From Deltaproteobacteria bacterium (GTDB taxonomy: Bacteria > Desulfobacterota > BSN033 > UBA1163): a stretch of 64,000 nucleotides of DNA. The notes under the pieces are model-generated. The model had not been told where the DNA came from. It saw only the letters and a list, made by a program, of their open reading frames with translations, and searched no databases. Numbering within the stretch: the stretch's first letter is position 1; each line of letters begins with the position of its first letter. Where the stretch lies: contig VGRY01000004.1 of NCBI GenBank assembly GCA_016875195.1, positions 1 through 64,000 on the forward strand, in the 5' to 3' direction. The position numbers were made by a program, and so were the translations under genes. Below, one piece after another: positions 1-64,000 of the stretch.

Positions 1-27
1 CACCTGAACTTTGGTCAAATATCCCAT
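1..27 (-). CDS. start of a gene running off the left edge
   Basis: Nine codons are visible from an ATG at 27-25 reading MGYLTKVQV. The start has a strong Shine-Dalgarno AGGAGG eight bases upstream and a promoter at the normal distance, so a real gene start is likely. The opening residues remind me of small proteins that accompany transposases in related genomes, but nine residues are too few to name a family. Confidence 0.5.
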
Positions 28-59
28 GGAAAGTGCCTCCTCTCAAGAATGTTGAAAGG

Positions 60-88
60 AGGATATCGTAGTTATATGGCTATGTCAA
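60..88 (-). promoter_or_regulatory. sigma70-type promoter for the left-edge gene
   Basis: On the minus strand a perfect -35 TTGACA (88-83) is separated by 17 bases from a -10 TATCCT (65-60). The strong ribosome binding site and ATG of the left-edge gene lie about 30 bases downstream. Confidence 0.6.
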
Positions 89-119
89 GCTTTTTTTAAT
101 TGTTTCATAATTTTTTCAC

Positions 120-348
120 ACCTTCTCCCCCTTGAAGGGGGAGGAGTTATGCGAAGTATGTGATGGTCACCCTCTCCTTCAGAGGAAGGGGTGGTTCCAC
201 AATTATTCCCTCCCCTTCGAGACTGTGTTGTAATGTCTTTGCGAGGGAGTGAAACGACCGAAGCAATCTCATAATGTATTGATAATCCTGAGATTGCCAC
301 GCTCCCTCTGGTCGCTCGCAATGACGAAAAGGGGGTTGCGACACAGCC
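120..348. repeat. palindromic non-coding repeat region (MITE/REP-like)
   Basis: This gene-free stretch holds a short hairpin at 124-143 (CTCCCCCTT with its reverse complement). It also holds a long imperfect inverted repeat at about 221-348. The inner arms are 235-270 and 290-325; both carry TTGCGAG at the outer end and GCAATCTC at the inner end when read towards the centre. The outer arms are CTGTGTTGTAA near 223 and TTGCGACACAG near 336. No ORF with coding character is present. The layout fits a miniature inverted-repeat element or REP-like palindrome. It sits beyond the 3' end of the minus-strand gene that ends at 379. Confidence 0.6.
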
Positions 349-378
349 CATTCAGGGGTAGGGTGGGGGTGGGTATAT

Positions 379-1938
379 TTATCTTTCACGCAGTTTTTTA
401 GCAATCTCCTTCTCCCTGGCGGCAAGATGCTGCTCTCCCAACTTCTCATAGGCTTCTGCGAGCCCCTGGTGGACCTCCGGGTTGAAAGGGTTGATCTGGA
501 TTGATTCAAGAAACGCCTCTTTGGCTTTCTTAAAATCTTTAAGTTTTAAATGAATCTTTCCTAAGTTCGTGTAAGCCGTGGGATGGTCCGGGTAAATCTC
601 CCTGGCTCGATTTAATAATGGAAGGGCCTCCTCATCCTTATGGGTTTGGATAAGGGCAGAGGAGAGTTTGTTTAAGATGGAGATGGAATCAGGGACCTCC
701 GAAAGCGCCCTGCGATATTCTAAGACCGCAGCGCCCATTCTACCCCTTTCTTTGAGCTTATCTCCGAGGTGAGCCCGGTTTCTCGCTACATGCGATTTGA
801 TCTCATCCATGTCGAGCCGTTCTTCGTCCGCCCTACCTTCCTTGATCTTATGACGCCGCACATGGGTTCCGCCCCTCTCCTTCAATTCCTTGGAGGCCAA
901 AAATTCTTTCCAGCTTCTCTCAAACTCATCAAAGGTCGATCCGAGAATCTCTCTGATCGATTCGCCCGCTCCTCGTTTGCGCTGGGTTGCCATATGGTTC
1001 ATGATCCCCTGAAGCCCCTTGTACTCGGCTTTGGCAATGATAAATTCGATGGCAGAGGCTGCCTGTGCATATGCCAACTGGACTTCCTCTGGCGTTTCGA
1101 GTCTGACAACAGAGGGTTCCATCTTATCAAACGGGATGAGCTTTCTCTCTGCCATAGCCCTGGAGAGTAAACTCTGATAGGGAGAGGAAAGATAGGAAGG
1201 ACCTTCCCGCCATCGGGTCTCCTCATATTTTGCCAGCCCTTCATGAAACCAGATAGGAGCCTTATTGGCCGTCATCCTCACGATAAGGTAGTGGACATAC
1301 TCGTGGCTGATGGCATCGAGCCAACGATAACCATAGACCAGGGCTCCTGGTGAAAGGAGCATCAGTTTATTAAATTTGGTAATGCCCACGGCTCCAATCT
1401 CTATATCTCTTGCCTGAAGGGATGAGGCATAGTAGAAGGCCCTGGCATTGGGAAAGATCTCCACCCGAATCTTCTCCTTTGGCCGAAAGCCGTAAGCTCT
1501 CGCCAGAACTTCATAGGTATTTTCCAAAGCCTCTTTGAGATAATCGGCCAGGAATCCGTCCTGCTTCTCGTCAAGAGAGATGATAAAATGGGGACTCTCA
1601 TACTTCTTTAAAGGAGTGATGGCTCCGATTGTCTCTTCAACAAAAAGGGAGAACCCTTTTCTCTTTTCATCATCCCCTCCTGCCGCTATCGCAGACCTGA
1701 TCAACCTCTGCGCCTCCTGATACTCACCCCTGTGAAAGGCAATATGAGATGCCAGTTCCAGAAGCTGCGGATTTTTAGGTTCCTTCAGCAACTGGCCTTT
1801 CATCTCCGACCATGCCTCTTCAATATCCCAGCTCTCCAGCTTGGCCTCCAGAGACTGAATTTCCTCCGGTGAAATGGCTTGCGAGATGCAAGGAAAGAAG
1901 ATGAAGAAAGATATAATGATGATCGCCAATCTTTTCAT
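379..1938 (-). CDS. exported TPR protein with peptidase MA-like metalloprotease domain
   Basis: This 519-residue protein begins with a signal peptide (hydrophobic residues 4-20, likely cleavage after SQA near 22). Residues about 30-100 look like a degenerate TPR. A zinc-protease-like domain follows, with HEYVH at 212-216 and a downstream FHEGLAKYEE segment that supplies the glutamate expected for gluzincins. Residues about 385-505 contain tandem TPR motifs. This order matches the peptidase MA-like family; the substrate is unknown. The ATG overlaps the stop of the upstream DUF4175 gene by four bases, so the two are translationally coupled. Both probably act at the cell envelope. Whether it is catalytically active cannot be judged from motifs alone. 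Confidence 0.8.
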   Translation of the reverse strand: MKRLAIIIISFFIFFPCISQAISPEEIQSLEAKLESWDIEEAWSEMKGQLLKEPKNPQLLELASHIAFHRGEYQEAQRLIRSAIAAGGDDEKRKGFSLFVEETIGAITPLKKYESPHFIISLDEKQDGFLADYLKEALENTYEVLARAYGFRPKEKIRVEIFPNARAFYYASSLQARDIEIGAVGITKFNKLMLLSPGALVYGYRWLDAISHEYVHYLIVRMTANKAPIWFHEGLAKYEETRWREGPSYLSSPYQSLLSRAMAERKLIPFDKMEPSVVRLETPEEVQLAYAQAASAIEFIIAKAEYKGLQGIMNHMATQRKRGAGESIREILGSTFDEFERSWKEFLASKELKERGGTHVRRHKIKEGRADEERLDMDEIKSHVARNRAHLGDKLKERGRMGAAVLEYRRALSEVPDSISILNKLSSALIQTHKDEEALPLLNRAREIYPDHPTAYTNLGKIHLKLKDFKKAKEAFLESIQINPFNPEVHQGLAEAYEKLGEQHLAAREKEIAKKLRER

Positions 1939-4900
1939 TCCGCCAGACCCCTAAAATATTTTTCCACCTCTCTTCGATAGGAAGAAGGAACCCCTTCTTT
2001 CAAGGATTCGATCACCTTCTCTCTGAAGATCTTTGGAACTCGATAAGCATCTTTTGAGGGCGGTTCAAACTCCTCACGGTCAATTCCAGTGAGGCCTTTT
2101 TCTTTGGGCCGTTTGACCTCTGGTTGAGGGAGAGTGGGCTGGGGAATCCACGGGCCGTAATACCAGCCCGGTCTGGGATCATACACCAGCGGGTAACCCC
2201 AGCGAAGCGCCTGCATTCGCATAGCCATCTGTTGGGCCATCTGTTGCATGGCCTGCTGAGATTTGGATAGCCTTCGAATGGCTTCCTGTTCCGGAGGCAG
2301 GGCGCCCGGGGCATCCTCATTCCGAAGCTTCTTCGACGCATCCCCCATGGACTCCCCTGCCTCTTTGATGTCGTTAAGAATTTCAGTATCCATTCCAGGA
2401 AAGAGTTGAGCGAGCATTTCCAGTTTTTCACTGATCGCCTTTGTCCGCTCTTTAAGCTTCTCCTGTCTCGAAGAGAGGTCAGGAAACCTTGCCTTAGTCT
2501 CTGAGGTCATCGCTTCCTTCAGGTCAGGATTTAAATCCTCTCCAATCTCTTTCATCTCCCTGATCAGTTTTTGGGCAGCCTCATTCTCAGAAAGCTCCCT
2601 CTCCAGTTCCTTCGCTAGATGAGAAAATCTTTCCAATCTGTCCTTTCCGAGAAGGCTTTCCAATTCTTCGATCGAATCCGCCTGTTCATGGGGAAGAAGG
2701 GATTTAAGGATCTCAAGGATTTCTTTCAACCGAGAGCGAGATTGAGAGATTCTCTTTTCTGTCTCTTCTTCGGCTCTTCTCCTCAATTCTTTGTCGATCT
2801 TCTCTGTCTCAGCGAGGATCTCCCTCTGCTCAGCCAATATTCTATCCAGTTCGCCGGTCTGACGATTCATCTCGCCCTGAAACCGATCAAAGGTGTTCAT
2901 ACCGGACTGGGATGATGCTCTTCCCATGGCAGCCATCATCTCGGCAAGAGTCTGAAGAAGTCTCTGGGCTGCCTCTAATGCTCCAGCGATATCTCCTGCA
3001 GCAAGCTTTCTCTGAAGTTCTTCCAGATCTTTGAACAGGTTCGGAAGGTCCAGGCCCTGAAGGTCTTGGCTGTTCATGAAGTCGTCAGGAAGTCCGGCTG
3101 AAAGTTTGCCAAGAGCATCCATGACCGAACGGAGAAGCTCCTCAATCTTCTTAAGCTCTCTCATGGCCGCTTCCAGGCCTTCCTGGGTGAAGCGTTCCTT
3201 CAGGTCATGGAGTTGATCGATGAGGCGACTCTGCCGGTTTCTGATCTCTCTGGTGAGGGCTTCCAATTCTTTCATCCTCGCCCTCTTCGCCATCTCTTCA
3301 GCCAGAAGGGCAAGTCTCTCCATCTCCTGTGTTACCCTCTCTTTTGGCTCACTGGAAATCCTCTCTCTGAGGGAAGTCAGGTTTTTCTTAAGAGCCTCGA
3401 GATCAAAACGCTCCGGCCTTTCTCTCATCTGGTCGAGATTTTGATCGACCTGTTTCAGAATTTCGTCCATTCCCTTTCTTAAACTGTCCTGGTCTCTTGT
3501 CTCTTCCAACTGATCCGCTAAGAGATCCAAAAGACGATTCGCAATCTCCTCCATCTCCTCACCCTCTTTTGCGGTCTGGGCTCTCTCATCCCTGACCGAT
3601 AGGGTAAAGGCACGGGAGTATCCCAACTTGGGGCCCGAGATGGAATCGTTGTCAGAAACCTCAATACGATAGAGCACTCTATCTCCAGGGGTGAGAGAGA
3701 GGCTGGACAGATCCCATTTGAATGTCTCAGGACCGAAGAAACGATTGCTCAATGAACCCTTCAAGTTGATAAAACGTTCAACGCCCCCCACCTGATATCC
3801 CAACCGGATGGTCGTAATCCCAAAATCGTCCCTCACGGTATATTGGATCGGGATCACCTCATTGCCTGTAATCTCCAGATCCTGTGACGGGCTGATGATC
3901 TCTGCCTCCGGATAATGATCGGGGATGAGGCGCACCTGATAATGAACAGGATTGGGATTGTCGAAACCGAAATGGTCCTTCACCTTGATGGAGTAGGTGC
4001 CGGGATAAAAAACAAGAAGGCTTCCCAAAAGGCGCTCCCCTTTGATCTGAAGGGGCATCTCACTATCTCTATTCAGTATCAGTTTTCCTTCAATGACCCC
4101 TTTGGTTGTCTTTGCTTCAAGGTTGACGACCGTTCCTTTCAGGGCTTCAATATGTCCTTCCTCTTTTATCTCCTTAGGAAGGCCTGTGTAATCAGGTGGA
4201 GTCAGAGTGAGTCTCACCTTCTCTATTTCCGGCGGGTCCACCACCTGAATCTTGTATATAGAGGAGGCGCCCCGATTGGAATAGGCCTGGTACTGAAAGG
4301 AGAATTGGGTTGATGCAATCCGATAGGAATACCGTCCATTCCCTTCCGGTTCCATGGATTGGTGTATAGGCTGGCGGCCTTCAGGCAAGATGGAAACCAT
4401 CAGTTTGTCTGGAATCGTCCCTGTGGCTGTGGCTTTTATTTCGATAGATGTGCCGCGTGACACAATGGATCCCCGGGGTTCGATGGAGATGAAGGTCTCT
4501 CTCACGGGAAGCGTTGATAGGGGATGGGCAAAAAGCTGGAGGGAGCGATCCAGGAACTGGGGATCAAAAAAGAGGACTACGGCGAAGGTAATGATAAGGG
4601 GGATCAGTAATCTGAGGTGCCTGAGCGCCCCTTTCAGGCTCACCACCTGATCAGGCTGAATCTGGTGAACCTCTTCTCTGGTTTTCTTCAGCTGAGCTTT
4701 GATTAATCCTTCTGAAATCTGACCAGGCGCCCGACCTCTCTCCATCTCATCGTAAAGGAGAAGAGAATTGATCACATCGTCCCGCAATTGAGGAAACTGA
4801 TCCTCCAATCGCCTGGCGACTTGGGCCATTGATGGCTTTGTGAAGATTCTCCATAAACCTAAAGAGAGGAGGACGAGTAATGAGAAGAGGGTCGCCAGAA

Positions 4901-5096
4901 CATAGATGAAGGGAAAGTAGGGGAAAATCTCTTTCAATTTAAAGATGAACAGAGTGCCAAGAAGTACGAGGATCAAACCGGAGGAAAGGAGAAAGAGGAA
5001 TTCCAGAGTAACGCGAAGCTGGAGGCGTAAGGATATTCTCCGGAGAAATCCGGTCAGGAGGCCATAATCACGGTGAAGACTCTCTTGGGATGTCAC
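1935..5096 (-). CDS. DUF4175 family large membrane-anchored coiled-coil protein
   Basis: About 1053 residues. The N-terminal part has two hydrophobic membrane segments within the first ~70 residues and a third near 170-190. Beta-rich Ig-like segments follow, then a long charged coiled coil (roughly residues 480-950) and a C-terminal Pro/Tyr/Trp-rich tail. This is the DUF4175 architecture; the function is unknown, with an envelope role inferred. I chose a GTG start at 5096-5094 because AGGAGAGG lies just upstream and a TATAAT box sits at 5130-5125. The longer ORF to 5276 would run back through both divergent promoters and into the neighbouring NTPase gene. Its stop overlaps the next gene's start, forming an operon. 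Confidence 0.75.
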   Translation of the reverse strand: MTSQESLHRDYGLLTGFLRRISLRLQLRVTLEFLFLLSSGLILVLLGTLFIFKLKEIFPYFPFIYVLATLFSLLVLLSLGLWRIFTKPSMAQVARRLEDQFPQLRDDVINSLLLYDEMERGRAPGQISEGLIKAQLKKTREEVHQIQPDQVVSLKGALRHLRLLIPLIITFAVVLFFDPQFLDRSLQLFAHPLSTLPVRETFISIEPRGSIVSRGTSIEIKATATGTIPDKLMVSILPEGRQPIHQSMEPEGNGRYSYRIASTQFSFQYQAYSNRGASSIYKIQVVDPPEIEKVRLTLTPPDYTGLPKEIKEEGHIEALKGTVVNLEAKTTKGVIEGKLILNRDSEMPLQIKGERLLGSLLVFYPGTYSIKVKDHFGFDNPNPVHYQVRLIPDHYPEAEIISPSQDLEITGNEVIPIQYTVRDDFGITTIRLGYQVGGVERFINLKGSLSNRFFGPETFKWDLSSLSLTPGDRVLYRIEVSDNDSISGPKLGYSRAFTLSVRDERAQTAKEGEEMEEIANRLLDLLADQLEETRDQDSLRKGMDEILKQVDQNLDQMRERPERFDLEALKKNLTSLRERISSEPKERVTQEMERLALLAEEMAKRARMKELEALTREIRNRQSRLIDQLHDLKERFTQEGLEAAMRELKKIEELLRSVMDALGKLSAGLPDDFMNSQDLQGLDLPNLFKDLEELQRKLAAGDIAGALEAAQRLLQTLAEMMAAMGRASSQSGMNTFDRFQGEMNRQTGELDRILAEQREILAETEKIDKELRRRAEEETEKRISQSRSRLKEILEILKSLLPHEQADSIEELESLLGKDRLERFSHLAKELERELSENEAAQKLIREMKEIGEDLNPDLKEAMTSETKARFPDLSSRQEKLKERTKAISEKLEMLAQLFPGMDTEILNDIKEAGESMGDASKKLRNEDAPGALPPEQEAIRRLSKSQQAMQQMAQQMAMRMQALRWGYPLVYDPRPGWYYGPWIPQPTLPQPEVKRPKEKGLTGIDREEFEPPSKDAYRVPKIFREKVIESLKEGVPSSYRREVEKYFRGLAE

Positions 5097-5124
5097 CGCC
5101 CTCTCCTGGGAAAAATCGTATGTA

Positions 5125-5153
5125 ATTATAACACATCTTTCCCCTTCCGTAAG
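5125..5153 (-). promoter_or_regulatory. promoter for the DUF4175 operon
   Basis: A perfect -10 TATAAT is read on the minus strand at 5130-5125, with a weak -35 (CTTACG, 5153-5148) at 17-base spacing. It lies about 29 bases before the GTG start chosen for the DUF4175 gene. The -35 match is poor. Confidence 0.45.
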
Positions 5154-5159
5154 TTCTAA

Positions 5160-5188
5160 TTGTCTCCCCCTCGCCATTTGATTATAAT
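5160..5188 (+). promoter_or_regulatory. promoter for the THEP1-type NTPase gene
   Basis: TTGTCT at 5160-5165 and a perfect TATAAT at 5183-5188 are separated by exactly 17 bases. The ATG at 5212 follows after a very short leader. The promoter is back-to-back with the DUF4175 promoter, so the two units diverge from a gap of under 120 bases. Confidence 0.65.
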
Positions 5189-5211
5189 TGGGATGGATAA
5201 GGTTATCATTG

Positions 5212-5733
5212 ATGGGAGATATCAAAAAAGTCCTCCTCACGGGTCTTCCGGGTGTGGGGAAAACCACACTGATCAAAAGACTTGTCGAAGCCCTGAAAGA
5301 ATTTCATCCCATCGGATTCTATACCGAGGAGATCAGGGAAGAGGGTATAAGAAAGGGATTTGAATGGTTGAGCTTCGACGGAAGAGGAGGGCTTCTCTCT
5401 CATAAAAAAATAAAGAGTCCTTACAGGGTGGGGCAATATGGAGTTGATGTCAAAGGCTTTGACGACTTTCTCGATTCGATTCCCTGGACCGATCCTTCAA
5501 CGAGACTGATCATCATCGATGAGATCGGAAAGATGGAGTGCTTCTCCGATAAATTCAAGAAGATTCTGAAGGAGGTGTTGGATTCCAAAAAAGGATTCAT
5601 TGCGACGGTTGCGATGAAAGGCAGTGGACTGATTGCCGAGGTGAAAGAGAGAAAAGATATAGATCTCTTCACCATCACACAGAGCAATAGGGACTCACTC
5701 TTAGATAAAATTTTAAATGAACTAATGGGTTAG
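5212..5733 (+). CDS. THEP1-family nucleoside triphosphatase
   Basis: This is a 173-residue P-loop NTPase. Walker A (GLPGVGKTT) lies near residues 10-18 and Walker B (LIIIDEIGKME) near 93-103. Size and motifs fit the THEP1 family of archaeal and bacterial NTPases, which hydrolyse NTPs in vitro and whose cellular role is unsettled. The ATG at 5212 is preferred over a TTG at 5188 because the TTG overlaps the -10 box. It is monocistronic and divergent from the DUF4175 operon; the following 320 bases contain the next promoter. Confidence 0.85.
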   Translation: MGDIKKVLLTGLPGVGKTTLIKRLVEALKEFHPIGFYTEEIREEGIRKGFEWLSFDGRGGLLSHKKIKSPYRVGQYGVDVKGFDDFLDSIPWTDPSTRLIIIDEIGKMECFSDKFKKILKEVLDSKKGFIATVAMKGSGLIAEVKERKDIDLFTITQSNRDSLLDKILNELMG

Positions 5734-5898
5734 GCCACTGTGAGAATCCTCGCTGCGTCATATTCTTTTCAAACAACTTGACCTTTACCGATCGAAAAGG
5801 CTCAGAATTCTGGACAAAATGTAAAAATAGGTTACTCAGAAAATCCACTTCAGAAGAGGATAATATAAGTAATTTCAATGGGTTCAGATAAAAATATC

Positions 5899-5927
5899 TT
5901 GACTCTCCCCATCTATACACCTATAAT
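5899..5927 (+). promoter_or_regulatory. near-consensus promoter of the toxin-antitoxin operon
   Basis: TTGACT (5899-5904), a 17-base spacer and TATAAT (5922-5927) form an almost perfect sigma70 promoter. The leader to the first ATG is about 120 bases and contains an imperfect inverted repeat TAAGC/GCTTA around 5946-5970 that could be an operator. Nothing else is recognised in the 5734-6052 gap. Confidence 0.7.
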
Positions 5928-6052
5928 TTTTTCATCTATAGAATAAGCTTAATAAATAATGTTAGCTTAAGGATGGAGATGTGAAGATTAGAAAAAATAG
6001 TTCCAAAATAAAGAAGATTGAGAATTAGATAAAGTATACGAGGAGAAATATT

Positions 6053-6268
6053 ATGAAAACAGTAGAGCAACTAGCAAAGAAAGCGATGGGGCTTAGGCCG
6101 ACAGAACGAATTCGGTTGGTTGAGACTATTTTATACAGCCTTGACAAACCAGACCCCGAAATTGAAAAGGGCTGGATTGCTGAATCGGAGGCTCGATATA
6201 AGGCCTATAAACGAGGAGAGCTTGAGGCAATGGATTGGGAAGAAATCACCAAGAGGTATGAACGTTGA
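6053..6268 (+). CDS. addiction module component, antitoxin
   Basis: This is a 71-residue acidic protein of the putative addiction-module component family (TIGR02574 type), with an N-terminal VEQLAKKAM..L.P.ERI.L segment and a C-terminal W-E-E-rich tail. These proteins pair with RelE/ParE-type toxins, bind them and usually repress their own operon. A GAGGAG site lies just upstream of the ATG. Its TGA overlaps the TTG start of the next gene, the usual coupled order of antitoxin then toxin. Confidence 0.8.
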   Translation: MKTVEQLAKKAMGLRPTERIRLVETILYSLDKPDPEIEKGWIAESEARYKAYKRGELEAMDWEEITKRYER

Positions 6269-6558
6269 AGGTTCGGTTAATATCCCCTGCTAATCTCGAA
6301 TTGGATGAGGCTGTGCGGTATTACGACCACCAATTACCCGGGTTGGGATTTCGCTTTTTTCAAGAAATATCGTCAGCGATTGAGCGTATTAAGGCTATGC
6401 CAGAAGCGTGGACGAAAGTAGGCGAGCGGACACGGCGTTGCATGCTAAAAGGTTTCCCATACGCTCTTCTTTACGTGATAGAAAAAGAGGAAATTCTAAC
6501 CACAGCGGTGGCGCATCTTCACAGAGAACCCGAACATTATAAAGATAGAATCATATAA
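6265..6558 (+). CDS. RelE/ParE-superfamily toxin
   Basis: This 97-residue basic protein has the ParE/RelE layout: an N-terminal strand, two helices (LDEAVRYYDHQLPGLGFRFFQEI), then strands with R-R-C-M-L-K-G-F-P-Y-A-L-L-Y and the C-terminal H-L-H-R-E-P. By family it either cleaves mRNA at the ribosome or poisons DNA gyrase; sequence alone does not decide. The start is a TTG overlapping the antitoxin stop by four bases, consistent with low, coupled translation. The frame looks intact. Confidence 0.8.
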   Translation: MKVRLISPANLELDEAVRYYDHQLPGLGFRFFQEISSAIERIKAMPEAWTKVGERTRRCMLKGFPYALLYVIEKEEILTTAVAHLHREPEHYKDRII

Positions 6559-6683
6559 ATCTGTTAACAATCTGCGGCACCAGATCGCCGATAAATACGG
6601 CCCCCAGTCCCCTGTGTGGTTAGGCCATAACATCGGAAACTCATGAAAACTTCTCAACGAAGGTATCACTTAAAGGGTGAAGA

Positions 6684-7001
6684 ATGAGAAAGCTCCCTCC
6701 TGTTCATCCTGGCGAAGTATTGCTCGAAGATTTTATGAAACCTTTAGGCTTGAGTCAATATCGTGTTGCGAAAGACATTGGAGTTCCGACTTTGCGAATC
6801 AGTCAGATTGTACGCGGTCGGCGTTCCATTACCGCAGACACGGCCTTAAGGTTAGCTCGATATTTTGGCACCAGTGCATCCGTTTGGCTGCGTATGCAAG
6901 CCCGTTATGATCTTGAAATGGCGGAATCCAAAATAGCAAAGCGGATTAATCGTGAGGTTAAGGTTTTCCAGATAACGCAAACTGCGGCATCAAACAGCTA
7001 A
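6684..7001 (+). CDS. higA: HigA-type antitoxin / XRE-family DNA-binding protein (orphan)
   Basis: This 105-residue protein begins with HPGEVLLEDFMKPLGLSQYRVAKDIGV, the signature of HigA antitoxins. A helix-turn-helix at about 20-65 and the motif SVWLRMQARYDLE follow. HigA normally neutralises the HigB mRNA interferase and represses the operon. No HigB is encoded upstream, where higB normally sits: the 125-base gap has only short broken frames. The gene is therefore an orphan antitoxin, possibly kept as a regulator or cross-neutraliser. A GGGTGAAG-like ribosome site precedes the ATG. Confidence 0.8.
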   Translation: MRKLPPVHPGEVLLEDFMKPLGLSQYRVAKDIGVPTLRISQIVRGRRSITADTALRLARYFGTSASVWLRMQARYDLEMAESKIAKRINREVKVFQITQTAASNS

Positions 7002-7256
7002 AGAGTTTGAAAGCGGCCTAATAGATCTATCAGATTGCTTACAACCACCGTCTGCAAATCGTTGAATCCGTGGGAAAAGTCCCCCAAAAGATTTTTTAAA
7101 TGGGCTGTAGAAAAAAGTGACCTCGCCGGATGTTCTATAATCAATGATTTCATACTTGGCAAGAACCAAATGCATTCCCAAATACATTCGCCCTCATTGG
7201 TCAAGGGAGCTATTCTTAAAAACTCATTAATCATTGCGATAAATAGGAGATGATCT
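7002..7256. other. intergenic stretch, no gene seen
   Basis: About 255 AT-rich bases between the orphan HigA gene and the TIGR04076-like gene. Short frames exist, but none has a ribosome site or recognisable protein. A TTCTATAATC box near 7132-7141 could be a -10 element, but I see no convincing -35. Confidence 0.4.
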
Positions 7257-7685
7257 ATGGAAAAAGACATCGTCGAAGAGTATGGCCATCGGGTGGGATA
7301 TAGCGATTCCGAGATCGACAAGTTTCGAGAAGGTGGGCATCGAACCAGGCATATTAAGCGTCTTTCTCAGGCAGCCCAGCTATATTCCATAGAAGCACAG
7401 GTTGTCAGATCACGTCATTGCAATTCAGGACATGTGGAAGGACAGAAGTTTATTCTCGATGTTGATGGAAATCTCATCACCAAGCTTTGCCCTAAAAAGA
7501 TGTGCGTCTATCTTGTTTCACAACTTCCCATACCTGTGGCACAGATCAATGAGAGATTAAGTGAGGGGCATGACCCTGGTGATTTCCATTTTATGAGGTA
7601 CGTAAGATGTCCCGATGTCGGTGTTGAATGTTTAGGATATGGGGAGGTCATGCTTAAGCTACAGGTCATTCCAAGAGTCAAATGA
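7257..7685 (+). CDS. TIGR04076-like small cysteine-rich protein
   Basis: The protein has 142 residues. Its C-terminal two thirds resemble the TIGR04076 family, with an R-x-C/H-x-x-G-H-x-x-G-x-x-F strand, paired cysteines in KLCPKKMCVY, and a final CPDVGVECLGYGEVMLKL segment. The family function is unknown; the spaced cysteines suggest metal binding or redox chemistry. TAGGAG lies upstream of the ATG. The next gene, the selenocysteine-type OsmC protein, starts 48 bases downstream on the same strand, so the two are probably co-transcribed and may share a thiol/peroxide function. Confidence 0.55.
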   Translation: MEKDIVEEYGHRVGYSDSEIDKFREGGHRTRHIKRLSQAAQLYSIEAQVVRSRHCNSGHVEGQKFILDVDGNLITKLCPKKMCVYLVSQLPIPVAQINERLSEGHDPGDFHFMRYVRCPDVGVECLGYGEVMLKLQVIPRVK

Positions 7686-7733
7686 GGGACGTAAAGAGAT
7701 TGAAATTTAAAATGATGAAATAAGGAGGTACCC

Positions 7734-8210
7734 ATGGGAAAGGTTGTTCACACATCGCGAATCAAGATCGTGAGAGAGAAAGGTCCCACCCGAAGAGCCA
7801 TGATCGAAGGGTTCAATGAGCCGATCTATTACGGTGTCCACGGAGGGATCAAGCGGTTCTATAAAATAGAGCCGGAAAAGGAACATGCTGCCACGCTTGA
7901 CCATATTGTGGCCGCCACTGCGGCCTGAATGACAGGAACTCTGGCCAGGTTTCTGGCCGAAAGACAGATTCCCACTCCTGAAGACCGGTATCGAGTAGAA
8001 GTAGAAGGGGATATCGAAGATGTAAACAGTGTGCTCAAGATTACTCAGATTCGAGTCAAGTACTATTTGAAAGTGGTTGAGGGAAAAGCGAAGGAGGCAA
8101 GAGAAGCCTTCTCTTCATATCTGATGTCCTGCCCTGCAGCGCAGAGCGTGATCGGCTGTATCCAGATCAAAGATGATCTTATCCTCGAAGAGGCGGCTGG
8201 ATCGTTATGA
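7734..8210 (+). CDS. OsmC-family protein with in-frame UGA (probable selenocysteine) at the catalytic cysteine
   Basis: Read through the UGA at 7926-7928, this is one 158-residue OsmC-family protein. Codons 1-64 give the N-terminal half ending ATLDHIVAATAA. Codon 65 is UGA. The same frame continues MTGTLARFLAERQIPT, then EVEGDIEDV and SYLMSCPAAQSV. In OsmC proteins the residue after the ATLDxxVAAxxx stretch is the peroxidatic cysteine (AACxTGT), so UGA replaces exactly that residue. The resolving cysteine is kept at about 133. AAGGAGG precedes the first ATG, and no ribosome site precedes the second half. A SECIS-like hairpin follows the UGA. Family role: reduction of organic peroxides by paired thiols. 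The alternative, a nonsense mutation, is less likely. Confidence 0.85.
7940..7961 (+). promoter_or_regulatory. bacterial SECIS-like hairpin
   Basis: GGCCAG (7943-7948) pairs perfectly with CTGGCC (7953-7958) around a four-base loop GTTT; a few weaker pairs may extend the stem. The apical loop begins with G and lies 20 bases after the UGA, within the spacing that bacterial SelB recognises. It is inside the coding frame, as in bacterial selenoprotein mRNAs. Confidence 0.7.
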
Positions 8211-8244
8211 AAATAGGAAGACCTTCTAACTGGCGGTTTGAATT

Positions 8245-9126
8245 ATGGTCAAAATAGAATCCCCTCATTTTCAGAAAGAAGCCGTGATCGAGAAGCTTCA
8301 TCAGCATGTGGGAAATCTCTCTGTCAAAATCGGAGAACGGCATCTCTGGAAGGAGGGATCGCTCGAAAGGACTACCGATTATATTGAGTCAATCCTGACC
8401 TCCTTTGGGTATCCTGTTCAGCGCCAAACCTATTCGTGTTACGGAAAAAGTGTTTCAAATCTGATCGTCGAAAAGAACGGAACAGAGAAGGAAGTAGTGG
8501 TCATCGGTGCCCATTATGATACTGTTCCGGGAACTCCCGGGGCAGATGACAACGCATCTGCAGTGGCTGGTTTGCTTGAGCTGGCAAGGTTACATCGAAA
8601 TATCCCAACGAGAAAGACACTTTTATTCGTCGCATTTGCCAACGAGGAGCCCCCCTGTTTTGGATTTTCCAACATGGGAAGCATGATTTGTGCAAAGGCT
8701 TTAAAAGAGCAGGGAGTTTCTGTCGCTGTGATGGTTTCGCTGGAGATGATCGGGTATTTTCGGCCAGACCAGACTCAGAATTATCCCCTTCCGGGGATGA
8801 GCCTTTTTTATCCAAAGACAGCTGACTTCATCGGAGTGGTTGGTAATTTTCATTCATCGAAATATGTCTCTCTCTTCAAAAAAGGAATCAGAAAATATTC
8901 GGCCATTGATGCAAGGTCGTTGACTGGCCCGGAATTTTTTGGAGGGATCAACCTTTCGGATAATTCTTCCTTCTGGCGACATGGATTCAGGGCCATCATG
9001 GTGACGGATACCTCATTCTTCAGGAATCCCAATTACCACCAGGAAACCGATACCATTGACACCCTCGATTTCGAGAAGATGGCAGAGGTGGTCAAGGGGC
9101 TTCACTTTACGCTGATGGAGATGTAG
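8245..9126 (+). CDS. M28-family zinc aminopeptidase
   Basis: This 293-residue peptidase lacks an obvious signal peptide. The M28 zinc-binding signature is clear: H-Y-D-T near residue 90, G-A-D-D-N-A-S-A near 99-106 and F-A-N-E-E-P-P near 131-137. A later S-L-E-M-I-G-Y and a C-terminal H-Q-E-T-D-T-I-D-T-L segment complete the ligands. By family it removes amino acids from peptide N-termini with two zinc ions. It follows the OsmC gene by 34 bases on the same strand and may be co-transcribed, though no functional link is evident. Confidence 0.85.
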   Translation: MVKIESPHFQKEAVIEKLHQHVGNLSVKIGERHLWKEGSLERTTDYIESILTSFGYPVQRQTYSCYGKSVSNLIVEKNGTEKEVVVIGAHYDTVPGTPGADDNASAVAGLLELARLHRNIPTRKTLLFVAFANEEPPCFGFSNMGSMICAKALKEQGVSVAVMVSLEMIGYFRPDQTQNYPLPGMSLFYPKTADFIGVVGNFHSSKYVSLFKKGIRKYSAIDARSLTGPEFFGGINLSDNSSFWRHGFRAIMVTDTSFFRNPNYHQETDTIDTLDFEKMAEVVKGLHFTLMEM

Positions 9127-9540
9127 ATTAATAGTTGCATAGTCTCATGGTCGGATAGTCACATAGTCTTGTCGTCTTATAGTTATTCAATAAGGAGTCC
9201 TTAATTGAAGAGATATGCTCTTCGGAAGAACTCCAGTAACCCCCCTTCCTCCCCCCTTAATTTAAGGGGGGAATAGAGGGGGGTTATATAAGTGGCCATT
9301 CCGTCCGTCGCCAGAGTCCCCATGCCAGCCTTCGAGTTGGTAGTGCGGCTCTGGACGGTGGCGCCTCCCTTTGGCAAAGCCTGCCTGCCCCGCCCTTGGT
9401 CTATTAATAGTTCGGGACCGGGGCCGGTAGGCAGGGGAACAAAGGATAGATTTATCGTCTATTCTATACAATTTTGGACTGATTAATAACTAACCGACTA
9501 TCTGACTAATGACTATAAGACTATTATTCAAGAGGACGGT
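9127..9540. repeat. structured intergenic region with inverted ATAGTC arrays and hairpins
   Basis: No convincing gene. The left flank (9127-9188) carries degenerate ATAGTC units and the right flank (about 9483-9533) carries the reverse complement, GACTAT, so two arrays face each other. Between them is a strong hairpin at 9238-9285 with C-rich and G-rich arms (AACCCCCCTT facing AGGGGGGTT, with a second CCCCCCTTAA/TTAAGGGGGG step). A GC-rich segment at about 9295-9440 contains further inverted pieces (CCGTCGCCAGAG/CTCTGGACGG, CTGCCT/AGGCAG). This could be a non-autonomous mobile element or a structured RNA. The inner hairpin could also terminate the upstream transcript. Confidence 0.5.
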
Positions 9541-10128
9541 ATGATTAAAGAGATTAGACTACCAAAGCCGAAGGAGAAAGGGTCGGTCTCCATTGAAGAG
9601 GCCCTTAATAAAAGAAAGTCGGTGAGAGATTATAAGAAGGCTTCGTTGAGTATAGAAGAGGTATCACAACTTCTATGGTCAGGCTCGGGCAAGAATCTCT
9701 ACCGAAGAACAGCTCCTTCTGCAGGAGCCACCTATCCCCTGGAGATTTATCTGGTTGCGGGGGAAGTGGAAGGGGTTGAACCAGGGGTCTATCATTACTC
9801 CATCGCCAGACATAGCTTGGTAAAGATCAAAGAGCAGGATGCCCGGAGAGAGGTGTGCCGGGCGGCCCTGGAGCAGAGGATGATCGAGAGGGCCCCTATT
9901 ACCATAATCATCGCCGCCGAGTATGGACGCACAACAGCTCATTACGGTCAGAGAGGAATCCGTTATGTCCATATGGAAGTGGGTCATGTGGGGCAGAATG
10001 TTTCACTTCAGGCCGTAGCCCTGAATATGGGAACGGTCATGATCGGTGCGTTCGATGATCAGCGAGTAAAGGAGGTTCTCGAAATCGAAGAGGAGCCTCT
10101 CTATATCATTCCTGTAGGGAAGATTTAA
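9541..10128 (+). CDS. SagB/ThcOx-type nitroreductase-family oxidoreductase
   Basis: This 195-residue flavoprotein has the nitroreductase-family start (KRKSVRDYKKASLSIEEVSQLLW), the SagB-like block TAPSAGATYPLEIYLV and a C-terminal GAFDDQRVKEVL...PLYIIPVGKI. By family it binds FMN and performs NAD(P)H-dependent reduction or dehydrogenation. The 'SagB' name comes from azoline oxidation in peptide toxins. No precursor peptide or cyclodehydratase is nearby, so a general reductase role is more likely. No clean Shine-Dalgarno is seen beyond AGAGGACGGT directly before the ATG. It stands alone between two long non-coding stretches. Confidence 0.8.
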   Translation: MIKEIRLPKPKEKGSVSIEEALNKRKSVRDYKKASLSIEEVSQLLWSGSGKNLYRRTAPSAGATYPLEIYLVAGEVEGVEPGVYHYSIARHSLVKIKEQDARREVCRAALEQRMIERAPITIIIAAEYGRTTAHYGQRGIRYVHMEVGHVGQNVSLQAVALNMGTVMIGAFDDQRVKEVLEIEEEPLYIIPVGKI

Positions 10129-10461
10129 AAGAAAAAATAAGAGAAATCTACAATTTGTTGGTCTTTAGATTGAATTTTGATTTTTGTTCAAATCAATCAT
10201 TGGTTTCTCTACGCTTTCGCGTATAAATTCCCCCCATAAAATCCACACTTCCAAAAATTCAAAAATAGGTGTATATTACCTTCGTAAAATAACAATGGAG
10301 AGACCCCCAAGCCCAACTGAATAATCCTTTTGTAAATTATGTTAGAAATGTGTCCCTTACCGGGCTATTTTAAAACACAAAAAGGCCTTTTTAAGACATG
10401 TATAGGCTTATTTTTTAGGAAAACATAGCAACAACATAGAAAATAATAGTGTGACACCAGA
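10129..10461. other. AT-rich intergenic stretch, nothing recognised
   Basis: About 330 AT-rich bases without a supported ORF, clear terminator or consensus promoter. The composition differs from the genes on the left and fits the accessory character of the segment that follows. Confidence 0.4.
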
Positions 10462-11019
10462 ATGATAGAAATACTGACAGCAATTCTCGTTATTTTCACC
10501 GGCTTCTATGCTTGGGCCACATTTAGGATTCTCAAAGCTAATGAAAAAGTTGTTGAGCAAATGCGATACCAACAGGAAGCGACCCAACGTCCGTACATTT
10601 CCATCTCACCAGTTTTATACCCCGAGAACCCAATTGTCTTCTTGAAGATAAAAAACTCAGGACTTACTGCTGCTCACAACGTACGCTTAAGTTTGGACAG
10701 GGATTTCTATCAGTTCGGTGAAAAAAGAGAGGAAAGCAATCTAAAATCATTTAGAGCCTTCACGGAACCAATTGATTCTTTTGTGCCCGGTGGGGAAATG
10801 CTTTTTTACCTCGCTCAAAGCTTTGTGATATTTGGAGAAAAGACTGATCCAAGTCTCACACCAAGTTGTTTTACAATCACCGCAGAATACGAATATCACT
10901 CTAAAAAAGTAAGGGAAAAAACAATCATCGATTTGCGGCCATATCTTGCGAGTACATTTCCATATGATCCGTTGGTAAATCAGATGATAAAATTAATAGA
11001 AACCATTAAAAAGAAATAA
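10462..11019 (+). CDS. membrane-anchored protein of unknown function
   Basis: I do not recognise this 185-residue protein. Residues 1-22 form one transmembrane helix, residues 23-45 a charged helix (KANEKVVEQMRYQQEATQRPYI), and the rest is beta-rich (FLKIKNSGLTAAHNVRLSLD). The layout suggests a soluble domain tethered to the inner membrane. Similar one-helix proteins are common beside phage-defence or restriction genes. The next gene on the same strand is a restriction-modification enzyme, 123 bases away, but no shared function is demonstrated. Confidence 0.55.
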   Translation: MIEILTAILVIFTGFYAWATFRILKANEKVVEQMRYQQEATQRPYISISPVLYPENPIVFLKIKNSGLTAAHNVRLSLDRDFYQFGEKREESNLKSFRAFTEPIDSFVPGGEMLFYLAQSFVIFGEKTDPSLTPSCFTITAEYEYHSKKVREKTIIDLRPYLASTFPYDPLVNQMIKLIETIKKK

Positions 11020-11142
11020 CCATGTCCTAACCGGTGGGTGAAGAATAAGGGGGAACAGCATTACTGATGGTCCTTAGCTTAGCCAGTCCATTATGTCCCA
11101 ATCTATACTTCGATTGATTATATGCTGCTTATTGGATAGACA

Positions 11143-14100
11143 ATGATAGAGACATATATCAAAAAGATTGCATCGATCACCAAGCAGGGAGATGCTCGTG
11201 AGGAATCTTACTATCCTGCCCTTGCGGGGCTTCTTGAAGAGTTCTCCAATACGGAGAGAAAAAAGAAGGTCCACATCACCGTCCTGCCGAAAAAGACTGA
11301 AGCCGGCAATCCGGACTTTCGAGTCTGGGACGGCAAACATGCTCATGTCGGCTATATTGAAGCCAAGCCGCCCAGAGCTAATCTTGATGAAATCGAGACC
11401 TCCGACCAATTGAAGCGCTATATTTCCATTTTTCCTAATTTCATCCTAACAAACTTCTATGAGTTCCGGCTTTACCGTAATGGCCAGCGTGTTACCCACG
11501 TTTTGCTCGCACGACCGTATATTCCGACAAAACTGAAATTCATTCCTCCTGCTGAGCACACCGTTGAATTCTTGGCCTTGCTGGAAAAGTTCTTTCAGTT
11601 CTCGCTACCGACGAAATTCACCGCTGAGAGCCTTGCGAAAGAACTCGCCACCCGAACCCGCTTCCTTAGGGATCAAGTGATCAAAGAGGAATTGCGTGAA
11701 ACAACCAGTGTACGCGCAAAGAAAATTCTTGGCTTCTTTGAGGCATTCCAGAAACATCTCATTTTCAACCTTAAGCCGGATGAGTTTGCGGACCTCTATG
11801 CCCAGACCATAACCTATGGTCTCTTTGCCGCAAGAACCCGCGCCAATGGAGAATTCAATCGAATCTTGGCTTACGATCTTATTCCCAAAACCATCGGTAT
11901 CTTACGCGACATCTTTCACTTTGTCTCATTTGACCCACCCGAGCAACTCCGTGCGACCGTTGATGATATTGCGGAAGTTCTTGCCGTCGCCGATGTCAGG
12001 AGCATCCTCCACCAATACTTCAAGGAAGGCAAGGGAAGCGATCCGATTTTCCATTTCTACGAGACGTTCCTTGCTGAGTACAACCCTCAGGAGCGTGAGC
12101 GGCGGGGCGTTTATTACACACCCGAACCTGTTGTTTCTTACATCGTCCGCTCTCTGAACATCATCCTCAAGGAGAGATTCGGACGGCAAGACGGGTTTGC
12201 CGCGCAATCCGTTACGGTGCTCGATCCTGCTGGCGGAACGCTCACCTTCCTTGCTGAAGCGGCAAGGCTCGCGGTGGAAGAATTTGTAAGCAAGTATGGT
12301 GAAGGCTCAAAGGGAAAATTTATTGAGGATCATATTCTCAAACACTTCTTTGCCTTTGAGTTGATGATGGCCCCATACGCAGCGGGCCACCTGAAGATGG
12401 GCTATCTTCTGGATGAACTCGGACATAAGCTGGCAGGTTATGAGCGATTCCAATTCTATTTGACGAATACGCTGGAAATGGAAGAGCTGGTCCAGACATC
12501 GCTTCCAGGAATGGCCTCCCTTTCAGAAGAATCCCACCTTGCCAGCAAGGTAAAGAAAGAAAGGCCGATCCTTGTCATTCTCGGCAATCCCCCATACTCC
12601 GGGCACTCAGCCAATAAGGGCGATTGGATTAAAGATCAAATCGAAAACTATAAAAAAGTGGATGGGAAACCCCTTGGAGAGAAGAATCCCAAGTGGCTTC
12701 AGGATGACTACGTTAAGTTCATCCGGTTCGCTCAATGGAAGATTGACCAAATCGGCGAAGGCGTTCTCGGGTTCATCACGAATCACAGTTATCTTGATAA
12801 CCCCACATTTAGGGGAATGCGGCAATCCCTGATGAACTCCTTTGATGAAATATACATCCTCGACCTTCACGGTAACTCCCTCAAAAAAGAAAAGGCTCCT
12901 GATGGTTCCAAAGACGAGAATGTTTTCGACATTCAACAAGGCGTTGCTATCGCGCTCTTCATGAAGAGAAAAGGGACGCATCTCAAAAGGGTTAAACACG
13001 GCGAAATATGGGGACAGCGAAACGATAAATACAAATGGTTATTGAAACACGATCTGAGAATGAAAGGATGGACCGAAATCACACCATCCTCACCTCTCTA
13101 CCTTTTCGTTCCGAGAGAAGAAAAGTTAAATAAGCGGTTTCAATCCTATCCAAGCATTCCGGAGATTTTTCCTGTGAACAGCGTCGGGATTGTGACTGCA
13201 AGAGATCATTTTACGATCCATTGGACTTCTCACCAAGTATGGACAACGGTCTTGAATTTTGTCTCTCTTGACTCTGAGATGGCCCGCCAGGCCTATCGGC
13301 TTGGCAGTGATGTTCGAGACTGGAAGGTAAAGTTAGCACAAGAGGACTTGAAGAAAAGTGGTCCGACCAAGGAGAATATTGTTCCCATTCTTTATAGGCC
13401 CTTTGATATTCGCTATACGTATTACACGGGCAGGTCAAAAGGTTTTCATTGTATGCCACGTGGAGGAGTCATGCAGCATATGCTGGAAACAAATCTCGGT
13501 CTTATCCTCCCTCGCCGAGTCGAAACAGCTATTCCTTGGGGACATGCCTTCGTATCAAAAGGAGTTGTTGAACATGTCGCCGTGTCGTTAAAAACAATTG
13601 ACTATTGTTTTCCACTGTATCTATATAAAAAATCTGATTCTGGCGGTTCTGGCCGGAGAAGCGGATTCTCTAAATATCAATCAATGTTCGTATTTGAGCC
13701 AGCGGCAGCGTACACGATGCGTCACACCAATATCAATTCTAAGATCTTTGCATCATTAGCAAATACTTACAAGAGGCAGCCCGCGCCGGAGGATATTTTC
13801 CATTACATCTACGCTCTTCTTTATTCAAACTCCTACCGGAAAAAATATACGGAGTTTCTGAAGACTGATTTTCCCCGAGTCCCATTCACAAAGGACTACA
13901 AGCTATTTAAGGTACTTGCCGATAAAGGTGCGGAGCTTGTTGAACTCCATCTGCTCCAATCAAAAAGGCTGGCCAAACCAATTGCCAGGTGCGAAGGCTC
14001 GGGAGACCTTCGTGTGGACAAAGTAACTTACGATCAGACAAAGACATGTGTTCATATTAATCCTGAGAAATGGTTCACCGGCATCCTTCCCGACGTCTGG

Positions 14101-14292
14101 GAATATCACATAGGAGGCTATCGGGTTGCAGAGAAATGGCTCAAGGACCGCAAGGGTAGGCAGCTTTCATCTGAAGAAGTGGTTCACTACGCCAGGGTAG
14201 TAACAGCCATTGCAGAGACAATCAGCTTTCAAGAAACTTTAGATGAATTGTTCAAAGAAATCGAAGCAAACCTACTCGAAGTGAAGCTGTGA
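11143..14292 (+). CDS. single-chain restriction-modification enzyme (type ISP/IIG-like), N6-adenine methyltransferase
   Basis: This is a 1049-residue protein. Residues about 20-110 form an Mrr-like PD-(D/E)xK nuclease (PDFRVWDG then GYIEAKP). A helical linker runs to about 330. The adenine methyltransferase core has motif I (LDPAGGTLTFL, near 365) and catalytic motif IV NPPYSG near 485. The rest, about 620-1040, looks like a target-recognition region. Nuclease, methylase and specificity in one chain match the enzymes annotated as type ISP. The RecA-like helicase of the LlaGI/LlaBIII prototypes is absent, so its mechanism is closer to type IIG/IIL. It defends against foreign DNA by methylation-dependent discrimination. 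The frame is intact. Confidence 0.8.
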   Translation: MIETYIKKIASITKQGDAREESYYPALAGLLEEFSNTERKKKVHITVLPKKTEAGNPDFRVWDGKHAHVGYIEAKPPRANLDEIETSDQLKRYISIFPNFILTNFYEFRLYRNGQRVTHVLLARPYIPTKLKFIPPAEHTVEFLALLEKFFQFSLPTKFTAESLAKELATRTRFLRDQVIKEELRETTSVRAKKILGFFEAFQKHLIFNLKPDEFADLYAQTITYGLFAARTRANGEFNRILAYDLIPKTIGILRDIFHFVSFDPPEQLRATVDDIAEVLAVADVRSILHQYFKEGKGSDPIFHFYETFLAEYNPQERERRGVYYTPEPVVSYIVRSLNIILKERFGRQDGFAAQSVTVLDPAGGTLTFLAEAARLAVEEFVSKYGEGSKGKFIEDHILKHFFAFELMMAPYAAGHLKMGYLLDELGHKLAGYERFQFYLTNTLEMEELVQTSLPGMASLSEESHLASKVKKERPILVILGNPPYSGHSANKGDWIKDQIENYKKVDGKPLGEKNPKWLQDDYVKFIRFAQWKIDQIGEGVLGFITNHSYLDNPTFRGMRQSLMNSFDEIYILDLHGNSLKKEKAPDGSKDENVFDIQQGVAIALFMKRKGTHLKRVKHGEIWGQRNDKYKWLLKHDLRMKGWTEITPSSPLYLFVPREEKLNKRFQSYPSIPEIFPVNSVGIVTARDHFTIHWTSHQVWTTVLNFVSLDSEMARQAYRLGSDVRDWKVKLAQEDLKKSGPTKENIVPILYRPFDIRYTYYTGRSKGFHCMPRGGVMQHMLETNLGLILPRRVETAIPWGHAFVSKGVVEHVAVSLKTIDYCFPLYLYKKSDSGGSGRRSGFSKYQSMFVFEPAAAYTMRHTNINSKIFASLANTYKRQPAPEDIFHYIYALLYSNSYRKKYTEFLKTDFPRVPFTKDYKLFKVLADKGAELVELHLLQSKRLAKPIARCEGSGDLRVDKVTYDQTKTCVHINPEKWFTGILPDVWEYHIGGYRVAEKWLKDRKGRQLSSEEVVHYARVVTAIAETISFQETLDELFKEIEANLLEVKL

Positions 14293-14335
14293 ACAGAACG
14301 CATGAATCATAGAAACCAAAAAGTAGAAAGAATTT

Positions 14336-14920
14336 ATGTCTGGAAACCCGATAACGCATATCAATAGAAAATCTCAAATCTTTTACCTCCATCAAGGCAA
14401 GACAAAATTAGGTCATCCAAAGTACTTCTTTTCGTTAAAGAAGTTGGGCCCGTTACCTGATACTATGCCTAAAGGGTACGAAGTTTATGAAAATCCTAAT
14501 GGCCAGGTCTTCCTTCGTAAGAAAAGACCTACCATCATCCGTGACTCTGAAATCAAAGTTGTTTACGAAGGCATGAGGAAATATTCTGCCATAGAGTATT
14601 ACAGGCTCAATACCCAAAAGAATGCCATCATCGTATATTTGGCAGACCAGGATGCAGATGCAATAAAAAATCTCCTTTCTGGAAGGTACATTCTCAAGTC
14701 CGGGAATACCAAGAAGGCGCTGGATTCCATATTGAACTATTCGCCCATGATGAGGTTTGTTCTGACGGAAAAAGAGAAAAGGGTGTTTGTGGCAGAAAGA
14801 TATTGTTTTTTGGGGTCAATTAACGATTGGATAAATATAGGTGGACCGAACAAGTTGGAGAATCTGGTAAAAAAGTATTTAAAGCATTTAGGAAAAGAGT
14901 CCTTCTTTGAGTTAATCTAA
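14336..14920 (+). CDS. hypothetical protein adjacent to the restriction enzyme
   Basis: The protein has 194 residues, no signal peptide and no membrane segment. Its N-terminal half has a distinctive GHPKYFFSLKK...MPKGYEVYENPNGQVFLRKK block that I associate with uncharacterised bacterial proteins but cannot tie to a function. It starts 43 bases after the restriction-modification gene on the same strand and is likely co-transcribed. An accessory role in that system is possible but not shown. Confidence 0.55.
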   Translation: MSGNPITHINRKSQIFYLHQGKTKLGHPKYFFSLKKLGPLPDTMPKGYEVYENPNGQVFLRKKRPTIIRDSEIKVVYEGMRKYSAIEYYRLNTQKNAIIVYLADQDADAIKNLLSGRYILKSGNTKKALDSILNYSPMMRFVLTEKEKRVFVAERYCFLGSINDWINIGGPNKLENLVKKYLKHLGKESFFELI

Positions 14921-14963
14921 TCCAGGAATCACAATACTTTGAAGCGCTTCCAATTTTCAGTAA

Positions 14964-15158
14964 AAACATATTGCAGTTTCGGAAACCTCCAAAGGGTTGA
15001 TAAATTTTACGCTGTTTGGCAAGCGTTATATTGTTGATGGGAAACTTTTTGGATCGGGCGGTAAATCAGCTTTCATTCGCTCAGTCTGGTTCATCGAAAC
15101 AGGAGAGGATATTCCGCGGTTGGTGACTGCCTATCCTTTGCAAAGGAGGACAGGATGA
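14964..15158 (+). pseudogene. remnant of a DUF6883-like gene
   Basis: An open stretch of 64 codons reads INFTLFGKRYIVDGKLFG, then SAFIRSVWFIETGEDIPRLVTAYPL, which fits the C-terminal half of DUF6883 proteins. A TAA at 14961 closes the frame upstream and no good start is seen; a TTG at 14997 has only a poorly placed AAAGGG. The N-terminal half is missing. Its TGA overlaps the ATG of the DUF4926 gene as ATGA, the arrangement of an intact pair, so this looks like a 5'-truncated first gene of a two-gene unit. Confidence 0.5.
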
Positions 15159-15391
15159 TTAAAGAACTGGATAGTGTTGTGCTGAATGCCGACCTACCGG
15201 AGTATGGTTTGGAACGCGGCGATATCGGTACGGTTGTACTAATCCATGGTGACGGAAAGGGATATGAGGTTGAGTTTATGAGTTTGGTCGGTGAGACAAT
15301 GGCCGTCGTTTCACTTTCACCTTCAAAAATACGTCCAATTGGTCGCCGAGAGATTGCACATGCACGGGCAGTGGAAAGCATATCGCCGTAG
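15155..15391 (+). CDS. DUF4926 domain small protein
   Basis: This 78-residue protein matches DUF4926 in size and pattern: an LDSVVLNADLPEYGLERGDIGTVV opening, a GYEVEFMSLVGETMAVVSL core and a C-terminal basic tail. These small beta-barrel proteins commonly follow DUF6883 genes in toxin-antitoxin or immunity-like pairs; the biochemical role is unknown. Here the partner upstream is truncated, so this may be the surviving member. The ATG overlaps the upstream TGA and is preceded by AAAGGAGG. Confidence 0.7.
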   Translation: MIKELDSVVLNADLPEYGLERGDIGTVVLIHGDGKGYEVEFMSLVGETMAVVSLSPSKIRPIGRREIAHARAVESISP

Positions 15392-15460
15392 GGAACCCTT
15401 TGCAATTGCCCAATTGAGATCAGGCATCGCTAATTCGATATAGGGATTAAGAAGGCAACC

Positions 15461-16042
15461 TCATCCTGGGTTACCCTTCAGGCCGATGGATTCGGCGACT
15501 TCCTGCATTCCCTTGATGGTATCGTCAATCAGTTCATCCAGCCCGACTTGAAGCATCTCCGCGCCTTTCTCGATGATCGAGCGGTCCACCCCAGCGGCAA
15601 ATCTTTTATCTTTCCACTTGTTCTTCACAGACTTGACCTGAACGTCGAGGACGCTTTTTGAGGGACGGATCAGAGCGGTGGTGACGACAAGCCCTGTCAG
15701 CTCATCAATCGTATAAAGATATTTTTCCAAATGGGTCTCTGGCTTGACTTCGGAACAGATGCCCCATCCGTGGGAGACAGCGGCACGGATGTATTCTTCA
15801 GGCCATTCCTTCTCACGGAGAATCTCTCCTGTTCTTTTGCAATGCTGATCAGGAAACTTCTCATAGTCGAGATCGTGGATCAATCCGATGATTCCCCATT
15901 TCTCTTCATCCTCACCCCGCTTCCTTGCGATGTAGCGCATCACCCCTTCAACGGAATAGGCATGCTTTCGAAGGCTATCCGTCTCATTATATTGATGAAG
16001 CAGTTCCAGGGCTTCTTGGCGTGTCGGTATCTTTTCTCCCAT
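15461..16042 (-). CDS. HD-domain phosphohydrolase
   Basis: The protein has 193 residues. The HD signature is seen as H-A-Y-S-V-E near 27, then L-I-H-D-L-D-Y near 54-60, a V-S-H-G-W-G block near 89-94 and a later D near 112. By family it is a metal-dependent phosphohydrolase; close relatives are annotated only as HDIG or HD-domain proteins acting on nucleotides or phosphate esters. I chose the ATG at 16042, which has GAGGAG seven bases upstream, over one 57 bases further out. It is convergent with the DUF4926 gene and divergent from the molybdenum hydroxylase operon. Confidence 0.75.
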   Translation of the reverse strand: MGEKIPTRQEALELLHQYNETDSLRKHAYSVEGVMRYIARKRGEDEEKWGIIGLIHDLDYEKFPDQHCKRTGEILREKEWPEEYIRAAVSHGWGICSEVKPETHLEKYLYTIDELTGLVVTTALIRPSKSVLDVQVKSVKNKWKDKRFAAGVDRSIIEKGAEMLQVGLDELIDDTIKGMQEVAESIGLKGNPG

Positions 16043-16347
16043 GTTTGTGCTCCTCTCCTCTTTTTCAATCCATTTATCACTTCTCCCTATGAAGGTCAAG
16101 TTTTCACCATTAAATTAAAAGGTTCTTCCGGCTTTTGTATAGGTGCTTTTCCCCTTCTTAAGTATAAGTCGTTGCGACTCGAAACCGAGAGGGGGTGAGG
16201 GGGAGTTATAAGGGGAGGTTATCCACTCAATTCCCGATGAACCAAATTTAAATGAAAAAGTTTGACCATTGTCTTGCAATATAGAATAGAAAAATTTAGT
16301 GTTATCAGAGAAAAATAACCCAGAGAAAATGAAAAGGGGAGGGGCCT
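16043..16347. other. divergent intergenic region before the molybdenum hydroxylase operon
   Basis: About 305 bases. A G-rich run (about 16185-16220) and a TTGACC (16262-16267) with nearby TAGAAT are visible, but the spacing is too short for a convincing sigma70 promoter. AGGGGAGGGG just before 16348 is the ribosome site of the first operon gene. Confidence 0.4.
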
Positions 16348-16854
16348 ATGAAGAGAATCAGGGCAAGAAAGATACGACTTACAGTAAATGGGAAGGCCTA
16401 TGAACTGGAGGCGGGTAGCCAATCCGACCAGGTCAAACCCTCCCATACCCTTGCCCATACCCTGCGTGAGACCCTCGGGCTTAAAGGGACAAAAGTATCC
16501 TGCGATGAAGGAGCGTGTGGTGCATGTACAGTTTTGATGGATGGTCAACCGGTGTTCTCCTGTATGCTTCTGACTGTGGAGTGTGATGGGAAGAGTATAA
16601 CGACCATCGAGGGATTAAGAGATTCAGCAACAGGGAAGCTCGATCCCATTCAGCAAGCTTTTATTGACCATACTGCCTTCCAATGTGGTTTCTGTACGCC
16701 GGGCATCATCATGAGCGCAAAGGCGCTTCTTTGTGAGAATCCTTCACCCACAGAAGAAGAGGTAAAGGAAGCTCTCTCAGGCAATTTCTGCCGTTGTATC
16801 AGTCACTACCAGGTAGTAAAAGCTGTGATGTCGGCATCGAAAGAGGTGAGGTGA
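16348..16854 (+). CDS. molybdenum hydroxylase, small 2Fe-2S subunit
   Basis: At 168 residues it has the usual two-cluster layout of xanthine dehydrogenase-family small subunits. The plant-type ferredoxin motif CDEGACGACTVLMDG...C lies near 52-73, and the second cluster motif CGFCTPGI...CRC lies near 112-150. It relays electrons from the molybdenum centre to FAD. It is the first gene of an operon with the large Mo subunit (4-base gap) and the unusual FAD subunit. The family includes xanthine, CO, nicotinate and 4-hydroxybenzoyl-CoA enzymes; the substrate is not evident here. Confidence 0.9.
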   Translation: MKRIRARKIRLTVNGKAYELEAGSQSDQVKPSHTLAHTLRETLGLKGTKVSCDEGACGACTVLMDGQPVFSCMLLTVECDGKSITTIEGLRDSATGKLDPIQQAFIDHTAFQCGFCTPGIIMSAKALLCENPSPTEEEVKEALSGNFCRCISHYQVVKAVMSASKEVR

Positions 16855-16858
16855 ATCG

Positions 16859-19150
16859 ATGGAGAATACATACCGCTATATTGGCAAAGCAACTCCCCGA
16901 AGGGATGCGACAGAGATTGTTACGGGACGAACAGCCTATCTTGACGATTTGAAGCTCACCAACATGATCTACGGAAAGGTTTTGCGAAGCCCTCATCCCC
17001 ATGCCCTTATTAAGAAGATTGATAAGAGTAAAGCAGAGAGGCTCAAAGGAGTTGAAGCCGTCCTTACGTGGGAAGATGTTCCAGATTGGAGAGGAGGAAC
17101 CCCTCGCTCTACCCGTGTCCTTGACCGTAAGGTCCGGTATGTAGGTGACGCTGTGGCCCTTGTTGCTGCTACAAGTGAAGAGATAGCCACTGAAGCCCTT
17201 CATCTCATCAACGTGGAATATGAGGTTTTGCCTGCTGTCTTCGACATGGAGGAGGCGTTGAAGCCCGGCGCTCCCCAGTTGTATGACCAGTTTCCCGGAA
17301 ACGTGGTTACTCCCGGTGTTCCCTTTTTCGGACCCAAGAGCCTGCAAGAGGTTGTGATGGGAGACGTGGAGAAGGGTTTTGCTGAGGCTGACGTTATCAC
17401 CGAAGGGACGTTTGGCTATGAGAATATGCCGAATCCCCTTCCTCCTGAGTCTCCCGGAGTAATTGCCTTATGGGAGGAGCCGAACAAGGTGACGCTCTGG
17501 GTATCCAACCAAGCATCCTATATGGATAAGATCACCCTCTTTCATGTGATGGAGAGAAAAGTCGAAGTGAGAACCATCGGGGGCCCCTGTGGCGGCAGTT
17601 TCGGATCAAAATTCATGTCCTGGCAAGTCCAGTGCTATGCTGCCCTCTTAAGCAGGGCATGCGGCAAACCGGTAAAGATCGTCTTCAGCAAGGAAGAGCA
17701 TCTCGCTGCATTTACGTTGCGGCCTGCATCACGCATGAGCGCCCGGGTGGGTATGAAGAAAGATGGAACCGTCACAGCCATATCAGGCACCTGGGTGATT
17801 GATACGGGTTATTATTCCATGACCACGCAGTCACAGGTGGCGGTAGGTTGCGGTGAGGTTCAAATCATGGTTCGCTGTCCCAACTGGAACCTCAAGCCTG
17901 TGATCGTCTGCACCAACCGAAATGCATCAGGCATCGTGAGAGGGTTTGGCGGCCAGGAGTTGAAGTGTACGCTCATACCCCTGTTAAGCTTGGCCATGGA
18001 AAAACTGGATATCGACCCGCTTCAATTTCTCAAAAAAAATTATGTCAAACCAGGGGACGGGTACTTCTGGCGGGATGGCATCTGGTATGACTACAGGGGG
18101 GTAGATTTTACAAAAACAATGGAGAAAGGCGCTGAAGTATTCGGTTGGAAAGAGAAGTGGAAGGGATGGCTCAAACCTACCTGGGTGGACGGTACAAGAA
18201 GAAGAGGGATTGGAGTAGGGGTTCATGGAAATGCTGATATCGGTGAGGATGCATCCGAAGCCTATGTGCGTCTTCATCCAGACGGAACAGCCATGCTCTT
18301 TTCCTGTATTACGGAGCATGGGACAGGACAGAGAACAAACTTCGTCAAGATGGTTGCAGAGGTGCTCCAAATCCCCATAAATAACATCTCGGTGACCCCC
18401 TCTGATTCGTTGGTCAATCCCTATGAGTTTGGTCCTGCAGGTTCCAGGGGAACCTATGCCATAGGAAGCGCGATTATCAATGCGGCTGAAGATGCCAAGA
18501 AAAAACTCTTAGAGATTATTGCACCCAAGCTTCAAGCAGATCCTTCGGATCTCGATACGGTGGATGGATTCGTTTTCGTCAAGGGTGAACCGGGAAAAAG
18601 AATACCCTGGAGAGCGATGGGAGTCGATCGTACTTGCCTTGGTAGTGGACGTTTCGAACCTGATTATACATTGAGTAACTGTATGATGACCTTTGTAGAG
18701 GTCGAGGTCGATACGGAGACTGGAAGCGTCACCTTGGTGCGCGTGGTCAATGCCACAGACGCAGGAACCATTATAGACCCACCCGGCCTCGAAGGCCAGC
18801 TCAACGGATGTCTTGGATCGGCTGGCATTGATAGCGCCCTTTTCGAGGAAATGATCCTTGATCGTTCCACAGGTCATATGCTAAACGCCAACCTGATCGA
18901 CTATAAGTGGCGAACCTTTTCTCAGCTTCCGGTCATTGACAATGTGGTCCTCGAAACACGCATTGACAGTCACCGCTTTCATGCCGTTGGGGTGGGTGAG
19001 ATAGCGACCTCACCCGGTCCCTCTGCTGTGCTCATGGCTGCCTCAAATGCTATCGGCACCTGGTTACACGAATATCCGGTGACACCGGAGAGGGTGCTTA
19101 AAACACTGGGGAAGGTGACACCAAAAACCCGGAACGGAGGTGTGGCATGA
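16859..19150 (+). CDS. molybdenum hydroxylase, large molybdopterin-binding subunit
   Basis: The 763-residue protein has the aldehyde oxidase/xanthine dehydrogenase a/b hammerhead domain (about 15-125) followed by the Mo-pterin domain. Conserved blocks include GGPCGGSFGSK near 240-250, VRGFGGQE near 360, the GTGQRT segment near 490, and a C-terminal GVGEI block supplying the catalytic glutamate. It carries out hydroxylation or dehydroxylation at the Mo site. The ligase gene next to the operon suggests a substrate that is, or becomes, a CoA thioester, such as an aromatic or N-heterocyclic acid. That is inference. The stop overlaps the next gene's ATG by four bases. Confidence 0.9.
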   Translation: MENTYRYIGKATPRRDATEIVTGRTAYLDDLKLTNMIYGKVLRSPHPHALIKKIDKSKAERLKGVEAVLTWEDVPDWRGGTPRSTRVLDRKVRYVGDAVALVAATSEEIATEALHLINVEYEVLPAVFDMEEALKPGAPQLYDQFPGNVVTPGVPFFGPKSLQEVVMGDVEKGFAEADVITEGTFGYENMPNPLPPESPGVIALWEEPNKVTLWVSNQASYMDKITLFHVMERKVEVRTIGGPCGGSFGSKFMSWQVQCYAALLSRACGKPVKIVFSKEEHLAAFTLRPASRMSARVGMKKDGTVTAISGTWVIDTGYYSMTTQSQVAVGCGEVQIMVRCPNWNLKPVIVCTNRNASGIVRGFGGQELKCTLIPLLSLAMEKLDIDPLQFLKKNYVKPGDGYFWRDGIWYDYRGVDFTKTMEKGAEVFGWKEKWKGWLKPTWVDGTRRRGIGVGVHGNADIGEDASEAYVRLHPDGTAMLFSCITEHGTGQRTNFVKMVAEVLQIPINNISVTPSDSLVNPYEFGPAGSRGTYAIGSAIINAAEDAKKKLLEIIAPKLQADPSDLDTVDGFVFVKGEPGKRIPWRAMGVDRTCLGSGRFEPDYTLSNCMMTFVEVEVDTETGSVTLVRVVNATDAGTIIDPPGLEGQLNGCLGSAGIDSALFEEMILDRSTGHMLNANLIDYKWRTFSQLPVIDNVVLETRIDSHRFHAVGVGEIATSPGPSAVLMAASNAIGTWLHEYPVTPERVLKTLGKVTPKTRNGGVA

Positions 19151-21492
19151 GACCCTTCGAACACATCAATGCCCAAACCGTTCATGAGACCACCACACTT
19201 CTCGGGAAATATAAAGGGAAAGCCATACTCAATGCCGGCGGGACAGAAGTGCTCTCCATTCTCAAAGGGGAATATCTTTCGGATTATCCGGACGCCATCA
19301 TTAATATCAAGACCCTATCCGGTCTCAATTATATCAAGGAGGAAAAGGGAGTATTAAAGATAGGCGCCCTGACACAACTCTCAGAGATAGCGAAATCTCC
19401 TCTCCTTAAAACATATTGTGGGGCGCTTGTTGAAGCCGCCCATTCCGTGGCCACACCTCAGGTTCGAAATGTAGCGACGATCGGTGGAAATTTATGTCAG
19501 GATGTGCGTTGCTGGTACTATCGGTACCCCTTTAAGATCGGCGGACCTATTATGTGCCTGCGTAAGGGTGGCAAGATCTGCAATGCTCTGACCGGAGATC
19601 ATCGTTATCACTCCATTTTCGGCGCGGCAGGCATTTCAACCTATCCCTGTGCTTCAAATTGCCCGGCAAATATCGATATACCCTCTTATCTGAATAGAGT
19701 GAAAGATGGAAATTTGTTGGAAGCGGCAAAGCAATTGATGGACTTCAACCCCATCCCGGCGATCACAGGCCGGGTCTGTCCTATTTTTTGTGAGCCGGAG
19801 TGTAATCGAAGCGAGTTCGATCAACCCGTAGCCATCAGGTGTATAGAGCGGTCTTTGGGGGATGAGATTTTGAAAAGGATGGCTGAGATGTTTACGCCCC
19901 CCGAGAAGGAATCGAGGAAAAAGATTGCGATCATTGGCTCCGGGCCTGCGGGATTGACTGCAGCATACTACCTCAGAAGGTCAGGCTACCGGGTCACTGT
20001 ATTTGAGAAGATGGCAGAGTTAGGGGGGATGCTCCTGTATAGTATCCCGCCGTATCGATTGCCCAAAGAGGTGGTTAGAAAACAGATTGAAGCGCTGAAG
20101 GGTATGGGAATCAAGTTTGAGCTTGGCGTTGATGCAGGAAAGGATATTTCAGTTACCAAACTGGCGAGTCGCTTTGATGCTCTTTTTTGGGCAACCGGGG
20201 CCTGGAAAGAGAAGCCGCTGGGGATCAAAGGAGAACGAGTCGCCCTCTCCGGCCTTGAGTTTCTAAACAAGGTCAATGCGGGTCAAAGAGATATTCCGGG
20301 GAGAAGAGTGGCAGTGATCGGGGGCGGTAATGTGGCCATGGATGTTGCCCGGGCATTACGGAGAATGGGGGCAGAGCCAGTCGTCATCTACCGGCGGAGT
20401 CAGGACGAGATGCCTGCATTTGGGGATGAGGTGAAAAAGGCGAAGGAGGAAGGAGTCGAATTTGAGTTCCTGACGACGCCGATGGAGGCATCGGAAGCCA
20501 ATGGTAAGATATTGCTTAAATGCGTGCGAATGAAACTCGGCTCCCGGGATGCGTCAGGAAGGCCAAAACCCATACGGATACCGGGTTCAGACTTTATGGT
20601 TACGGTTGATGCTGTCATCAAAGCGATTGGGGAAGAGCCGGATCGTTCAATGCTTCCTGCTCCGTTTCGGCGAAAAGTGTTTAAAGAGACATCTTTAGTC
20701 CATCCATTGGGAAAGAACTTTTTTGCCGGCGGAGACTTTATAGCAGGGCCTTCAACGGTTGTTCAGGCGGTGGCCTCGGGCAGGGAAGCGGCTCGACTGA
20801 TCGCTCAATCATTAACCGTTGGCAAATCTTCTGTGAAGGGAAGTGAGTTAAATTCAGAATTTATTCCTCCCTCATTCGAGGCAGCACCCCGGGTCCACAT
20901 TCCTGAATTGCCCGTATCCGAGCGGATTAAGGGCATCGATCTTGAAGATACACCGGGCCTCAGTTTAAGAGAAATCGAAACAGAGGCAAAACGATGTTTC
21001 AATTGCGGGTGCTTAGCGGTCAGTCCCTCGGATATTGCCATATCCCTGATCGCTTTAGACGCAAAGGTCGTTACGACCAAGAGGACGTTGGATGCCCAAC
21101 ATTTCTTTGCTGCCAGTGCAACCAGGACAACGATTCTTGCTCCGGATGAGGTGGTCACCGAAATTCAAATCCCGAAGCCATTGGATGGAGTCAGGCAGAA
21201 CTACCTGAAATTTACCTTAAGGAGTCCTATCGATTTTGCCATCGTGAGCGTCGCATCGGTCATCACCGTTGAAAGGGGTCAATGTAAAGATGCACGCATT
21301 GTACTTGGAGCTGTTGCCCCAGCCCCTTTGAGAGCAACAAAGGCTGAAGATCTCATCAGGGGGAAACCCATCAATCCGAATACGGCTGCAGAGGCAGCGG
21401 AGTTATCCGTTGCTGATGCCATGCCGCTCAGCATGAGCGCATACAAGGTTGAGATTGCCAAAACCCTGGTTAAAAGGGCGATTCTTGGATAA
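19147..21492 (+). CDS. molybdenum hydroxylase FAD subunit with inserted GltD-like NAD(P)H oxidoreductase
   Basis: This 781-residue fusion starts as a normal FAD subunit: ILNAGGTEVL near 27-36, then ATIGGNLCQDVRCWYYRYP near 115 and a cysteine-bearing KGGKICNALTGDHRYHSIFGAAG near 140-160 that probably binds a 4Fe-4S cluster. At about residue 163 a complete GltD-type module begins: cysteine motifs CASNCPANIDIPSY and CPIFCEPECNR, an FAD GSGPAGLTAAYYLRR near 262, and a second dinucleotide motif GGGNVAMDVARALRR near 397. At about residue 618 the FAD-subunit sequence resumes (CFNCGCLAVSPSDIAISLIALDAK) and continues to the end. The insert would let the enzyme exchange electrons with NAD(P)H. No frameshift is seen. 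Confidence 0.85.
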   Translation: MRPFEHINAQTVHETTTLLGKYKGKAILNAGGTEVLSILKGEYLSDYPDAIINIKTLSGLNYIKEEKGVLKIGALTQLSEIAKSPLLKTYCGALVEAAHSVATPQVRNVATIGGNLCQDVRCWYYRYPFKIGGPIMCLRKGGKICNALTGDHRYHSIFGAAGISTYPCASNCPANIDIPSYLNRVKDGNLLEAAKQLMDFNPIPAITGRVCPIFCEPECNRSEFDQPVAIRCIERSLGDEILKRMAEMFTPPEKESRKKIAIIGSGPAGLTAAYYLRRSGYRVTVFEKMAELGGMLLYSIPPYRLPKEVVRKQIEALKGMGIKFELGVDAGKDISVTKLASRFDALFWATGAWKEKPLGIKGERVALSGLEFLNKVNAGQRDIPGRRVAVIGGGNVAMDVARALRRMGAEPVVIYRRSQDEMPAFGDEVKKAKEEGVEFEFLTTPMEASEANGKILLKCVRMKLGSRDASGRPKPIRIPGSDFMVTVDAVIKAIGEEPDRSMLPAPFRRKVFKETSLVHPLGKNFFAGGDFIAGPSTVVQAVASGREAARLIAQSLTVGKSSVKGSELNSEFIPPSFEAAPRVHIPELPVSERIKGIDLEDTPGLSLREIETEAKRCFNCGCLAVSPSDIAISLIALDAKVVTTKRTLDAQHFFAASATRTTILAPDEVVTEIQIPKPLDGVRQNYLKFTLRSPIDFAIVSVASVITVERGQCKDARIVLGAVAPAPLRATKAEDLIRGKPINPNTAAEAAELSVADAMPLSMSAYKVEIAKTLVKRAILG

Positions 21493-21555
21493 GTTCTTCC
21501 TGGTGATTCATTACAAGATAGAATCAAAAGATCTTTTAGAAACAGAGCAAGTTCT

Positions 21556-23151
21556 ATGTCAAAGATGAAATTGCTGAAAGAGCTGAGTCGGTACAGCATT
21601 GGTACTTATGCAGACATCATTTATAGAAATGCACTGCTTTATCCTGACAAAGAAGTATTTATCTATGGAAGAGAAAGGATAACCTTCTTCCAATTCAACC
21701 AGCGGGTCAATCGACTCATCCATGCACTGGATTCCTTTGGATTAAAAAAGAGGGATCATATCGGCATCCTCTCATGGAATGGCATTGAGGGCGCTGACGT
21801 CACCGGCGCTGCCATGAAAGGCGGTTTTGTGGCAGTGCCTTTTAGCCCGAGACTTCAGGCATCGGAGCTGGTAGATGTTATTAATGATTCAGAGATCAAG
21901 ATGCTCTTTGTTGGACCGGAACTTCTCGGCATCGTAGATACCATCAGGGAAAAAATAAAACCCGTCAGGCATTACCTTTCCCTAAAAGAAAGGGTTCCTG
22001 AAATGGAATCCTACGATGAGTTGATCAAGGGTTTTTCAGACGAGGAGCCAGAACCCCGGGTTGACGAACATGATCCTTTCATCATCTTTTATACGAGCGG
22101 GACAACAGGTTTTCCAAAAGGGGCAATCTATACCCATTATAAGAAGCTTGAGGAGGCCAGAACAAAGATTCTCACAGCAGGTCTAAAGCCAGACAACAGA
22201 CATGTGATGATCTTACCCCTTTTCCATATCGGGGGATGGTCCCATTTCTGGGCATTCTTCGTGATCGGTGCAACCAACATCATCATGCCCAACCGCTCCT
22301 TCGATCCAACGGCAACCTTAAAAACAATTAAAGAAGAAAAAGCAACCGATCTCCATATCGTACCCACCCATCTTGTGGGTCTTCTTTCACTTCCCGACAT
22401 TGAACAGTACGATTTAAGCAGTCTCAAACAGATCTGGTATGCCGCCTCTCCCATGCCGGTTGAGCTCCTGAGAAGGGGGATGGCAACGTTTGGCCCCATC
22501 TTCGGGCAGGGCTATGGTCAAACTGAATCCGGCCCCGACATTACGATTCTGCCTGAGGAAGCACACCGGGTGATTAGCAAATCGCTTGAAGAACAGAGGA
22601 TTCTTGCTTCATGCGGTCAGCCCTGTTTGGGGGTGCACACAAGGATCGTGAGCGATGATGGAACTGATATGGAACCTTTCCAGGTTGGAGAGATCATTGT
22701 GCAGAGCCGATCGATTATGGTGGGGTACTGGAAAAAGCCCGACACCACTGCTGAAACGATTGTGGATGGGTGGCTTTATACAGGCGATATGGGCTATTAT
22801 GATGAGCGTGGGTTCATCTATATTGTGGATAGGAAAAAAGATATGATTATCACCGGAGGCGAGAATGTCTATCCCCGGGAGGCGGAAGAGGTTCTGTACC
22901 AGCATCCCGATGTACTTGAGGCCGCTGTCATCGGGGTGCCTGATGACAAATGGGTGGAAAGGGTCCACGGGGTGATTCTGCTTAAGGAGGAGGCGAAGGT
23001 GACGCCGGAGGAGATCATTGATTTTTGCAAGGTACGAATCGCAAAGTATAAAGCCCCTCGAACCGTTGAATTTGTAACTTCCCTTCCTAAAAATACGCAG
23101 GGAAAGATATTAAAAAGGGAACTCCGGAAAAAATACTGGAACCTAAATTGA
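21556..23151 (+). CDS. AMP-forming acyl-CoA synthetase
   Basis: This 531-residue ANL-superfamily ligase has the phosphate-binding loop YTSGTTGFPKGA near 177-188, a GYGQTESGPD adenylate block near 317, YTGDMGYYDERG near 412 and the C-terminal KNTQGKILKRELR lysine motif. It activates a carboxylic acid with ATP and CoA; the acid is not identifiable. It follows the molybdenum hydroxylase operon by 63 bases on the same strand, so the two likely serve the same carboxylate, probably an aromatic or heterocyclic acid. The ribosome site before the ATG is weak. Confidence 0.85.
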   Translation: MSKMKLLKELSRYSIGTYADIIYRNALLYPDKEVFIYGRERITFFQFNQRVNRLIHALDSFGLKKRDHIGILSWNGIEGADVTGAAMKGGFVAVPFSPRLQASELVDVINDSEIKMLFVGPELLGIVDTIREKIKPVRHYLSLKERVPEMESYDELIKGFSDEEPEPRVDEHDPFIIFYTSGTTGFPKGAIYTHYKKLEEARTKILTAGLKPDNRHVMILPLFHIGGWSHFWAFFVIGATNIIMPNRSFDPTATLKTIKEEKATDLHIVPTHLVGLLSLPDIEQYDLSSLKQIWYAASPMPVELLRRGMATFGPIFGQGYGQTESGPDITILPEEAHRVISKSLEEQRILASCGQPCLGVHTRIVSDDGTDMEPFQVGEIIVQSRSIMVGYWKKPDTTAETIVDGWLYTGDMGYYDERGFIYIVDRKKDMIITGGENVYPREAEEVLYQHPDVLEAAVIGVPDDKWVERVHGVILLKEEAKVTPEEIIDFCKVRIAKYKAPRTVEFVTSLPKNTQGKILKRELRKKYWNLN

Positions 23152-23178
23152 GCGATTTTTTTGAAAGGAACCTGTAGC

Positions 23179-23199
23179 CGCTCCGTGTGAGACGGAGCG
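23179..23199 (+). terminator. GC-rich hairpin after the acyl-CoA synthetase gene
   Basis: CGCTCCGT and ACGGAGCG form a perfect 8-bp stem with a five-base loop. The following bases are only modestly T-rich, so it may be an intrinsic terminator or an mRNA 3' stabiliser. Confidence 0.5.
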
Positions 23200-23314
23200 C
23201 TTTCCTCTCGCTGAAGGATTCCATAGAAATGAAGGAATCATGGAAATAAAAATTTTCTAACACCACCATACGAGGTCTATTCAAGAAACCATCAAGTAAT
23301 TGTGGAGGTCGCTC

Positions 23315-24040
23315 ATGCCAAAGATGATTGAGGGAGTCTATTTCATTCAGGGGCAGGACGAAATGATGCCTGATTCTCACTCTTATCTGATCGGAAAACC
23401 TTCGTCTATGGATCTTTCCCTGATTGATCCGGGTCTCATTGGAAAGGGAGATTATAAGATTGATTCGATCAAGAAGATGGGGATCGAGCTGGAGGATATC
23501 AAGAGAGTGATCATGACCCATACCCATTTCGACCATATTGGCGCTCTCTCGGAGATTCAGAAGAGAATTCCATGGGCAGAGCTCTGGGTCCACCGCCTGG
23601 AAGGTGAACCCCTGGAGAACGGGGATGAAAGAACGGTCTATGGCATGGATATGTTTCAACAGGTCTGTCAGATGCAGTACAGGATAAAGTCGGGATCCTT
23701 TACCTTTAAGGTTCATCGAAAGCTTGAAGGAAAAGAGACCCTGAACATTGGAGGTATGAAATGGGAGGTCATCCATATTCCAGGGCACTCATCGGGCAGC
23801 ATCGGGCTTTACTATGCTCCTGAGAAGATTCTGATCCCAGGCGATGTCATCTATGCTGATCATGCCATTGGTCGCTTCGATCTTTTCGGCGCTGATGGAT
23901 CCGTGCTCAAAGATTCTTTGAAACAGCTTTCCGAACGGGAAGTAAACATCCTTCTGCCCGGTCACAATCGGGTTGTGACCAAACTGCCTGCCGGCTACAT
24001 CCTTGAAACCTTAGAGCAGTGGGGACCTTATTTAACCTGA
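23315..24040 (+). CDS. metallo-beta-lactamase-fold hydrolase
   Basis: The protein has 241 residues. The zinc motif THTHFDHIG (HxHxDH) lies near 68-76, followed by IPGHSSGSIGLYY near 150, PGDVIYADH near 175 and a final LPGHNRVV. This is the glyoxalase II-like branch of the fold, acting on thioesters or similar esters; the substrate is undetermined. Downstream of an acyl-CoA ligase, a thioesterase role is possible. The ATG at 23315 has TGTGGAGG seven bases upstream and is preferred to a GTG at 23300. Confidence 0.8.
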   Translation: MPKMIEGVYFIQGQDEMMPDSHSYLIGKPSSMDLSLIDPGLIGKGDYKIDSIKKMGIELEDIKRVIMTHTHFDHIGALSEIQKRIPWAELWVHRLEGEPLENGDERTVYGMDMFQQVCQMQYRIKSGSFTFKVHRKLEGKETLNIGGMKWEVIHIPGHSSGSIGLYYAPEKILIPGDVIYADHAIGRFDLFGADGSVLKDSLKQLSEREVNILLPGHNRVVTKLPAGYILETLEQWGPYLT

Positions 24041-24113
24041 TCCTCATTGGAAGCATTTCCCATATGGTAATGCTGGACGGTCTGGGATTTCCATAGAAAT
24101 TTCTATCCTGGGA

Positions 24114-24138
24114 AAAAAGAGGATCACATCCTCTTTTT
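24114..24138. terminator. intrinsic terminator, potentially bidirectional
   Basis: AAAAAGAGGAT and ATCCTCTTTTT pair perfectly (11 bp) around a three-base CAC loop, giving a U-run on either strand. It ends the 16.3-24.0 kb transcript. The palindrome ATAGAAATTTCTAT lies just upstream at 24093-24106. The remaining 175 bases to the next gene hold a TATAAT at 24173-24178 without a clear -35, and a small hairpin near 24184-24206. Confidence 0.75.
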
Positions 24139-24316
24139 AAATTCTGGTAAATCTCCTGACATTGGTGTAGACTATAATTAAGAGGCGGTGCGTTCGGGGA
24201 ACGGACCCTACATTTATTACGTTTGTATTAATTACACTGTAGAAGGGATATTGAGTCGGGAATGAAGCAGAACATGGATTCATCTTTGAAGGGGGGAGAA
24301 GGAGCGGAGGTGTGAG

Positions 24317-25306
24317 ATGAAAAGAGTCGTTCTCGCAATTCTGGCCGTCATTTCCATTGCCATCAGCCTGCCATCTTATGCGGATCAGGAAGGCAAAGAG
24401 ATTCTCAAAGCCGTTGTAAAGATCAAGGCAATCATACCCGAGGAAGCTAATTCAGCAAAGACACTGGGAACAGAGCGGGAAGGCAATGGAATTGTCATCG
24501 ATGCCAAGGGCCATATTCTAACGATTGGTTACCTCATTGTTGAAGCAGAGGCGATCGAAGTTACCCCTCAAGATGGAAGGCCTGTCAGCGCTACCTTTGT
24601 AGGATACGATCATGCTACAGGATTCGGGCTCCTTAAAACAGAGAAACCTCTCAATGTGAGACCGATGAAAATGGGCCAGTCCTCAAAGGTAAAGGAAGGG
24701 GAACCAGTTCTGATCGTCGGCTATGCAGGAGAGGATGCGGTTCAGGCAGCCAGGGTCATCAGCCGGAAGGAATTTACAGGTTACTGGGAATATATCCTCG
24801 ACGAAGCCCTCTATACGGCACCGGCCTTTGCCAGTTACGGAGGAGCTGCATTGATCGACAAGGACGGTTTACTCGTGGGCATCGGGTCTCTTTTCAGCCA
24901 GGTAGTCATCCCGGGATTCGGCGCTATTCCGTGTAATATTTCTGTTCCGATCGATCTTCTGCCTCCGATTCTGGATGATTTGATCACAAAGGGGCGCCCC
25001 CAAAAAGCCCCAAAACCATGGCTTGGAATCAATGCAGAGGAGGCGCATGGCCGGGTCTTCATCACTAGGGTGACGCCGGGAAGTCCGGCTGAAAAGGGAG
25101 GCCTGAAACCAGGAGACCTTATCCTGAGCGTCAAAGGGGGAGAAGTGAAGGGACTGACGGATTTATTCCGTAAGATATGGGCGCTTGGCAATGCAGGGGT
25201 AGAGGTTCCTCTGGCCGTTCTCCAGGGAATCCAGATCCGTGAGATTACGATTAAGTCTTCAGATCGTTACCAATCTCTCACGCTCAAGCCTAAAAAGATT
25301 TTATGA
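24317..25306 (+). CDS. exported HtrA-like protein with PDZ domain, catalytic triad lost
   Basis: This 329-residue protein has a signal peptide (1-22, cleavage near SYA). A trypsin-like S1C fold covers about 30-210 and a PDZ domain about 235-320 (PWLGINAEE...VTPGSPAEKGGLKPGDLILSVKG). Aligned to HtrA proteases, the His of ILTNNHVV is replaced (ILTIGYLIV). The Asp of the DxRTDLAVL block is replaced (DHATGFGLL), and the Ser of NSGGPL is replaced (SYGGAAL). All three catalytic residues are therefore absent, although the fold and PDZ domain are preserved. It is probably a periplasmic binding or scaffold protein. GGAGGTGTGAG precedes the ATG. Confidence 0.75.
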   Translation: MKRVVLAILAVISIAISLPSYADQEGKEILKAVVKIKAIIPEEANSAKTLGTEREGNGIVIDAKGHILTIGYLIVEAEAIEVTPQDGRPVSATFVGYDHATGFGLLKTEKPLNVRPMKMGQSSKVKEGEPVLIVGYAGEDAVQAARVISRKEFTGYWEYILDEALYTAPAFASYGGAALIDKDGLLVGIGSLFSQVVIPGFGAIPCNISVPIDLLPPILDDLITKGRPQKAPKPWLGINAEEAHGRVFITRVTPGSPAEKGGLKPGDLILSVKGGEVKGLTDLFRKIWALGNAGVEVPLAVLQGIQIREITIKSSDRYQSLTLKPKKIL

Positions 25307-25483
25307 GGTCAGAAATGCCCCAAGGGCATGAAGCGTGGCACTGATCAAAAGAGTCACTCCGGTTTTTTTATGGACCCCGAAAGGGACTTTAATCCATCGT
25401 AGCCCTGTGCTCAACTGAAAGAGGATGAGCAGGAAGTTGAGGATGCCGAGAAGCAGGATGATTGATATTCCCCCGATGTTCAT
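25301..25483 (-). CDS. small two-helix membrane protein
   Basis: The protein has 60 residues with a hydrophobic N-terminal helix (about 5-25) and a second near 43-58. A basic loop with conserved-looking His residues (GVHKKTG, LHALGA) recalls half of a heme-binding cytochrome b-like unit. That resemblance is tentative. An AGGAGGGA site is present upstream. It lies 17 bases downstream of the exported superoxide-reductase domain gene on the same strand and overlaps the 3' end of the convergent HtrA-like gene by six bases. Confidence 0.5.
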   Translation of the reverse strand: MNIGGISIILLLGILNFLLILFQLSTGLRWIKVPFGVHKKTGVTLLISATLHALGAFLTS

Positions 25484-25500
25484 TTTAAAATCCCTCCTCT

Positions 25501-25881
25501 CTATTCTTTAACAGAGATTTTGATGGTTGTTGGCCCAGTGCTTCCGTGCATATTGCAATGCGCCTCGGCAGTGACCTCCAGATCTTCAACTGCATTTAAT
25601 TTGACTTCTCTGGTGAAGACCTCTGCTTCAGGCCTCTGGCCTGAAGAGAAATCCCACCGAGCGATTTCCTTCTTGTTTGCAGTCACCTGCAGCCACTTGG
25701 TGTAGTGGAGAAAATTATTGCCTTTGTGTGTGACAGTCACCCGAATCGTCGTCTCTGAACCTTTTGGAACAGTCTGAGGAGCCTCGATCGAGGTAGAGGA
25801 TTTATTTGCAAAGGCAGAACGGGCATAAAGTGAATAAAAAGGCACCATCATCAGGACGAATAACAGTTTTCTCCTTGTCAT
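25501..25881 (-). CDS. exported class II superoxide-reductase-like (SORL) domain protein
   Basis: The protein has 126 residues: a signal peptide (1-25, MTRRKLLFVLMMV) followed by a neelaredoxin/desulfoferrodoxin-type iron domain. Ligand motifs are H-Y-T-K-W-L near 59-64 and C-N-M-H-G near 108-112, as in the His4-Cys iron centre of superoxide reductases. It lacks the lysine-bearing loop of classical enzymes, so redox activity is likely but unproven. Together with the following small membrane protein it may form a membrane-linked oxidative-stress unit. GGAGGTG lies upstream of the ATG. Confidence 0.75.
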   Translation of the reverse strand: MTRRKLLFVLMMVPFYSLYARSAFANKSSTSIEAPQTVPKGSETTIRVTVTHKGNNFLHYTKWLQVTANKKEIARWDFSSGQRPEAEVFTREVKLNAVEDLEVTAEAHCNMHGSTGPTTIKISVKE

Positions 25882-25995
25882 TGAAACACCTCCCCGATTT
25901 TTTAAATACTATTTTAACCCAACATTCGTGAAATGAAAATTAAAAAAAAGGAAAGGGGAATTGTCGTATCGACGAAGATGTGGAATAATTTAGTT

Positions 25996-27033
25996 ATGAA
26001 TTTGAACCGAAGAGAATTTTTAAAACGCTCTGGGAAATTTGGGTTGGCTGCAGGGCTGGCCATTTCTGGGATCTCTGGTTGTAGCTCCTCAGGCACTTTC
26101 AAGAAGAGCCTTGAGGAGACGATGAGCAGCGCTCACTACTTCAGAATGACCAGGGATTGGGATCCTATTTATGGCCCTCCGATCAGGTGGTCTTCAAAGT
26201 ATGGCGGTCGGGCCAATTTTGATGGACATATTCATGGACAAGCGACTCCGGGTATCGATTATGATGTGGATATTGGAACTCCTCTTGTCCCGATGAAAGC
26301 CTCTTATTTAAGGCAGGCCACGAAGGATCCGCATGGCTCTCTCTATATTCTTCTGATCAATAAATTCTATCCCTCCTACCGGATCAGCTTTGGACACTTA
26401 GACAGGATCTTAACAGATGAGAGATACTATTTTAGGGGGCATATCACTAAAGCCGTGGAAGAAGGGGTACAACCTTTACAGAGAGAGGATATTGTTGCTC
26501 TCTCCGGGAATTCAGGTACAGGCTTAATAGAGAATAGATTTTTCCAACCCCCACATCTCCATATTACACTCTATTACCTCAACTATAAGAACAGGACAAT
26601 GGCCTATCTCGACCCGGAGAAATTCGGTCTGGATGGAGGGCGTCCTGTCTTCTGGGATGGGGAAACGGTTTTAGATATAGAAAAAGAGAAAAGGATTTCA
26701 AAGCTCGAACTTACTTTAGAGAACCTGGAGAAAGAGACTGAACGCTGGCCAAAGATGTCGGACTTCGATCAATTGAAAGGTAGTATGATAGAATATGGCC
26801 GTCATTTAGCCGGCATAAAAGGCAAGAAGATTCTGGACTCGAAACATTTTCAAAACATGAGAGCTTTATTGAAGAAGGTAACTCTTGAGGAAAAAAGTTT
26901 TCTTCCGGGAACCCGTCCTTATTCCCTCATGCTCAAGGTGGTTGGGTATAGTATGGATGAGAATCAGGAAGTGATCTTGACCTTGCCTTTTATTGCACCA
27001 GGGTTGACGGAATTTTATAAAAGAGCGGTATGA
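25996..27033 (+). CDS. Tat-exported lipoprotein with degenerate M23 (LytM-like) peptidase fold
   Basis: The chosen start gives 345 residues beginning MNLNRREFLKRSG, a twin-arginine signal, with a lipobox ISGC near 28. The M23 fold is visible as PGIDYDVDIGTPLVP, S-F-G-H-L-D and P-P-H-L-H-I-T. The first zinc histidine of the usual H-x-G-x-D is replaced (T-P-G-I-D), while the HxH pair is kept, so peptidoglycan hydrolysis is doubtful. The C-terminal ~110 residues are helical. A longer ORF begins at 25933 but its ATG has no better ribosome site. It is divergent from the SORL gene. Confidence 0.65.
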   Translation: MNLNRREFLKRSGKFGLAAGLAISGISGCSSSGTFKKSLEETMSSAHYFRMTRDWDPIYGPPIRWSSKYGGRANFDGHIHGQATPGIDYDVDIGTPLVPMKASYLRQATKDPHGSLYILLINKFYPSYRISFGHLDRILTDERYYFRGHITKAVEEGVQPLQREDIVALSGNSGTGLIENRFFQPPHLHITLYYLNYKNRTMAYLDPEKFGLDGGRPVFWDGETVLDIEKEKRISKLELTLENLEKETERWPKMSDFDQLKGSMIEYGRHLAGIKGKKILDSKHFQNMRALLKKVTLEEKSFLPGTRPYSLMLKVVGYSMDENQEVILTLPFIAPGLTEFYKRAV

Positions 27034-27107
27034 AGTGATATTCTAATTGACAAAGCATAGAGGGTTGGCCGAATATATCAACCAGATCTTAATTAAGGAG
27101 GGAAGCG

Positions 27108-27905
27108 ATGATAATCATGGCCAATGGTATCAAGATCCATTATGAGATTTCCGGAAAGAAAGATGCACCGGTAGTTGTTTTAAGTCACTCCCTTGCTTCG
27201 AGCTTGAAGATGTGGGAGCCTCAGATGGAGGCATTCAATTCACATTTTCGGGTGCTTCGTTATGATACCCGGGGTCACGGCCGAACTGAGACAACAAGGG
27301 CCCCTTATACATTAGAACTGTTGGGGGAGGATGCGATCGGATTGCTCGATGCCCTGAATATTGAAAAGGTCCACTGGGCTGGCCTTTCCATGGGTGGAAT
27401 GATCGGCCAATCCATTGCCTTAAATCACCCTCAACGCCTCTTGAGCCTTTCTCTTTGTGATACAGGCGCCGTCGTCCCCGCAGAGATGCAACCGATATGG
27501 GATGAGCGGATCGAAGGTGTTCAAAAGATCGGAATGAAGTCCCAACTTGAGACCACGATGGAGAGATGGTTCACCCCGTCTTATCTCAAATTGGATCCTC
27601 CGATGTTTACCCTGATCAAGGAGGAGTTTTTAGCCACATCCCCAGGAGGTTATATCGGGTGTGCCTCTGGGATCCGGAGACTCAATTATCTGGAGAGCCT
27701 TCACAAGATCAATCTTCCGACGCTCATCATCGTGGGTGAGGACGATCCAGCAACACCTGTTTCTGCCTCCCAATCAATACATGAGCGGATCAGGGATTCC
27801 AAATTGGTTATCCTTCCCTCTGCGCGCCACCTCTCAAACCTGGAACAGCCCGAAGTTTTTAATGAGAACCTGCTGAAGTTTTTGACAAAAGTGTCAAACG
27901 GATAG
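27108..27905 (+). CDS. alpha/beta hydrolase (3-oxoadipate enol-lactonase-like), copy 1
   Basis: The protein has 265 residues with the alpha/beta-hydrolase nucleophile elbow GLSMGG near 94-99, acid residue in VGEDDPATP near 210 and catalytic His in SARHLSN near 244. It resembles PcaD-type enol-lactonases and related carboxylesterases; the actual substrate is unknown. No other beta-ketoadipate gene is present. AAGGAGGG precedes the ATG. The gene has a near twin at 61142-61930, with blocks of perfect DNA identity and blocks that have clearly diverged. Confidence 0.8.
   Translation: MIIMANGIKIHYEISGKKDAPVVVLSHSLASSLKMWEPQMEAFNSHFRVLRYDTRGHGRTETTRAPYTLELLGEDAIGLLDALNIEKVHWAGLSMGGMIGQSIALNHPQRLLSLSLCDTGAVVPAEMQPIWDERIEGVQKIGMKSQLETTMERWFTPSYLKLDPPMFTLIKEEFLATSPGGYIGCASGIRRLNYLESLHKINLPTLIIVGEDDPATPVSASQSIHERIRDSKLVILPSARHLSNLEQPEVFNENLLKFLTKVSNG
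27348..27835. repeat. 488-bp perfect repeat, copy 1
   Basis: Base-for-base identical to 61382-61869. The flanking parts of the two hydrolase genes (27165-27347 and after 27836) differ at many third positions and some amino acids, so the boundary of identity is abrupt. A second identical block, 27101-27164, matches 61135-61198 at the gene starts. Confidence 0.9.
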
Positions 27906-27928
27906 GCGGAATGAAAACGGATTAAGGC

Positions 27929-28507
27929 CTATTTGTCAATTAGTCCTGCGATTCTTTTCATGATTGAGAAGATAAGATCGGCCTGTTCTTTCACAAGGAT
28001 GACATTGTACTGCATCGGCGGGAGCATGAGATGGACGAACGAACCGCCGTAAGGCCTTACCTGAACTGTCCAGAAATCCGCCTGAGGATCAAAAAAGATG
28101 TTTAAAAACTCGATTTCCAGTTTTTTGCACTGTTCAATAAGGTCCTCGTCATGATTCAGGAGCTGAAGGAGTTCATTTCCATCTGTTCCTGTTTTTTTTG
28201 AAGAAGCGTAAGCAAAGTAGGGTGTCCCTTTTCTGATGAAACCGGAATAGCGAAGCTCGATCTTCCCCGAAGGCTGAAATTCCTTTTGCCGGCCAAACGT
28301 TGCCTCTAAAACCATTGCATAGATTTTACCCAGAAACTTCTTCTCGATGACATAGCGAATTTTGAAACCCGAGAAAGGAGAAGTTTTTCCTTTTAAGGAA
28401 AAGCATAGCCCTTGTCCTTCTTCGCTCGGCTCCCCGAGAATACTAAAAAAATATTTCGAATTGTTCCGGAGGGACTCCCGGGCTTTTTGATTTAACGTTT
28501 CGTTCAC
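27929..28507 (-). CDS. hypothetical protein
   Basis: I do not recognise this 192-residue protein. It has no signal peptide or membrane segment; it appears alpha/beta with a K-x-R-Y-V-I-E-K-K basic strand and a C-terminal helix. It is downstream of the APC permease on the same strand (28-base gap) and convergent with the hydrolase. Codon usage and an intact frame over 193 codons support a real gene. Confidence 0.6.
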   Translation of the reverse strand: MNETLNQKARESLRNNSKYFFSILGEPSEEGQGLCFSLKGKTSPFSGFKIRYVIEKKFLGKIYAMVLEATFGRQKEFQPSGKIELRYSGFIRKGTPYFAYASSKKTGTDGNELLQLLNHDEDLIEQCKKLEIEFLNIFFDPQADFWTVQVRPYGGSFVHLMLPPMQYNVILVKEQADLIFSIMKRIAGLIDK

Positions 28508-28535
28508 TGGAGGACTTAGGGTAAAAAAACCCGAC

Positions 28536-29897
28536 TCACTCTTTCAGGGCTTCCTCATACTTGACGGGCTTGAAGAGGCCCTTTTTCATTTTGAAGGTGC
28601 ACCAGAGAAAGGAATAAATCGCCCCTCCCACGAGGAAATAAAGGGCATACTTATGGATCTCCGCTTTCAGCTTGGGGTCGGGAAAGATATTGATGAGGAC
28701 AAATACGGTCCCCAATATCCCCAATATTTGAGGGATTGGAAAAAGAGGGGTTTTAAACGGTCTTTCAAGCTTCGGATATTTTAGTCTTAAAACGATGGCG
28801 TCGATATGAGCGATGATATAGGCGAGAAGCCAGGAAAAGGCGGAAGCCAAGATGAATACGACGATGGTTTCAATCGTTGAAATCCCAGTCAATATTTGAA
28901 CGGCCATACCGAGAGCCAGAAGAATGATCCCGACCCACGGGGTGCGGAACCGAGGATGGAGCCATTTGAAGATGGATGGAATTTGTCCGGCGTGGGCCAT
29001 TCCGTAAAGCATTCTTGGGACAGCAGCCAGCAGCGTGTTGATCGTCCCAGCGGTTGCGAAAAAGGATGCAATTCCAATCCAGTACAATCCCGCTTTTCCG
29101 AGAATGGCAGCGCCAACATCCACATGGGGCGTGGGCGAACTTGCCAATTTATCCATGGGGATATACCGGAATGCGCCGATACCGAACAGGAGGTTCACTA
29201 TGAGAATGATGACAAGCCCTCCGATCATCGCCAGGGGCATATCCCTCTTTGGGTTCTTTGCTTCTTCAACCAGCGGGCAGGTAAACTCCACTCCGATCAG
29301 CAACCAGACGGCCAAAGCGACAGAGGCGAATATTTCTGTGATCCCCATGGGAGGGGTGGCATTTTGCACCTGAGGGTTGCCAAGCCATAGCACGCCGAGA
29401 AGACCCATCCCGGCGATGGTAACAATTTTTACAATCGTGAAAAAAATCTGGGCATTTGCAAAAACATCGACGCCGAGTAAATTTAAGCTCATGAAGATCA
29501 CCAGCATGATGATTCCGATCGCCGTGGGCGAAATGGAAGGCAAAAAAACGTTATTGATGACGATACTGGCGACAGCGATTTCAGCCGGCCCGGCGAGAAG
29601 TTGCACAATGATGTATCCTGCAATCGTTGAGACAATCGCAAGGAAATGTCCGAGAGCGACTTCCGTGTAGGAACTAATGCTCCCTGCCCGGGGCATGGTT
29701 ATCGCAAGTTCGCTAAACGTGAAGGCCTGAAACGTCATGAGGACCCATGCAATCAACATGGAGAGGATAAAACCATATCCTGCGAGCCCCATCCCCTGGC
29801 AGAGAGAGACGAGCGTGGTTGAGGCCACAACCAGCCCAACCGATGCGGACAAGAGGGTAGGGAAGCCGAACACTCCTTTCCTGAGTTCTTCAACCAT
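28536..29897 (-). CDS. APC-superfamily amino acid permease
   Basis: The 453-residue protein has about 12 hydrophobic helices and the family start (residues 5-30, G-x-x-x-x-x-x-A-S-x-G-L-V). The amino-acid/polyamine antiporter block GVEFTCPLVEEAKNPKRDMP lies near 203-222. It moves amino acids or amines across the inner membrane, probably with protons or by exchange; specificity is not readable. A universal stress protein gene lies upstream on the same strand and AAGGAG precedes the ATG. A role in amine import for the microcompartment pathway is possible but not indicated by linkage. Confidence 0.85.
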   Translation of the reverse strand: MVEELRKGVFGFPTLLSASVGLVVASTTLVSLCQGMGLAGYGFILSMLIAWVLMTFQAFTFSELAITMPRAGSISSYTEVALGHFLAIVSTIAGYIIVQLLAGPAEIAVASIVINNVFLPSISPTAIGIIMLVIFMSLNLLGVDVFANAQIFFTIVKIVTIAGMGLLGVLWLGNPQVQNATPPMGITEIFASVALAVWLLIGVEFTCPLVEEAKNPKRDMPLAMIGGLVIILIVNLLFGIGAFRYIPMDKLASSPTPHVDVGAAILGKAGLYWIGIASFFATAGTINTLLAAVPRMLYGMAHAGQIPSIFKWLHPRFRTPWVGIILLALGMAVQILTGISTIETIVVFILASAFSWLLAYIIAHIDAIVLRLKYPKLERPFKTPLFPIPQILGILGTVFVLINIFPDPKLKAEIHKYALYFLVGGAIYSFLWCTFKMKKGLFKPVKYEEALKE

Positions 29898-29980
29898 CTG
29901 TTAACTCCTTTCTCCGGGTAACTTCATCGCCCATCCCTGCGACTGGCGGGAGGAAACGAACATGGCGGGTGAAAGAAACG

Positions 29981-30487
29981 TCACATTCCAAGCCCTTCGA
30001 TGTTGAAGGCTTCCAATGGCAATGGAACGATAAAAACCGGCTTTCGGGTGCGGTCCAGAACCGAACGGGACACACTTCCGAGAAAAGTCTGCTTCAAAAA
30101 GCCTTTCCCGTGGCTTCCGAGGACAATGACATCGCAATCCTCTTCTTCGGACGCGTTCAGGATTTCTTCAACGGGATGTCCGACACGGACGAGGATACTC
30201 GAAACAAGCTGAGAGCATGCGCGGATTTCCTGATCCACTTTTTGGCAAAAGCCTTGGATCTGGTTTTTGATCACCTGTGTATCGAGGTTTTTTTCTATGT
30301 GGTAGTATTTGGATTCTTCATCCAAACTGCCGTAAAACCTGACAATGGGGGGAAGGGGTTCGATGGCGTGTAAAATGACGATTTTTGACTCATGCCTTTG
30401 AGCTAAATCCGTCGCGTAGAGAAAGGCAAAACCGGAGTTCTTGCTCAGGTCCGTGGCATAAAGGATCTTTCTTATCTGCGGGATCAT
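29981..30487 (-). CDS. universal stress protein (UspA family)
   Basis: The protein has 168 residues, starting MIPQIRKILYATDLS. The ATP-binding motif G-S-H-G-K-G-F-L-K...G-S-V-S lies near 130-150, matching the ATP-binding UspA subgroup. Longer than a minimal Usp by about 20 residues. The ATG at 30487 is chosen because GAGGGGGAGCG lies just upstream; an ORF extension to 30592 would overlap the terminator of the previous gene. It precedes the APC permease on the same strand, as often seen for transporter-linked Usp proteins. Confidence 0.85.
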   Translation of the reverse strand: MIPQIRKILYATDLSKNSGFAFLYATDLAQRHESKIVILHAIEPLPPIVRFYGSLDEESKYYHIEKNLDTQVIKNQIQGFCQKVDQEIRACSQLVSSILVRVGHPVEEILNASEEEDCDVIVLGSHGKGFLKQTFLGSVSRSVLDRTRKPVFIVPLPLEAFNIEGLGM

Positions 30488-30527
30488 ATCGCTCCCCCTC
30501 GGGTTCTGTTTCAGGATGAAGGGTCGG

Positions 30528-30585
30528 TAAAAAGATGGCCTCCCTGACCCAAGACCCGGGCATCTGGTCCGGGGTTCAGGGAGGC
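30528..30585 (-). terminator. intrinsic terminator of the DUF1329/DUF1302/RND operon
   Basis: Read on the minus strand, GCCTCCCTGAACCCC (30585-30571) pairs with GGGTCAGGGAGGC (30550-30538) with one bulge. A T-run follows at 30533-30529. It lies right after the DUF1329 stop at 30597. Confidence 0.75.
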
Positions 30586-30596
30586 TGTCCACCCTC

Positions 30597-32036
30597 TTAC
30601 TTCATCTTAATCATTCCTTTCATGCTGATGTCGTCACGACCCAGCCAGAGGGCCGGATAGGAATAAGAATGGTAGGCGGTGCTATGGGTATCCACATGGT
30701 CGAGCGCCAAGGTATGGAATTGGTTGTAAGTCCCCATGTCAGGAATGAATCCCCAGAGAGCGTCATAGGTCCTGTAGAGACGGCCTTTACGGTCATAATT
30801 GTCCACATGGTGAAAATAGAGGATCTCTTTATCGATGTAGAAGACGCGCTTGCTGTAGACGTAGTTTTTATCCAATTGGGTCAGCTGAACCACCCACAGA
30901 GGCCTTCGCTCAAGTTGAAGATTCTTCAAGATGTGGCCCTCTTTGGTACTCATATAGGTTGATCCATCCCAGCTGATGGGCACCAAAAACTCCCCTTCAC
31001 CGATGATTTCGTATTTGTAAGGGTATCGTTTGGGAGTAAGTTTTTGGTTAAATCCCTGCCAATCTTCGTAAATCATGTCCTGGCCCACGGCGGGATCCTG
31101 CGTATCGGAGGCAGTCATCCTTCGTATTCTCCGGAGGCTATTGATGTACATCAAAAAGAGATCAAACCGGTCCGGTTCGATGTAGGAGGTAATGTTGATG
31201 ATGTTGCCGAACAGGTCCCGGGGGGCCGTGCTCATGTACTGGAATGATTTCAGCTCTTTCTGGTCCTGAGCCCGTTTATCGAGCCACCCTGCGGGGTCCC
31301 ATTTGACCCGTCCCTGGTGCCTCATCGTGTAAGCGGTTGCCATTCCCTCATAATCGTTCCGCAAGTCTTTCGTATACCCGTATACGTGCTCCCAATAGAA
31401 TTCACCGTCCAGATTATAGCTCTTATCCCAGTTGTACATGATCTGCTGGGCCATGGTAGGTCCGGAAGGCCTGGGAAAGGGAAATCCCGCCACATAGCTT
31501 TCTTGAACGATATAACCCTGGCTGTCCTGTTTGACTGTCCCCATGTGCTTTTTTGTCGCCTCGATGACGGGGAGGGAGTGGTAATACTGCCTTGTGGGAA
31601 CGATCTCAAACTCCGTGAAATTGCAGGCGTGCCGGGCTCCTGATTTAGGAGGAGGATTGAACCGGTCGTACAGATGTTTCCACATTAATTTATCGAAAGG
31701 ATATTTCATCTTATCTTCAAATGTATACTTGCCCGGCTTGATCTCCGGGTAAACCTTTCCGACAACATCCGGAGACCTGAATCCGATCGTTTCAGCCCAG
31801 GCTTTTTTCATCGTGTCCACGTCATACGTCACCTTCTTATAGACATCGGGCGGCATGATCTTTTTATAGCCGTCGATATTCTTATAAAAAGGTGCCGGAT
31901 CGTCAATCGGCGCCTTGTATTTTTCGAGTTCTTGAAAGCTCAGCTCATACCTTTGCGCCCACCCATCTGACGAGATGACCGCCATCATCAAAAATAGTAC
32001 CCAACATCCAATGATTGAAATCTTTCTTTTCTTCAT
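30597..32036 (-). CDS. DUF1329 family exported protein (LolA/LolB-fold-like)
   Basis: The 479-residue protein has a signal peptide (MKKRKISIIGCWVLFLMMAV, to about residue 28). DUF1329 covers most of the rest, with characteristic segments such as GRDDIS at the end and Y-x-x-x-R-V-F-Y-I-D-K-E near 385. The domain is thought to have a lipid-carrier-like fold and is almost always encoded with DUF1302 and RND genes, as here. The likely role is carrying a hydrophobic compound through the periplasm. The ATG at 32036 has GGAAAGGAG seven bases upstream. Confidence 0.85.
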   Translation of the reverse strand: MKKRKISIIGCWVLFLMMAVISSDGWAQRYELSFQELEKYKAPIDDPAPFYKNIDGYKKIMPPDVYKKVTYDVDTMKKAWAETIGFRSPDVVGKVYPEIKPGKYTFEDKMKYPFDKLMWKHLYDRFNPPPKSGARHACNFTEFEIVPTRQYYHSLPVIEATKKHMGTVKQDSQGYIVQESYVAGFPFPRPSGPTMAQQIMYNWDKSYNLDGEFYWEHVYGYTKDLRNDYEGMATAYTMRHQGRVKWDPAGWLDKRAQDQKELKSFQYMSTAPRDLFGNIINITSYIEPDRFDLFLMYINSLRRIRRMTASDTQDPAVGQDMIYEDWQGFNQKLTPKRYPYKYEIIGEGEFLVPISWDGSTYMSTKEGHILKNLQLERRPLWVVQLTQLDKNYVYSKRVFYIDKEILYFHHVDNYDRKGRLYRTYDALWGFIPDMGTYNQFHTLALDHVDTHSTAYHSYSYPALWLGRDDISMKGMIKMK

Positions 32037-32205
32037 TTTTGACTCCTTTCCCACCCCCAAAAAAGATTATTTTCTCTTGGGACATTCTTTTTTGGATTGT
32101 TACTCTAAAATCTTATTGTGCCCTGAGGTTGCCTCAACCGTTTTGCTCCTGACTCCCTCCTCGCTTTTTGATTTTAACCCATTTTGTCCCTTCTTACTGC
32201 CTTCC

Positions 32206-33822
32206 TTAGCTCCATCTGTAAGTGACCCTGAAGAAGATTTGGTCCTTGTGTTTGAACAATTCAAAACCATTGTTTGATTTAAAGGTTCCATTCTCTTGAC
32301 CCGGCAGTTTTTTCCCGGTCCATATAAGAGCGCCCAGGGTAAAACGCCAGTTGTCGCTCCAATCATACATCACCTGAGGCAGAAAGTAATCGCTTTTGAA
32401 CTCCCAGTCGTGGATCCAGAAGAAGGAGGGCCTCAGCTTCGCATTGAGATAAATCGTGTCGATATACAATGTCGTCGTCAGATTATGTTTGCCAACCCGG
32501 GTCAGGGCTGTGTCAAACCAATCTTGCCCTGTTCTCGGTCTTTCTAACTTAAAACCATGCAAATCGCCTACCCCTCTGTAATAAACCTGGGGATTGACAA
32601 AAAAGTAGGCCTTTGGGTTCAAGAAAGGGATCTTGACCTTCCAGTCGATGTTCAGAGCTACACGGACTTCGTCGAATTTCCTAAAGACATTAAAAAAGAC
32701 CGGTGCGCTCAGAGCATCCGTAAAGGTGTTATTGTAGGCATAAAAGCCCTCTACCCGAAAGACTGGAGCAATGTTTCCAAGAAAGGCAGCCTTCAAAAAG
32801 GGGACGTCCCGGCTGGCTGTGAGCCCAAAAAATCGGAGACGGGGGTAATGACCTTTAAAGCCAGGATGGAGGATCACCTGCCCTTCAGGAAGCACCCTGA
32901 CGACTGGAAAAGGGTTCGTAGGGTCTGCGAACTTGACGATGGGAGAATTCTCCTTCCCGTAGAAAGCATTCAGAGTCACCATGGTGTCCCATACCACCCC
33001 CTTGACCCTGAAGGCATATTCGTACCCTTTGCGATTAAAATGGCCGGGGGTGTCGATATTCGAAATAGCCGAGCCGACGCGAACTTCACCGAGGGGAGCC
33101 GTGGGGTCGGGTATCCGAATGTTAGGGGCCCAAATTCCACCTTCGTCATTCCCGAGCGGCACGCCGAGGTCGTTGATGTCATCCGCATTGGGATTGAAGA
33201 CAAATTCGATGGCAAGGTCTTGGAGCCATTTTGTGCTGATCCCGGGATGGAATTCAGACCGAAGAAGCCAGATCGGAATGGGCGTGTAATCGAATTCGAT
33301 GTCGTTCAATCCCAACGCCCTGCGGCTGTCAAGAGGGTTGATCTGATCCATCACCCTAAGGCCAAGCAATTCGCCCCAGGTGATAATCTGCTTTCCCGCT
33401 CTGAAGAAGAATTTCCCGGGGGTCCAGGTGACATGGGCTTCCCGCAGGATCTGCCAATATTTATCATCGAAGTTCAGATTTCCTTTGGATTTCCGGAATT
33501 CCTTATCATGCCATGACGAATCATTGTGCTTCACCTGAAAGATCCAATCCCCGGTCAGCCGGGTCGATCCATAAAATTTGAATTGGTTGCTGATCTTGTA
33601 GTCTGCCTCTACAAAAAGGTTTGTCAGAGTTGTCTGGAGGCCCTTTTCGGTGTCGTAGCGATCTTTGTCACTCAGGCTGAAACCAACCTCCTGGCTGGTA
33701 TATCCTAAGATATTAAGAGGTCGGTCAAAAACGAGTAATTCCTTGGCCACCGACGGAGACACCATGAGAGCCCCTGTTAATCCAAACACCAAAATGAAGA
33801 TCCAGAATTTTTTCTTTTCCAT
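32206..33822 (-). CDS. DUF1302 family outer-membrane beta-barrel protein
   Basis: The 538-residue protein has a signal peptide (1-26, cleavage near SVAKE). Amphipathic strands with aromatic girdles run throughout, and it ends in an aromatic/basic strand FRVTYRWS typical of outer-membrane barrels. DUF1302 members are FadL-like in size and probably pass hydrophobic substrates across the outer membrane. It is the second envelope component of a four-gene module with DUF1329, RND and YCF48-like proteins. GGAGGATTAG precedes the ATG. The 170-base gap to DUF1329 holds an imperfect CCAAAAAAG/CTTTTTTGG inverted repeat. Confidence 0.85.
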   Translation of the reverse strand: MEKKKFWIFILVFGLTGALMVSPSVAKELLVFDRPLNILGYTSQEVGFSLSDKDRYDTEKGLQTTLTNLFVEADYKISNQFKFYGSTRLTGDWIFQVKHNDSSWHDKEFRKSKGNLNFDDKYWQILREAHVTWTPGKFFFRAGKQIITWGELLGLRVMDQINPLDSRRALGLNDIEFDYTPIPIWLLRSEFHPGISTKWLQDLAIEFVFNPNADDINDLGVPLGNDEGGIWAPNIRIPDPTAPLGEVRVGSAISNIDTPGHFNRKGYEYAFRVKGVVWDTMVTLNAFYGKENSPIVKFADPTNPFPVVRVLPEGQVILHPGFKGHYPRLRFFGLTASRDVPFLKAAFLGNIAPVFRVEGFYAYNNTFTDALSAPVFFNVFRKFDEVRVALNIDWKVKIPFLNPKAYFFVNPQVYYRGVGDLHGFKLERPRTGQDWFDTALTRVGKHNLTTTLYIDTIYLNAKLRPSFFWIHDWEFKSDYFLPQVMYDWSDNWRFTLGALIWTGKKLPGQENGTFKSNNGFELFKHKDQIFFRVTYRWS

Positions 33823-33916
33823 ACTCTAATCCTCCTCATTGCCCTCGGTCATTACATGAATAAAACAAAATGTGTTTTGAGTTCTCCTTGTCAAAGGACT
33901 TTTGATCACCTCCTTT

Positions 33917-36331
33917 CTACGCTGAAATGGCTTTGGTTTCCACAGCATCATGAGGGGATGGCCCCCCCCTCCCGCTGATAAACTTTGGTTTGATGATGTA
34001 AATCAGCAATGGGTGCAGGGTGAAGGTCAAGATCACATTGGCTCCCATGATCATGGCGAGGAAAAACCCCACCTGGGCCTGGAACTTCATATCGGACAGG
34101 AAGTACCAGGTGATGATGGGAAGAATGATCGTCAGTCCAGTATAGAGGACTGCTTTTCCTGTCGTGCAGATGGATTGGATAATCGTATCCATCCAACTCT
34201 CTCCCTGGAGAGGAAACTCCTCGATACATCGACTGTAAAGGTAGATTGCGAAATCGACTCCAACTCCGACTCCTATTGCGGCAATAGGAAGCGTATTGAT
34301 GGATAGGCCGATATGGGTCAATGCCATGTAAGCAAAAGCAACACTGTTTGCAAAGATAAGCGGAAGGGTCAGCATGAGGCCGGCCGTTAAAGACCTAAAC
34401 GAAAGAGAACAGAGGATGAAGATTGCTACTAGGACCGTGAGGTCGATGATCACATGGGACCTCTTCATCTCTTCATTGAGGGCGATCTCCATCCCGATCC
34501 TTCCGCCGGCCAGCTTGTATTCCCCTTTTTGGATCTTCATCGGGCGATTCTTGAAAAAATCGTGGGCCGCATCGCGAATGCGGAGCAGATTGTCAGAGGT
34601 GTGATCCGAAAAATAGATTGTCATCTGAGCCTTATCCAGGGTCCGATCGATGTAACGCATCATGGTTGCCGTGTCCGTTGAGGATTTCACATACCCCATC
34701 AGACCCGTAAGTAAATTCGTGTCGCGGACCAATTGGAACCATATCTGATCGCCATCGTGGAGCGTTACATTGACCATTTTCACCGTGTTGATGACCGAGT
34801 CGGGCGATTTGTAAATATCGGGCAGCCTCTCCTGCATGTGCCTGTCAAACGCCTCAAAGGTGAGGAGGACGTTGGGATCATAAACCGACTCAAATTCCCC
34901 TTCATAAAAAAGCAAGAAGTTCTCGGATGAGGCATCAAAAAGCTTGTTGATCGTCTCTTGGTCCCGATTGTAAGTATGATAAGACCAGAGTAACGGCGAG
35001 CCCGGCGTTGGGTCTCCAATCTTCAGCTTGGTTACCTGCCAGGTGCAGAAGATCATGACCAGAATGAAAAAGGCGGCCATCCCATACCTGCTCCTGGGCC
35101 CCAGGGCAAAACGAGTCACTCGAGCAATGGCCCTCGCCTGCCAATCCATTCGGGAGCGGTCCTTTGCCCATTTTTCGCTGGCCACCCGGAGAGGAATGAG
35201 GTTGCAGATGGCGGGCACTATGAAACCCGTCAAAATAATGCTCATCATCCAAAAGCTCATGATGATGGCCAGATGTCGCATCAAGACGATCTTTGCGAGA
35301 ACGAGTACCAAAAAACCCGCTGCATCGGTGGCCACGGCTGCAAAGTTAGGTATGAACATGGCCCGCATGGTTTCATAGCTCGCCCGGATTCGGTCGTTGC
35401 CGCTGGCATGAAGCTCTTCGAAATACCGGTAGGTGATCTGGACCGAGTTGCTCACGATCCGGGCGCCGACGAGAAAAGCAAGAACATAAAGAAGGGGGCT
35501 AAAGTTGACGCCCGTCAAACCGATGAACCCCAAACCCCAGATGGTGAGAATAAGGACATTGACCATGGGTGCGATCATGCCCAGAACATTCCGGAACATG
35601 AAATACAGGATAAGGAGCATCAGGATGAAACTAATGACAAAAACAATATACATCTGGGTTTTCAAATTGTAAATCCAGCCCATGAGCATGGGAAATCCGG
35701 TGATATGGACCGATGTTTCCTTATCGGTGTAGTCTTTATCCAGCTTCAGGAGCAGGCTGAATGCCCTTTCGTAGGAGATGTTTTCCTTGAATTCTGTTAA
35801 GAGAAGGGCGGCAGTGCCATTCCTTGAGACCAATGATCCATTATAGGCGGGCGAAGAAAATATGTTTTTTTTCAGCAATTCCATCTCGTTAACGCTCAGA
35901 GGAACTTCCGGCCACATGATGGGTTCAACGCTGATCTCCCCTTTTTTTAAGGACTTAACCACCTTCACCGAGCGCGCGGCGATGGATATGGTCAAAGCCC
36001 GATTGACCTCATCCCACATCATGACTTCATTGGTCATGTTCTGTAATTTCTTCAAAAAGCTGTAGGTGAAAATATTCCCTTTCTCGGTCTTGAGGGCGAT
36101 CGCGACAGTGGACCCTCCGCTTCCGAACACTTCCGAGAAACGATTGTGAAGCTTGAGATAAGGATGGTCGTAAGGAAGCATGTCTTGCAGGATGACCTCC
36201 CCCCGGATCGTGAGAGCGCCGTATAGAAACACACCGGTGATCGCCAAGATGCCTACGACCACGGCCAGCCTGTAACGGGATAGAAAGAAACAGAAACGGT
36301 CCAGTCGTCTGTGTATGTTCCCCTTCTCCAT
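33917..36331 (-). CDS. RND-superfamily (MMPL-type) transporter
   Basis: The protein has 804 residues in two tandem halves. Each has one N-terminal helix, a large periplasmic loop and about five further helices (roughly 15-35 and 215-405; 425-445 and 635-790). This is the MMPL/HpnN branch of the RND superfamily, which moves lipids, hopanoids or other hydrophobic molecules using the proton gradient. DUF1302 and DUF1329 downstream and a YCF48-like protein upstream form the standard module. The cargo is unknown. Confidence 0.9.
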   Translation of the reverse strand: MEKGNIHRRLDRFCFFLSRYRLAVVVGILAITGVFLYGALTIRGEVILQDMLPYDHPYLKLHNRFSEVFGSGGSTVAIALKTEKGNIFTYSFLKKLQNMTNEVMMWDEVNRALTISIAARSVKVVKSLKKGEISVEPIMWPEVPLSVNEMELLKKNIFSSPAYNGSLVSRNGTAALLLTEFKENISYERAFSLLLKLDKDYTDKETSVHITGFPMLMGWIYNLKTQMYIVFVISFILMLLILYFMFRNVLGMIAPMVNVLILTIWGLGFIGLTGVNFSPLLYVLAFLVGARIVSNSVQITYRYFEELHASGNDRIRASYETMRAMFIPNFAAVATDAAGFLVLVLAKIVLMRHLAIIMSFWMMSIILTGFIVPAICNLIPLRVASEKWAKDRSRMDWQARAIARVTRFALGPRSRYGMAAFFILVMIFCTWQVTKLKIGDPTPGSPLLWSYHTYNRDQETINKLFDASSENFLLFYEGEFESVYDPNVLLTFEAFDRHMQERLPDIYKSPDSVINTVKMVNVTLHDGDQIWFQLVRDTNLLTGLMGYVKSSTDTATMMRYIDRTLDKAQMTIYFSDHTSDNLLRIRDAAHDFFKNRPMKIQKGEYKLAGGRIGMEIALNEEMKRSHVIIDLTVLVAIFILCSLSFRSLTAGLMLTLPLIFANSVAFAYMALTHIGLSINTLPIAAIGVGVGVDFAIYLYSRCIEEFPLQGESWMDTIIQSICTTGKAVLYTGLTIILPIITWYFLSDMKFQAQVGFFLAMIMGANVILTFTLHPLLIYIIKPKFISGRGGPSPHDAVETKAISA

Positions 36332-36343
36332 GATCCTACCTAT

Positions 36344-37363
36344 TTAATATGCCACCCGATTCCAGTTCGAAGGATTCTTTCCTTCATTTATATAAATCAT
36401 TCCCCCTCCCCCTACGGCCACAAAACCAGCCTGGCCCCGGTTTGCGATCCCGTAAAACCAGTCATACGTTGCAGGAGGGGTGAATTGAGGCGTCTTCCAG
36501 GTGCGCCCTCTGTCGCTTGAATAAAGGAAGGCTCCGAACCCACCCATCAGGAGGCTACTTTTCCGATCCGAGCCGATGCAGAATAACTGGGTCTTTGGAG
36601 CACCCGTTTTAACCTCCTTCCACGTCTTTCCTCCATTGTCGGTTTTAATCACATAACCGTCAATTCCGACAGCCCAGACGGTCTGGGGATCAAGGGCTTT
36701 GACATCAAACAGAAAGGTCCCTCCTTCTATTTCTCCTGTCTTCACCGACAGTCCGTATTCTCCGGCCAGCCTCTCCCAGGTGTTTCCACCGTTTCGGGTA
36801 TGATAGATATAGCCAAACTCTCCCACAGCCCAGCCATGCAACGGGTCGGAAAAGGATATTGATTTAAGAATAAAATCCTGGTCTTTGAATTGAACGGTCC
36901 AGGTCTTTCCGCCGTCCGACGTATGCAGGATATGGGTCTGCTCACTCACGATCCACCCCTTCAAGGGGCTTACAAAAAAGACCTTCATATGAAAAAACCG
37001 GACAGGGCTCTTCTGTTTCTCCCAGTTCTTTCCCCCATCTTTCGTATGGATGATGATGCCCTCTTCCCCCACAGCCCAGCCATTTTTTGAGTCAACGAAA
37101 AAGACGGAACTCAAGGTCAAATCCGTTCCCGTATTCAGCCGAACCCAGGATTTTCCTCTATCCGCCGTATGCAGGACACACCCCCAGCGGCCGCTGGCCC
37201 AACCCTCTTTTTCGTTTGGGAAGGTGACAGAGAAGAGGTCATCGTAAATTTTTTGGGCTTGCGAGAAGTTTGGAATCAATCCAGAAAGGACGAACAGGCA
37301 TAACAGAACTCTGAAAGCAGTTCTTGGAAGGTCGGACCATGAAAGAACCAATCTCACGTTCAT
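36344..37363 (-). CDS. YCF48-like beta-propeller protein, exported
   Basis: The protein has 339 residues: a signal peptide (to about 36, SQAQ) and then repeated blades each ending with D-x-G-K-x-W (DRGKSWVRL, DGGKNWEK, DGGKTWTV, NGGNTWERL, NGGKTWKEV, DRGRTWKT). This is a BNR/YCF48-type seven-bladed propeller. In this genetic setting such proteins probably assist assembly or loading of the RND system. It sits 36 bases after the glutamine-synthetase-like gene and 12 bases before the RND gene, hence one operon. Confidence 0.85.
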   Translation of the reverse strand: MNVRLVLSWSDLPRTAFRVLLCLFVLSGLIPNFSQAQKIYDDLFSVTFPNEKEGWASGRWGCVLHTADRGKSWVRLNTGTDLTLSSVFFVDSKNGWAVGEEGIIIHTKDGGKNWEKQKSPVRFFHMKVFFVSPLKGWIVSEQTHILHTSDGGKTWTVQFKDQDFILKSISFSDPLHGWAVGEFGYIYHTRNGGNTWERLAGEYGLSVKTGEIEGGTFLFDVKALDPQTVWAVGIDGYVIKTDNGGKTWKEVKTGAPKTQLFCIGSDRKSSLLMGGFGAFLYSSDRGRTWKTPQFTPPATYDWFYGIANRGQAGFVAVGGGGMIYINEGKNPSNWNRVAY

Positions 37364-37399
37364 CTGAATTCCCCGCTCCTCTTGAGAAACGCAACGAAC

Positions 37400-38740
37400 T
37401 TAGAGGTAAAACGCATATTCGTTAAATTCCCAATCCGTGACATAGTTGCGAAACCTGTTCCATTCCATCTCCTTGACTGCAAGAAACATCTTCACAAAGG
37501 GTTCTCCCATTGCCTTCCGGATAAAGTCGCTCTTTTTAAACTCCTCAAGGGCTTCTCCAAAAGAGAGGGGAACCAACGGATATTGATTCGTTCCTTCAAG
37601 AAGGCGGTAAGCATCTCCGATAAACGGCTCTCCCGGGTCGAGCTTGCACGTGATTCCATCCAGCCCGGCCGCCAGGGTTGCGGCAAAGACGAGATACGGG
37701 TTGGCGGAACCATCCGGGGCGCGGTTCTCGATTCGTGTCCCATGCCCCCTTTCAGGAGGAATCCGAATATAAGTGGTCCTGTTGTCCAAACCCCAAACGA
37801 CATGGTAGGCCGCAAAGGCGCCCGGGACATAGCGTTTATACGAGTTGACGTTGGAAGCGAGAATGGCGCTCATTCCTCTAGCGTGTTTTAACTGGCCTGC
37901 GATCGATTGAAGAGCCAGCGGACTCAACCCATGCTTGCCCTTGGGATCATGAAAAAGATTTTTCTGGTTTGATTCATCGTACAGGCTGATGTGAAGATGA
38001 TAGCCGCTTCCGCCGCCGTCGTTGCGGGGTTTTCCCATGAAAGTCGCCATCAGGCCGTGCTGGAAGGCGATCTCCTTAACCACCTGTTTGAACGTGAAGG
38101 TGGTATCGGCCACCTCCACGACGTCTCCGTGAATGATGTTGATCTCGTATTGGCTCGGGAAAAATTCGTGGTTGAAGTATAAGACCGAATAACCCATCTG
38201 GGCCATGGCGGTCTTCACCTTACCGATGATATTGAGCTTGTCCACCATGGGATTCATAGTATAGACCATGCTTGTTTTGTCCGCATAGTAGTCCCACTTC
38301 CCTTCGACTTTCTGAAACAGGTAAAATTCCAACTCACTTCCAACGATGGGCCTCAGGCTCTTCTCGTTGTACTGTTGAACAACCTTTTTCAGAATCCCCC
38401 TCGGCGAAATAGCCAGGGGTTTTCCCTCGAAATAGAGATCGGCAATGACTCTTGCGGTGTTTTCCTCCCATGGAATCACCCGGAACGTACTCAGGTCAGG
38501 GATGGCCTCCATATCCGCGTATCCCACCTCCTCGGCTGTGCCGGTCCCCTGCGCGACATTGCCCCCGAGATCAAGGGCAAAGGTCGGAAGGGCGCAGTGG
38601 ATTCCGTCATCGATGACGTGGGAAAACCGCTCTGCGGGAACGCCTTTCCCCCGGTTGATGCCGTAATGGTCGCAGAAATCGACGCGGATGGTCTTAATCC
38701 CTTGTGCCTTGATGATTTCCAACACTTCCTTTTTTTCCAC
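37400..38740 (-). CDS. glutamine-synthetase-like gamma-glutamyl ligase
   Basis: This 446-residue protein belongs to the glutamine synthetase superfamily. The catalytic ELEFYLF segment lies near 133, H-E-F-F-P-S-Q-Y-E-I-N near 207, the ATP/glutamate loop N-D-G-G-G-S-G-Y-H-L-H near 252-262 and E-N-R-A-P-D-G-S-A-N-P-Y near 330. It lacks the adenylylation-loop context of GlnA I and resembles PuuA, GmaS or GlnA4-type ligases that join an amine to glutamate. Such a ligase would suit amine capture; the N-methylglutamate-synthase-like genes are 11 kb away. A GTG start has GGAG seven bases upstream. It heads the operon leading into the RND module. Confidence 0.8.
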   Translation of the reverse strand: MEKKEVLEIIKAQGIKTIRVDFCDHYGINRGKGVPAERFSHVIDDGIHCALPTFALDLGGNVAQGTGTAEEVGYADMEAIPDLSTFRVIPWEENTARVIADLYFEGKPLAISPRGILKKVVQQYNEKSLRPIVGSELEFYLFQKVEGKWDYYADKTSMVYTMNPMVDKLNIIGKVKTAMAQMGYSVLYFNHEFFPSQYEINIIHGDVVEVADTTFTFKQVVKEIAFQHGLMATFMGKPRNDGGGSGYHLHISLYDESNQKNLFHDPKGKHGLSPLALQSIAGQLKHARGMSAILASNVNSYKRYVPGAFAAYHVVWGLDNRTTYIRIPPERGHGTRIENRAPDGSANPYLVFAATLAAGLDGITCKLDPGEPFIGDAYRLLEGTNQYPLVPLSFGEALEEFKKSDFIRKAMGEPFVKMFLAVKEMEWNRFRNYVTDWEFNEYAFYL

Positions 38741-38766
38741 TTGCTTTCTCCTTTCTTTTATGCTGA

Positions 38767-38775
38767 ATTATACCA
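38767..38775 (-). promoter_or_regulatory. extended -10 promoter for the glutamine-synthetase-like operon
   Basis: The minus strand has TGGTATAAT (38775-38767), an extended -10 element, about 27 bases before the GTG start. The -35 region is poor, as is usual for extended -10 promoters. Confidence 0.5.
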
Positions 38776-39009
38776 TGAACAGGCCTATCGGAAACCGGCG
38801 ACGGAGGAAGGAAATATGGGATTTCTCCGTTGTAGGAGATGGAGTTCATGAGATCAAAATAACCTGTGTGAGTAGTAGAATATTGTGTGTAGAGTCATTT
38901 TTTTCTATCAAATAATTTTAGAGGAGTCAAGGAGAAAATTTTCACATTCTCTTCTTTGGGGCGTGTTTCTTGAAAAAAATTTGTTAAATTAATGGGTTAC
39001 ATTTTCCGA

Positions 39010-39038
39010 TTGACAAAGAAAAAAATTTTTCATAACAT
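39010..39038 (+). promoter_or_regulatory. promoter of the RpiR-type regulator gene
   Basis: A perfect TTGACA (39010-39015), a 17-base A/T-rich spacer and TAACAT (39033-39038). The regulator ATG is about 60 bases downstream. It diverges from the glutamine-synthetase-like operon in an A/T-rich 360-base region. Confidence 0.65.
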
Positions 39039-39099
39039 AAAAATTCCATTTTTTTGATTTGATGAAGGAATATTTTCACCATTTAACGAGGGAAGAACC

Positions 39100-39999
39100 A
39101 TGGATCCGGTCATGACTAAAGGTGAATTCTTTTCAAAAATCCGGGAAGGAACTCTAAATTTCTCTCCGAAGAACAAGGCCCTTGCAAACTTTGTGGTTCA
39201 GAACTACCAGAGGGTGGCCTTCATGACCGCCCGACAGTTGGCTCAACGATGTGAGGTGAGCGAGTCGACGGTCATGCGCTTTGTCACCTCTCTCGGTTAT
39301 ACCGGGTATCCGGATTTTTTAAGGACCCTTCAGGGGATCGTCAACTATGAACTGACGGCGGTCGAGAGGCTTGAAATTACTCCGGAGGAGAAGAAGGGAA
39401 GGCCGAGAAAGTCGGGGACCGAACGTCTTGTCAAAAAAACAATCCTGACCGAGGTCGAGAATCTCCGAAGACTGTATGATCATTTCTCAGAGGAGGATTT
39501 CGATCGGGCGGTGGAGGAAATCGTCAAAGCCAAGCGGATCGTGGTTATTGGTTTTCGAGTGTCTGCCTCCCTGGCGATGTTTTTTGGATACCTTCTGAAA
39601 AAAGTGAAGGAGACCGTGATCGTCCTGACCCAGAGTGGATCGACGGTGTACGATCAACTCGGCTCCCTCGAGAAAGACAGCTTGGTCATCGCCCTTGGCT
39701 TCCGGAGATATCCGAATGAACTAATCGAAGCGCTGAAATACTGCAAGAGTCGCAACCTTAAGGTTTTGGCCGTGACGGACAGCATGGTGTCTCCGGTGGC
39801 TGCGCTGGCGGATTTAATTCAGGTGGTCGAATACGAAGGGGAGTCCTTTGTGGATACCTTCGCCGCTCCCATCTGTCTGATCAATGGCCTGATTGCCGAA
39901 GCGGCGATGAAGGATAAGAAAAAGTCCCTGGGAATGCTCAACAAGCTGGAAAAGATAGCCGAAGAAAAGAAGATCTATTATCAAGAAAGTCTGCGATAA
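39100..39999 (+). CDS. RpiR/MurR-family transcriptional regulator
   Basis: The 299-residue protein has an N-terminal HTH (about 25-75; TARQLAQRCEVSESTVMRFVTSLGY) and a C-terminal SIS domain (about 130-265; VVIGFRVSASLAM, VLTQSGSTVYDQL). The SIS domain normally senses sugar phosphates or amino sugars. A KKGRPRKSG insertion separates the two domains. It lies between the divergent glutamine-synthetase-like operon and the microcompartment operon and is the most likely regulator of one or both. Its effector would be a useful clue to the pathway's substrate. Confidence 0.85.
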   Translation: MDPVMTKGEFFSKIREGTLNFSPKNKALANFVVQNYQRVAFMTARQLAQRCEVSESTVMRFVTSLGYTGYPDFLRTLQGIVNYELTAVERLEITPEEKKGRPRKSGTERLVKKTILTEVENLRRLYDHFSEEDFDRAVEEIVKAKRIVVIGFRVSASLAMFFGYLLKKVKETVIVLTQSGSTVYDQLGSLEKDSLVIALGFRRYPNELIEALKYCKSRNLKVLAVTDSMVSPVAALADLIQVVEYEGESFVDTFAAPICLINGLIAEAAMKDKKKSLGMLNKLEKIAEEKKIYYQESLR

Positions 40000-40114
40000 G
40001 AGAGAGATTTTAACGTTTGGTATAGACCTTTCCAGGGAGCCGCCCGCCTGGCCACGTCATTTTGGCCGATGATGTCTAGGACTTCTAAATCAATATCCAC
40101 GGCCAAAAAAAAAC

Positions 40115-40143
40115 TTGACAACATTTTCGTTTTATTGTATGGT
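40115..40143 (+). promoter_or_regulatory. promoter of the microcompartment operon
   Basis: A perfect TTGACA (40115-40120), 17-base spacer and TATGGT (40138-40143). The A/T-rich leader that follows includes a small ORF before the first cargo gene at 40314. Confidence 0.65.
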
Positions 40144-40179
40144 GGAAAATATTCATATTATTTTTTAAATGGAGGAAAA

Positions 40180-40272
40180 ATGTCACCTCCGTCGATAGAA
40201 AAAAACTTCATCCCCGTTACAAGCTTCGATGGAAGCAGAGCCCGGGACAGGGCACACAACGGGGCTTTCTGA
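40180..40272 (+). CDS. possible 30-residue leader peptide
   Basis: A 30-codon frame (MSPPSIEKNF... to TGA at 40272) has GGAGG four bases before the ATG and sits in the 5' leader of the microcompartment operon. The peptide has no recognisable domain. It could be a translated leader used for attenuation or a chance ORF. Confidence 0.3.
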   Translation: MSPPSIEKNFIPVTSFDGSRARDRAHNGAF

Positions 40273-40313
40273 CGAGGCATACGGCCAGGGAGAAAGGAAA
40301 AGGGGTGAAAAGC

Positions 40314-41597
40314 ATGGAAAAGGAGAAAATTGATTCGATCGTCAAGGCGGTGGTTGAGGAGCTCGGCAGGAGGGGACAGACGGGGACAGGTTCTGGATCA
40401 TCCCCTTCTCCGCCTCCGGTGAAAAAGAATAAACTGAAGATCGCCGTCCTCGGGGCCGGCAATAGTGGAAACGCCATGGCCGGTCATCTGGTCCTCAAGG
40501 GATTCCCGGTGAACTTCTGGAGTTTTTTCGATTTCGAGCTTTCGCCGGTCGTTCAGAATGGAGGAATCCGGATGGAGGGACAGGTCGCCAGCGGCCTGGC
40601 TAAGCCGGAGATAGTCACCAATTGCCTCGATAAAGCGGTCAAAGGCGTTGATCTCATCATGATCAATACGCCCGCGACGGTGCACCGGACGCTGGCTTCG
40701 ATTCTCTGCGGGCTTCTTCGGGACGGCCAGATTATCGTCCTCAACCCGGGTCGGACGGGCGGAGCTCTGGAATTTGCGAGAACGCTGAAGCGTTACGCCA
40801 TCCGCGCCAAAGTATTTTTGGCCGAAGCCCAAACCTTTATTTATGCGGCAGAGTTGAGAGGTCCCGGGGCCGTTGAGATTCTGAAAGAGAAGAATAAGAT
40901 GCGGGTGGCCGCCCTTCCGGCGAAAGACAATCGTTGCGTGATGGATACCCTCGTCCAGGTTTATCCCCAGATCGAAGCGGCTCAGAATGTCCTGGAAACG
41001 AGCCTCAATAATGTCGGACCCGTCAACCACCCCGCGCCGATGCTCCTCAATACCTCGATTATTGAGCGGTCGGCAGCAGGAGAAGATCTCCGGTTCTACC
41101 GGGATCTGATCACCCGGCCCATCGTCGAGATGGTGATGGAGAAGATTGACGATGAAAAAGTTTCAATCACAAAGGCCTTTGGCTTGGACGCCTGGACATG
41201 CCTGGACTGGTATCGCGAGAGTTACGGGGTGACCGGGCCCAGCCTCTACGATGTGTACCATAACAACCCCTATTATCTCGGATTTCATGCTCCCACGGAT
41301 ATCCTGCAGCTGAATAATATTCTCGATGAGGTTCCGAATAGCCTGGTTCCTTTGGCCTCTTTCGGTGACCTGATGAACATCGATACCCCTGCCATTGACA
41401 GCTTGATCAATCTCGCTTGTACCATGATCGATATTGATTTCTGGTCTGAAGGAAGGACGGTCGAATCTCTGGGACTGGGGAAGAAGTCGCCGAAAGAGAT
41501 CCTTCAGTTTGTTGAAGAGACGGACCCCTTCGGCCGTTGCAAGGAGGGAAGGCTCTGCAGATCGATCTCCTGGACACAGAACGGGGTATTGCGGTGA
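40314..41597 (+). CDS. opine dehydrogenase-family NAD(P)-dependent oxidoreductase with encapsulation-peptide-like N-terminus
   Basis: The protein has 427 residues. Residues 5-20 form an amphipathic helix (KIDSIVKAVVEELGRR), then a Gly/Ser/Thr/Pro-rich linker to about 38, the layout of microcompartment encapsulation peptides. A Rossmann domain follows (VLGAGNSGNAMAG near 45-57). The C-terminal octopine/nopaline dehydrogenase domain includes the N-H-P-A-P-M-L-L-N block (near 237) that holds the family's catalytic His. Family members reversibly condense an amino acid with a 2-oxo acid using NAD(P)H. Here it may instead open an N-substituted amino acid to an aldehyde, or recycle NADH. It is first in the operon. 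ATG 40314 is chosen over a GTG at 40305; AGGGG lies upstream. Confidence 0.85.
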   Translation: MEKEKIDSIVKAVVEELGRRGQTGTGSGSSPSPPPVKKNKLKIAVLGAGNSGNAMAGHLVLKGFPVNFWSFFDFELSPVVQNGGIRMEGQVASGLAKPEIVTNCLDKAVKGVDLIMINTPATVHRTLASILCGLLRDGQIIVLNPGRTGGALEFARTLKRYAIRAKVFLAEAQTFIYAAELRGPGAVEILKEKNKMRVAALPAKDNRCVMDTLVQVYPQIEAAQNVLETSLNNVGPVNHPAPMLLNTSIIERSAAGEDLRFYRDLITRPIVEMVMEKIDDEKVSITKAFGLDAWTCLDWYRESYGVTGPSLYDVYHNNPYYLGFHAPTDILQLNNILDEVPNSLVPLASFGDLMNIDTPAIDSLINLACTMIDIDFWSEGRTVESLGLGKKSPKEILQFVEETDPFGRCKEGRLCRSISWTQNGVLR

Positions 41598-41659
41598 GAG
41601 GAAACAGTCCGCAACAGTAACGAACGAGCTTTTGAGTTGAATCGAAAAGGAGGTTTCAT

Positions 41660-41947
41660 ATGGTCGAAAAGGGTTTTGTGGCACTGGGTTTAATCGAGAC
41701 AAGGGGATTGGTGGGGTCAGTGGAGGCAGCAGATGCCATGGTCAAAGCCGCCAATGTGCGCCTGATCGGGAAGGAGAAAGTGGGCGGCGGCTATGTCACG
41801 GTGATGGTCCGTGGTGATGTGGGAGCCGTGAAAGCGGCCGTCGATGCGGGTGCCGCAGCTGCTAAGCGGGTTGGCGAGCTTGTTTCCGCCCATGTCATAC
41901 CGAGACCCCATGATGATGTGGAGATGATTCTTCCAAAAGCCGGGTAA
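41660..41947 (+). CDS. BMC-H shell protein, copy 1
   Basis: The 95-residue single BMC domain opens [26 protein letters not shown] with the hexamer hallmark and [23 protein letters not shown] in the middle. It forms hexamers that tile the shell facets. It is very similar to the second BMC-H gene at 44649 (mainly changes in the pore-side KEKVGGGYV versus KEYIGNGYV segment and the tail), so it is a recent duplication. AAAGGAGG precedes the ATG. Confidence 0.95.
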
Positions 41948-42067
41948 CCCCGGAAGCCGGAGAGAATCCGTATTGCTGAATGGCCGAAGAGAGAGCCCTT
42001 CGAAGGCTTCAGATGGGCTTAAGCCTTCGACGATCTCAGGTCTGCCATTCCTAGGAAGGGGAATGTC

Positions 42068-42388
42068 ATGCTGATGGGTAGAGTGGTAGGTAAGGTTTGG
42101 TCTACCCGTAAGGAGAATCGAATTACGGGTTTAAAACTGCTCATCGTCCAGCCCCTCGACCACCTGCAGAGACCCTATGGAAATGTGATCATTGTTGGAG
42201 ATCAGATCGGAGCGGGGATTGGAGAACAGGTGGTCGTCGTTCAGGGAAGTTCTGCCCGAACGGCAATCCCAGAGCTGGAACTTCCTGTGGATGCCGTGGT
42301 GATAGGGATCATCGACAATATTGAGCTGGACGAGAGGCAGTACCAGACCGGAGACAAGGCCAACCTGAAAAAGGGACTTGAGAAGTGA
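42068..42388 (+). CDS. BMC-P (EutN/CcmL) pentameric vertex protein
   Basis: The 106-residue protein begins MGRVVGKVWSTRKENRITGLKLLIVQP and contains DQIGAGIGEQVVVVQGSSAR, the EutN/CcmL signature. Pentamers cap the shell vertices, so a single copy suffices. GGAAGGGG lies upstream; a second in-frame ATG is six bases inside. The stop overlaps the next gene's GTG by four bases (GTGA). The 120 bases before it hold a possible stem (CCTTCGAAGG region) but no ORF. Confidence 0.95.
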   Translation: MLMGRVVGKVWSTRKENRITGLKLLIVQPLDHLQRPYGNVIIVGDQIGAGIGEQVVVVQGSSARTAIPELELPVDAVVIGIIDNIELDERQYQTGDKANLKKGLEK

Positions 42389-43704
42389 AAGAGATTGTCT
42401 CCAAGGTACGAGAGGCCGGCGTCGTCGGCGCGGGAGGGGGAGGTTTCCCAACCCATGTGAAGATCGACACGTCGGTCGATGTTGTCCTGGCGAATGGGGC
42501 CGAGTGCGAGCCTCTGCTGCACTGCAATCAAGAACTCATGAACCGGGAAGCGGGGAAAATCCTGGAAGGGCTTCGGTGGGTTCGGGAGGCAACCAGCGCA
42601 AAGAAGGCTCTTGTCTGCCTGAAAAAGAAATACGAGAAGGCGATCGAGGCATTCAGAGCGCACGGAGGGGGAAAAGAGTTCGAGCTCTTTGTGATGGATG
42701 ATTTCTATCCGGCGGGTGATGAATTTTCTCTGGTTTATGAGGTTACCCGGAGGCAGGTCCCTGAGGCGGGAATTCCTCTCATGGTGGGCGTTGTGGTCAG
42801 CAACGTGGAGAGCCTGTATAACATCGCCAGGGCAATGCAAGGGATTCCCGTCACCGAGAGGATGCTGACCGTCGCCGGAGCGGTTCGAAAACCCGTGAGC
42901 CTCAACGTTCCCATAGGAATATCCGCAGAAGAATGCATTGTCTTGGCCGGCGGGCCCACGGTTGACGAATACCGCATCCTTGCCGGAGGGCCCATGATGG
43001 GAAAATTGGTGGAGCCCGACTACCCCGTCCAGAAGACCACAAGCGGGATCGTGGTACTTCCCTCTGATCATCCGGTCATTCAAAAAAAGAGGCTGGACAT
43101 TAAGGACATCGTGCGAAGAGCCAAAGCCGCCTGCATCCAGTGCTTTTCTTGCACAGAAATGTGCCCTCGCTACCTTTTGGGTCACCGATTGGAGCCGCAT
43201 AAGATCATGCGATCTACCAGTTATGGCCGGGCCGATACAGATATCTTGACCCAGGCCATTCTCTGCTGCGAATGCGGCGTCTGTGAGCTCTTTGCCTGCC
43301 CCATGTTCTTGTCCCCCCGGGAGATGAATGCCCTCCTCAGGAAGAAATTTGGAGAGCAAGGAGTGCGATGGCCTGGACCGAAGAGAGAATGCGAGACCTA
43401 TTCAACCAGGGAGGGGCGAAAAATCCCGATCGGCCGCCTGGTCGGTCGTTTGGGTATCAAAGCGTACGATCTCCCCGCTCCCTTTACAACGATAAAACAA
43501 GCTCCTGATCGCGTCACAATCCCGTTAAGCCAGCACACGGGGGCGGCGGCCATTCCAGTCGTGAAGGTGGGCGACCGGGTTGAAGCAGGGCAACCGGTGG
43601 GGGAAATTCCTGAAAAGAAACTGGGGGCAAGGGTTCATGCCAGCATCCGGGGCAGAGTGACACAAGTAGGCAAGACGGTCGTCATCGAGGCCATCAAGAA
43701 TTGA
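42385..43704 (+). CDS. PduS/RnfC-like flavin and 4Fe-4S protein
   Basis: This 439-residue protein has the RnfC/PduS N-terminal nucleotide-binding block (GVVGAGGGGFPTH, LANGAECEPLL) and a central SLBB-like region. Two 4Fe-4S motifs follow: CIQCFSCTEMCP near 248-259 and CCECGVCELFACP near 290-302. The C-terminal biotinyl-lipoyl-like domain contains VGDRVEAGQPVGEI. PduS uses FMN and Fe-S clusters to pass electrons from NADH. Here it probably reoxidises NADH made in the lumen and works with the neighbouring BMC-T protein that can hold a cluster at its pore. No B12 enzyme is present, so cobalamin reduction is unlikely to be its role. Confidence 0.9.
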   Translation: MKEIVSKVREAGVVGAGGGGFPTHVKIDTSVDVVLANGAECEPLLHCNQELMNREAGKILEGLRWVREATSAKKALVCLKKKYEKAIEAFRAHGGGKEFELFVMDDFYPAGDEFSLVYEVTRRQVPEAGIPLMVGVVVSNVESLYNIARAMQGIPVTERMLTVAGAVRKPVSLNVPIGISAEECIVLAGGPTVDEYRILAGGPMMGKLVEPDYPVQKTTSGIVVLPSDHPVIQKKRLDIKDIVRRAKAACIQCFSCTEMCPRYLLGHRLEPHKIMRSTSYGRADTDILTQAILCCECGVCELFACPMFLSPREMNALLRKKFGEQGVRWPGPKRECETYSTREGRKIPIGRLVGRLGIKAYDLPAPFTTIKQAPDRVTIPLSQHTGAAAIPVVKVGDRVEAGQPVGEIPEKKLGARVHASIRGRVTQVGKTVVIEAIKN

Positions 43705-43725
43705 GAGCGCCGATAGGAGAGAGCC

Positions 43726-44277
43726 GTGGCAGAAAAAGCGGTAGGGCTCGTTGAATTCATCAGTATTGCCAGAGGGATCGAGGCCACGGATGAAATGGTT
43801 AAAGTGGCCGAGGTCAATCTCCTTCTGTCAAGGACCATTTGCTCGGGAAAATACATCACCCTGATCGGCGGAGATGTCGGCGCTGTGGAACGGGCGATCG
43901 ATACCGGGGTGAAAATTGCCGGTGAGACCTTGGTCGACCAGTTTATTCTTCCCAACGTCCATCCCTCGGTCATTCCCTCAATTACGGCCACAACACCCAT
44001 TGAGGACCTGAGATCACTGGGGATCATCGAAACCTTTTCCGTCGCCGCCAGCATCGTGGCGGCGGACACAGCCGTCAAAGCCGCTTCCGTCGATCTGGTT
44101 GAGATACGGGCGGCCATTGGTCTGGGCGGAAAATCCTTTGTCATTTTGAACGGAGATGTGGCCGATATTCGGACCGCTGTGGAACGCGGTGAGGAGAGGG
44201 CTCGGAAAGAGGGAACCCTGGTCTACAGCATTGTGATCCCGGCCCCACGAAAAGAGCTGCTTGACGCGCTTTTATGA
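43726..44277 (+). CDS. PduT-like tandem BMC-T shell protein with pore cysteine
   Basis: The protein has 183 residues in two BMC domains (about 1-90 and 95-183). The first domain has Cys39 in RTICSGKY at the position where PduT places the cysteine that binds a 4Fe-4S cluster at the trimer pore. The second begins LRSLGIIETFSVAASIVAADTAVKAA. A cluster here would make the shell electron-conducting, consistent with the adjacent PduS-like gene. The GTG start has AGGAGAGAG upstream. Confidence 0.9.
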   Translation: MAEKAVGLVEFISIARGIEATDEMVKVAEVNLLLSRTICSGKYITLIGGDVGAVERAIDTGVKIAGETLVDQFILPNVHPSVIPSITATTPIEDLRSLGIIETFSVAASIVAADTAVKAASVDLVEIRAAIGLGGKSFVILNGDVADIRTAVERGEERARKEGTLVYSIVIPAPRKELLDALL

Positions 44278-44305
44278 GTCTACGGCTTGAGAAAGGAAAT
44301 GAGAG

Positions 44306-44602
44306 ATGAAAGAGCTGATTACTGCAGAAATGGTCAGAGAGATGGCAGCCAAGAGCCTGAAGCAGATTTTCGTCTCCTCCAACACGATCATGACTCATGC
44401 CGCCCGTGATCAGGCCGCAGAGCTGGGCCTTGAGGTTGTGGAGGGAGTTTCTGCTGCTTCCGCCTCCGAAGGAAAGGACTTGAAGGGGATCCGGGATGCG
44501 GTGGTCCAATGCCTGAAAGACGAATTCAAAGATCAGCCTCTGAATGAGGAGACGGTAAGGACGATTGTGAAGAGGGTGATTGACAGGCTGGGGTGTGGGT
44601 GA
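44306..44602 (+). CDS. small microcompartment-associated protein
   Basis: The protein has 98 residues. The N-terminal part (ITAEMVREMAAKSLKQIFVSSNTIMTHAARDQAAELGLEV) resembles short segments found in several metabolosome accessory proteins, but I cannot name it. The C-terminal LNEETVRTIVKRVIDRL is an amphipathic helix like those that bind shell proteins, preceded by a charged linker. It may be lumenal cargo or an assembly factor. It is not PduL, lacking that family's His-rich zinc motifs and length. Confidence 0.55.
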   Translation: MKELITAEMVREMAAKSLKQIFVSSNTIMTHAARDQAAELGLEVVEGVSAASASEGKDLKGIRDAVVQCLKDEFKDQPLNEETVRTIVKRVIDRLGCG

Positions 44603-44648
44603 GCGGGATAGGGCAAATCCGGTGAGATTTGATTAAGGAGGGTTTTAT

Positions 44649-44939
44649 ATGAAAGACGTGGCTTTGGGGTTGGTTGAAACGAAAGGATTGGTCGGATCCG
44701 TTGAAGCGGCGGATGCCATGGTGAAGGCCGCCAATGTACGCCTTGTGGGAAAAGAGTATATTGGAAACGGGTATGTGACGGTCATGGTACGGGGAGACGT
44801 AGGAGCGGTCAAGGCGGCTGTTGATGCGGGAGCAGCAGCGGCAAAGAGAGTGGGAGAGCTGATATCCGCCCATGTCATTCCAAGACCTCATGACGACGTG
44901 GAGACGATTCTGCCAGAGGGGAGCAAGAAAGAAGGTTAA
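44649..44939 (+). CDS. BMC-H shell protein, copy 2
   Basis: The 96-residue BMC-H paralogue of 41660 shares its N- and C-terminal helices almost exactly, but with [13 protein letters not shown] in the pore region and a different tail (EGSKKEG). Two hexamer types with different pore loops probably give different small-molecule permeability. AAGGAGGG precedes the ATG. Confidence 0.95.
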
Positions 44940-44956
44940 ATCAGAAAGAAGCCGGA

Positions 44957-45856
44957 ATGGACCTTCGGGGAGAGAATAAAGGCTACCCTTATCCACTGGG
45001 AGTTCTTCAACGGATAGAAAAACTGGCTGACCGGATGAATCGTCCCAGTCGATGGCTCCTTCCCGAAGGGAGACCGGAGCTCTTCGTCGGCGTGGATTTG
45101 GGGACGAGTTATGTGGTGGTGGTCGTGGTCGATGATCAGGGAGATCCCGTAGGAGGCATGATGCAATTTGCGACGATTGCACGGGAAGGTCTCATCCTCG
45201 ATTATCTTGGGGCCATTGAGATCGTCAAGGGGATGGTGGAAAGTTTACAAAAGGGATTAGGAATTCAGTTAGGGTATGCGTCCACCTCTTTTCCACCGAA
45301 GACCGAATCCGCCAATATCCGGACCACCCAATATGTCGTCGAGTCCGTCGGGATGAAGGTGTTGAAGATTGTGGATGAGCCCTCTGCCGCCAATCGCCTT
45401 TTAAACGTTCAAAACGGAGCTATCGTGGATATCGGCGGCGGAACAACCGGGATTGCCGTCGTTGAGGACGGGGAAATTATTTATACGGGAGATGAGCCCA
45501 CCGGAGGAACTCATCTCAATCTGGTCATTGCCGGAAGAAAAAAAATCTCATTCGAAGAGGCGGAGTCTTACAAACTCGAACATCAAGCAGAGACCCTGGA
45601 GATCACCCTTCCCGTCATTCAAAAGATGGCCACCATCGTTCGGGATCACATCGGTGACCGGAGAGTGGAGGTCGTCCATCTCGTCGGAGGGACGAGCGGC
45701 CTTATCGGGATGGAGAAGGTTGTGGAGGAGGAGCTGGGCATTCCAGTCGGAAAGCCCAGTCATCCCCAGCTGGTTACTCCGTTAGGGATTGCCATCGCTT
45801 GTACGGAAGAAAGATCGGTTCAGTCGGGCCGTCGAGAACCCCTTCGGTCCGTGTGA
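44957..45856 (+). CDS. EutJ-like actin-fold ATPase
   Basis: The protein has 299 residues. Actin/Hsp70-fold phosphate loops are visible: GVDLGTSYVVVVVVD near 47-61 and VDIGGGTTGIAVVEDG near 157-172, followed by VHLVGGTSGLIGMEKV. EutJ is the ethanolamine metabolosome chaperone-like protein; its exact job is unknown, probably assembly or reactivation of cargo. The family member here confirms the metabolosome nature of the operon although no EutBC is present. Its stop overlaps the ribosome site of the next gene. Confidence 0.85.
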   Translation: MDLRGENKGYPYPLGVLQRIEKLADRMNRPSRWLLPEGRPELFVGVDLGTSYVVVVVVDDQGDPVGGMMQFATIAREGLILDYLGAIEIVKGMVESLQKGLGIQLGYASTSFPPKTESANIRTTQYVVESVGMKVLKIVDEPSAANRLLNVQNGAIVDIGGGTTGIAVVEDGEIIYTGDEPTGGTHLNLVIAGRKKISFEEAESYKLEHQAETLEITLPVIQKMATIVRDHIGDRRVEVVHLVGGTSGLIGMEKVVEEELGIPVGKPSHPQLVTPLGIAIACTEERSVQSGRREPLRSV

Positions 45857-45864
45857 GGAGCGTC

Positions 45865-46170
45865 TTGGTCAAAAAGCAAGAAAAGAGCCGAAAATCAAAA
45901 ATGCCGTCTCGGGAAAAAACCAAGGAGTTGTCCCGGAAAATGACGGAAGGTCTCCAAAAAGAATTGGATGGACTTGTCTCCCCAATCTCGGTGAGATCAG
46001 AGCGCCAAGGGGAAACGAAAGAACGCCGGGTTGTCGTTGGGGACGAGACTGTCTTTCAGAAATCCGCGGAGGACGAACAGGTTTCGGAAAACAAACAGGA
46101 AGAAGAAAAGGTCAGGCCCGCAAGGAAACAGGTCAATCCTTGGGGAATCGTTATCGGTGAAACAGATTAG
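45865..46170 (+). CDS. disordered, charged microcompartment-linked protein
   Basis: About 101 residues from a TTG at 45865 with GAGGAG just upstream; a longer frame reaches 45799 inside the EutJ-like gene. The sequence is mostly Lys, Glu, Arg and Gln without hydrophobic core, then ends NPWGIVIGETD, a short hydrophobic peptide. A disordered body with a terminal sticky peptide recalls shell-binding or cargo-linking proteins. I know no family for it. It is tightly spaced between the EutJ-like and BMC-T genes (8 bases to the next ATG). Confidence 0.55.
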   Translation: MVKKQEKSRKSKMPSREKTKELSRKMTEGLQKELDGLVSPISVRSERQGETKERRVVVGDETVFQKSAEDEQVSENKQEEEKVRPARKQVNPWGIVIGETD

Positions 46171-46178
46171 GAGAAACC

Positions 46179-46811
46179 ATGGAAGCGACGGTCGATTTAA
46201 GAGCCTATTTCTATCTGGATAAGATGCAGCCGCAGGTGGCTGCTTACATCGGCACCACAGCCTTCGGTTTTTTGCCCATCGCGGGAGTGGCCTCTTTATT
46301 CATTGAGGTCCGGCCCGGCATGGCGATTAACAACATCACGGACCTCGCCGTCAAGAAATCTGACGTGAAACCAGCCATGCAGATTGTTGAGAGACAGTAT
46401 GGCCTCTTGGAAATCCACTCGGATACCATGGCAGAGGTGGTTCAGGCCGGCACGGCCATACTGGAGGGATTGGGGCTCCAGGAGCACGACCGATTCAAGC
46501 CGAAAATCCTCTCCACAAGAGTGATCACCCGGGTGAACGATTACCATTGCCAGCTGATTAACCGCACCCGCAGCGGTTCCATGCTTCTGGCCGGGCAGAC
46601 GCTCTTCATCCTTGAGGTGGAGCCCGCAGGTTACGCAGCCCTGGCGGCGAACGAAGGTGAAAAATCGACCGACGTCATCCTCGTCGATATGCGGCCCTAC
46701 GGTGCTTCGGGAAGGGTCTATTTGGCGGGAACGGAAGCCAATATCGAAGCCGCGGGAAACGCTTCCATCCAGGCTTTGCAATCCCTGGGAGGCAAAGAGA
46801 TGGGGCGTTAG
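46179..46811 (+). CDS. tandem BMC-T shell protein, copy 1
   Basis: The protein has 210 residues with two BMC-like domains (about 1-105 and 106-205), starting VDLRAYFYLDKMQPQVAAYIGTT. It corresponds to the trimer-forming BMC-T class, whose wide, sometimes gated pores admit larger metabolites. It is closely related, estimated by eye at around 80% identity, to the second copy at 51973, which lies after the amidotransferase genes. GGAGAAACC precedes the ATG. Confidence 0.85.
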   Translation: MEATVDLRAYFYLDKMQPQVAAYIGTTAFGFLPIAGVASLFIEVRPGMAINNITDLAVKKSDVKPAMQIVERQYGLLEIHSDTMAEVVQAGTAILEGLGLQEHDRFKPKILSTRVITRVNDYHCQLINRTRSGSMLLAGQTLFILEVEPAGYAALAANEGEKSTDVILVDMRPYGASGRVYLAGTEANIEAAGNASIQALQSLGGKEMGR

Positions 46812-46845
46812 ATTTCGGTACCATCTTTGAAAGAGGAGAAGATCA

Positions 46846-48264
46846 ATGGGCCTTGATATCAAGCAGATCGATGCGATTGTGGAAAAGATCGTCACTCGCC
46901 TGTCGCAGTCGGAACCCTCTCTTTCATCGGGAATCAAAACAGGAGACGGTATTTTCCAGAATATCGATGAGGCGGTCCGGGCAACCCACCATGCCCAAAG
47001 GGATCTGGTTGAGGGCACCTCGATCGAGAAGCGAAAAGAGATTATCGAAGTCATCCGAAAAGTGGCTCGTGACAACGCCAAAGAGTGGGCGCAGATCGAA
47101 CTCATGGAAGCGGAGATGGGACGGTTCGAAGATAAGGTGAAAAAAATCATTGCTTCTTCGATGGTTCCCGGGATGGAAGACCTGCAGACCGTCGCTTATA
47201 GCGGAGATCGGGGCATGACGATTATTGAAAGGGCTCCCTACGGGGTGATCGGTTCCATCAACCCGATTACCAACGCTATTCCTACCATTCTGTTTAACAA
47301 TATCATGATGATTGCGGGCGGCAATGCCGTCGTTCACAATCCCCACCCCAGGGCAAAGATTTCCTCTGCCAGGGCGATTCAGGCGTTTAACCAGGCCATT
47401 CAAAGCGTTGGAGGTCCCCCTAACCTGACGACGGCCATCGTGGAGCCGACGATCGAATCAGCCCAAGCCCTCATGAAGCATCCTCTTGTCAAACTTCTTG
47501 TGGTGACAGGAGGGCATGGTGTGATTCACGCAGCCCAACAGAGCGGTAAGAAAGTCATCGCGGGCGGACCGGGCAATCCTCCTGCGATCGTGGATGAGAC
47601 CGCGGACCTTGAAAAGGCGGCCCGATTTATCGTCGAGGGGGCTTCGTTCGAAAATGATACGCCCTGCGCCAGCGAGAAAGAGATTATCGCCGTCGAAAGC
47701 GTCGCGGATGAGTTGAAGGTTCAACTCAAGAGAAACGGGGCCTATGAAATCAACGCCCATCAACTCGACCAGCTTGTCTCCAAAGTCTTTCGCGAGGTCC
47801 GTGGCCCTGGAAAGGCTGGTTTGATCAATTATGACTATATCGGGAAAGATGCCGGAGTCCTTTTGGGCCTGATTGGAGTGAAAGGGGCCGAGGATGTTAA
47901 GATTGTGTTTGCAGAGACAGACCGCCATCATCCGCTGGTCTGGACGGAACAGTCCATGCCTCTTCTTCCATTCGTGAGGGTGAAGGACGCCGAAGAGGCG
48001 ATGGATTTAGCCATCGAGGTGGAACAGGGTTTCGGCCACACCATCGTCATCCATTCCATGGATATGGAAAGACTCAGCCGGATGTCCAAAAGAGTGGAAG
48101 CCGCAGTTTTAGTAAAAAATGGATCATCCCTTGCGGGTGTAGGAGTCGCGGGAGAGGGTTTTATTTCATTTCACATTGCCACAGGAGCTGAAGGCCACAC
48201 TTGTCCAACTCTGTTTACTCGACCCCGTCGATGTTGCATGGTGGACTTCTTCAGGCTTAAATAG
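46846..48264 (+). CDS. CoA-acylating aldehyde dehydrogenase with encapsulation-peptide-like N-terminus
   Basis: The protein has 472 residues. The N-terminal KQIDAIVEKIVTRL helix (about 6-19) and a polar linker (SQSEPSLSSGIKTGDG) match an encapsulation peptide, and the PduP/EutE-type fold follows. Landmarks are SINPITNAIPTILFNNIMMIAGGN near 137-160 and the catalytic Cys274 in ENDTPCASEKEI. It oxidises an aldehyde with NAD+ and CoA to an acyl-CoA inside the shell. This is the only canonical metabolosome core enzyme in the locus; no phosphotransacylase or alcohol dehydrogenase is seen nearby. GAGGAGAAG precedes the ATG. Confidence 0.9.
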   Translation: MGLDIKQIDAIVEKIVTRLSQSEPSLSSGIKTGDGIFQNIDEAVRATHHAQRDLVEGTSIEKRKEIIEVIRKVARDNAKEWAQIELMEAEMGRFEDKVKKIIASSMVPGMEDLQTVAYSGDRGMTIIERAPYGVIGSINPITNAIPTILFNNIMMIAGGNAVVHNPHPRAKISSARAIQAFNQAIQSVGGPPNLTTAIVEPTIESAQALMKHPLVKLLVVTGGHGVIHAAQQSGKKVIAGGPGNPPAIVDETADLEKAARFIVEGASFENDTPCASEKEIIAVESVADELKVQLKRNGAYEINAHQLDQLVSKVFREVRGPGKAGLINYDYIGKDAGVLLGLIGVKGAEDVKIVFAETDRHHPLVWTEQSMPLLPFVRVKDAEEAMDLAIEVEQGFGHTIVIHSMDMERLSRMSKRVEAAVLVKNGSSLAGVGVAGEGFISFHIATGAEGHTCPTLFTRPRRCCMVDFFRLK

Positions 48265-48306
48265 GCACTGTCTTTTGGCCTCTCATTTTCCAGGGGTTTC
48301 TGTTTT

Positions 48307-49044
48307 ATGAAAAGGAAAGTTCCAATCGGACTCCTTGTGACTCTGGAAGATGGAAATGATTCTCTGACCAATCCCCGGCCTGTGGAAGTCGCAGGTGGGT
48401 TCCCCGTGCTTATTCCGTATTTTGTAAAGATGGAGACCATCCGGTCTCTCCCCGACCTGGTCGGAGGCCTGATCTTGGCCGGGGGAGGGGATGTGGATCC
48501 CCGTCATTATGGCGAACTTCCCCACCCGAAGCTCAAAGAGGTCGAGCCTCTCAGGGATTCTGTAGAATTGAAAATCGTCCGGGAGGCTCTGGAAAGAGGC
48601 TTGCCGATCCTCGGAATCTGCCGGGGCATCCAAACCCTTAATGTCGCGGCAGGAGGGACACTGTTCCAAGACATCCCGAGTTTCATCTCTACCGATATTG
48701 AACATTCTCAAGATTGGGAATCGGCACTCGATCCCGAAACTTCCCAACAGCACCATCCGATTGAAATCGACCTTTCGAGCCACCTTTTTAAGATGGTTGG
48801 AGAGAAGTCGATCATGGTCAACAGTTTTCATCATCAAGCGGTCAAAGAAGTGGCTCCGGGGTTCAGGGTGACGGCCAGGGCGCCGGATGAGGTGATCGAA
48901 GGGATTGAAAGTGTTCGCCACTCTTTTGTAATCGGGGTTCAATGCCATATCGAACTCCTCTGGGCTAAAGATCCCCGTTGGTTCAACCTTTATCAAACTT
49001 TTGTCAAAGCCTGCGAGGAGTATTATAATTATTTGTGTGAATGA
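48307..49044 (+). CDS. gamma-glutamyl hydrolase (PuuD-like, peptidase C26)
   Basis: The 245-residue class I glutamine-amidotransferase fold has nucleophile Cys105 in GICRGIQTLN, an oxyanion region GGGDVDP near 59-66, and the His/Glu pair in QCHIELLW near 216. In the putrescine pathway PuuD frees glutamate from gamma-glutamyl-GABA. Here it probably removes a gamma-glutamyl group from a metabolic intermediate or end product. With the glutamine-synthetase-like ligase it forms the two ends of a glutamylation cycle. Confidence 0.85.
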   Translation: MKRKVPIGLLVTLEDGNDSLTNPRPVEVAGGFPVLIPYFVKMETIRSLPDLVGGLILAGGGDVDPRHYGELPHPKLKEVEPLRDSVELKIVREALERGLPILGICRGIQTLNVAAGGTLFQDIPSFISTDIEHSQDWESALDPETSQQHHPIEIDLSSHLFKMVGEKSIMVNSFHHQAVKEVAPGFRVTARAPDEVIEGIESVRHSFVIGVQCHIELLWAKDPRWFNLYQTFVKACEEYYNYLCE

Positions 49045-49059
49045 TTAAAGGAGGAAAAA

Positions 49060-49959
49060 ATGTGCGGCATTGCAGGACTGATTGCCCGGGAGAAAGTGGA
49101 TATCGGTCTGACAATCGTAGATATGCTCAATAAACTGAAGCATCGGGGGAGAGATTCCACGGGGTTGGCAGTCTATGAGGACCGAAAGGATATTCAGATC
49201 AAAGTGGCCATGAACAAGGGAGAACTTCAACCCCGTCTCGAATCCATGATATCGAAGTATGGTAAGATCTCGAAGGAGAAGTCCTACCCGAGCATCGGGG
49301 GATATCTCTTCTTCGAAGCTTCCGTTGATATGGATGAAAATAAGATTTCCGAACTCCATAAGGAGATTGACAGAGACCTCGAGCTCTGTGTCCACCACTT
49401 CGGCCGGCGGATCAAGGTTTATAAAGACATAGGGGACGCCGGAGATTTGCAGGGACACTACGATTTTCACGGCATCTATGGAACCCATGGCATCGGCCAT
49501 GTGAGACTGGCCACGGAGAGTGTCGAAAACATCAATTTTGCCCATCCCTTTGTCTCCTACCTCTATTCGGATCTAGCCATCGTCCATAATGGCCAGTTGA
49601 CCAATTATTTCAATATGCGTCGAAAGATGGAGCGCCTCGGGATACAGTTTAAAACCTACAACGATTCTGAGCTGATTGCTCATTATCTGGCCTATCAAAT
49701 GACGGAGCTAAAAAGGGACTTTGAAGGGGCTCTCTGGGGGGGGTTGGAAGTCTTCGATGGTGTCTTCACATTTTTAGCCTCAACGCCAAAATATATCGGA
49801 GTGGTCCGGGACAAGCTGGCGATCAAACCGGTTCTATTCTATGAATCTGAAGACAAGCTTTTCTTGTTCGGGTCAGAGCAAACCTGCATGGCTCCGGTCA
49901 GGGAAGACATTTTTGCGACGGAAATGCATCCGGGAGGAGTAAGGGTATGGTCCATCTGA
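49060..49959 (+). CDS. class II glutamine amidotransferase (GlxB/MgsA-like)
   Basis: The 299-residue protein starts MCGIAGLI, exposing the catalytic Cys at residue 2 after Met removal. The amidotransferase blocks HRGRDSTGLAVY, HGIGHVRLATES and AIVHNGQLTNY follow. In N-methylglutamate synthase and GlxBCD-type enzymes this subunit hydrolyses the amide and feeds ammonia or an amine to the FMN subunit. AAAGGAGG lies upstream. The stop overlaps the next gene's ATG by 13 bases, typical of these three-gene sets. Confidence 0.9.
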   Translation: MCGIAGLIAREKVDIGLTIVDMLNKLKHRGRDSTGLAVYEDRKDIQIKVAMNKGELQPRLESMISKYGKISKEKSYPSIGGYLFFEASVDMDENKISELHKEIDRDLELCVHHFGRRIKVYKDIGDAGDLQGHYDFHGIYGTHGIGHVRLATESVENINFAHPFVSYLYSDLAIVHNGQLTNYFNMRRKMERLGIQFKTYNDSELIAHYLAYQMTELKRDFEGALWGGLEVFDGVFTFLASTPKYIGVVRDKLAIKPVLFYESEDKLFLFGSEQTCMAPVREDIFATEMHPGGVRVWSI

Positions 49960-50645
49960 ACATCAAGGGAATGAAGAGCCGGGAAGTCAATCGAAAGTTG
50001 AGGGAGCTCGTTTTGAAGGAGAAAGAGATCTTCATCGAACACCCGGATTCGATCCATAATTTCGCCACGGCTCTCAAGGGCGACGGGAAGGTTGTTGTCC
50101 GGGGGAGCACGGGGTTTTACACCGGGGGATTTCTGGAAGGCCCGACCTTGATCATTCAAGGCAATACAGGTTTGTACACGGGCGATAATATGATGAGGGG
50201 GATGATCCTCATCGAAAAAAACAGCGGGAGCAACGTGGGACCCTCCATGATCGGCGGAACGATTGTTGTGAAGGGCCACTGTGGAAGTTGGGCTGGCTTC
50301 GGGATGAAAGGGGGAACCCTCCTGATTTGCGGCAATGCCGGAATGTGGACCGGGAAAATGATGCTCGGGGGTCGAATCATTGTTCTCGGCTCGATGGGGA
50401 TGGGGACGGGCGATTCGATTTACAACGGCGTCATTCATACCCTGGATAGAGATGTCGAAAAAAAGTTGGGCAGCAATGTCCAGGTTGTTTCCATCTCTCA
50501 AGAAGAGAAAGAAGAGGTCCATAAGCTCCTTGAACGTTACGGCATAAACCGAAACATTCGGTTGGATGACCTGAAAAGTGTCGTTCCAAAAGTATATGGT
50601 CGCCATGAATATGTATTGTTTAAGCCCACGCATCTTGGGAGATAG
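49947..50645 (+). CDS. GltB C-terminal-type GXGXG subunit (GlxC/MgsB-like)
   Basis: The 232-residue protein has the right-handed beta-helix GXGXG repeats of the glutamate synthase alpha-subunit C-terminus (GSTGFYTGGFLEG, GNTGLYTGDNMMRG, GNAGMWTGKMMLGG). It is the structural subunit linking amidotransferase and FMN parts of a heterotrimeric N-methylglutamate synthase/GlxBCD-like enzyme. It overlaps the amidotransferase gene and is followed by the FMN subunit 15 bases later, so the trio is complete. Confidence 0.9.
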   Translation: MVHLNIKGMKSREVNRKLRELVLKEKEIFIEHPDSIHNFATALKGDGKVVVRGSTGFYTGGFLEGPTLIIQGNTGLYTGDNMMRGMILIEKNSGSNVGPSMIGGTIVVKGHCGSWAGFGMKGGTLLICGNAGMWTGKMMLGGRIIVLGSMGMGTGDSIYNGVIHTLDRDVEKKLGSNVQVVSISQEEKEEVHKLLERYGINRNIRLDDLKSVVPKVYGRHEYVLFKPTHLGR

Positions 50646-50660
50646 GAATGGAGGTATCCC

Positions 50661-51959
50661 ATGGCAAAAGAAGACAAGGATGAAACAAGAGAAATAGGAA
50701 GGGAAGTGAGAGGGGTTTGGACTAAGGAGGTCGTCCGGGAAATAAAACAGAAAGCAGAAACAGGAAGGCACTTGATTCGAGGCTGTGGAACAACTCGCAG
50801 GCTCCCTCATTTTGATGATCTCGTCATAATGGCCTCTCAACTCTCGAGAATGGCTATTGATACTTATCGAGAGGATTGCAATACCAAAACCGTCTTGGGA
50901 AAGAGGGTTGCCAAAGAACCTCTGGTGATTGAGACCCCCATCATGATTTCCGGTATGTCTTATGGAGCCTTGAGCAAAGAAGCTAAGATTGCGATGGCCA
51001 AAGCCACGTCTATCGTGGGGACATCGATCAACAACGGTGAGGGAGGCCTGCTTCCGGAGGAGCGCGCCAATTCCTACAAGGAGGTCGTCCAAATCTTGCC
51101 CAGCCGGATCGGCTTTTCTTTAAGAAATATCGAAGCAGCCGATGCCTTGGAGATTATCTGCGGCATAGGGGCAAAACCTGGGCTCTCCGGCCATCTCATG
51201 AAGGAAAAGATTACAGAAGAGATCGCAAAATTCAGACAACTACCACCAGGCATAGATCTCCATAGCCATCCAAGACACGGAGATATTTATGGAGCAGATG
51301 ATCTGATTCTGAAGATTGAAGAGTTAAGGGAGATTACAGAGGATAGAATTCCCATTTTTATCAAGATCGCGGCGGGTCGCGTAAACGAGGATGTGAAGAT
51401 CGCTGCCAAGGCCGGGGTGGATGGAATTGTGGTGGATGGTATGGAGGGAGGGACGGGTGCAGCACCTCTCATTGCACTGAATCACCTGGGCATTCCCACA
51501 CTTCCAGCCCTTGTTCAGGCAACGCGGGCCCTTGAGGAAATGGGGTTGAAAGATCAGGTAAGCTTGATCGTTTCTGGAGGTATCAAAGACGGTGCTGATG
51601 TGGCTAAGGCCCTGGCTCTGGGTGCGGATGCTGTAGCCATTGGAACAGGGGCCATGGTCGCCATGGGTTGTACGGTCTGCCTCCAATGCCACAAGGGGGC
51701 CTGCCCGCACGGCATTGGAACTCAGAGGGAAGACCTCAGGGCTAAACTTGACGCCGAGGAGGCTGCCATTCGAGTGGCCAACTACATCAAAGCCATGACT
51801 TATGAGCTAGTCATTCTGACAAAGGCCGCCGGAAAGACCGACGTTCACTCATTGGAGAGAGAGGATGTGCGTGCCCTGACTCTGGAAGCGAGTTTAACCA
51901 CAGGAATTCCCCTGGTTGGAACGAATTTTGTCTTCGGAGACCGGTTTGGGTATATTTGA
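50661..51959 (+). CDS. FMN-binding glutamate synthase-domain subunit (GlxD/MgsC-like)
   Basis: The 432-residue TIM-barrel protein of the glutamate synthase central domain has PIMISGMSYGALSKEAK near 93, VDGMEGGTGAAPL near 260, SGGIKDGADVAKALALGADAVAIGTG near 307, and cysteines CTVCLQCHKGACPHGIG near 339-355 that bind an Fe-S cluster. Relatives in methylotrophs transfer methylamine to glutamate to form N-methylglutamate. Whether this enzyme uses 2-oxoglutarate and ammonia or an alkylamine cannot be read. It completes the three-subunit set. Confidence 0.9.
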   Translation: MAKEDKDETREIGREVRGVWTKEVVREIKQKAETGRHLIRGCGTTRRLPHFDDLVIMASQLSRMAIDTYREDCNTKTVLGKRVAKEPLVIETPIMISGMSYGALSKEAKIAMAKATSIVGTSINNGEGGLLPEERANSYKEVVQILPSRIGFSLRNIEAADALEIICGIGAKPGLSGHLMKEKITEEIAKFRQLPPGIDLHSHPRHGDIYGADDLILKIEELREITEDRIPIFIKIAAGRVNEDVKIAAKAGVDGIVVDGMEGGTGAAPLIALNHLGIPTLPALVQATRALEEMGLKDQVSLIVSGGIKDGADVAKALALGADAVAIGTGAMVAMGCTVCLQCHKGACPHGIGTQREDLRAKLDAEEAAIRVANYIKAMTYELVILTKAAGKTDVHSLEREDVRALTLEASLTTGIPLVGTNFVFGDRFGYI

Positions 51960-51972
51960 GATGGAATCAGCC

Positions 51973-52611
51973 ATGAAGGAGACGCTGGATCTAAGAGCCT
52001 ATTTCTATTTAGACAGGATGCAGCTGCAGGTGGCTGCTTATATCGGGTCAACGGCATCGGGGTTTTTACCCATTGCTGGCGTCGCTTCTCTGTTTATCGA
52101 AGTCCGACCGGGCATGGCGATCAACAACCTCACGGATATTGCCGTGAAGAAATCCGATGTAAAACCAGCCATGCAGATTGTTGAGAGGCAATATGGTCTT
52201 CTTGAGATCCACTCTGAGACAATGGCAGAAGTGGCTCATGCAGGGACCACTATTCTGGAGGCTCTGGGTTTGCAGGAGCGCGATCGATACAAACCGAATA
52301 TCCTCTCAACCAATGTCATCACTCGTGTGAACGACTACCATTGTCAACTGGTGAATCGACAACGAAGGGATTCCATGCTTCTTGCAGGGCAGACATTGTA
52401 TATTCTTGAGGTGGAGCCTGCAGGATATGCGGTCCTGGCCGCGAATGAAGCGGAGAAATCGGCAGACATTACTCTGATAGAAGTCCGGCCCTTTGGTGCA
52501 TCGGGAAGGATCTACCTGGGAGGTACCGAGGCTGATATCGAGGGTGCAAGCCAAGCAGTCCTTCAGGCATTGAAATCTATTGAGGGAAGAGGGATCAGTA
52601 AGAACGGATAG
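51973..52611 (+). CDS. tandem BMC-T shell protein, copy 2
   Basis: The 212-residue paralogue of 46179 begins with the equivalent MKETLDLRAYFYLD. I chose the ATG at 51973 because it aligns with the paralogue's start; another ATG at 51961 follows the upstream stop by only one base. The position after the GlxD-like gene physically ties the amidotransferase genes to the shell genes as one locus. Confidence 0.85.
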   Translation: MKETLDLRAYFYLDRMQLQVAAYIGSTASGFLPIAGVASLFIEVRPGMAINNLTDIAVKKSDVKPAMQIVERQYGLLEIHSETMAEVAHAGTTILEALGLQERDRYKPNILSTNVITRVNDYHCQLVNRQRRDSMLLAGQTLYILEVEPAGYAVLAANEAEKSADITLIEVRPFGASGRIYLGGTEADIEGASQAVLQALKSIEGRGISKNG

Positions 52612-52622
52612 CATGCGAGAAG

Positions 52623-52640
52623 GATCGAAGGCTCGATCCC
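52623..52640 (+). terminator. short hairpin between BMC-T copy 2 and the amidohydrolase
   Basis: GGATCGA and TCGATCC form a 7-bp stem with a four-base loop. No T-run follows, so it may be an attenuator or processing site rather than a full terminator. Confidence 0.35.
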
Positions 52641-52715
52641 TCCGGTTCTAACCACCGCTTCTCTCGTAAATAGATTTTTTTAGCCATCATCCAAATTAAA
52701 GGGGAGGTGAAAAAA

Positions 52716-54443
52716 ATGGCTAGGCAAGGAAAAGCTGACATAGTCATCACTAATGGCAAAGTCATCACTGTGGATAAAGACTTCAGTATCAAACAGGCTG
52801 TGGCTGTAAAGGGTGACAAAATTGTGGCCGTGGGTACTAACGATGAAATAAACGCCTTTATTGGATCCAATACTAAAATATTAGATCTGAAAGGAAAACC
52901 GATCTTGCCCGGAATCAACGATGCCCATATGCATGCGCCTTTTTTCGGAGCCACCAGGCCGCCGTTGGCCCTTGATCTCACTTATCCTACGGTAAAATCG
53001 ATCCCGGAAATGGTCGAAGCACTTCGCAAGAAAGTCGCAGAGGTGAAACCGGGAGAGTGGATTCGGGGTTTTGGCTGGGATCAGGGTTCTCTCGAGGAAT
53101 GTAAGAATGACCCGACCAGGCTCCCCAGGAAGTGGGACATCGATCCAGTCTCTTCTGATCACCCGGTGGTCTTCACCGATTTCTCGGCCCACACCCTGCT
53201 CGCGAATAGCAAAGCCCTCGAGATCGCTGGAATCAGTAAAGATACTCCTAACCCGGTTTCGGGTGAGATGGAGAGGGATCCAAAGACAGGAGAGCCAACT
53301 GGAATATTCAAGGAGCCGGGTGCACAGGCCCTTGTGTCCGCCCATGTCCCTTTGCTGACCCGGAAAGAAAAAAAGGAAGCAGTTCTCACGGCTCTTCGTC
53401 ACCTCAATGCGAATGGTGTTACGAGCTTTACCGATGCGGCCATCGGTCCAGGCGGCGAGACGTATGTGTACGGTGTGATGAGTGCCGAATTCGTTGATAT
53501 CTACAGAGAGTTGTTGAATGAGGGCAGCTTGACAGCCAGGGTGAACGTTTTGTTGCTTCTGGGCGATTACGGCGCCCTCACCTTAGAGGATTTGAAGAAG
53601 AACATGGAGACATTCAAGGTGCCGAAAGATGTGGACAAGGCGTGGCTCAATTTTCCGGGAGTCAAGATCTTTGCCGATGGTATCCCTCTGACCATGACTT
53701 CTTGGATGAATGAGGATTATGTGACAGGGGGGCGCGGCACCTCCGTGATTCCGGGAAAGACCGATCAGGAACAATGGGATAATCTGACCGAAATGATCAC
53801 CTATGTCCACTCCAAGGGTTATCAATTAGGCGTCCACGCCACGGGCGACAGGGCCATTGATGCCTCGGTGGACGGATTCGTCAAGGCCATTCAAACCATT
53901 CCAGGAGGCGACCCGCGTCATTACCTCATTCATGGAGATTTTATCAGCCCGGAAAAGGCTAAGACTCTGGGAAAATATAACTGTGGGATCGCCATGCAGC
54001 CCTTTATAAGCGTGATGATCTCCGATTTCGAACCTGCAGTGGTGGGCGAAAAGCGGGCAGCCTACGAGTGGCCCACCCGGACGGTCATCGATGCCGGCGT
54101 CAACCTGACAAGCAGTTCTGACGCCCCGGTGACTTATCCCAACTGGAGAATGGGCGTACAGGCGGCTGTCTTAAGAGAGGGTTTAATTTCGGGCAAAGTG
54201 AGTGGCCCGGAAGAATGCATCGCCGTGGAAGAAGCAATTCGAACCTATACGATTAACGGAGCATGGCAGGACCATATGGAAGATGTGAAGGGCTCTATCG
54301 AAGTGGGAAAATTAGCGGATTTCTGCGTCATCGGAGACGACATATTGACCGTCGATCCACACAAGATCGGCGAGATACCCGTTTTGATGACGATCGTGGG
54401 GGGCAAGATCGTCTACGCCGCAGGAGGGAACTGGCTCAAATGA
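52716..54443 (+). CDS. YtcJ-like amidohydrolase
   Basis: The protein has 575 residues. The amidohydrolase N-terminal beta-sandwich (ADIVITNGKVITVD) is followed by the metal HxH in NDAHMHAP near 72, then GVTSFTDAAIG, HATGDRAIDASVDG near 370 and the catalytic Asp in TSSSDAPVTYP near 470. The family hydrolyses amide or N-acyl bonds with a metal. It may release the amine substrate from an imported amide before entry to the shell pathway. GGGGAGG precedes the ATG at 52716, which is preferred to GTG 52707. Confidence 0.85.
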   Translation: MARQGKADIVITNGKVITVDKDFSIKQAVAVKGDKIVAVGTNDEINAFIGSNTKILDLKGKPILPGINDAHMHAPFFGATRPPLALDLTYPTVKSIPEMVEALRKKVAEVKPGEWIRGFGWDQGSLEECKNDPTRLPRKWDIDPVSSDHPVVFTDFSAHTLLANSKALEIAGISKDTPNPVSGEMERDPKTGEPTGIFKEPGAQALVSAHVPLLTRKEKKEAVLTALRHLNANGVTSFTDAAIGPGGETYVYGVMSAEFVDIYRELLNEGSLTARVNVLLLLGDYGALTLEDLKKNMETFKVPKDVDKAWLNFPGVKIFADGIPLTMTSWMNEDYVTGGRGTSVIPGKTDQEQWDNLTEMITYVHSKGYQLGVHATGDRAIDASVDGFVKAIQTIPGGDPRHYLIHGDFISPEKAKTLGKYNCGIAMQPFISVMISDFEPAVVGEKRAAYEWPTRTVIDAGVNLTSSSDAPVTYPNWRMGVQAAVLREGLISGKVSGPEECIAVEEAIRTYTINGAWQDHMEDVKGSIEVGKLADFCVIGDDILTVDPHKIGEIPVLMTIVGGKIVYAAGGNWLK

Positions 54444-54569
54444 TCAGGCATCATGAGCCATGGGCTCTCAGCGAAGTTCCAAGAGACTTTTAAATAAGAA
54501 GGTGGTGCTCACTTGACAATGGAGAAATCAGGATAGAAAAGAGCTTATCCCGAAAAGGAGGAAAAGGAG

Positions 54570-55775
54570 ATGAATAGCAAGAAGAGAATATGGCGTGTTC
54601 TGGGGATTCTTCTTTCGTCATTATTGCTTGAAGTCGTATTCGCCGGCTACATTCTTGCAGCCCCTAAACGTTTGAAGATCGGAGTTATCCTACCGATCTC
54701 TGGCCCTATTAGCACGGTTGGCATGAGTTTGGCACGGGGTTTTGAGCTATTCTTTGATAAGGTGAATGAGAAGGGGGGTGTGAAGATCGGTAACGAACAA
54801 TATCTTTTCGACTTCATCCTCGAAGATGAAAAGATGAGTCCGGAAGCTGCGGCCATCGCTGCAAAAAAGCTCGTCCACAAAGACGGTGCGAAGTTTGTAT
54901 TTGGTGCCATTCTCGATGCAAGTACAGAGGCCATTTACCAGGTCTGTGCACCCAGTAAGGTACTGCACTTAGTATTTTGGGTCAATGTTCCGTGGCACCC
55001 GGCGGATGTAAACCCGAAGAAACCGCTCGCTGTTCGCCTTGCCGTTTCTCCACACGATCCACAAGCGAGTGATTACGATTATCTGATCAAGACCTACCCA
55101 AACGTCAAGAAAGTCGTGATCAGTGCCCCTGACATCGGCTATGAGGGGATGATTGAAAAGTGTAAGGCATTAGCAAAGAAACTCGGTGTTGAGGTGATAG
55201 CTGTCGAGAAGTGGCCGATTGGTACGACGGATTTTATTCCGGTCTTTACAAAAATATTAGCTCATAAACCTGATGCCATTCATGCAATGATCAGCGGACA
55301 GGCAATGTATCAGCTCAGGGCAGCCCGCCAGTTGGGCTTTAAAGGACCCTTCTTCTCTGATTCGCCCTTAGGCCCTGATGTGATCCTTCGAGTTGCGGGC
55401 CCCGAGGCTTCCACAGACGTATTTTGCAATGGCATGGATCTTGGGAATGCCACGGAAGCAATGCGGGACGTCATGAAAAGGTGGCAGGCAAAGTACAAGG
55501 AGGAATTTGTCTCTGACGCTTTCTTGGGATGGGATGAGGCCTGGATACTTACTCAGGCAATGGAGAAGGCCAAAAGCGTTGATCCAGGTAAGGTACTGGC
55601 AACACTTGAGACCATGACCAAGCCCGGGAGTCTCCAGACGGTCTTCGGTCCGGGTCACATGGGAGGATTAAAAAGCTTTGGGGTCAACCGGGTGCTGGTA
55701 AGGCCCATTCCCCTCAGTCGAATCATGAATGGCAAGATAGAATTTGTTAAATTCATAGTACCTGATGTGCCGTAG
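54570..55775 (+). CDS. livJ: branched-chain amino acid/amide ABC transporter, substrate-binding protein
   Basis: This 401-residue periplasmic binding protein has a signal peptide (1-29, ending ILAAPKR). Type I fold landmarks are KIGVILPISGPISTVG near 34-49, a DSPLGPDVI segment near 265 and an E-x-x-x-S-D-A-F-L-G-W-D-E-A-W block near 312. It captures a ligand for the permease and ATPase genes that follow. The family covers branched-chain amino acids, urea, amides and aromatic acids, so specificity is open. AAAGGAGG lies upstream. Confidence 0.85.
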   Translation: MNSKKRIWRVLGILLSSLLLEVVFAGYILAAPKRLKIGVILPISGPISTVGMSLARGFELFFDKVNEKGGVKIGNEQYLFDFILEDEKMSPEAAAIAAKKLVHKDGAKFVFGAILDASTEAIYQVCAPSKVLHLVFWVNVPWHPADVNPKKPLAVRLAVSPHDPQASDYDYLIKTYPNVKKVVISAPDIGYEGMIEKCKALAKKLGVEVIAVEKWPIGTTDFIPVFTKILAHKPDAIHAMISGQAMYQLRAARQLGFKGPFFSDSPLGPDVILRVAGPEASTDVFCNGMDLGNATEAMRDVMKRWQAKYKEEFVSDAFLGWDEAWILTQAMEKAKSVDPGKVLATLETMTKPGSLQTVFGPGHMGGLKSFGVNRVLVRPIPLSRIMNGKIEFVKFIVPDVP

Positions 55776-55823
55776 AAATACAGACAGCTTTTCATTTTCG
55801 ATGAATTCGCTTTCCAAAGGTTG

Positions 55824-55866
55824 AGAGGGTGAGGGCTGGAATATTAGACCCCTCCCCCCTTTTTGT
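55824..55866 (+). terminator. weak terminator-like hairpin after the binding-protein gene
   Basis: A G-rich arm (AGAGGGTGAGGG) can pair with CCCCTCCCCCC around 55850-55860, followed by five T. This arrangement, common after the binding-protein gene of Liv operons, would let the binding protein be made in excess over the permease. The pairing is imperfect. Confidence 0.4.
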
Positions 55867-55921
55867 CTGAAAATATCATCTTGCCGATGAAAGGCCGAGT
55901 GAAACAAAGGAGGTTCTTGCA

Positions 55922-56788
55922 TTGGATCTGCCCTCTCAGGCCATCTGGCAGGGTTTCTTCAATGGAATCGCATTGGGCTGGATCTACATCCTGATGGCCC
56001 TTGGTCTAACCCTGATCTTCGGCATTATGAACATCATGCAGTTTGCCCACGGTGAAATATATATGGTGGGAGCTTATGTCGTTTACTATCTTACAGCTTC
56101 TAATGGGGTCAATCTTTTCGTGGCAACCCTCCTCAGCATGATCGTCATGGCAGTCTTCGGCATTTTTTTGGAGCGACTCCTCTTTCGTCATGTGAGAGGC
56201 CAGGTATTATCCCCAATTGTTGTGAGCGTGGGGCTCACCCTGATTCTGCAAAGTGGCGCTGTGGCGGGATTTGGCGTATATGAGCGTAGTGTCCCTCGAC
56301 TCAGTCAGGGCTCCTTTGAGATTGTTGGAAGCATGATCCCGAAAGACAGAATCGTTGCTGTCGTCTGCGCCATGACTCTGATACTAGTGTTATATGTGTT
56401 TCTCAAGAGATTTAAATACGGACAGGCGATGGTTGCAAGCGCTCAACATCGTGAGGGCGCTATTCTGCAGGGAATAAGCCCCAATAAAATGTCGGCTATG
56501 GCTATGGCGATTGGCTGCAGCCTTGCGGCTGCTGGCGGGGCGTTGGCGGGGTCGTTATTGATGCTCGATCCTTTTATGGGCACTCAGCCCCTTTTGAAGG
56601 GGCTGGTGATTATCGTTTTAGGTGGCATGGGCAGTCTTTTGGGGGCTGCTATAGGAGGGATGATTGTTGGTCTCATCGACGGCCTGGTGCCGATACTCTT
56701 CGGACCCGCACCGGCATCCTTGCTTCCTCTCATTATTGTCATCTTCATATTGGTAGTGAGACCTCGAGGGTTATTCGGCCATGAATAG
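55922..56788 (+). CDS. livH: ABC transporter permease LivH
   Basis: The 288-residue protein has eight or so hydrophobic helices and the LivH signature (LILMALGLTLIFGIMNIMQFAHGEIYMVGAY in part). It forms the transmembrane channel together with LivM. A TTG start has GGAGG eight bases upstream. The stop overlaps the LivM ATG by eight bases. Confidence 0.9.
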   Translation: MDLPSQAIWQGFFNGIALGWIYILMALGLTLIFGIMNIMQFAHGEIYMVGAYVVYYLTASNGVNLFVATLLSMIVMAVFGIFLERLLFRHVRGQVLSPIVVSVGLTLILQSGAVAGFGVYERSVPRLSQGSFEIVGSMIPKDRIVAVVCAMTLILVLYVFLKRFKYGQAMVASAQHREGAILQGISPNKMSAMAMAIGCSLAAAGGALAGSLLMLDPFMGTQPLLKGLVIIVLGGMGSLLGAAIGGMIVGLIDGLVPILFGPAPASLLPLIIVIFILVVRPRGLFGHE

Positions 56789-57773
56789 GAGACGACTGAT
56801 CAGGATGCTCGGTATCATGGCTTTCGTCGTCTTCTTATTCTTCGTGCCCGTATTATTTGACAATGTTTATTGGGTCTCCATCCTGATCATCACTGCGATC
56901 AATGCGCTTTTGGCTACGAGCCTTCGCACGATTAGCATTGTCGGACACTTCTCGTTAGGCCATGTTGGTTTCATGCTCCTTGGAGCATACAGTTCGGCTC
57001 TTTTGGTCTTGAAGCTTGGAATCTCTTTCTGGGCAGCCTTTATGATGGCTGGGCTGCTATCTGCCCTTGTTGCCGTGGTCTTGGGTTACCCATTCCTCAA
57101 AGTGAAAGGGATATATTTCGCTATCTTGACACTCTTAACGGCTGAGAGTTTCAGGTTGACCGCATGGAATTGGCGAAGCTTAACCGGCGGGTCTCTCGGA
57201 CTGATGAACATTCCCTCTCCCAGCCCGATTTCCATTCCTGCTGTGGGAATCGTCACCTTTGATTCTGAAAGTAGCTTTTACTATCTAACGATCTTTATCG
57301 TTCTTCTCTCTCTTCTTGCTCTATACCGCCTTGAGCACTCCCATTTTAATTTCAACTGGAGAGCAATAAGGGAAACCGATGTTCTTGCCCAGTCGGTTGG
57401 AATGAATGTTCTTTGGCTGAAGATTCTAAATTTTGCCATTGCATGCTTTTTTGCCGGTATCGCAGGGGCCTTATTTGCTCATTATCAGCGCGGGTTAAGT
57501 GCTGATGCAAGCTCAAGGTTCGGGGTGCTGACATCCATCTATCTATTGGTCTATATGGTCGTTGGTGGTGAGAACAGGTTCGCGGGTCCAATCATCGGTG
57601 CACTCCTCATCACGATAGCCTCCGAGCTTTCTCGATCCCTCGCACAATACCAGCCCATGATGATCGGGGCTATAGCGATCATTACGGTCTTCCTCTTCCC
57701 AGAGGGAATCATTGGTCTACCCGGCCGGCTCATCCATTGGTATAGATACAAAAAAAATGGAATGAGTGCTTGA
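56781..57773 (+). CDS. livM: ABC transporter permease LivM
   Basis: The 330-residue protein has about nine helices and LivM motifs (GHFSLGHVGFMLLGAY, YFAILTLLTAE, RAIRETDVLAQSVGMN, GGENRFAGPIIGA). It partners LivH. The ATG overlaps the end of livH, so expression is coupled; 33 bases separate it from livG. Confidence 0.9.
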   Translation: MNRRRLIRMLGIMAFVVFLFFVPVLFDNVYWVSILIITAINALLATSLRTISIVGHFSLGHVGFMLLGAYSSALLVLKLGISFWAAFMMAGLLSALVAVVLGYPFLKVKGIYFAILTLLTAESFRLTAWNWRSLTGGSLGLMNIPSPSPISIPAVGIVTFDSESSFYYLTIFIVLLSLLALYRLEHSHFNFNWRAIRETDVLAQSVGMNVLWLKILNFAIACFFAGIAGALFAHYQRGLSADASSRFGVLTSIYLLVYMVVGGENRFAGPIIGALLITIASELSRSLAQYQPMMIGAIAIITVFLFPEGIIGLPGRLIHWYRYKKNGMSA

Positions 57774-57806
57774 CAAAAAGACCGACGAAAAATTGGGAGC
57801 GTCCCA

Positions 57807-58568
57807 ATGCCTTTGGTCGAGATTCATCGCCTGTCTAAGTTTTTTGGCGGGTTGGCTGCCGTCACGGAGCTGAACTTAGATGTTATGCAGGGAGAGATAT
57901 TGGGACTGATTGGGCCGAATGGCGCCGGCAAGACAACTGTACTCAATATGGTCGGAGGGACTATTTTCCCCAGTCGAGGGAAAATCATTTTTAATGGAGA
58001 AGATATCACGAATTTTCCTCCTTACCGGAGAGCCCAGAGAGGGATAGCTCGGGTCTTTCAAGAGAATCTTCTTTTCGGCAACTTTACGGCTCTGGAAAAC
58101 ATACGCTTGGGTTTTCACCTCCATTCGAGGATGGGTTTTGCCGAAAAATTGTTCAATCGACAATCCACAAGGAATAAAGAGAAGGTATGGCTCGGAAAGG
58201 CTTTTCAGATGCTGGAATATGTAGGATTGGTTGAACATACTGCCACAGCGGCGATCAATCTCCCCCATGGGAAACAGCGTCTATTGGGTCTCGCTATCGC
58301 TCTCGCAACCCAACCACAACTGCTCCTTCTGGACGAGCCGGTCTCTGGGATGAACGCAGAGGAAGTTGAAGGCATGGTGGCTCTGATAAAGATGCTGAGG
58401 GAAAAGAGGGGGATCACTTGCGTGGTCGTGGAGCACAACATGAGAGCAGTGATGGGACTGTGCGACCGGATTGCCGTACTCAATTTTGGAGAAAAGATTG
58501 CTGAAGGCTTACCCCGGACGATCGTTGAAAGCAAAGCCGTGGTCGAAGCCTACCTCGGGACAGAGTAG
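57807..58568 (+). CDS. livG: ABC transporter ATP-binding protein LivG
   Basis: The 253-residue ATPase has Walker A GPNGAGKTT near 36-44, a variant signature INLPHGKQRLLGLA near 151 (LSGGQ-equivalent, typical of LivG) and Walker B LLLLDEPVSGMN near 170. With LivF it powers transport. The next gene begins one base after its stop. Confidence 0.9.
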   Translation: MPLVEIHRLSKFFGGLAAVTELNLDVMQGEILGLIGPNGAGKTTVLNMVGGTIFPSRGKIIFNGEDITNFPPYRRAQRGIARVFQENLLFGNFTALENIRLGFHLHSRMGFAEKLFNRQSTRNKEKVWLGKAFQMLEYVGLVEHTATAAINLPHGKQRLLGLAIALATQPQLLLLDEPVSGMNAEEVEGMVALIKMLREKRGITCVVVEHNMRAVMGLCDRIAVLNFGEKIAEGLPRTIVESKAVVEAYLGTE

Positions 58569-58569
58569 G

Positions 58570-59277
58570 ATGCTGTTTAAAATCAGTAATCTGATCGTTC
58601 GCTATGAAGGTGCCGAGATACTAAAAAGTATCTCTTTGGAAGTTCAAAAAAATGAAATAGTAACCCTAATTGGAAGCAATGGTGCGGGCAAAACGACGAC
58701 CTTAAGGACGATATCAGGGTTGAAGAATCCCGCCTCAGGAGAGATCTGGTTTGCAGGTAAGAGGATAGATCGAATCTTACCGCAGGAAATCGTAAAGATG
58801 GGTATCGGCCACGGGCCACAGGGAAGAGCCCTGTTCCCCTACATGTCAGTACTGGAAAATCTAAGGCTGGGATCCTATTTAAGGAGAGACCGGGATGGTA
58901 TCCATAAAGACTTGGAAATGATTTTTGAACATTTTCCCAAACTGAGGGAGCGGAAGTACCAGCAGGCAGGAACGCTGAGCGGAGGAGAACAACAGATGCT
59001 CGTGATCGGACGTGCATTAATGGGCAAGCCGAGGTTGCTCATGCTAGATGAACCTTCTTTGGGCCTTTCTCCCCTCATCATTCAAGAAATAGGCCGGGTT
59101 GTGCTCGAAATTAATCGAGGCGGAACAAGTGTCCTTCTGGTAGAGCAGAATGCCCGGCTAGCCCTCAAGCTCGCTCATCGAGGGTATGTGTTAGAGACAG
59201 GGACCGTTGTTTTGCAGGGGAAAACCGAAAATCTTCTGAATGACGTACGTGTGAAAAGGGCTTATTTAGGTCAATGA
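58570..59277 (+). CDS. livF: ABC transporter ATP-binding protein LivF
   Basis: The 235-residue ATPase has Walker A GSNGAGKTT near 34-42, signature LSGGEQQM near 138 and Walker B LLMLDEPSLGL near 157. The ATG at 58570 immediately follows the livG stop; an upstream in-frame ATG lies inside livG and is rejected. Last gene of the complete livJ-H-M-G-F set. Confidence 0.9.
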   Translation: MLFKISNLIVRYEGAEILKSISLEVQKNEIVTLIGSNGAGKTTTLRTISGLKNPASGEIWFAGKRIDRILPQEIVKMGIGHGPQGRALFPYMSVLENLRLGSYLRRDRDGIHKDLEMIFEHFPKLRERKYQQAGTLSGGEQQMLVIGRALMGKPRLLMLDEPSLGLSPLIIQEIGRVVLEINRGGTSVLLVEQNARLALKLAHRGYVLETGTVVLQGKTENLLNDVRVKRAYLGQ

Positions 59278-59317
59278 TGCGAGACCCAATTAAAGTTACC
59301 GGATGTCTCTGCATCAT
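59274..59317. terminator. hairpin between convergent livF and the ornithine cyclodeaminase-like gene
   Basis: ATGATGCGAGAC (59274-59285) and GTCTCTGCATCAT (59305-59317) pair with one bulge around a 19-base loop. It overlaps the livF stop codon and separates two converging units. No clear T-run. Confidence 0.45.
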
Positions 59318-59326
59318 AAATGGGAC

Positions 59327-60376
59327 TTAAACCCACAGGGGCTTTTCCCAAAGGGAGAGAATCTTCCCAATTCCTTTTTCCTTTGCGGATTGATAAATAC
59401 GGTACGCCTCAAACAGGTCGCAGATAGACATTCCCAAGGGATTGAAAAATATCTTTTCCTCATCATTTTCACTTCCCGTCTTCCATCCGAGCAGAATCTC
59501 TGGCAAGGATGCATAAAGATCCTTTTCAGTAAACAATCCGGCACCGAAACACCTTCCCACCAAATTGTGCTGATTATCTTTCGCCTGTTCCCAGTCATCC
59601 ACTACAACCTTTTGAAAAGCTGCGATGACCTCTATTTCGCTGTCCAATCCGGAGATTTCGATATAAAGGCACCCCTTTTCGGGCCAGAAGCGTTTGATAT
59701 AGGAATGGTCCGAGACGGTTGCTGTAACGACGACGTCTCCTTTTTGAAAGACGGCCTGGGGACTCTTAACAACGATAACCCTTACGGATAAAGCTGATTC
59801 CATCTCTCTCGCAAACCTCCCTGCTTTTTCTCAATCGAGGTCATACACCTGTATTCGGTTCAAACGGGGCAGGACTATTTTCAGAGCCATCAACTGGGTC
59901 CTCCCCTGGCCCCCTGTTCCGATGAGACCGACGGTCTGACTGTCCTTTTTGGCCAAATACTTGGCCCCCACCCCAGACATAGCGCCGGTGCGCATGGCAC
60001 TAACGATCGTCCCGTCCATCACGCACAGCGGCACGCCCGATTCGTAATCGTTGAGGATGATCAACGCTGTTGCGCGGGGAATGCCAATATTTTTTGGATT
60101 CTCCGGAGCGCTGGATATCCACTTGACCCCCGCAAACCTTTTCTCCGATTCGATACAGGACGGCATGGCAATGACCCGCCTTCGTACATCCGCAGGCTTA
60201 TCCTTGTCCCACATGATCACCGTCTTGAGAGGGTTAAGCGTCTCCCCGTTTGCACAGGCGCGGAAAGCCGTTTCGACGGCTTCTATGGTCTTGCCCATTT
60301 CGAGGCCTCCTGCTTCAATCACCTCCTCCTGAGACAGGTACAGCAATTCAACGGACCCTTTTCTTAGCGGCGACAT
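59327..60376 (-). pseudogene. ornithine cyclodeaminase/mu-crystallin family gene interrupted by an in-frame TGA
   Basis: Read through one TGA (59833-59831), the frame encodes 349 codons of an ornithine cyclodeaminase-family protein. The first half (182 codons) has M-P-S-C, GIPRATALIIL, TGAMSGVGAKYLAKKD and the Rossmann GLIGTGGQG ending QVYDLD. The second half starts EKAGRFAREMES and has DVVVTAT...EISGLDSE. The stop falls right after QVYDLD, where homologues usually have a Pro or other variable residue. A CGA-to-TGA or similar change would explain it. The family makes proline or reduces imines of opine-like substrates, so the function would fit this neighbourhood. GGAGG lies upstream of the ATG. 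Confidence 0.7.
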
Positions 60377-60580
60377 TCAACCTCCGGCAAATTCAACGCT
60401 GACCGTTAAACCTGGATTATTTCCCCCCTTTTGTATCCTCCTCCGCTATGATTGAGGACCATTCGGAACGTAATCAATCATGTGTAGAGTGTCAACACGC
60501 ATGGACGTTAAAGGATGTGTTTTCTCCTTCTTCAAGGGAAGGGGACTTGGGGATTGAGACGGTAAGCTAAATTTGATAAA

Positions 60581-60601
60581 ATGACCGTTTTTTACAGTCA
60601 T
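60581..60601. promoter_or_regulatory. second, imperfect copy of the palindromic operator
   Basis: ATGACCG and CAGTCAT flank a 7-base spacer, the same design as the palindrome at 60705-60737 with one mismatch in the left arm. The centres of the two sites are 130 bases apart. It lies upstream of the divergent ornithine cyclodeaminase-like gene. Confidence 0.55.
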
Positions 60602-60683
60602 TCTTACGGATTAGTGAAATTATCAAGGTCGAACCTCCTCCCTTGGTATGTGCACCGGTTGTGTAAAAAGTTTTTAAAAGGTC

Positions 60684-60712
60684 TTGACACGTAACTTTTG
60701 GATTGATAATAT
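60684..60712 (+). promoter_or_regulatory. promoter of the small DNA-binding-like protein gene
   Basis: A perfect TTGACA (60684-60689), 17-base spacer and TAATAT (60707-60712). The -10 lies inside the left arm of the palindromic operator, so a bound protein would block polymerase. Confidence 0.7.
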
Positions 60713-60737
60713 GACTGTAATTTGCAGTCATATTATC
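60705..60737. promoter_or_regulatory. 13-bp-arm palindromic operator
   Basis: GATAATATGACTG (60705-60717) and CAGTCATATTATC (60725-60737) are perfect reverse complements around the 7-base spacer TAATTTG. It overlaps the -10 box and transcription start of the next gene, a classic repressor site. Confidence 0.75.
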
Positions 60738-60751
60738 AACGGAGAAATGAT

Positions 60752-61096
60752 ATGAAAGGGGAGAAAGAAGGTGAGAAAGATATCATTGTTTCGACCTCAC
60801 AATTCAAAGAGTTGCTTGAAATGCTGATCCGCAGACGCAAGGCTTCGGCAACTGCCAGGAGAGTAGGGAAACCGAGACAGACGGTGCGTGACCAGATCGC
60901 CTATAATTCAAGGACGATCAACCAGATGATTGAATTGGGAGAATACCTCAATTGTCAACTGGTATTTATTCTTCGCCCCAGAGACCAACTCCTGAGAGAA
61001 ATGGCTTCGGTTGCCGGATACAAACTGTGGGACCGTTACGGGTTTACTTTCTTAAAAACGGAATCATCTCTTACGAATCAATTCGAAAATGGGTAA
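60752..61096 (+). CDS. small protein of unknown family, candidate autoregulator
   Basis: The protein has 114 residues from an ATG with ACGGAG upstream; a TTG start 30 bases earlier would lie within the operator. The central RKASATARRVGKPRQTVRDQIAYNSRTINQMIELGEYL looks like a helix-turn-helix followed by a longer helix, and LNCQLVFILRP is a strand. I cannot assign a family. Its position directly behind a palindromic operator suggests it represses its own promoter, perhaps also acting on the second copy of the site upstream of the ornithine cyclodeaminase-like gene. Confidence 0.6.
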   Translation: MKGEKEGEKDIIVSTSQFKELLEMLIRRRKASATARRVGKPRQTVRDQIAYNSRTINQMIELGEYLNCQLVFILRPRDQLLREMASVAGYKLWDRYGFTFLKTESSLTNQFENG

Positions 61097-61141
61097 TGGG
61101 GGAGACAAAATGAATCCACCTAAGGAACTTCGGAGGAAGCG

Positions 61142-61930
61142 ATGATAATCATGGCCAATGGTATCAAGATCCATTATGAGATTTCCGGAAAGAAAGATAC
61201 ACCGGTGGTGATGTTGAGCCATTCTCTTGCATCCAGCCTTAAGATGTGGGAGCCTCAGATGGAGGCGTTAACATTACACTATCAGGTGCTTCGTTATGAT
61301 ACCCGTGGCCATGGCCTAACTGAGACAACTCCAGCCCCTTACTCACTTGAACTTCTTGGGAAGGATGCAATTGGTTTGCTTGATGCCCTGAATATTGAAA
61401 AGGTCCACTGGGCTGGCCTTTCCATGGGTGGAATGATCGGCCAATCCATTGCCTTAAATCACCCTCAACGCCTCTTGAGCCTTTCTCTTTGTGATACAGG
61501 CGCCGTCGTCCCCGCAGAGATGCAACCGATATGGGATGAGCGGATCGAAGGTGTTCAAAAGATCGGAATGAAGTCCCAACTTGAGACCACGATGGAGAGA
61601 TGGTTCACCCCGTCTTATCTCAAATTGGATCCTCCGATGTTTACCCTGATCAAGGAGGAGTTTTTAGCCACATCCCCAGGAGGTTATATCGGGTGTGCCT
61701 CTGGGATCCGGAGACTCAATTATCTGGAGAGCCTTCACAAGATCAATCTTCCGACGCTCATCATCGTGGGTGAGGACGATCCAGCAACACCTGTTTCTGC
61801 CTCCCAATCAATACATGAGCGGATCAGGGATTCCAAATTGGTTATCCTTCCCTCTGCGCGCCACCTCTCGAATGTGGAGCAAGCAGAGACGTTCAATCGC
61901 CACCTTCTGGGATTCTTGAGGAGCGTCTAA
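61142..61930 (+). CDS. alpha/beta hydrolase (3-oxoadipate enol-lactonase-like), copy 2
   Basis: The 262-residue protein is nearly the same as the hydrolase at 27108-27905, with the same nucleophile elbow GLSMGG, acid and His motifs. Residues about 81-242 are encoded by identical DNA in both; residues 20-80 and the last 20 residues differ moderately. The twin's function is equally unknown. It follows the small candidate regulator by 45 bases and may be co-transcribed with it and with the ferritin-like gene. Confidence 0.8.
   Translation: MIIMANGIKIHYEISGKKDTPVVMLSHSLASSLKMWEPQMEALTLHYQVLRYDTRGHGLTETTPAPYSLELLGKDAIGLLDALNIEKVHWAGLSMGGMIGQSIALNHPQRLLSLSLCDTGAVVPAEMQPIWDERIEGVQKIGMKSQLETTMERWFTPSYLKLDPPMFTLIKEEFLATSPGGYIGCASGIRRLNYLESLHKINLPTLIIVGEDDPATPVSASQSIHERIRDSKLVILPSARHLSNVEQAETFNRHLLGFLRSV
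61382..61869. repeat. 488-bp perfect repeat, copy 2
   Basis: Identical to 27348-27835, in the same orientation, 34,034 bases away. A 64-bp identical block at 61135-61198 matches 27101-27164 and includes the start of the gene and its ribosome-site region. Confidence 0.9.
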
Positions 61931-61964
61931 AAACCATCTCGTACTTATCGGGAAAGGAGTGACT

Positions 61965-62477
61965 ATGTCGATCTTCTTCAATGCAGACGAAATTTTTCAA
62001 ATGGGACTTCGAATTGAGGTCAATGGAAAGGAATTCTATGAGACCGTTGCAAAAAAGAGTTCGGATGGTTCCGTCAAGCAATTTTTTTCCGATCTGGCAA
62101 CATGGGAATCGGAACATATCCGTTTCTTTAACCGGTTGAGGGAAGGGTTGTCAGATTCAGCCAAACGGGGAAGCACATTCGATCCTGGCCAGGAACTTCT
62201 CCTCTACCTCCAGTCCACCGCTGATAGCCATGTGTTTTTAAAGAATCAGCATATCGATGAACTGGCTTCCCGATGTCAGACGGTCGTCGATGCTCTGGAC
62301 CTTGCCATGGCTTTTGAAAAAGATTCCGTGGTCTTCTACACCATGATGAAAAAAGTCACTCCGGAGGAGTTTGGAAAGAAAGAGATCGATGGACTGATCG
62401 ACGAAGAGCTCAAACATATCGCCATGCTCCACCAGAAGAAAAAGGAGTGGGAAAAGAGGGAAAAGACAATTCTGTGA
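61965..62477 (+). CDS. rubrerythrin-like ferritin-fold protein
   Basis: The 170-residue four-helix protein has two E-x-x-x-x-E-x-x-x/E-x-x-H iron-ligand patterns: R-I-E-V-N-G-K-E-F-Y-E near 15-25, W-E-S-E-H near 47, A-F-E-K-D-S near 123 and D-E-E-L-K-H near 148. It has no C-terminal rubredoxin domain. Such proteins bind a di-iron centre and detoxify peroxide or act on iron in anaerobes. ATG 61965 has GGAAAGGAG five bases upstream. Its 3' end overlaps the convergent transporter gene by 142 bases. Confidence 0.8.
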   Translation: MSIFFNADEIFQMGLRIEVNGKEFYETVAKKSSDGSVKQFFSDLATWESEHIRFFNRLREGLSDSAKRGSTFDPGQELLLYLQSTADSHVFLKNQHIDELASRCQTVVDALDLAMAFEKDSVVFYTMMKKVTPEEFGKKEIDGLIDEELKHIAMLHQKKKEWEKREKTIL

Positions 62478-63412
62478 GAAGCGCTGGAATCCACACGTTT
62501 GGGAATGATGGGTTCGAGCTCTTTTAACCGGCGGAGGGCGCCGTGAACACCGAGAAGGATAAGCGCCCCTCCCAGAATCTGTTGTATGAAGATCTTTTCT
62601 TCCATCCAGAGGTAATTCACCAGAATGCCCACCAAGGGGATGAAGTAGAGATAGATCATTGACTTCGTCACACCCAGTTTGTCGATCCCTCCATAATAGG
62701 AGACATGGCCGATGATTCCCGACATCAGGATGGCATATCCCAGAGCCCACCATGATTTTGCACTGACCTGGTTAAGGACGACAGGGGTTGCTAAAAGTGG
62801 AACAGCCAGCCAGAGCACCAGGGAACCGATGATCATGCAATAGCCCATCAGACGAAGCGGGGAATAGATCTTGAGAAGAGGTTTTGACCAGGCGGTAAAG
62901 AAGACGGCTGCAAAGAAGGCAGCGATCAAAGAGATCAGGTCGCCGGGTAGCGTATCGGGAGAGAACCGGAGACTCACCGAGGGTTTCAGAATGATCAGCA
63001 TCACCCCGACCAGGGAGAGCAACATATAGAAATACTGCTTCTTTCCAACGAATTCCTTCTCAACGAGATGAACATAGAGAGCGCCCCAGAGAGGCGTGGT
63101 TGAAAGGATGAGGACGGAGTTGGAGGCTGAAGTCAGATTCAGGCCGACCAACCAGAGGATTTGATAAACCCCGATTCCCAGACTTCCTACCCATGTTACT
63201 TTCCAGAGATCCTTCTTTTTGATCGCAATACTTTTTTCCCATTTCCAGGTGAGCAAGAGGACCAGAATGCCACAGAAGGTGAATCGGATGGCTCCAAAGA
63301 GGACCGGCGGTAAATCCACAAAGGCAGATTTGACGATTCCGTAATTGGCTCCCCAGGTCAATACAACAATAATGAGGAGGAGATGACCTACCTTTTGATA
63401 TTTATCTGACAT
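62336..63412 (-). CDS. EamA/DMT-family transporter
   Basis: The 358-residue protein has ten hydrophobic helices in two EamA repeats (about 8-140 and 155-295), the drug/metabolite transporter layout. The substrate is unknown. EamA proteins normally end near 300 residues; here about 50 extra residues (from KRVDSSASH) run antisense through the ferritin-like gene to a TAG at 62338-62336. That tail is probably the result of a lost original stop. No strong ribosome site precedes the ATG. Confidence 0.75.
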   Translation of the reverse strand: MSDKYQKVGHLLLIIVVLTWGANYGIVKSAFVDLPPVLFGAIRFTFCGILVLLLTWKWEKSIAIKKKDLWKVTWVGSLGIGVYQILWLVGLNLTSASNSVLILSTTPLWGALYVHLVEKEFVGKKQYFYMLLSLVGVMLIILKPSVSLRFSPDTLPGDLISLIAAFFAAVFFTAWSKPLLKIYSPLRLMGYCMIIGSLVLWLAVPLLATPVVLNQVSAKSWWALGYAILMSGIIGHVSYYGGIDKLGVTKSMIYLYFIPLVGILVNYLWMEEKIFIQQILGGALILLGVHGALRRLKELEPIIPKRVDSSASHRIVFSLFSHSFFFWWSMAICLSSSSISPSISFFPNSSGVTFFIMV

Positions 63413-63429
63413 TGGGGATGTACTCGATG

Positions 63430-63912
63430 TTAGGAAGCCAATTTCTTGCAGAGTTCTGCCACCCGCTTACCTAATTTGCGCCCATTCTCCGATGTTCTAT
63501 CATCCGGAGCGCCGACACAGGACACCCCGTAATGGCCAGTTGCTTCCATGGGATCTCCCAGGATCATCATTCCATAGATGAGCATGCACTGGATGATAGA
63601 GATCATGGTCGTCTCTTTTCCGCCCGAGAGATCTCCCGAGGTGGTAAAGACAGCTCCAACCTTATTCTCCATCTTTTTTCGTATTCCTACATATTCATCG
63701 AAGATCCGTTTCAAATCCCAGGCCATCCCCCCGAAATAGACCGGAGAGCCTGCGATGATCCCGGCGGCGTTTAAAAAATCGTCCTTGGTCACTTCTTGAG
63801 TGGATTTCAATTGGGCCTCAGTTCCGGAGACCGAATTGACTCCCTCTGCAATCTTTTCTGCCAGCTTACGGGTATTTCCACCTTTTGAATAGTAAAGAAT
63901 CAGGACATTCAT
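63430..63912 (-). CDS. flavodoxin-like NAD(P)H oxidoreductase
   Basis: The 160-residue FMN-binding flavodoxin fold has the phosphate loop YYSKGGNTRKLAEKIAEG near 8-25, AAGIIAGSPVYFGGMAWDLK near 50-69, and F-T-T-S-G-D-L-S-G-G near 88-97. It resembles WrbA-type or general flavodoxin-family reductases. Upstream GAGGAGG gives a strong start. It precedes the EamA transporter with a 17-base gap and is probably co-transcribed. Confidence 0.85.
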   Translation of the reverse strand: MNVLILYYSKGGNTRKLAEKIAEGVNSVSGTEAQLKSTQEVTKDDFLNAAGIIAGSPVYFGGMAWDLKRIFDEYVGIRKKMENKVGAVFTTSGDLSGGKETTMISIIQCMLIYGMMILGDPMEATGHYGVSCVGAPDDRTSENGRKLGKRVAELCKKLAS

Positions 63913-64000
63913 CTTTGTGCCTCCTCAATTTTTTTCACGAATAACACAGGATATACAGGTTTAGCAAGAAAAAGAGGGGTAAGAGTGTCTTAAAAACATT

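Follow-up and report, generated by a model that had tools for sequence, protein, structure and literature searches.

A microcompartment locus without a classic signature enzyme and its proposed role in amine catabolism through N-alkyl-glutamate

The catabolic microcompartments that are understood mostly obtain their aldehyde through a B12 or glycyl-radical enzyme or through an aldolase (in part PMC8217296). The window analysed here (the whole stretch of 64,000 nucleotides) carries a microcompartment (BMC) locus that raises the question of which enzyme supplies the aldehyde, and from what substrate. That this is a microcompartment locus is confirmed: it encodes two BMC-H, a BMC-P, a BMC-Ts, two gated BMC-Tdp, PduS, EutJ and a CoA-acylating aldehyde dehydrogenase (AldDH), interleaved with genes for an opine dehydrogenase (ODH), a PuuD-like hydrolase and GlxBCD/MgsABC proteins. 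The ORF list and family profile matches agree with the genes named in a preliminary description of this DNA. All PF00936 matches in a profile search of the incomplete host draft genome (87% complete, 187 contigs) fall within this one locus, where BMC-H (PF00936) and BMC-P (PF03319) occur together, as expected of a metabolosome. Two sister BMC loci, L055 and L090, from genomes G142 and G047 of another class in the same phylum, served for comparison; coordinates below are on the plus strand unless stated. The BMC-H proteins lie at 41660..41947 (PF00936; 78% to the L055 BMC-H) and 44649..44939 (PF00936; 72% to L055), the EutN/CcmL-type BMC-P pentamer at 42068..42388 (PF03319; 47% to L055) and the BMC-Ts, with two PF00936 domains, at 43726..44277 (52% to L055). 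Two BMC-Tdp proteins, 77% identical to each other, are found at 46179..46811 and 51964..52611; the former is of the gated double-layer trimer type, with HO-5816 (E 8e-67) and CcmP as its best PDB matches and CsoS1D as a further match, and the latter, previously listed as a second BMC-T, is of that type and likewise a gated double-layer protein. A PduS/RnfC-like flavo-FeS protein (42385..43704; 52% to L055), an EutJ-like actin-fold protein (44957..45856; 46-47% to the sister loci) and an RpiR-type regulator (HTH_6 + SIS; 39100..39999; 32-33% to sister-locus regulators) accompany the shell, and an uncertain 123-aa ORF of no family (45799..46170) fills a 322-bp gap.

The lack of a classic signature enzyme, already remarked upon, holds on a wider search: PduL/PTAC, glycyl radical enzymes and EutB were not found in the 87%-complete genome, and PduCDE, aldolase, alcohol dehydrogenase, EutC, EutD, EutG and EutT are absent among the locus genes. 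With PduL missing from the genome and alcohol dehydrogenase from the locus, the cofactor-recycling core is incomplete, as in the MIC types. The MUF and MIC types, among them MUF2-3 and MIC2-7 of the 2021 catalogue, are metabolosomes without a signature enzyme (Axen 2014, PMC4207490; Sutter 2021, PMC8217296) and share with the window locus the shell, the AldDH and PduS- and EutJ-like proteins; however, MUF has all core enzymes (Axen 2014, PMC4207490), whereas the window genome lacks PduL. The EUT metabolosome is similar in its EutE-class AldDH, EutJ, EutN, an EutQ-N-like start and, as proposed for the window, an amine-derived aldehyde; but the Eut genes listed above are missing, Tdp pores are present in the window, and the window AldDH falls outside the E. 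coli EutE branch of the tree.

The CoA-acylating-type AldDH (46846..48264; PRK15398, PDB 5jfl) scores 557 bits on the PRK15398 profile against a cut-off of 403 and forms a clade with the sister-locus AldDHs (support 100/99). It carries the N-terminal encapsulation peptide (EP) IKQIDAIVEKIVTRLS, and by sequence is a PF00171 CoA-acylating AldDH with an EP, as a metabolosome should contain; its EP match is not independent, since the EP profile was partly trained on it. We propose that the signature enzyme of the lumen is the ODH-family protein at 40305..41597 (PF02317, E 8e-34), whose Rossmann and helical domains belong to the Octopine_DH family (117 bits against a cut-off of 30). Its best PDB match is CENDH (1bg6, E 3e-70), with which it shares its sequence family and a conserved His, presumably an active-site residue. 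Unlike CENDH, it stands in this operon context, has Glu342 at the position of Asp297, which we take to be catalytic in CENDH, and starts with an EP-like helix (residues about 4-24, core KEKIDSIVKAVVEELG) followed by a linker. The EP score of this N-terminus, 8.9, was reached by 15 of 20000 shuffles, and scores in the ODH-homologue loci (24 of 27 scored) do not exceed 3.5. Four of 609 distinct non-AldDH ORFs score at least 8.5. Besides the ODH, these include a PduD-type dehydratase subunit (PF02288), and the other two look fortuitous. The score is modest, as an unrelated window ORF (15461-16099) reaches 9.6; PuuD, GlxB, GlxC, GlxD and the glutamine-synthetase (GS)-like ligase have no EP score above -1.0 in the first 60 aa of each.

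Divergent from the main run lies this GS-fold ligase (37400..38740, minus strand; PF00120 E 8e-107), a putative gamma-glutamyl-amide ligase for a primary amine, which is 50% identical to the sister-locus ligases and 34% to Aminobacter GmaS. It lacks the DGSS Asp and the Glu-flap Glu, both ammonia-site residues of GlnA. The position of GmaS Asp177 is occupied by Asn in the window, L055 and L090 ligases, whilst Glu186 is kept (GmaS numbering mapped by counting along the Aminobacter protein), and the window ligase therefore does not carry the full catalytic set of Asp177, Glu186 and Arg312. Lacking both the GlnA ammonia-site residues and Asp177, the enzyme probably acts on an amine other than methylamine, and by its residues it is not a GmaS. 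Flanked by the AldDH on one side and a shell gene on the other, and spaced by -13 to 42 bp, lie genes for a PuuD/SpuA-like gamma-glutamyl hydrolase (class I amidotransferase, Peptidase_C26; 48307..49044; PF07722 E 2e-60; PDB matches Lin1909, 7d4r and PuuD), a GlxB/MgsA-like amidotransferase subunit (GATase; 49060..49959; 57% to sisters, 32% to Aminobacter MgsA), a GlxC/MgsB-like GXGXG subunit (49947..50645; 65% to L055, 30% to MgsB) and a GlxD/MgsC-like FMN/Fe-S subunit (Glu_synthase; 50661..51959; PF01645 E 8e-106; 78% to L055). The nearest GlxD relatives found are those of the sister loci (75-78%, against 45% to Aminobacter MgsC), and GlxD of the window, L055 and L090 forms a clade (100/99) inside the MgsC/GlxD clade. 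All three subunits are homologous to those of an MgsABC-type synthase, and the corresponding activity is predicted. The window thus shares with the N-methylglutamate pathway (gmaS, mgsABC, mgdABCD) a GS-like ligase and an amidotransferase/GXGXG/FMN synthase trio. Our reference operon was that of Aminobacter aminovorans pAA01, whose record names GXGXG, glutamate synthase, glnT and sarcosine oxidase, the mgs/gma/mgd designations being assigned here. In contrast to that pathway, the window genes are linked to a BMC shell and an acylating AldDH, are only 30-45% identical, encode the Asp177 to Asn change in the ligase pocket, and include the ODH in place of a sarcosine-oxidase-type enzyme. The E. 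coli Puu pathway (PuuABCD) similarly combines gamma-glutamylation of an amine, a PuuD-type hydrolase and an aldehyde dehydrogenase, but in the window the AldDH is acylating, a shell is present, and oxidation is proposed to take place on N-alkyl-glutamate after GlxBCD.

The sister loci offer a view of this gene set in a different background. The GS-like ligase, GlxBCD, shell, EutJ, PduS, AldDH clade and RpiR regulator are common to all, and in G142 and G047 the GlxBCD genes still accompany the shell genes, in a changed order; conservation of most of the set in two genomes of another class indicates linkage beyond chance. The place of the ODH is taken there by a split sarcosine-oxidase-type enzyme, of the class of N-methylglutamate dehydrogenase (Fer2_4, Pyr_redox_2, Fer2_BFD + SO_alpha_A3 and DAO domains; soxA/soxB profile matches below cut-off), which is 24-30% identical to the Mgd subunits encoded by the mgs-gmaS-mgd operon of Aminobacter and would give the sister loci that pathway's secondary-amine dehydrogenase. 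The sister A3/BFD protein carries an EP match scoring 21.5, which would place amine oxidation in the lumen in these loci. The split enzyme, present in L055, was not found in the window, where the only Mgd-like match, a weak one to an FAD domain, comes from a gene for a molybdenum hydroxylase (19.7-20.8 kb). The preliminary description had proposed that an amine is loaded on glutamate, oxidised within the shell by the opine-type enzyme and converted to acyl-CoA. This is partly supported. The sister loci, with their ligase of like type, GlxBCD, shell and AldDH clade and a sarcosine-oxidase-type enzyme in the ODH place, lend independent support to the amine-on-glutamate module, the in-shell oxidation and the acyl-CoA product; a second ODH-BMC locus, which the description had suggested looking for, was not found. 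A six-frame search of nine other AldDH regions (two on contigs of only 4-5 kb) and extra sister stretches gave no ODH, and no homologue above 51% was seen among 297 genomes. This is the outcome that the description itself had named as speaking against it, in a sampling confined to one phylum and to short flanks.

The sequence shows which genes are present, how far they are conserved, to which families and clades they belong, and that some products have EP-like tails. On this footing we propose that the locus encodes a microcompartment that catabolises a primary amine, or its N-acylated precursor, via N-alkyl-glutamate (probability roughly 0.58); we infer every reaction, the substrate and the localisation. 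The amine would be imported via the Liv ABC transporter or an APC permease, and the amidohydrolase may free it from its precursor. In the cytosol, the GS-like ligase would convert it to a gamma-glutamyl amide, and GlxBCD would turn this into N-alkyl-glutamate, in analogy to the conversion of methylamine by GmaS and MgsABC, with stray gamma-glutamyl amides salvaged by the PuuD-like hydrolase. The gated Tdp pores are the probable entry route of N-alkyl-glutamate into the shell, where encapsulated ODH would oxidise it with NAD+ to glutamate and an aldehyde. Encapsulated AldDH would convert the aldehyde to acyl-CoA, and PduS/BMC-Ts would carry electrons out. In the sister loci, the encapsulated sarcosine-oxidase/NMG-dehydrogenase-type flavoenzyme would perform the oxidation. 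On somewhat better than even odds, these loci may constitute a new functional BMC class of opine-like N-alkyl-glutamate chemistry. Its encapsulated signature enzyme would alternate between two non-homologous secondary-amine oxidising enzymes, the NAD opine dehydrogenase and the split sarcosine-oxidase-type flavoenzyme, while a single gamma-glutamylation/N-alkylglutamate-synthase module is conserved.

To our knowledge, the carbonyl partners of NAD opine dehydrogenases are 2-oxo acids and not simple aldehydes, and other roles for the ODH have to be weighed. Inside the shell, it could instead recycle the cofactor, spending NADH from the AldDH on the condensation of an amino acid and an oxo acid and so replacing alcohol dehydrogenase; the amine-oxidising enzyme would then be encoded elsewhere. 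Anaerobic invertebrates use opine dehydrogenases for NADH recycling, the locus has no alcohol dehydrogenase and the genome no PduL, and other DAO/sarcosine-DH-like enzymes are present in the genome. However, the best of these is only 32% identical to sister HcnC over the full length, the short stretches round the two inspected hold no BMC gene, and the sister loci have an EP-bearing amine-oxidising flavoenzyme, with no alcohol dehydrogenase among the L055 genes; we consider such recycling rather unlikely. Alternatively, an amino acid or its amide could be the N-substituent, the ODH acting on a true opine, N-(1-carboxyalkyl)glutamate, to give an oxo acid that would reach the AldDH after decarboxylation. 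This fits known opine-dehydrogenase chemistry, CENDH is the only solved relative found by sequence, and a Liv-type transporter stands at the locus, yet no decarboxylase is seen among the locus genes. The sister loci also argue against it, as the sarcosine-oxidase type used there releases the aldehyde directly in the N-methylglutamate pathway (PMC6237917); we regard a true-opine substrate as distinctly improbable. More doubtful still is a metabolosome receiving its aldehyde from elsewhere beside a nitrogen-assimilation operon of glutamate genes: the MUF and MIC types provide precedents (PMC4207490, PMC8217296), but PuuD and GlxBCD are tightly embedded between AldDH and shell gene, and their linkage survives rearrangement in G142 and G047.

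If oxidation of N-alkyl-glutamate within a shell is correct, it would represent a new aldehyde-forming chemistry for BMCs, an amine route that holds the aldehyde inside without B12 or a radical, and could explain some loci that have no signature enzyme. It offers a direct test, as the ODH is one soluble, probably NAD-dependent enzyme that can be assayed on N-alkyl-glutamates and whose putative encapsulation tail can be tracked by fluorescence. The run of genes extends past a YtcJ-type amidohydrolase (Amidohydro_3; 52707..54443; PF07969 E 2e-84), putatively amine-releasing and 68% identical to a gene adjoining the G047 BMC locus, into the Liv-type ABC transporter (SBP, LivH, LivM, LivG, LivF; 54570..59277; 50-68% to the G047 set), where it ends at 59277; the G047 locus is flanked by the same amidohydrolase and transporter types. 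On the minus strand, an APC permease (28536-29897; PF13520) and a DUF3156 protein (27929-28507; PF11354) have counterparts next to each other in the G047 island, with 78% and 56% identity. Finally, a 98-aa protein (44306..44602) has an EutQ-N-like start, where the match to EutQ is weak and stays below the cut-off (E 1e-5), and at its C-terminus an encapsulation-like helix, EETVRTIVKRVIDRLG, with an EP score of 7.5. Its layout, judged by eye, resembles that of the sister EP-BFD-A3 protein over the N-terminal half of the latter.

A tightly packed run of plus-strand genes, delimited by open reading frames (ORFs) and family profiles, extends from 39100 to 59277 and confirms the microcompartment (BMC) locus of the preliminary description, now slightly larger by inclusion of a Liv transporter. 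The run encodes, in order, an RpiR regulator, an opine-dehydrogenase-family protein (ODH, 40305..41597), BMC-H, BMC-P, a PduS-like protein, BMC-Ts, a 98-aa EutQ-N-like protein, BMC-H, an EutJ-like protein, BMC-Tdp, a CoA-acylating-type aldehyde dehydrogenase (AldDH), a PuuD-like hydrolase, the MgsABC-like synthase subunits GlxB, GlxC and GlxD, a second BMC-Tdp, an amidohydrolase and a five-gene Liv ABC transporter; a glutamine-synthetase-like ligase (37400-38740, minus strand) is divergent from the run. The RpiR-to-ODH spacing is 305 bp and the intergenic gaps from ODH onward are at most 146 bp, with the exception of 322 bp after EutJ. Between the ligase and ODH genes, the search for regulator sites returned weak repeats only, and 17 promoter-like sites were counted against 13.2 +/- 3.3 in shuffles. 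Both late BMC-T genes belong to the gated double-layer type, the first of them matching HO-5816, CcmP and CsoS1D. The draft genome comprises 4.08 Mb in 187 contigs at 87% completeness, and every PF00936 match in it falls in this locus. EUT, PDU and GRM identities were set aside on a search of this draft for PduL, glycyl radical enzymes and EutB, none of which was found.

When 395 genomes from the phylum were searched with the AldDH, the hits were the window's own genome and nine others. One region was fetched from each of the nine, in two cases a contig of 4-5 kb. Because ORF picking skipped genes beneath longer antisense ORFs, tblastn was used as a check for shell genes, AldDHs and ODH. The nearest AldDHs belong to family f11 (G142, G047 and G113), three of the five genomes of that class, and re-sampling of the phylum starting from G142 added no further members. 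The AldDHs of the window and of these loci form a 100/99 clade (14 rows, midpoint root), separate from both E. coli EutE and the remaining BMC AldDHs retrieved in this phylum; the cysteine motif is NDTPC in the window and NCMAC and NCTPC in the f11 loci, as opposed to NNIIC in EutE. Judged by sequence, the f11 loci are sisters of the window locus. In G142, a single contig (L055) carries, in this order, a GS-like ligase, GlxB, GlxC, GlxD, a 2Fe-2S protein, a pyridine-nucleotide/FAD oxidoreductase, a ferredoxin, BMC-H, a second PF00936 protein, BMC-P, PduS, BMC-Ts, EutJ, a protein bearing an encapsulation peptide (EP), BMC-Tdp, an EP-BFD protein, a DAO flavoprotein, BMC-Tdp, RpiR and two AldDHs. 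The same gene set is present in G047, split over two contigs, and is adjoined there by an amidohydrolase (68% identical to the window's) and a Liv transporter (50-68%), and further along by an APC permease (78%) and a DUF3156 protein (56%) matching the window pair at 27929-29897. G113 offers only a 5-kb fragment with Tdp, RpiR and two AldDHs, and no GlxD match past 1e-60 was found in this 76%-complete genome. The amidohydrolase/Liv set of G047 is also adjoined by a RidA-type imine deaminase gene (L095 1872-2288), a glutamate-dehydrogenase-like gene (8897-10147) and, by eye, a similar second one (14166-15416); these genes would fit glutamate and imine turnover.

The sister loci indicate that the glutamate module belongs with the compartment. 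A GlxD/glutamate-synthase match occurs in 83 of the 395 genomes, and only those of G142 (78%) and G047 (75%), both BMC carriers, exceed 53% identity to the window's GlxD. In a tree of 35 rows, a 100/99 clade unites the three GlxDs from BMC loci; it is nested in a larger 99/97 clade that also contains MgsC of Aminobacter, GlxD of rhizobia and related rows. Identity to the window is 57% for GlxB, 65% for GlxC and 50% for the ligase in L055, and 32%, 30% and 34%, respectively, in Aminobacter, whose operon has the N-methylglutamate layout of three synthase genes, glnT and four sarcosine-oxidase-type genes. Aligned to E. coli GlnA, the window ligase lacks both ammonia-site residues, namely the aspartate of DGSS and the glutamate of the Glu flap, as does GmaS. 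Unlike GmaS, the window ligase and both sisters have Asn in place of Asp177 and Tyr in place of the pocket residue Gln175 (numbers mapped by counting along Aminobacter GmaS; residue roles from portions of PMC7948447). These changes make it likely that the ligase acts on an amine other than methylamine, and a plain methylamine pathway was rejected on the same residues. The nearest solved structures to the conserved amidohydrolase are uncharacterised hydrolases; as a guess, it might free the amine from an N-acyl precursor.

The non-shell extras of L055 constitute a split sarcosine-oxidase-type enzyme with Fer2_4, Pyr_redox_2, Fer2_BFD plus sarcosine oxidase A3, and DAO domains; its soxA and soxB profile matches are below the curated cut-offs and it is 24-30% identical to the Aminobacter subunits. 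In methylotrophs this class converts N-methylglutamate to glutamate and formaldehyde, according to excerpts of PMC6237917. The A3/BFD protein of L055 has a strong EP match mid-protein (score 21.5), and its L090 homologue in G047 has the same helix by eye; because this protein carries an EP helix, amine oxidation in the sisters is probably located in the lumen. A separate protein with an EP-like helix lies between EutJ and BMC-Tdp in both sisters (L090 2718-3515; L055 10895-11521), and the L055 version has no Pfam match.

The split genes were not found in the window, where ODH occupies the locus instead. ODH begins with a 40-residue extension that contains an EP-like helix (KEKIDSIVKAVVEELG), which scored 8.9 on a profile made from the N-termini of ten BMC AldDHs with ODH left out. 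This score was reached in 15 of 20000 shuffles of the same stretch. A score of at least 8.5 was found in 4 of 609 distinct non-AldDH ORFs: ODH, a PduD-type dehydratase subunit (PF02288), a known cargo type with an EP, and two chance-looking ORFs, one of which, in the window, scores 9.6, above ODH. ODH homologues score at most 3.5 (24 of 27 loci, L002, L003 and L019 being left out; L017, L024 and L025 are N-terminally incomplete). The window's genome holds a second opine-dehydrogenase-family gene (contig C14:50398-51507), which has no EP-like N-terminus. CENDH (1bg6) was the only solved ODH relative found by sequence; in the alignment the active-site His is kept and the catalytic Asp is replaced by Glu. 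An AlphaFold model of ODH from a two-row alignment had a mean pLDDT of 40, and no conclusion was drawn from it.

We propose that an N-alkyl-glutamate is most likely made in the cytosol and oxidised to acyl-CoA in the lumen. The ligase would join an amine to glutamate, GlxBCD would turn the resulting gamma-glutamyl amide into N-alkyl-glutamate, and in the lumen ODH would use NAD+ to release glutamate and an aldehyde, a flavoenzyme taking its place in the sisters; AldDH would then form acyl-CoA, with electrons leaving via PduS/BMC-Ts. The N-terminal EP scores of the ligase, PuuD, GlxB, GlxC and GlxD, all at most -1.0, fit this division. The main rival confines ODH to the regeneration of NAD+. 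The recurrence of ODH in shell-linked operons was not borne out, as no second case appeared: six-frame searches found no ODH in the nine other AldDH regions and extra sister stretches, and no shell, AldDH or PduS genes were found near ODH homologues (27 loci, about 1.5 kb each side, a span that could miss a farther BMC locus). Two ODH scans of genome contigs gave nothing past a 51% homologue in G285, which has no N-terminal extension and lies on a 6.1-kb contig without a BMC gene; plasmid tblastn with ODH returned 275 records, the best 20 of the 275 at no more than 32.2% identity. The pathway first suggested, in which an amine loaded on glutamate is oxidised in a shell, is partly supported and gains at its central point from sister loci uniting ligase, GlxBCD, shell, AldDH and a probably encapsulated amine-oxidising flavoenzyme; the pairing of ODH with a BMC was not found elsewhere in these searches.

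We regard the locus as a metabolosome for which the chemistry proposed here is new. Passages of Axen 2014 (PMC4207490) describe MUF loci as metabolosomes lacking a signature enzyme and having PduS- and EutJ-like proteins, and parts of Sutter 2021 (PMC8217296) list MUF2-3, MIC2-7 and others without an obvious aldehyde-making enzyme; term searches in the text of the latter gave no hit for octopine, glutamate synthase or glutamine synthetase. No such locus is described in the titles and abstract starts of the open-licence microcompartment literature, nor was one found by term searches in the text of PMC3751872, PMC7593272, PMC8156839 and PMC12339742. It may be listed under a number without function in the supplementary type tables.

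The window locus was probably acquired, because searches of close kin for its shell markers found none: AldDH matched 0 of 7 other genomes of the genus (E 1e-60) and BMC-Tdp 0 of 9 (E 1e-30). GC content is 54% at 40305-48264, 50% at 48307-59277 and 48% in both flanks. A 740-bp direct repeat, 94% identical, lies at 27097-27835 and 61132-61869 and spans most of two alpha/beta-hydrolase genes (93% identical); its copies flank 27929-59277, the whole stretch with genes common to G047, and may be the boundaries of an island that was acquired or amplified. The APC permease and the ligase are separated by a minus-strand block of USP, DUF1329, DUF1302, MMPL and YCF48-like genes (29981-37363), for which the G047 stretches gave no more than a weak USP match. 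Directly past the Liv transporter, on the opposite strand, an ornithine-cyclodeaminase/mu-crystallin-family gene (59327-60376, minus) is broken by an in-frame stop. Elsewhere in the window, 16348-23151 holds a molybdenum-hydroxylase set (Fer2_2, MoCoBD and an FAD subunit with a fused pyridine-nucleotide oxidoreductase domain) and, after it, an AMP-binding ligase, possibly for aromatic catabolism.
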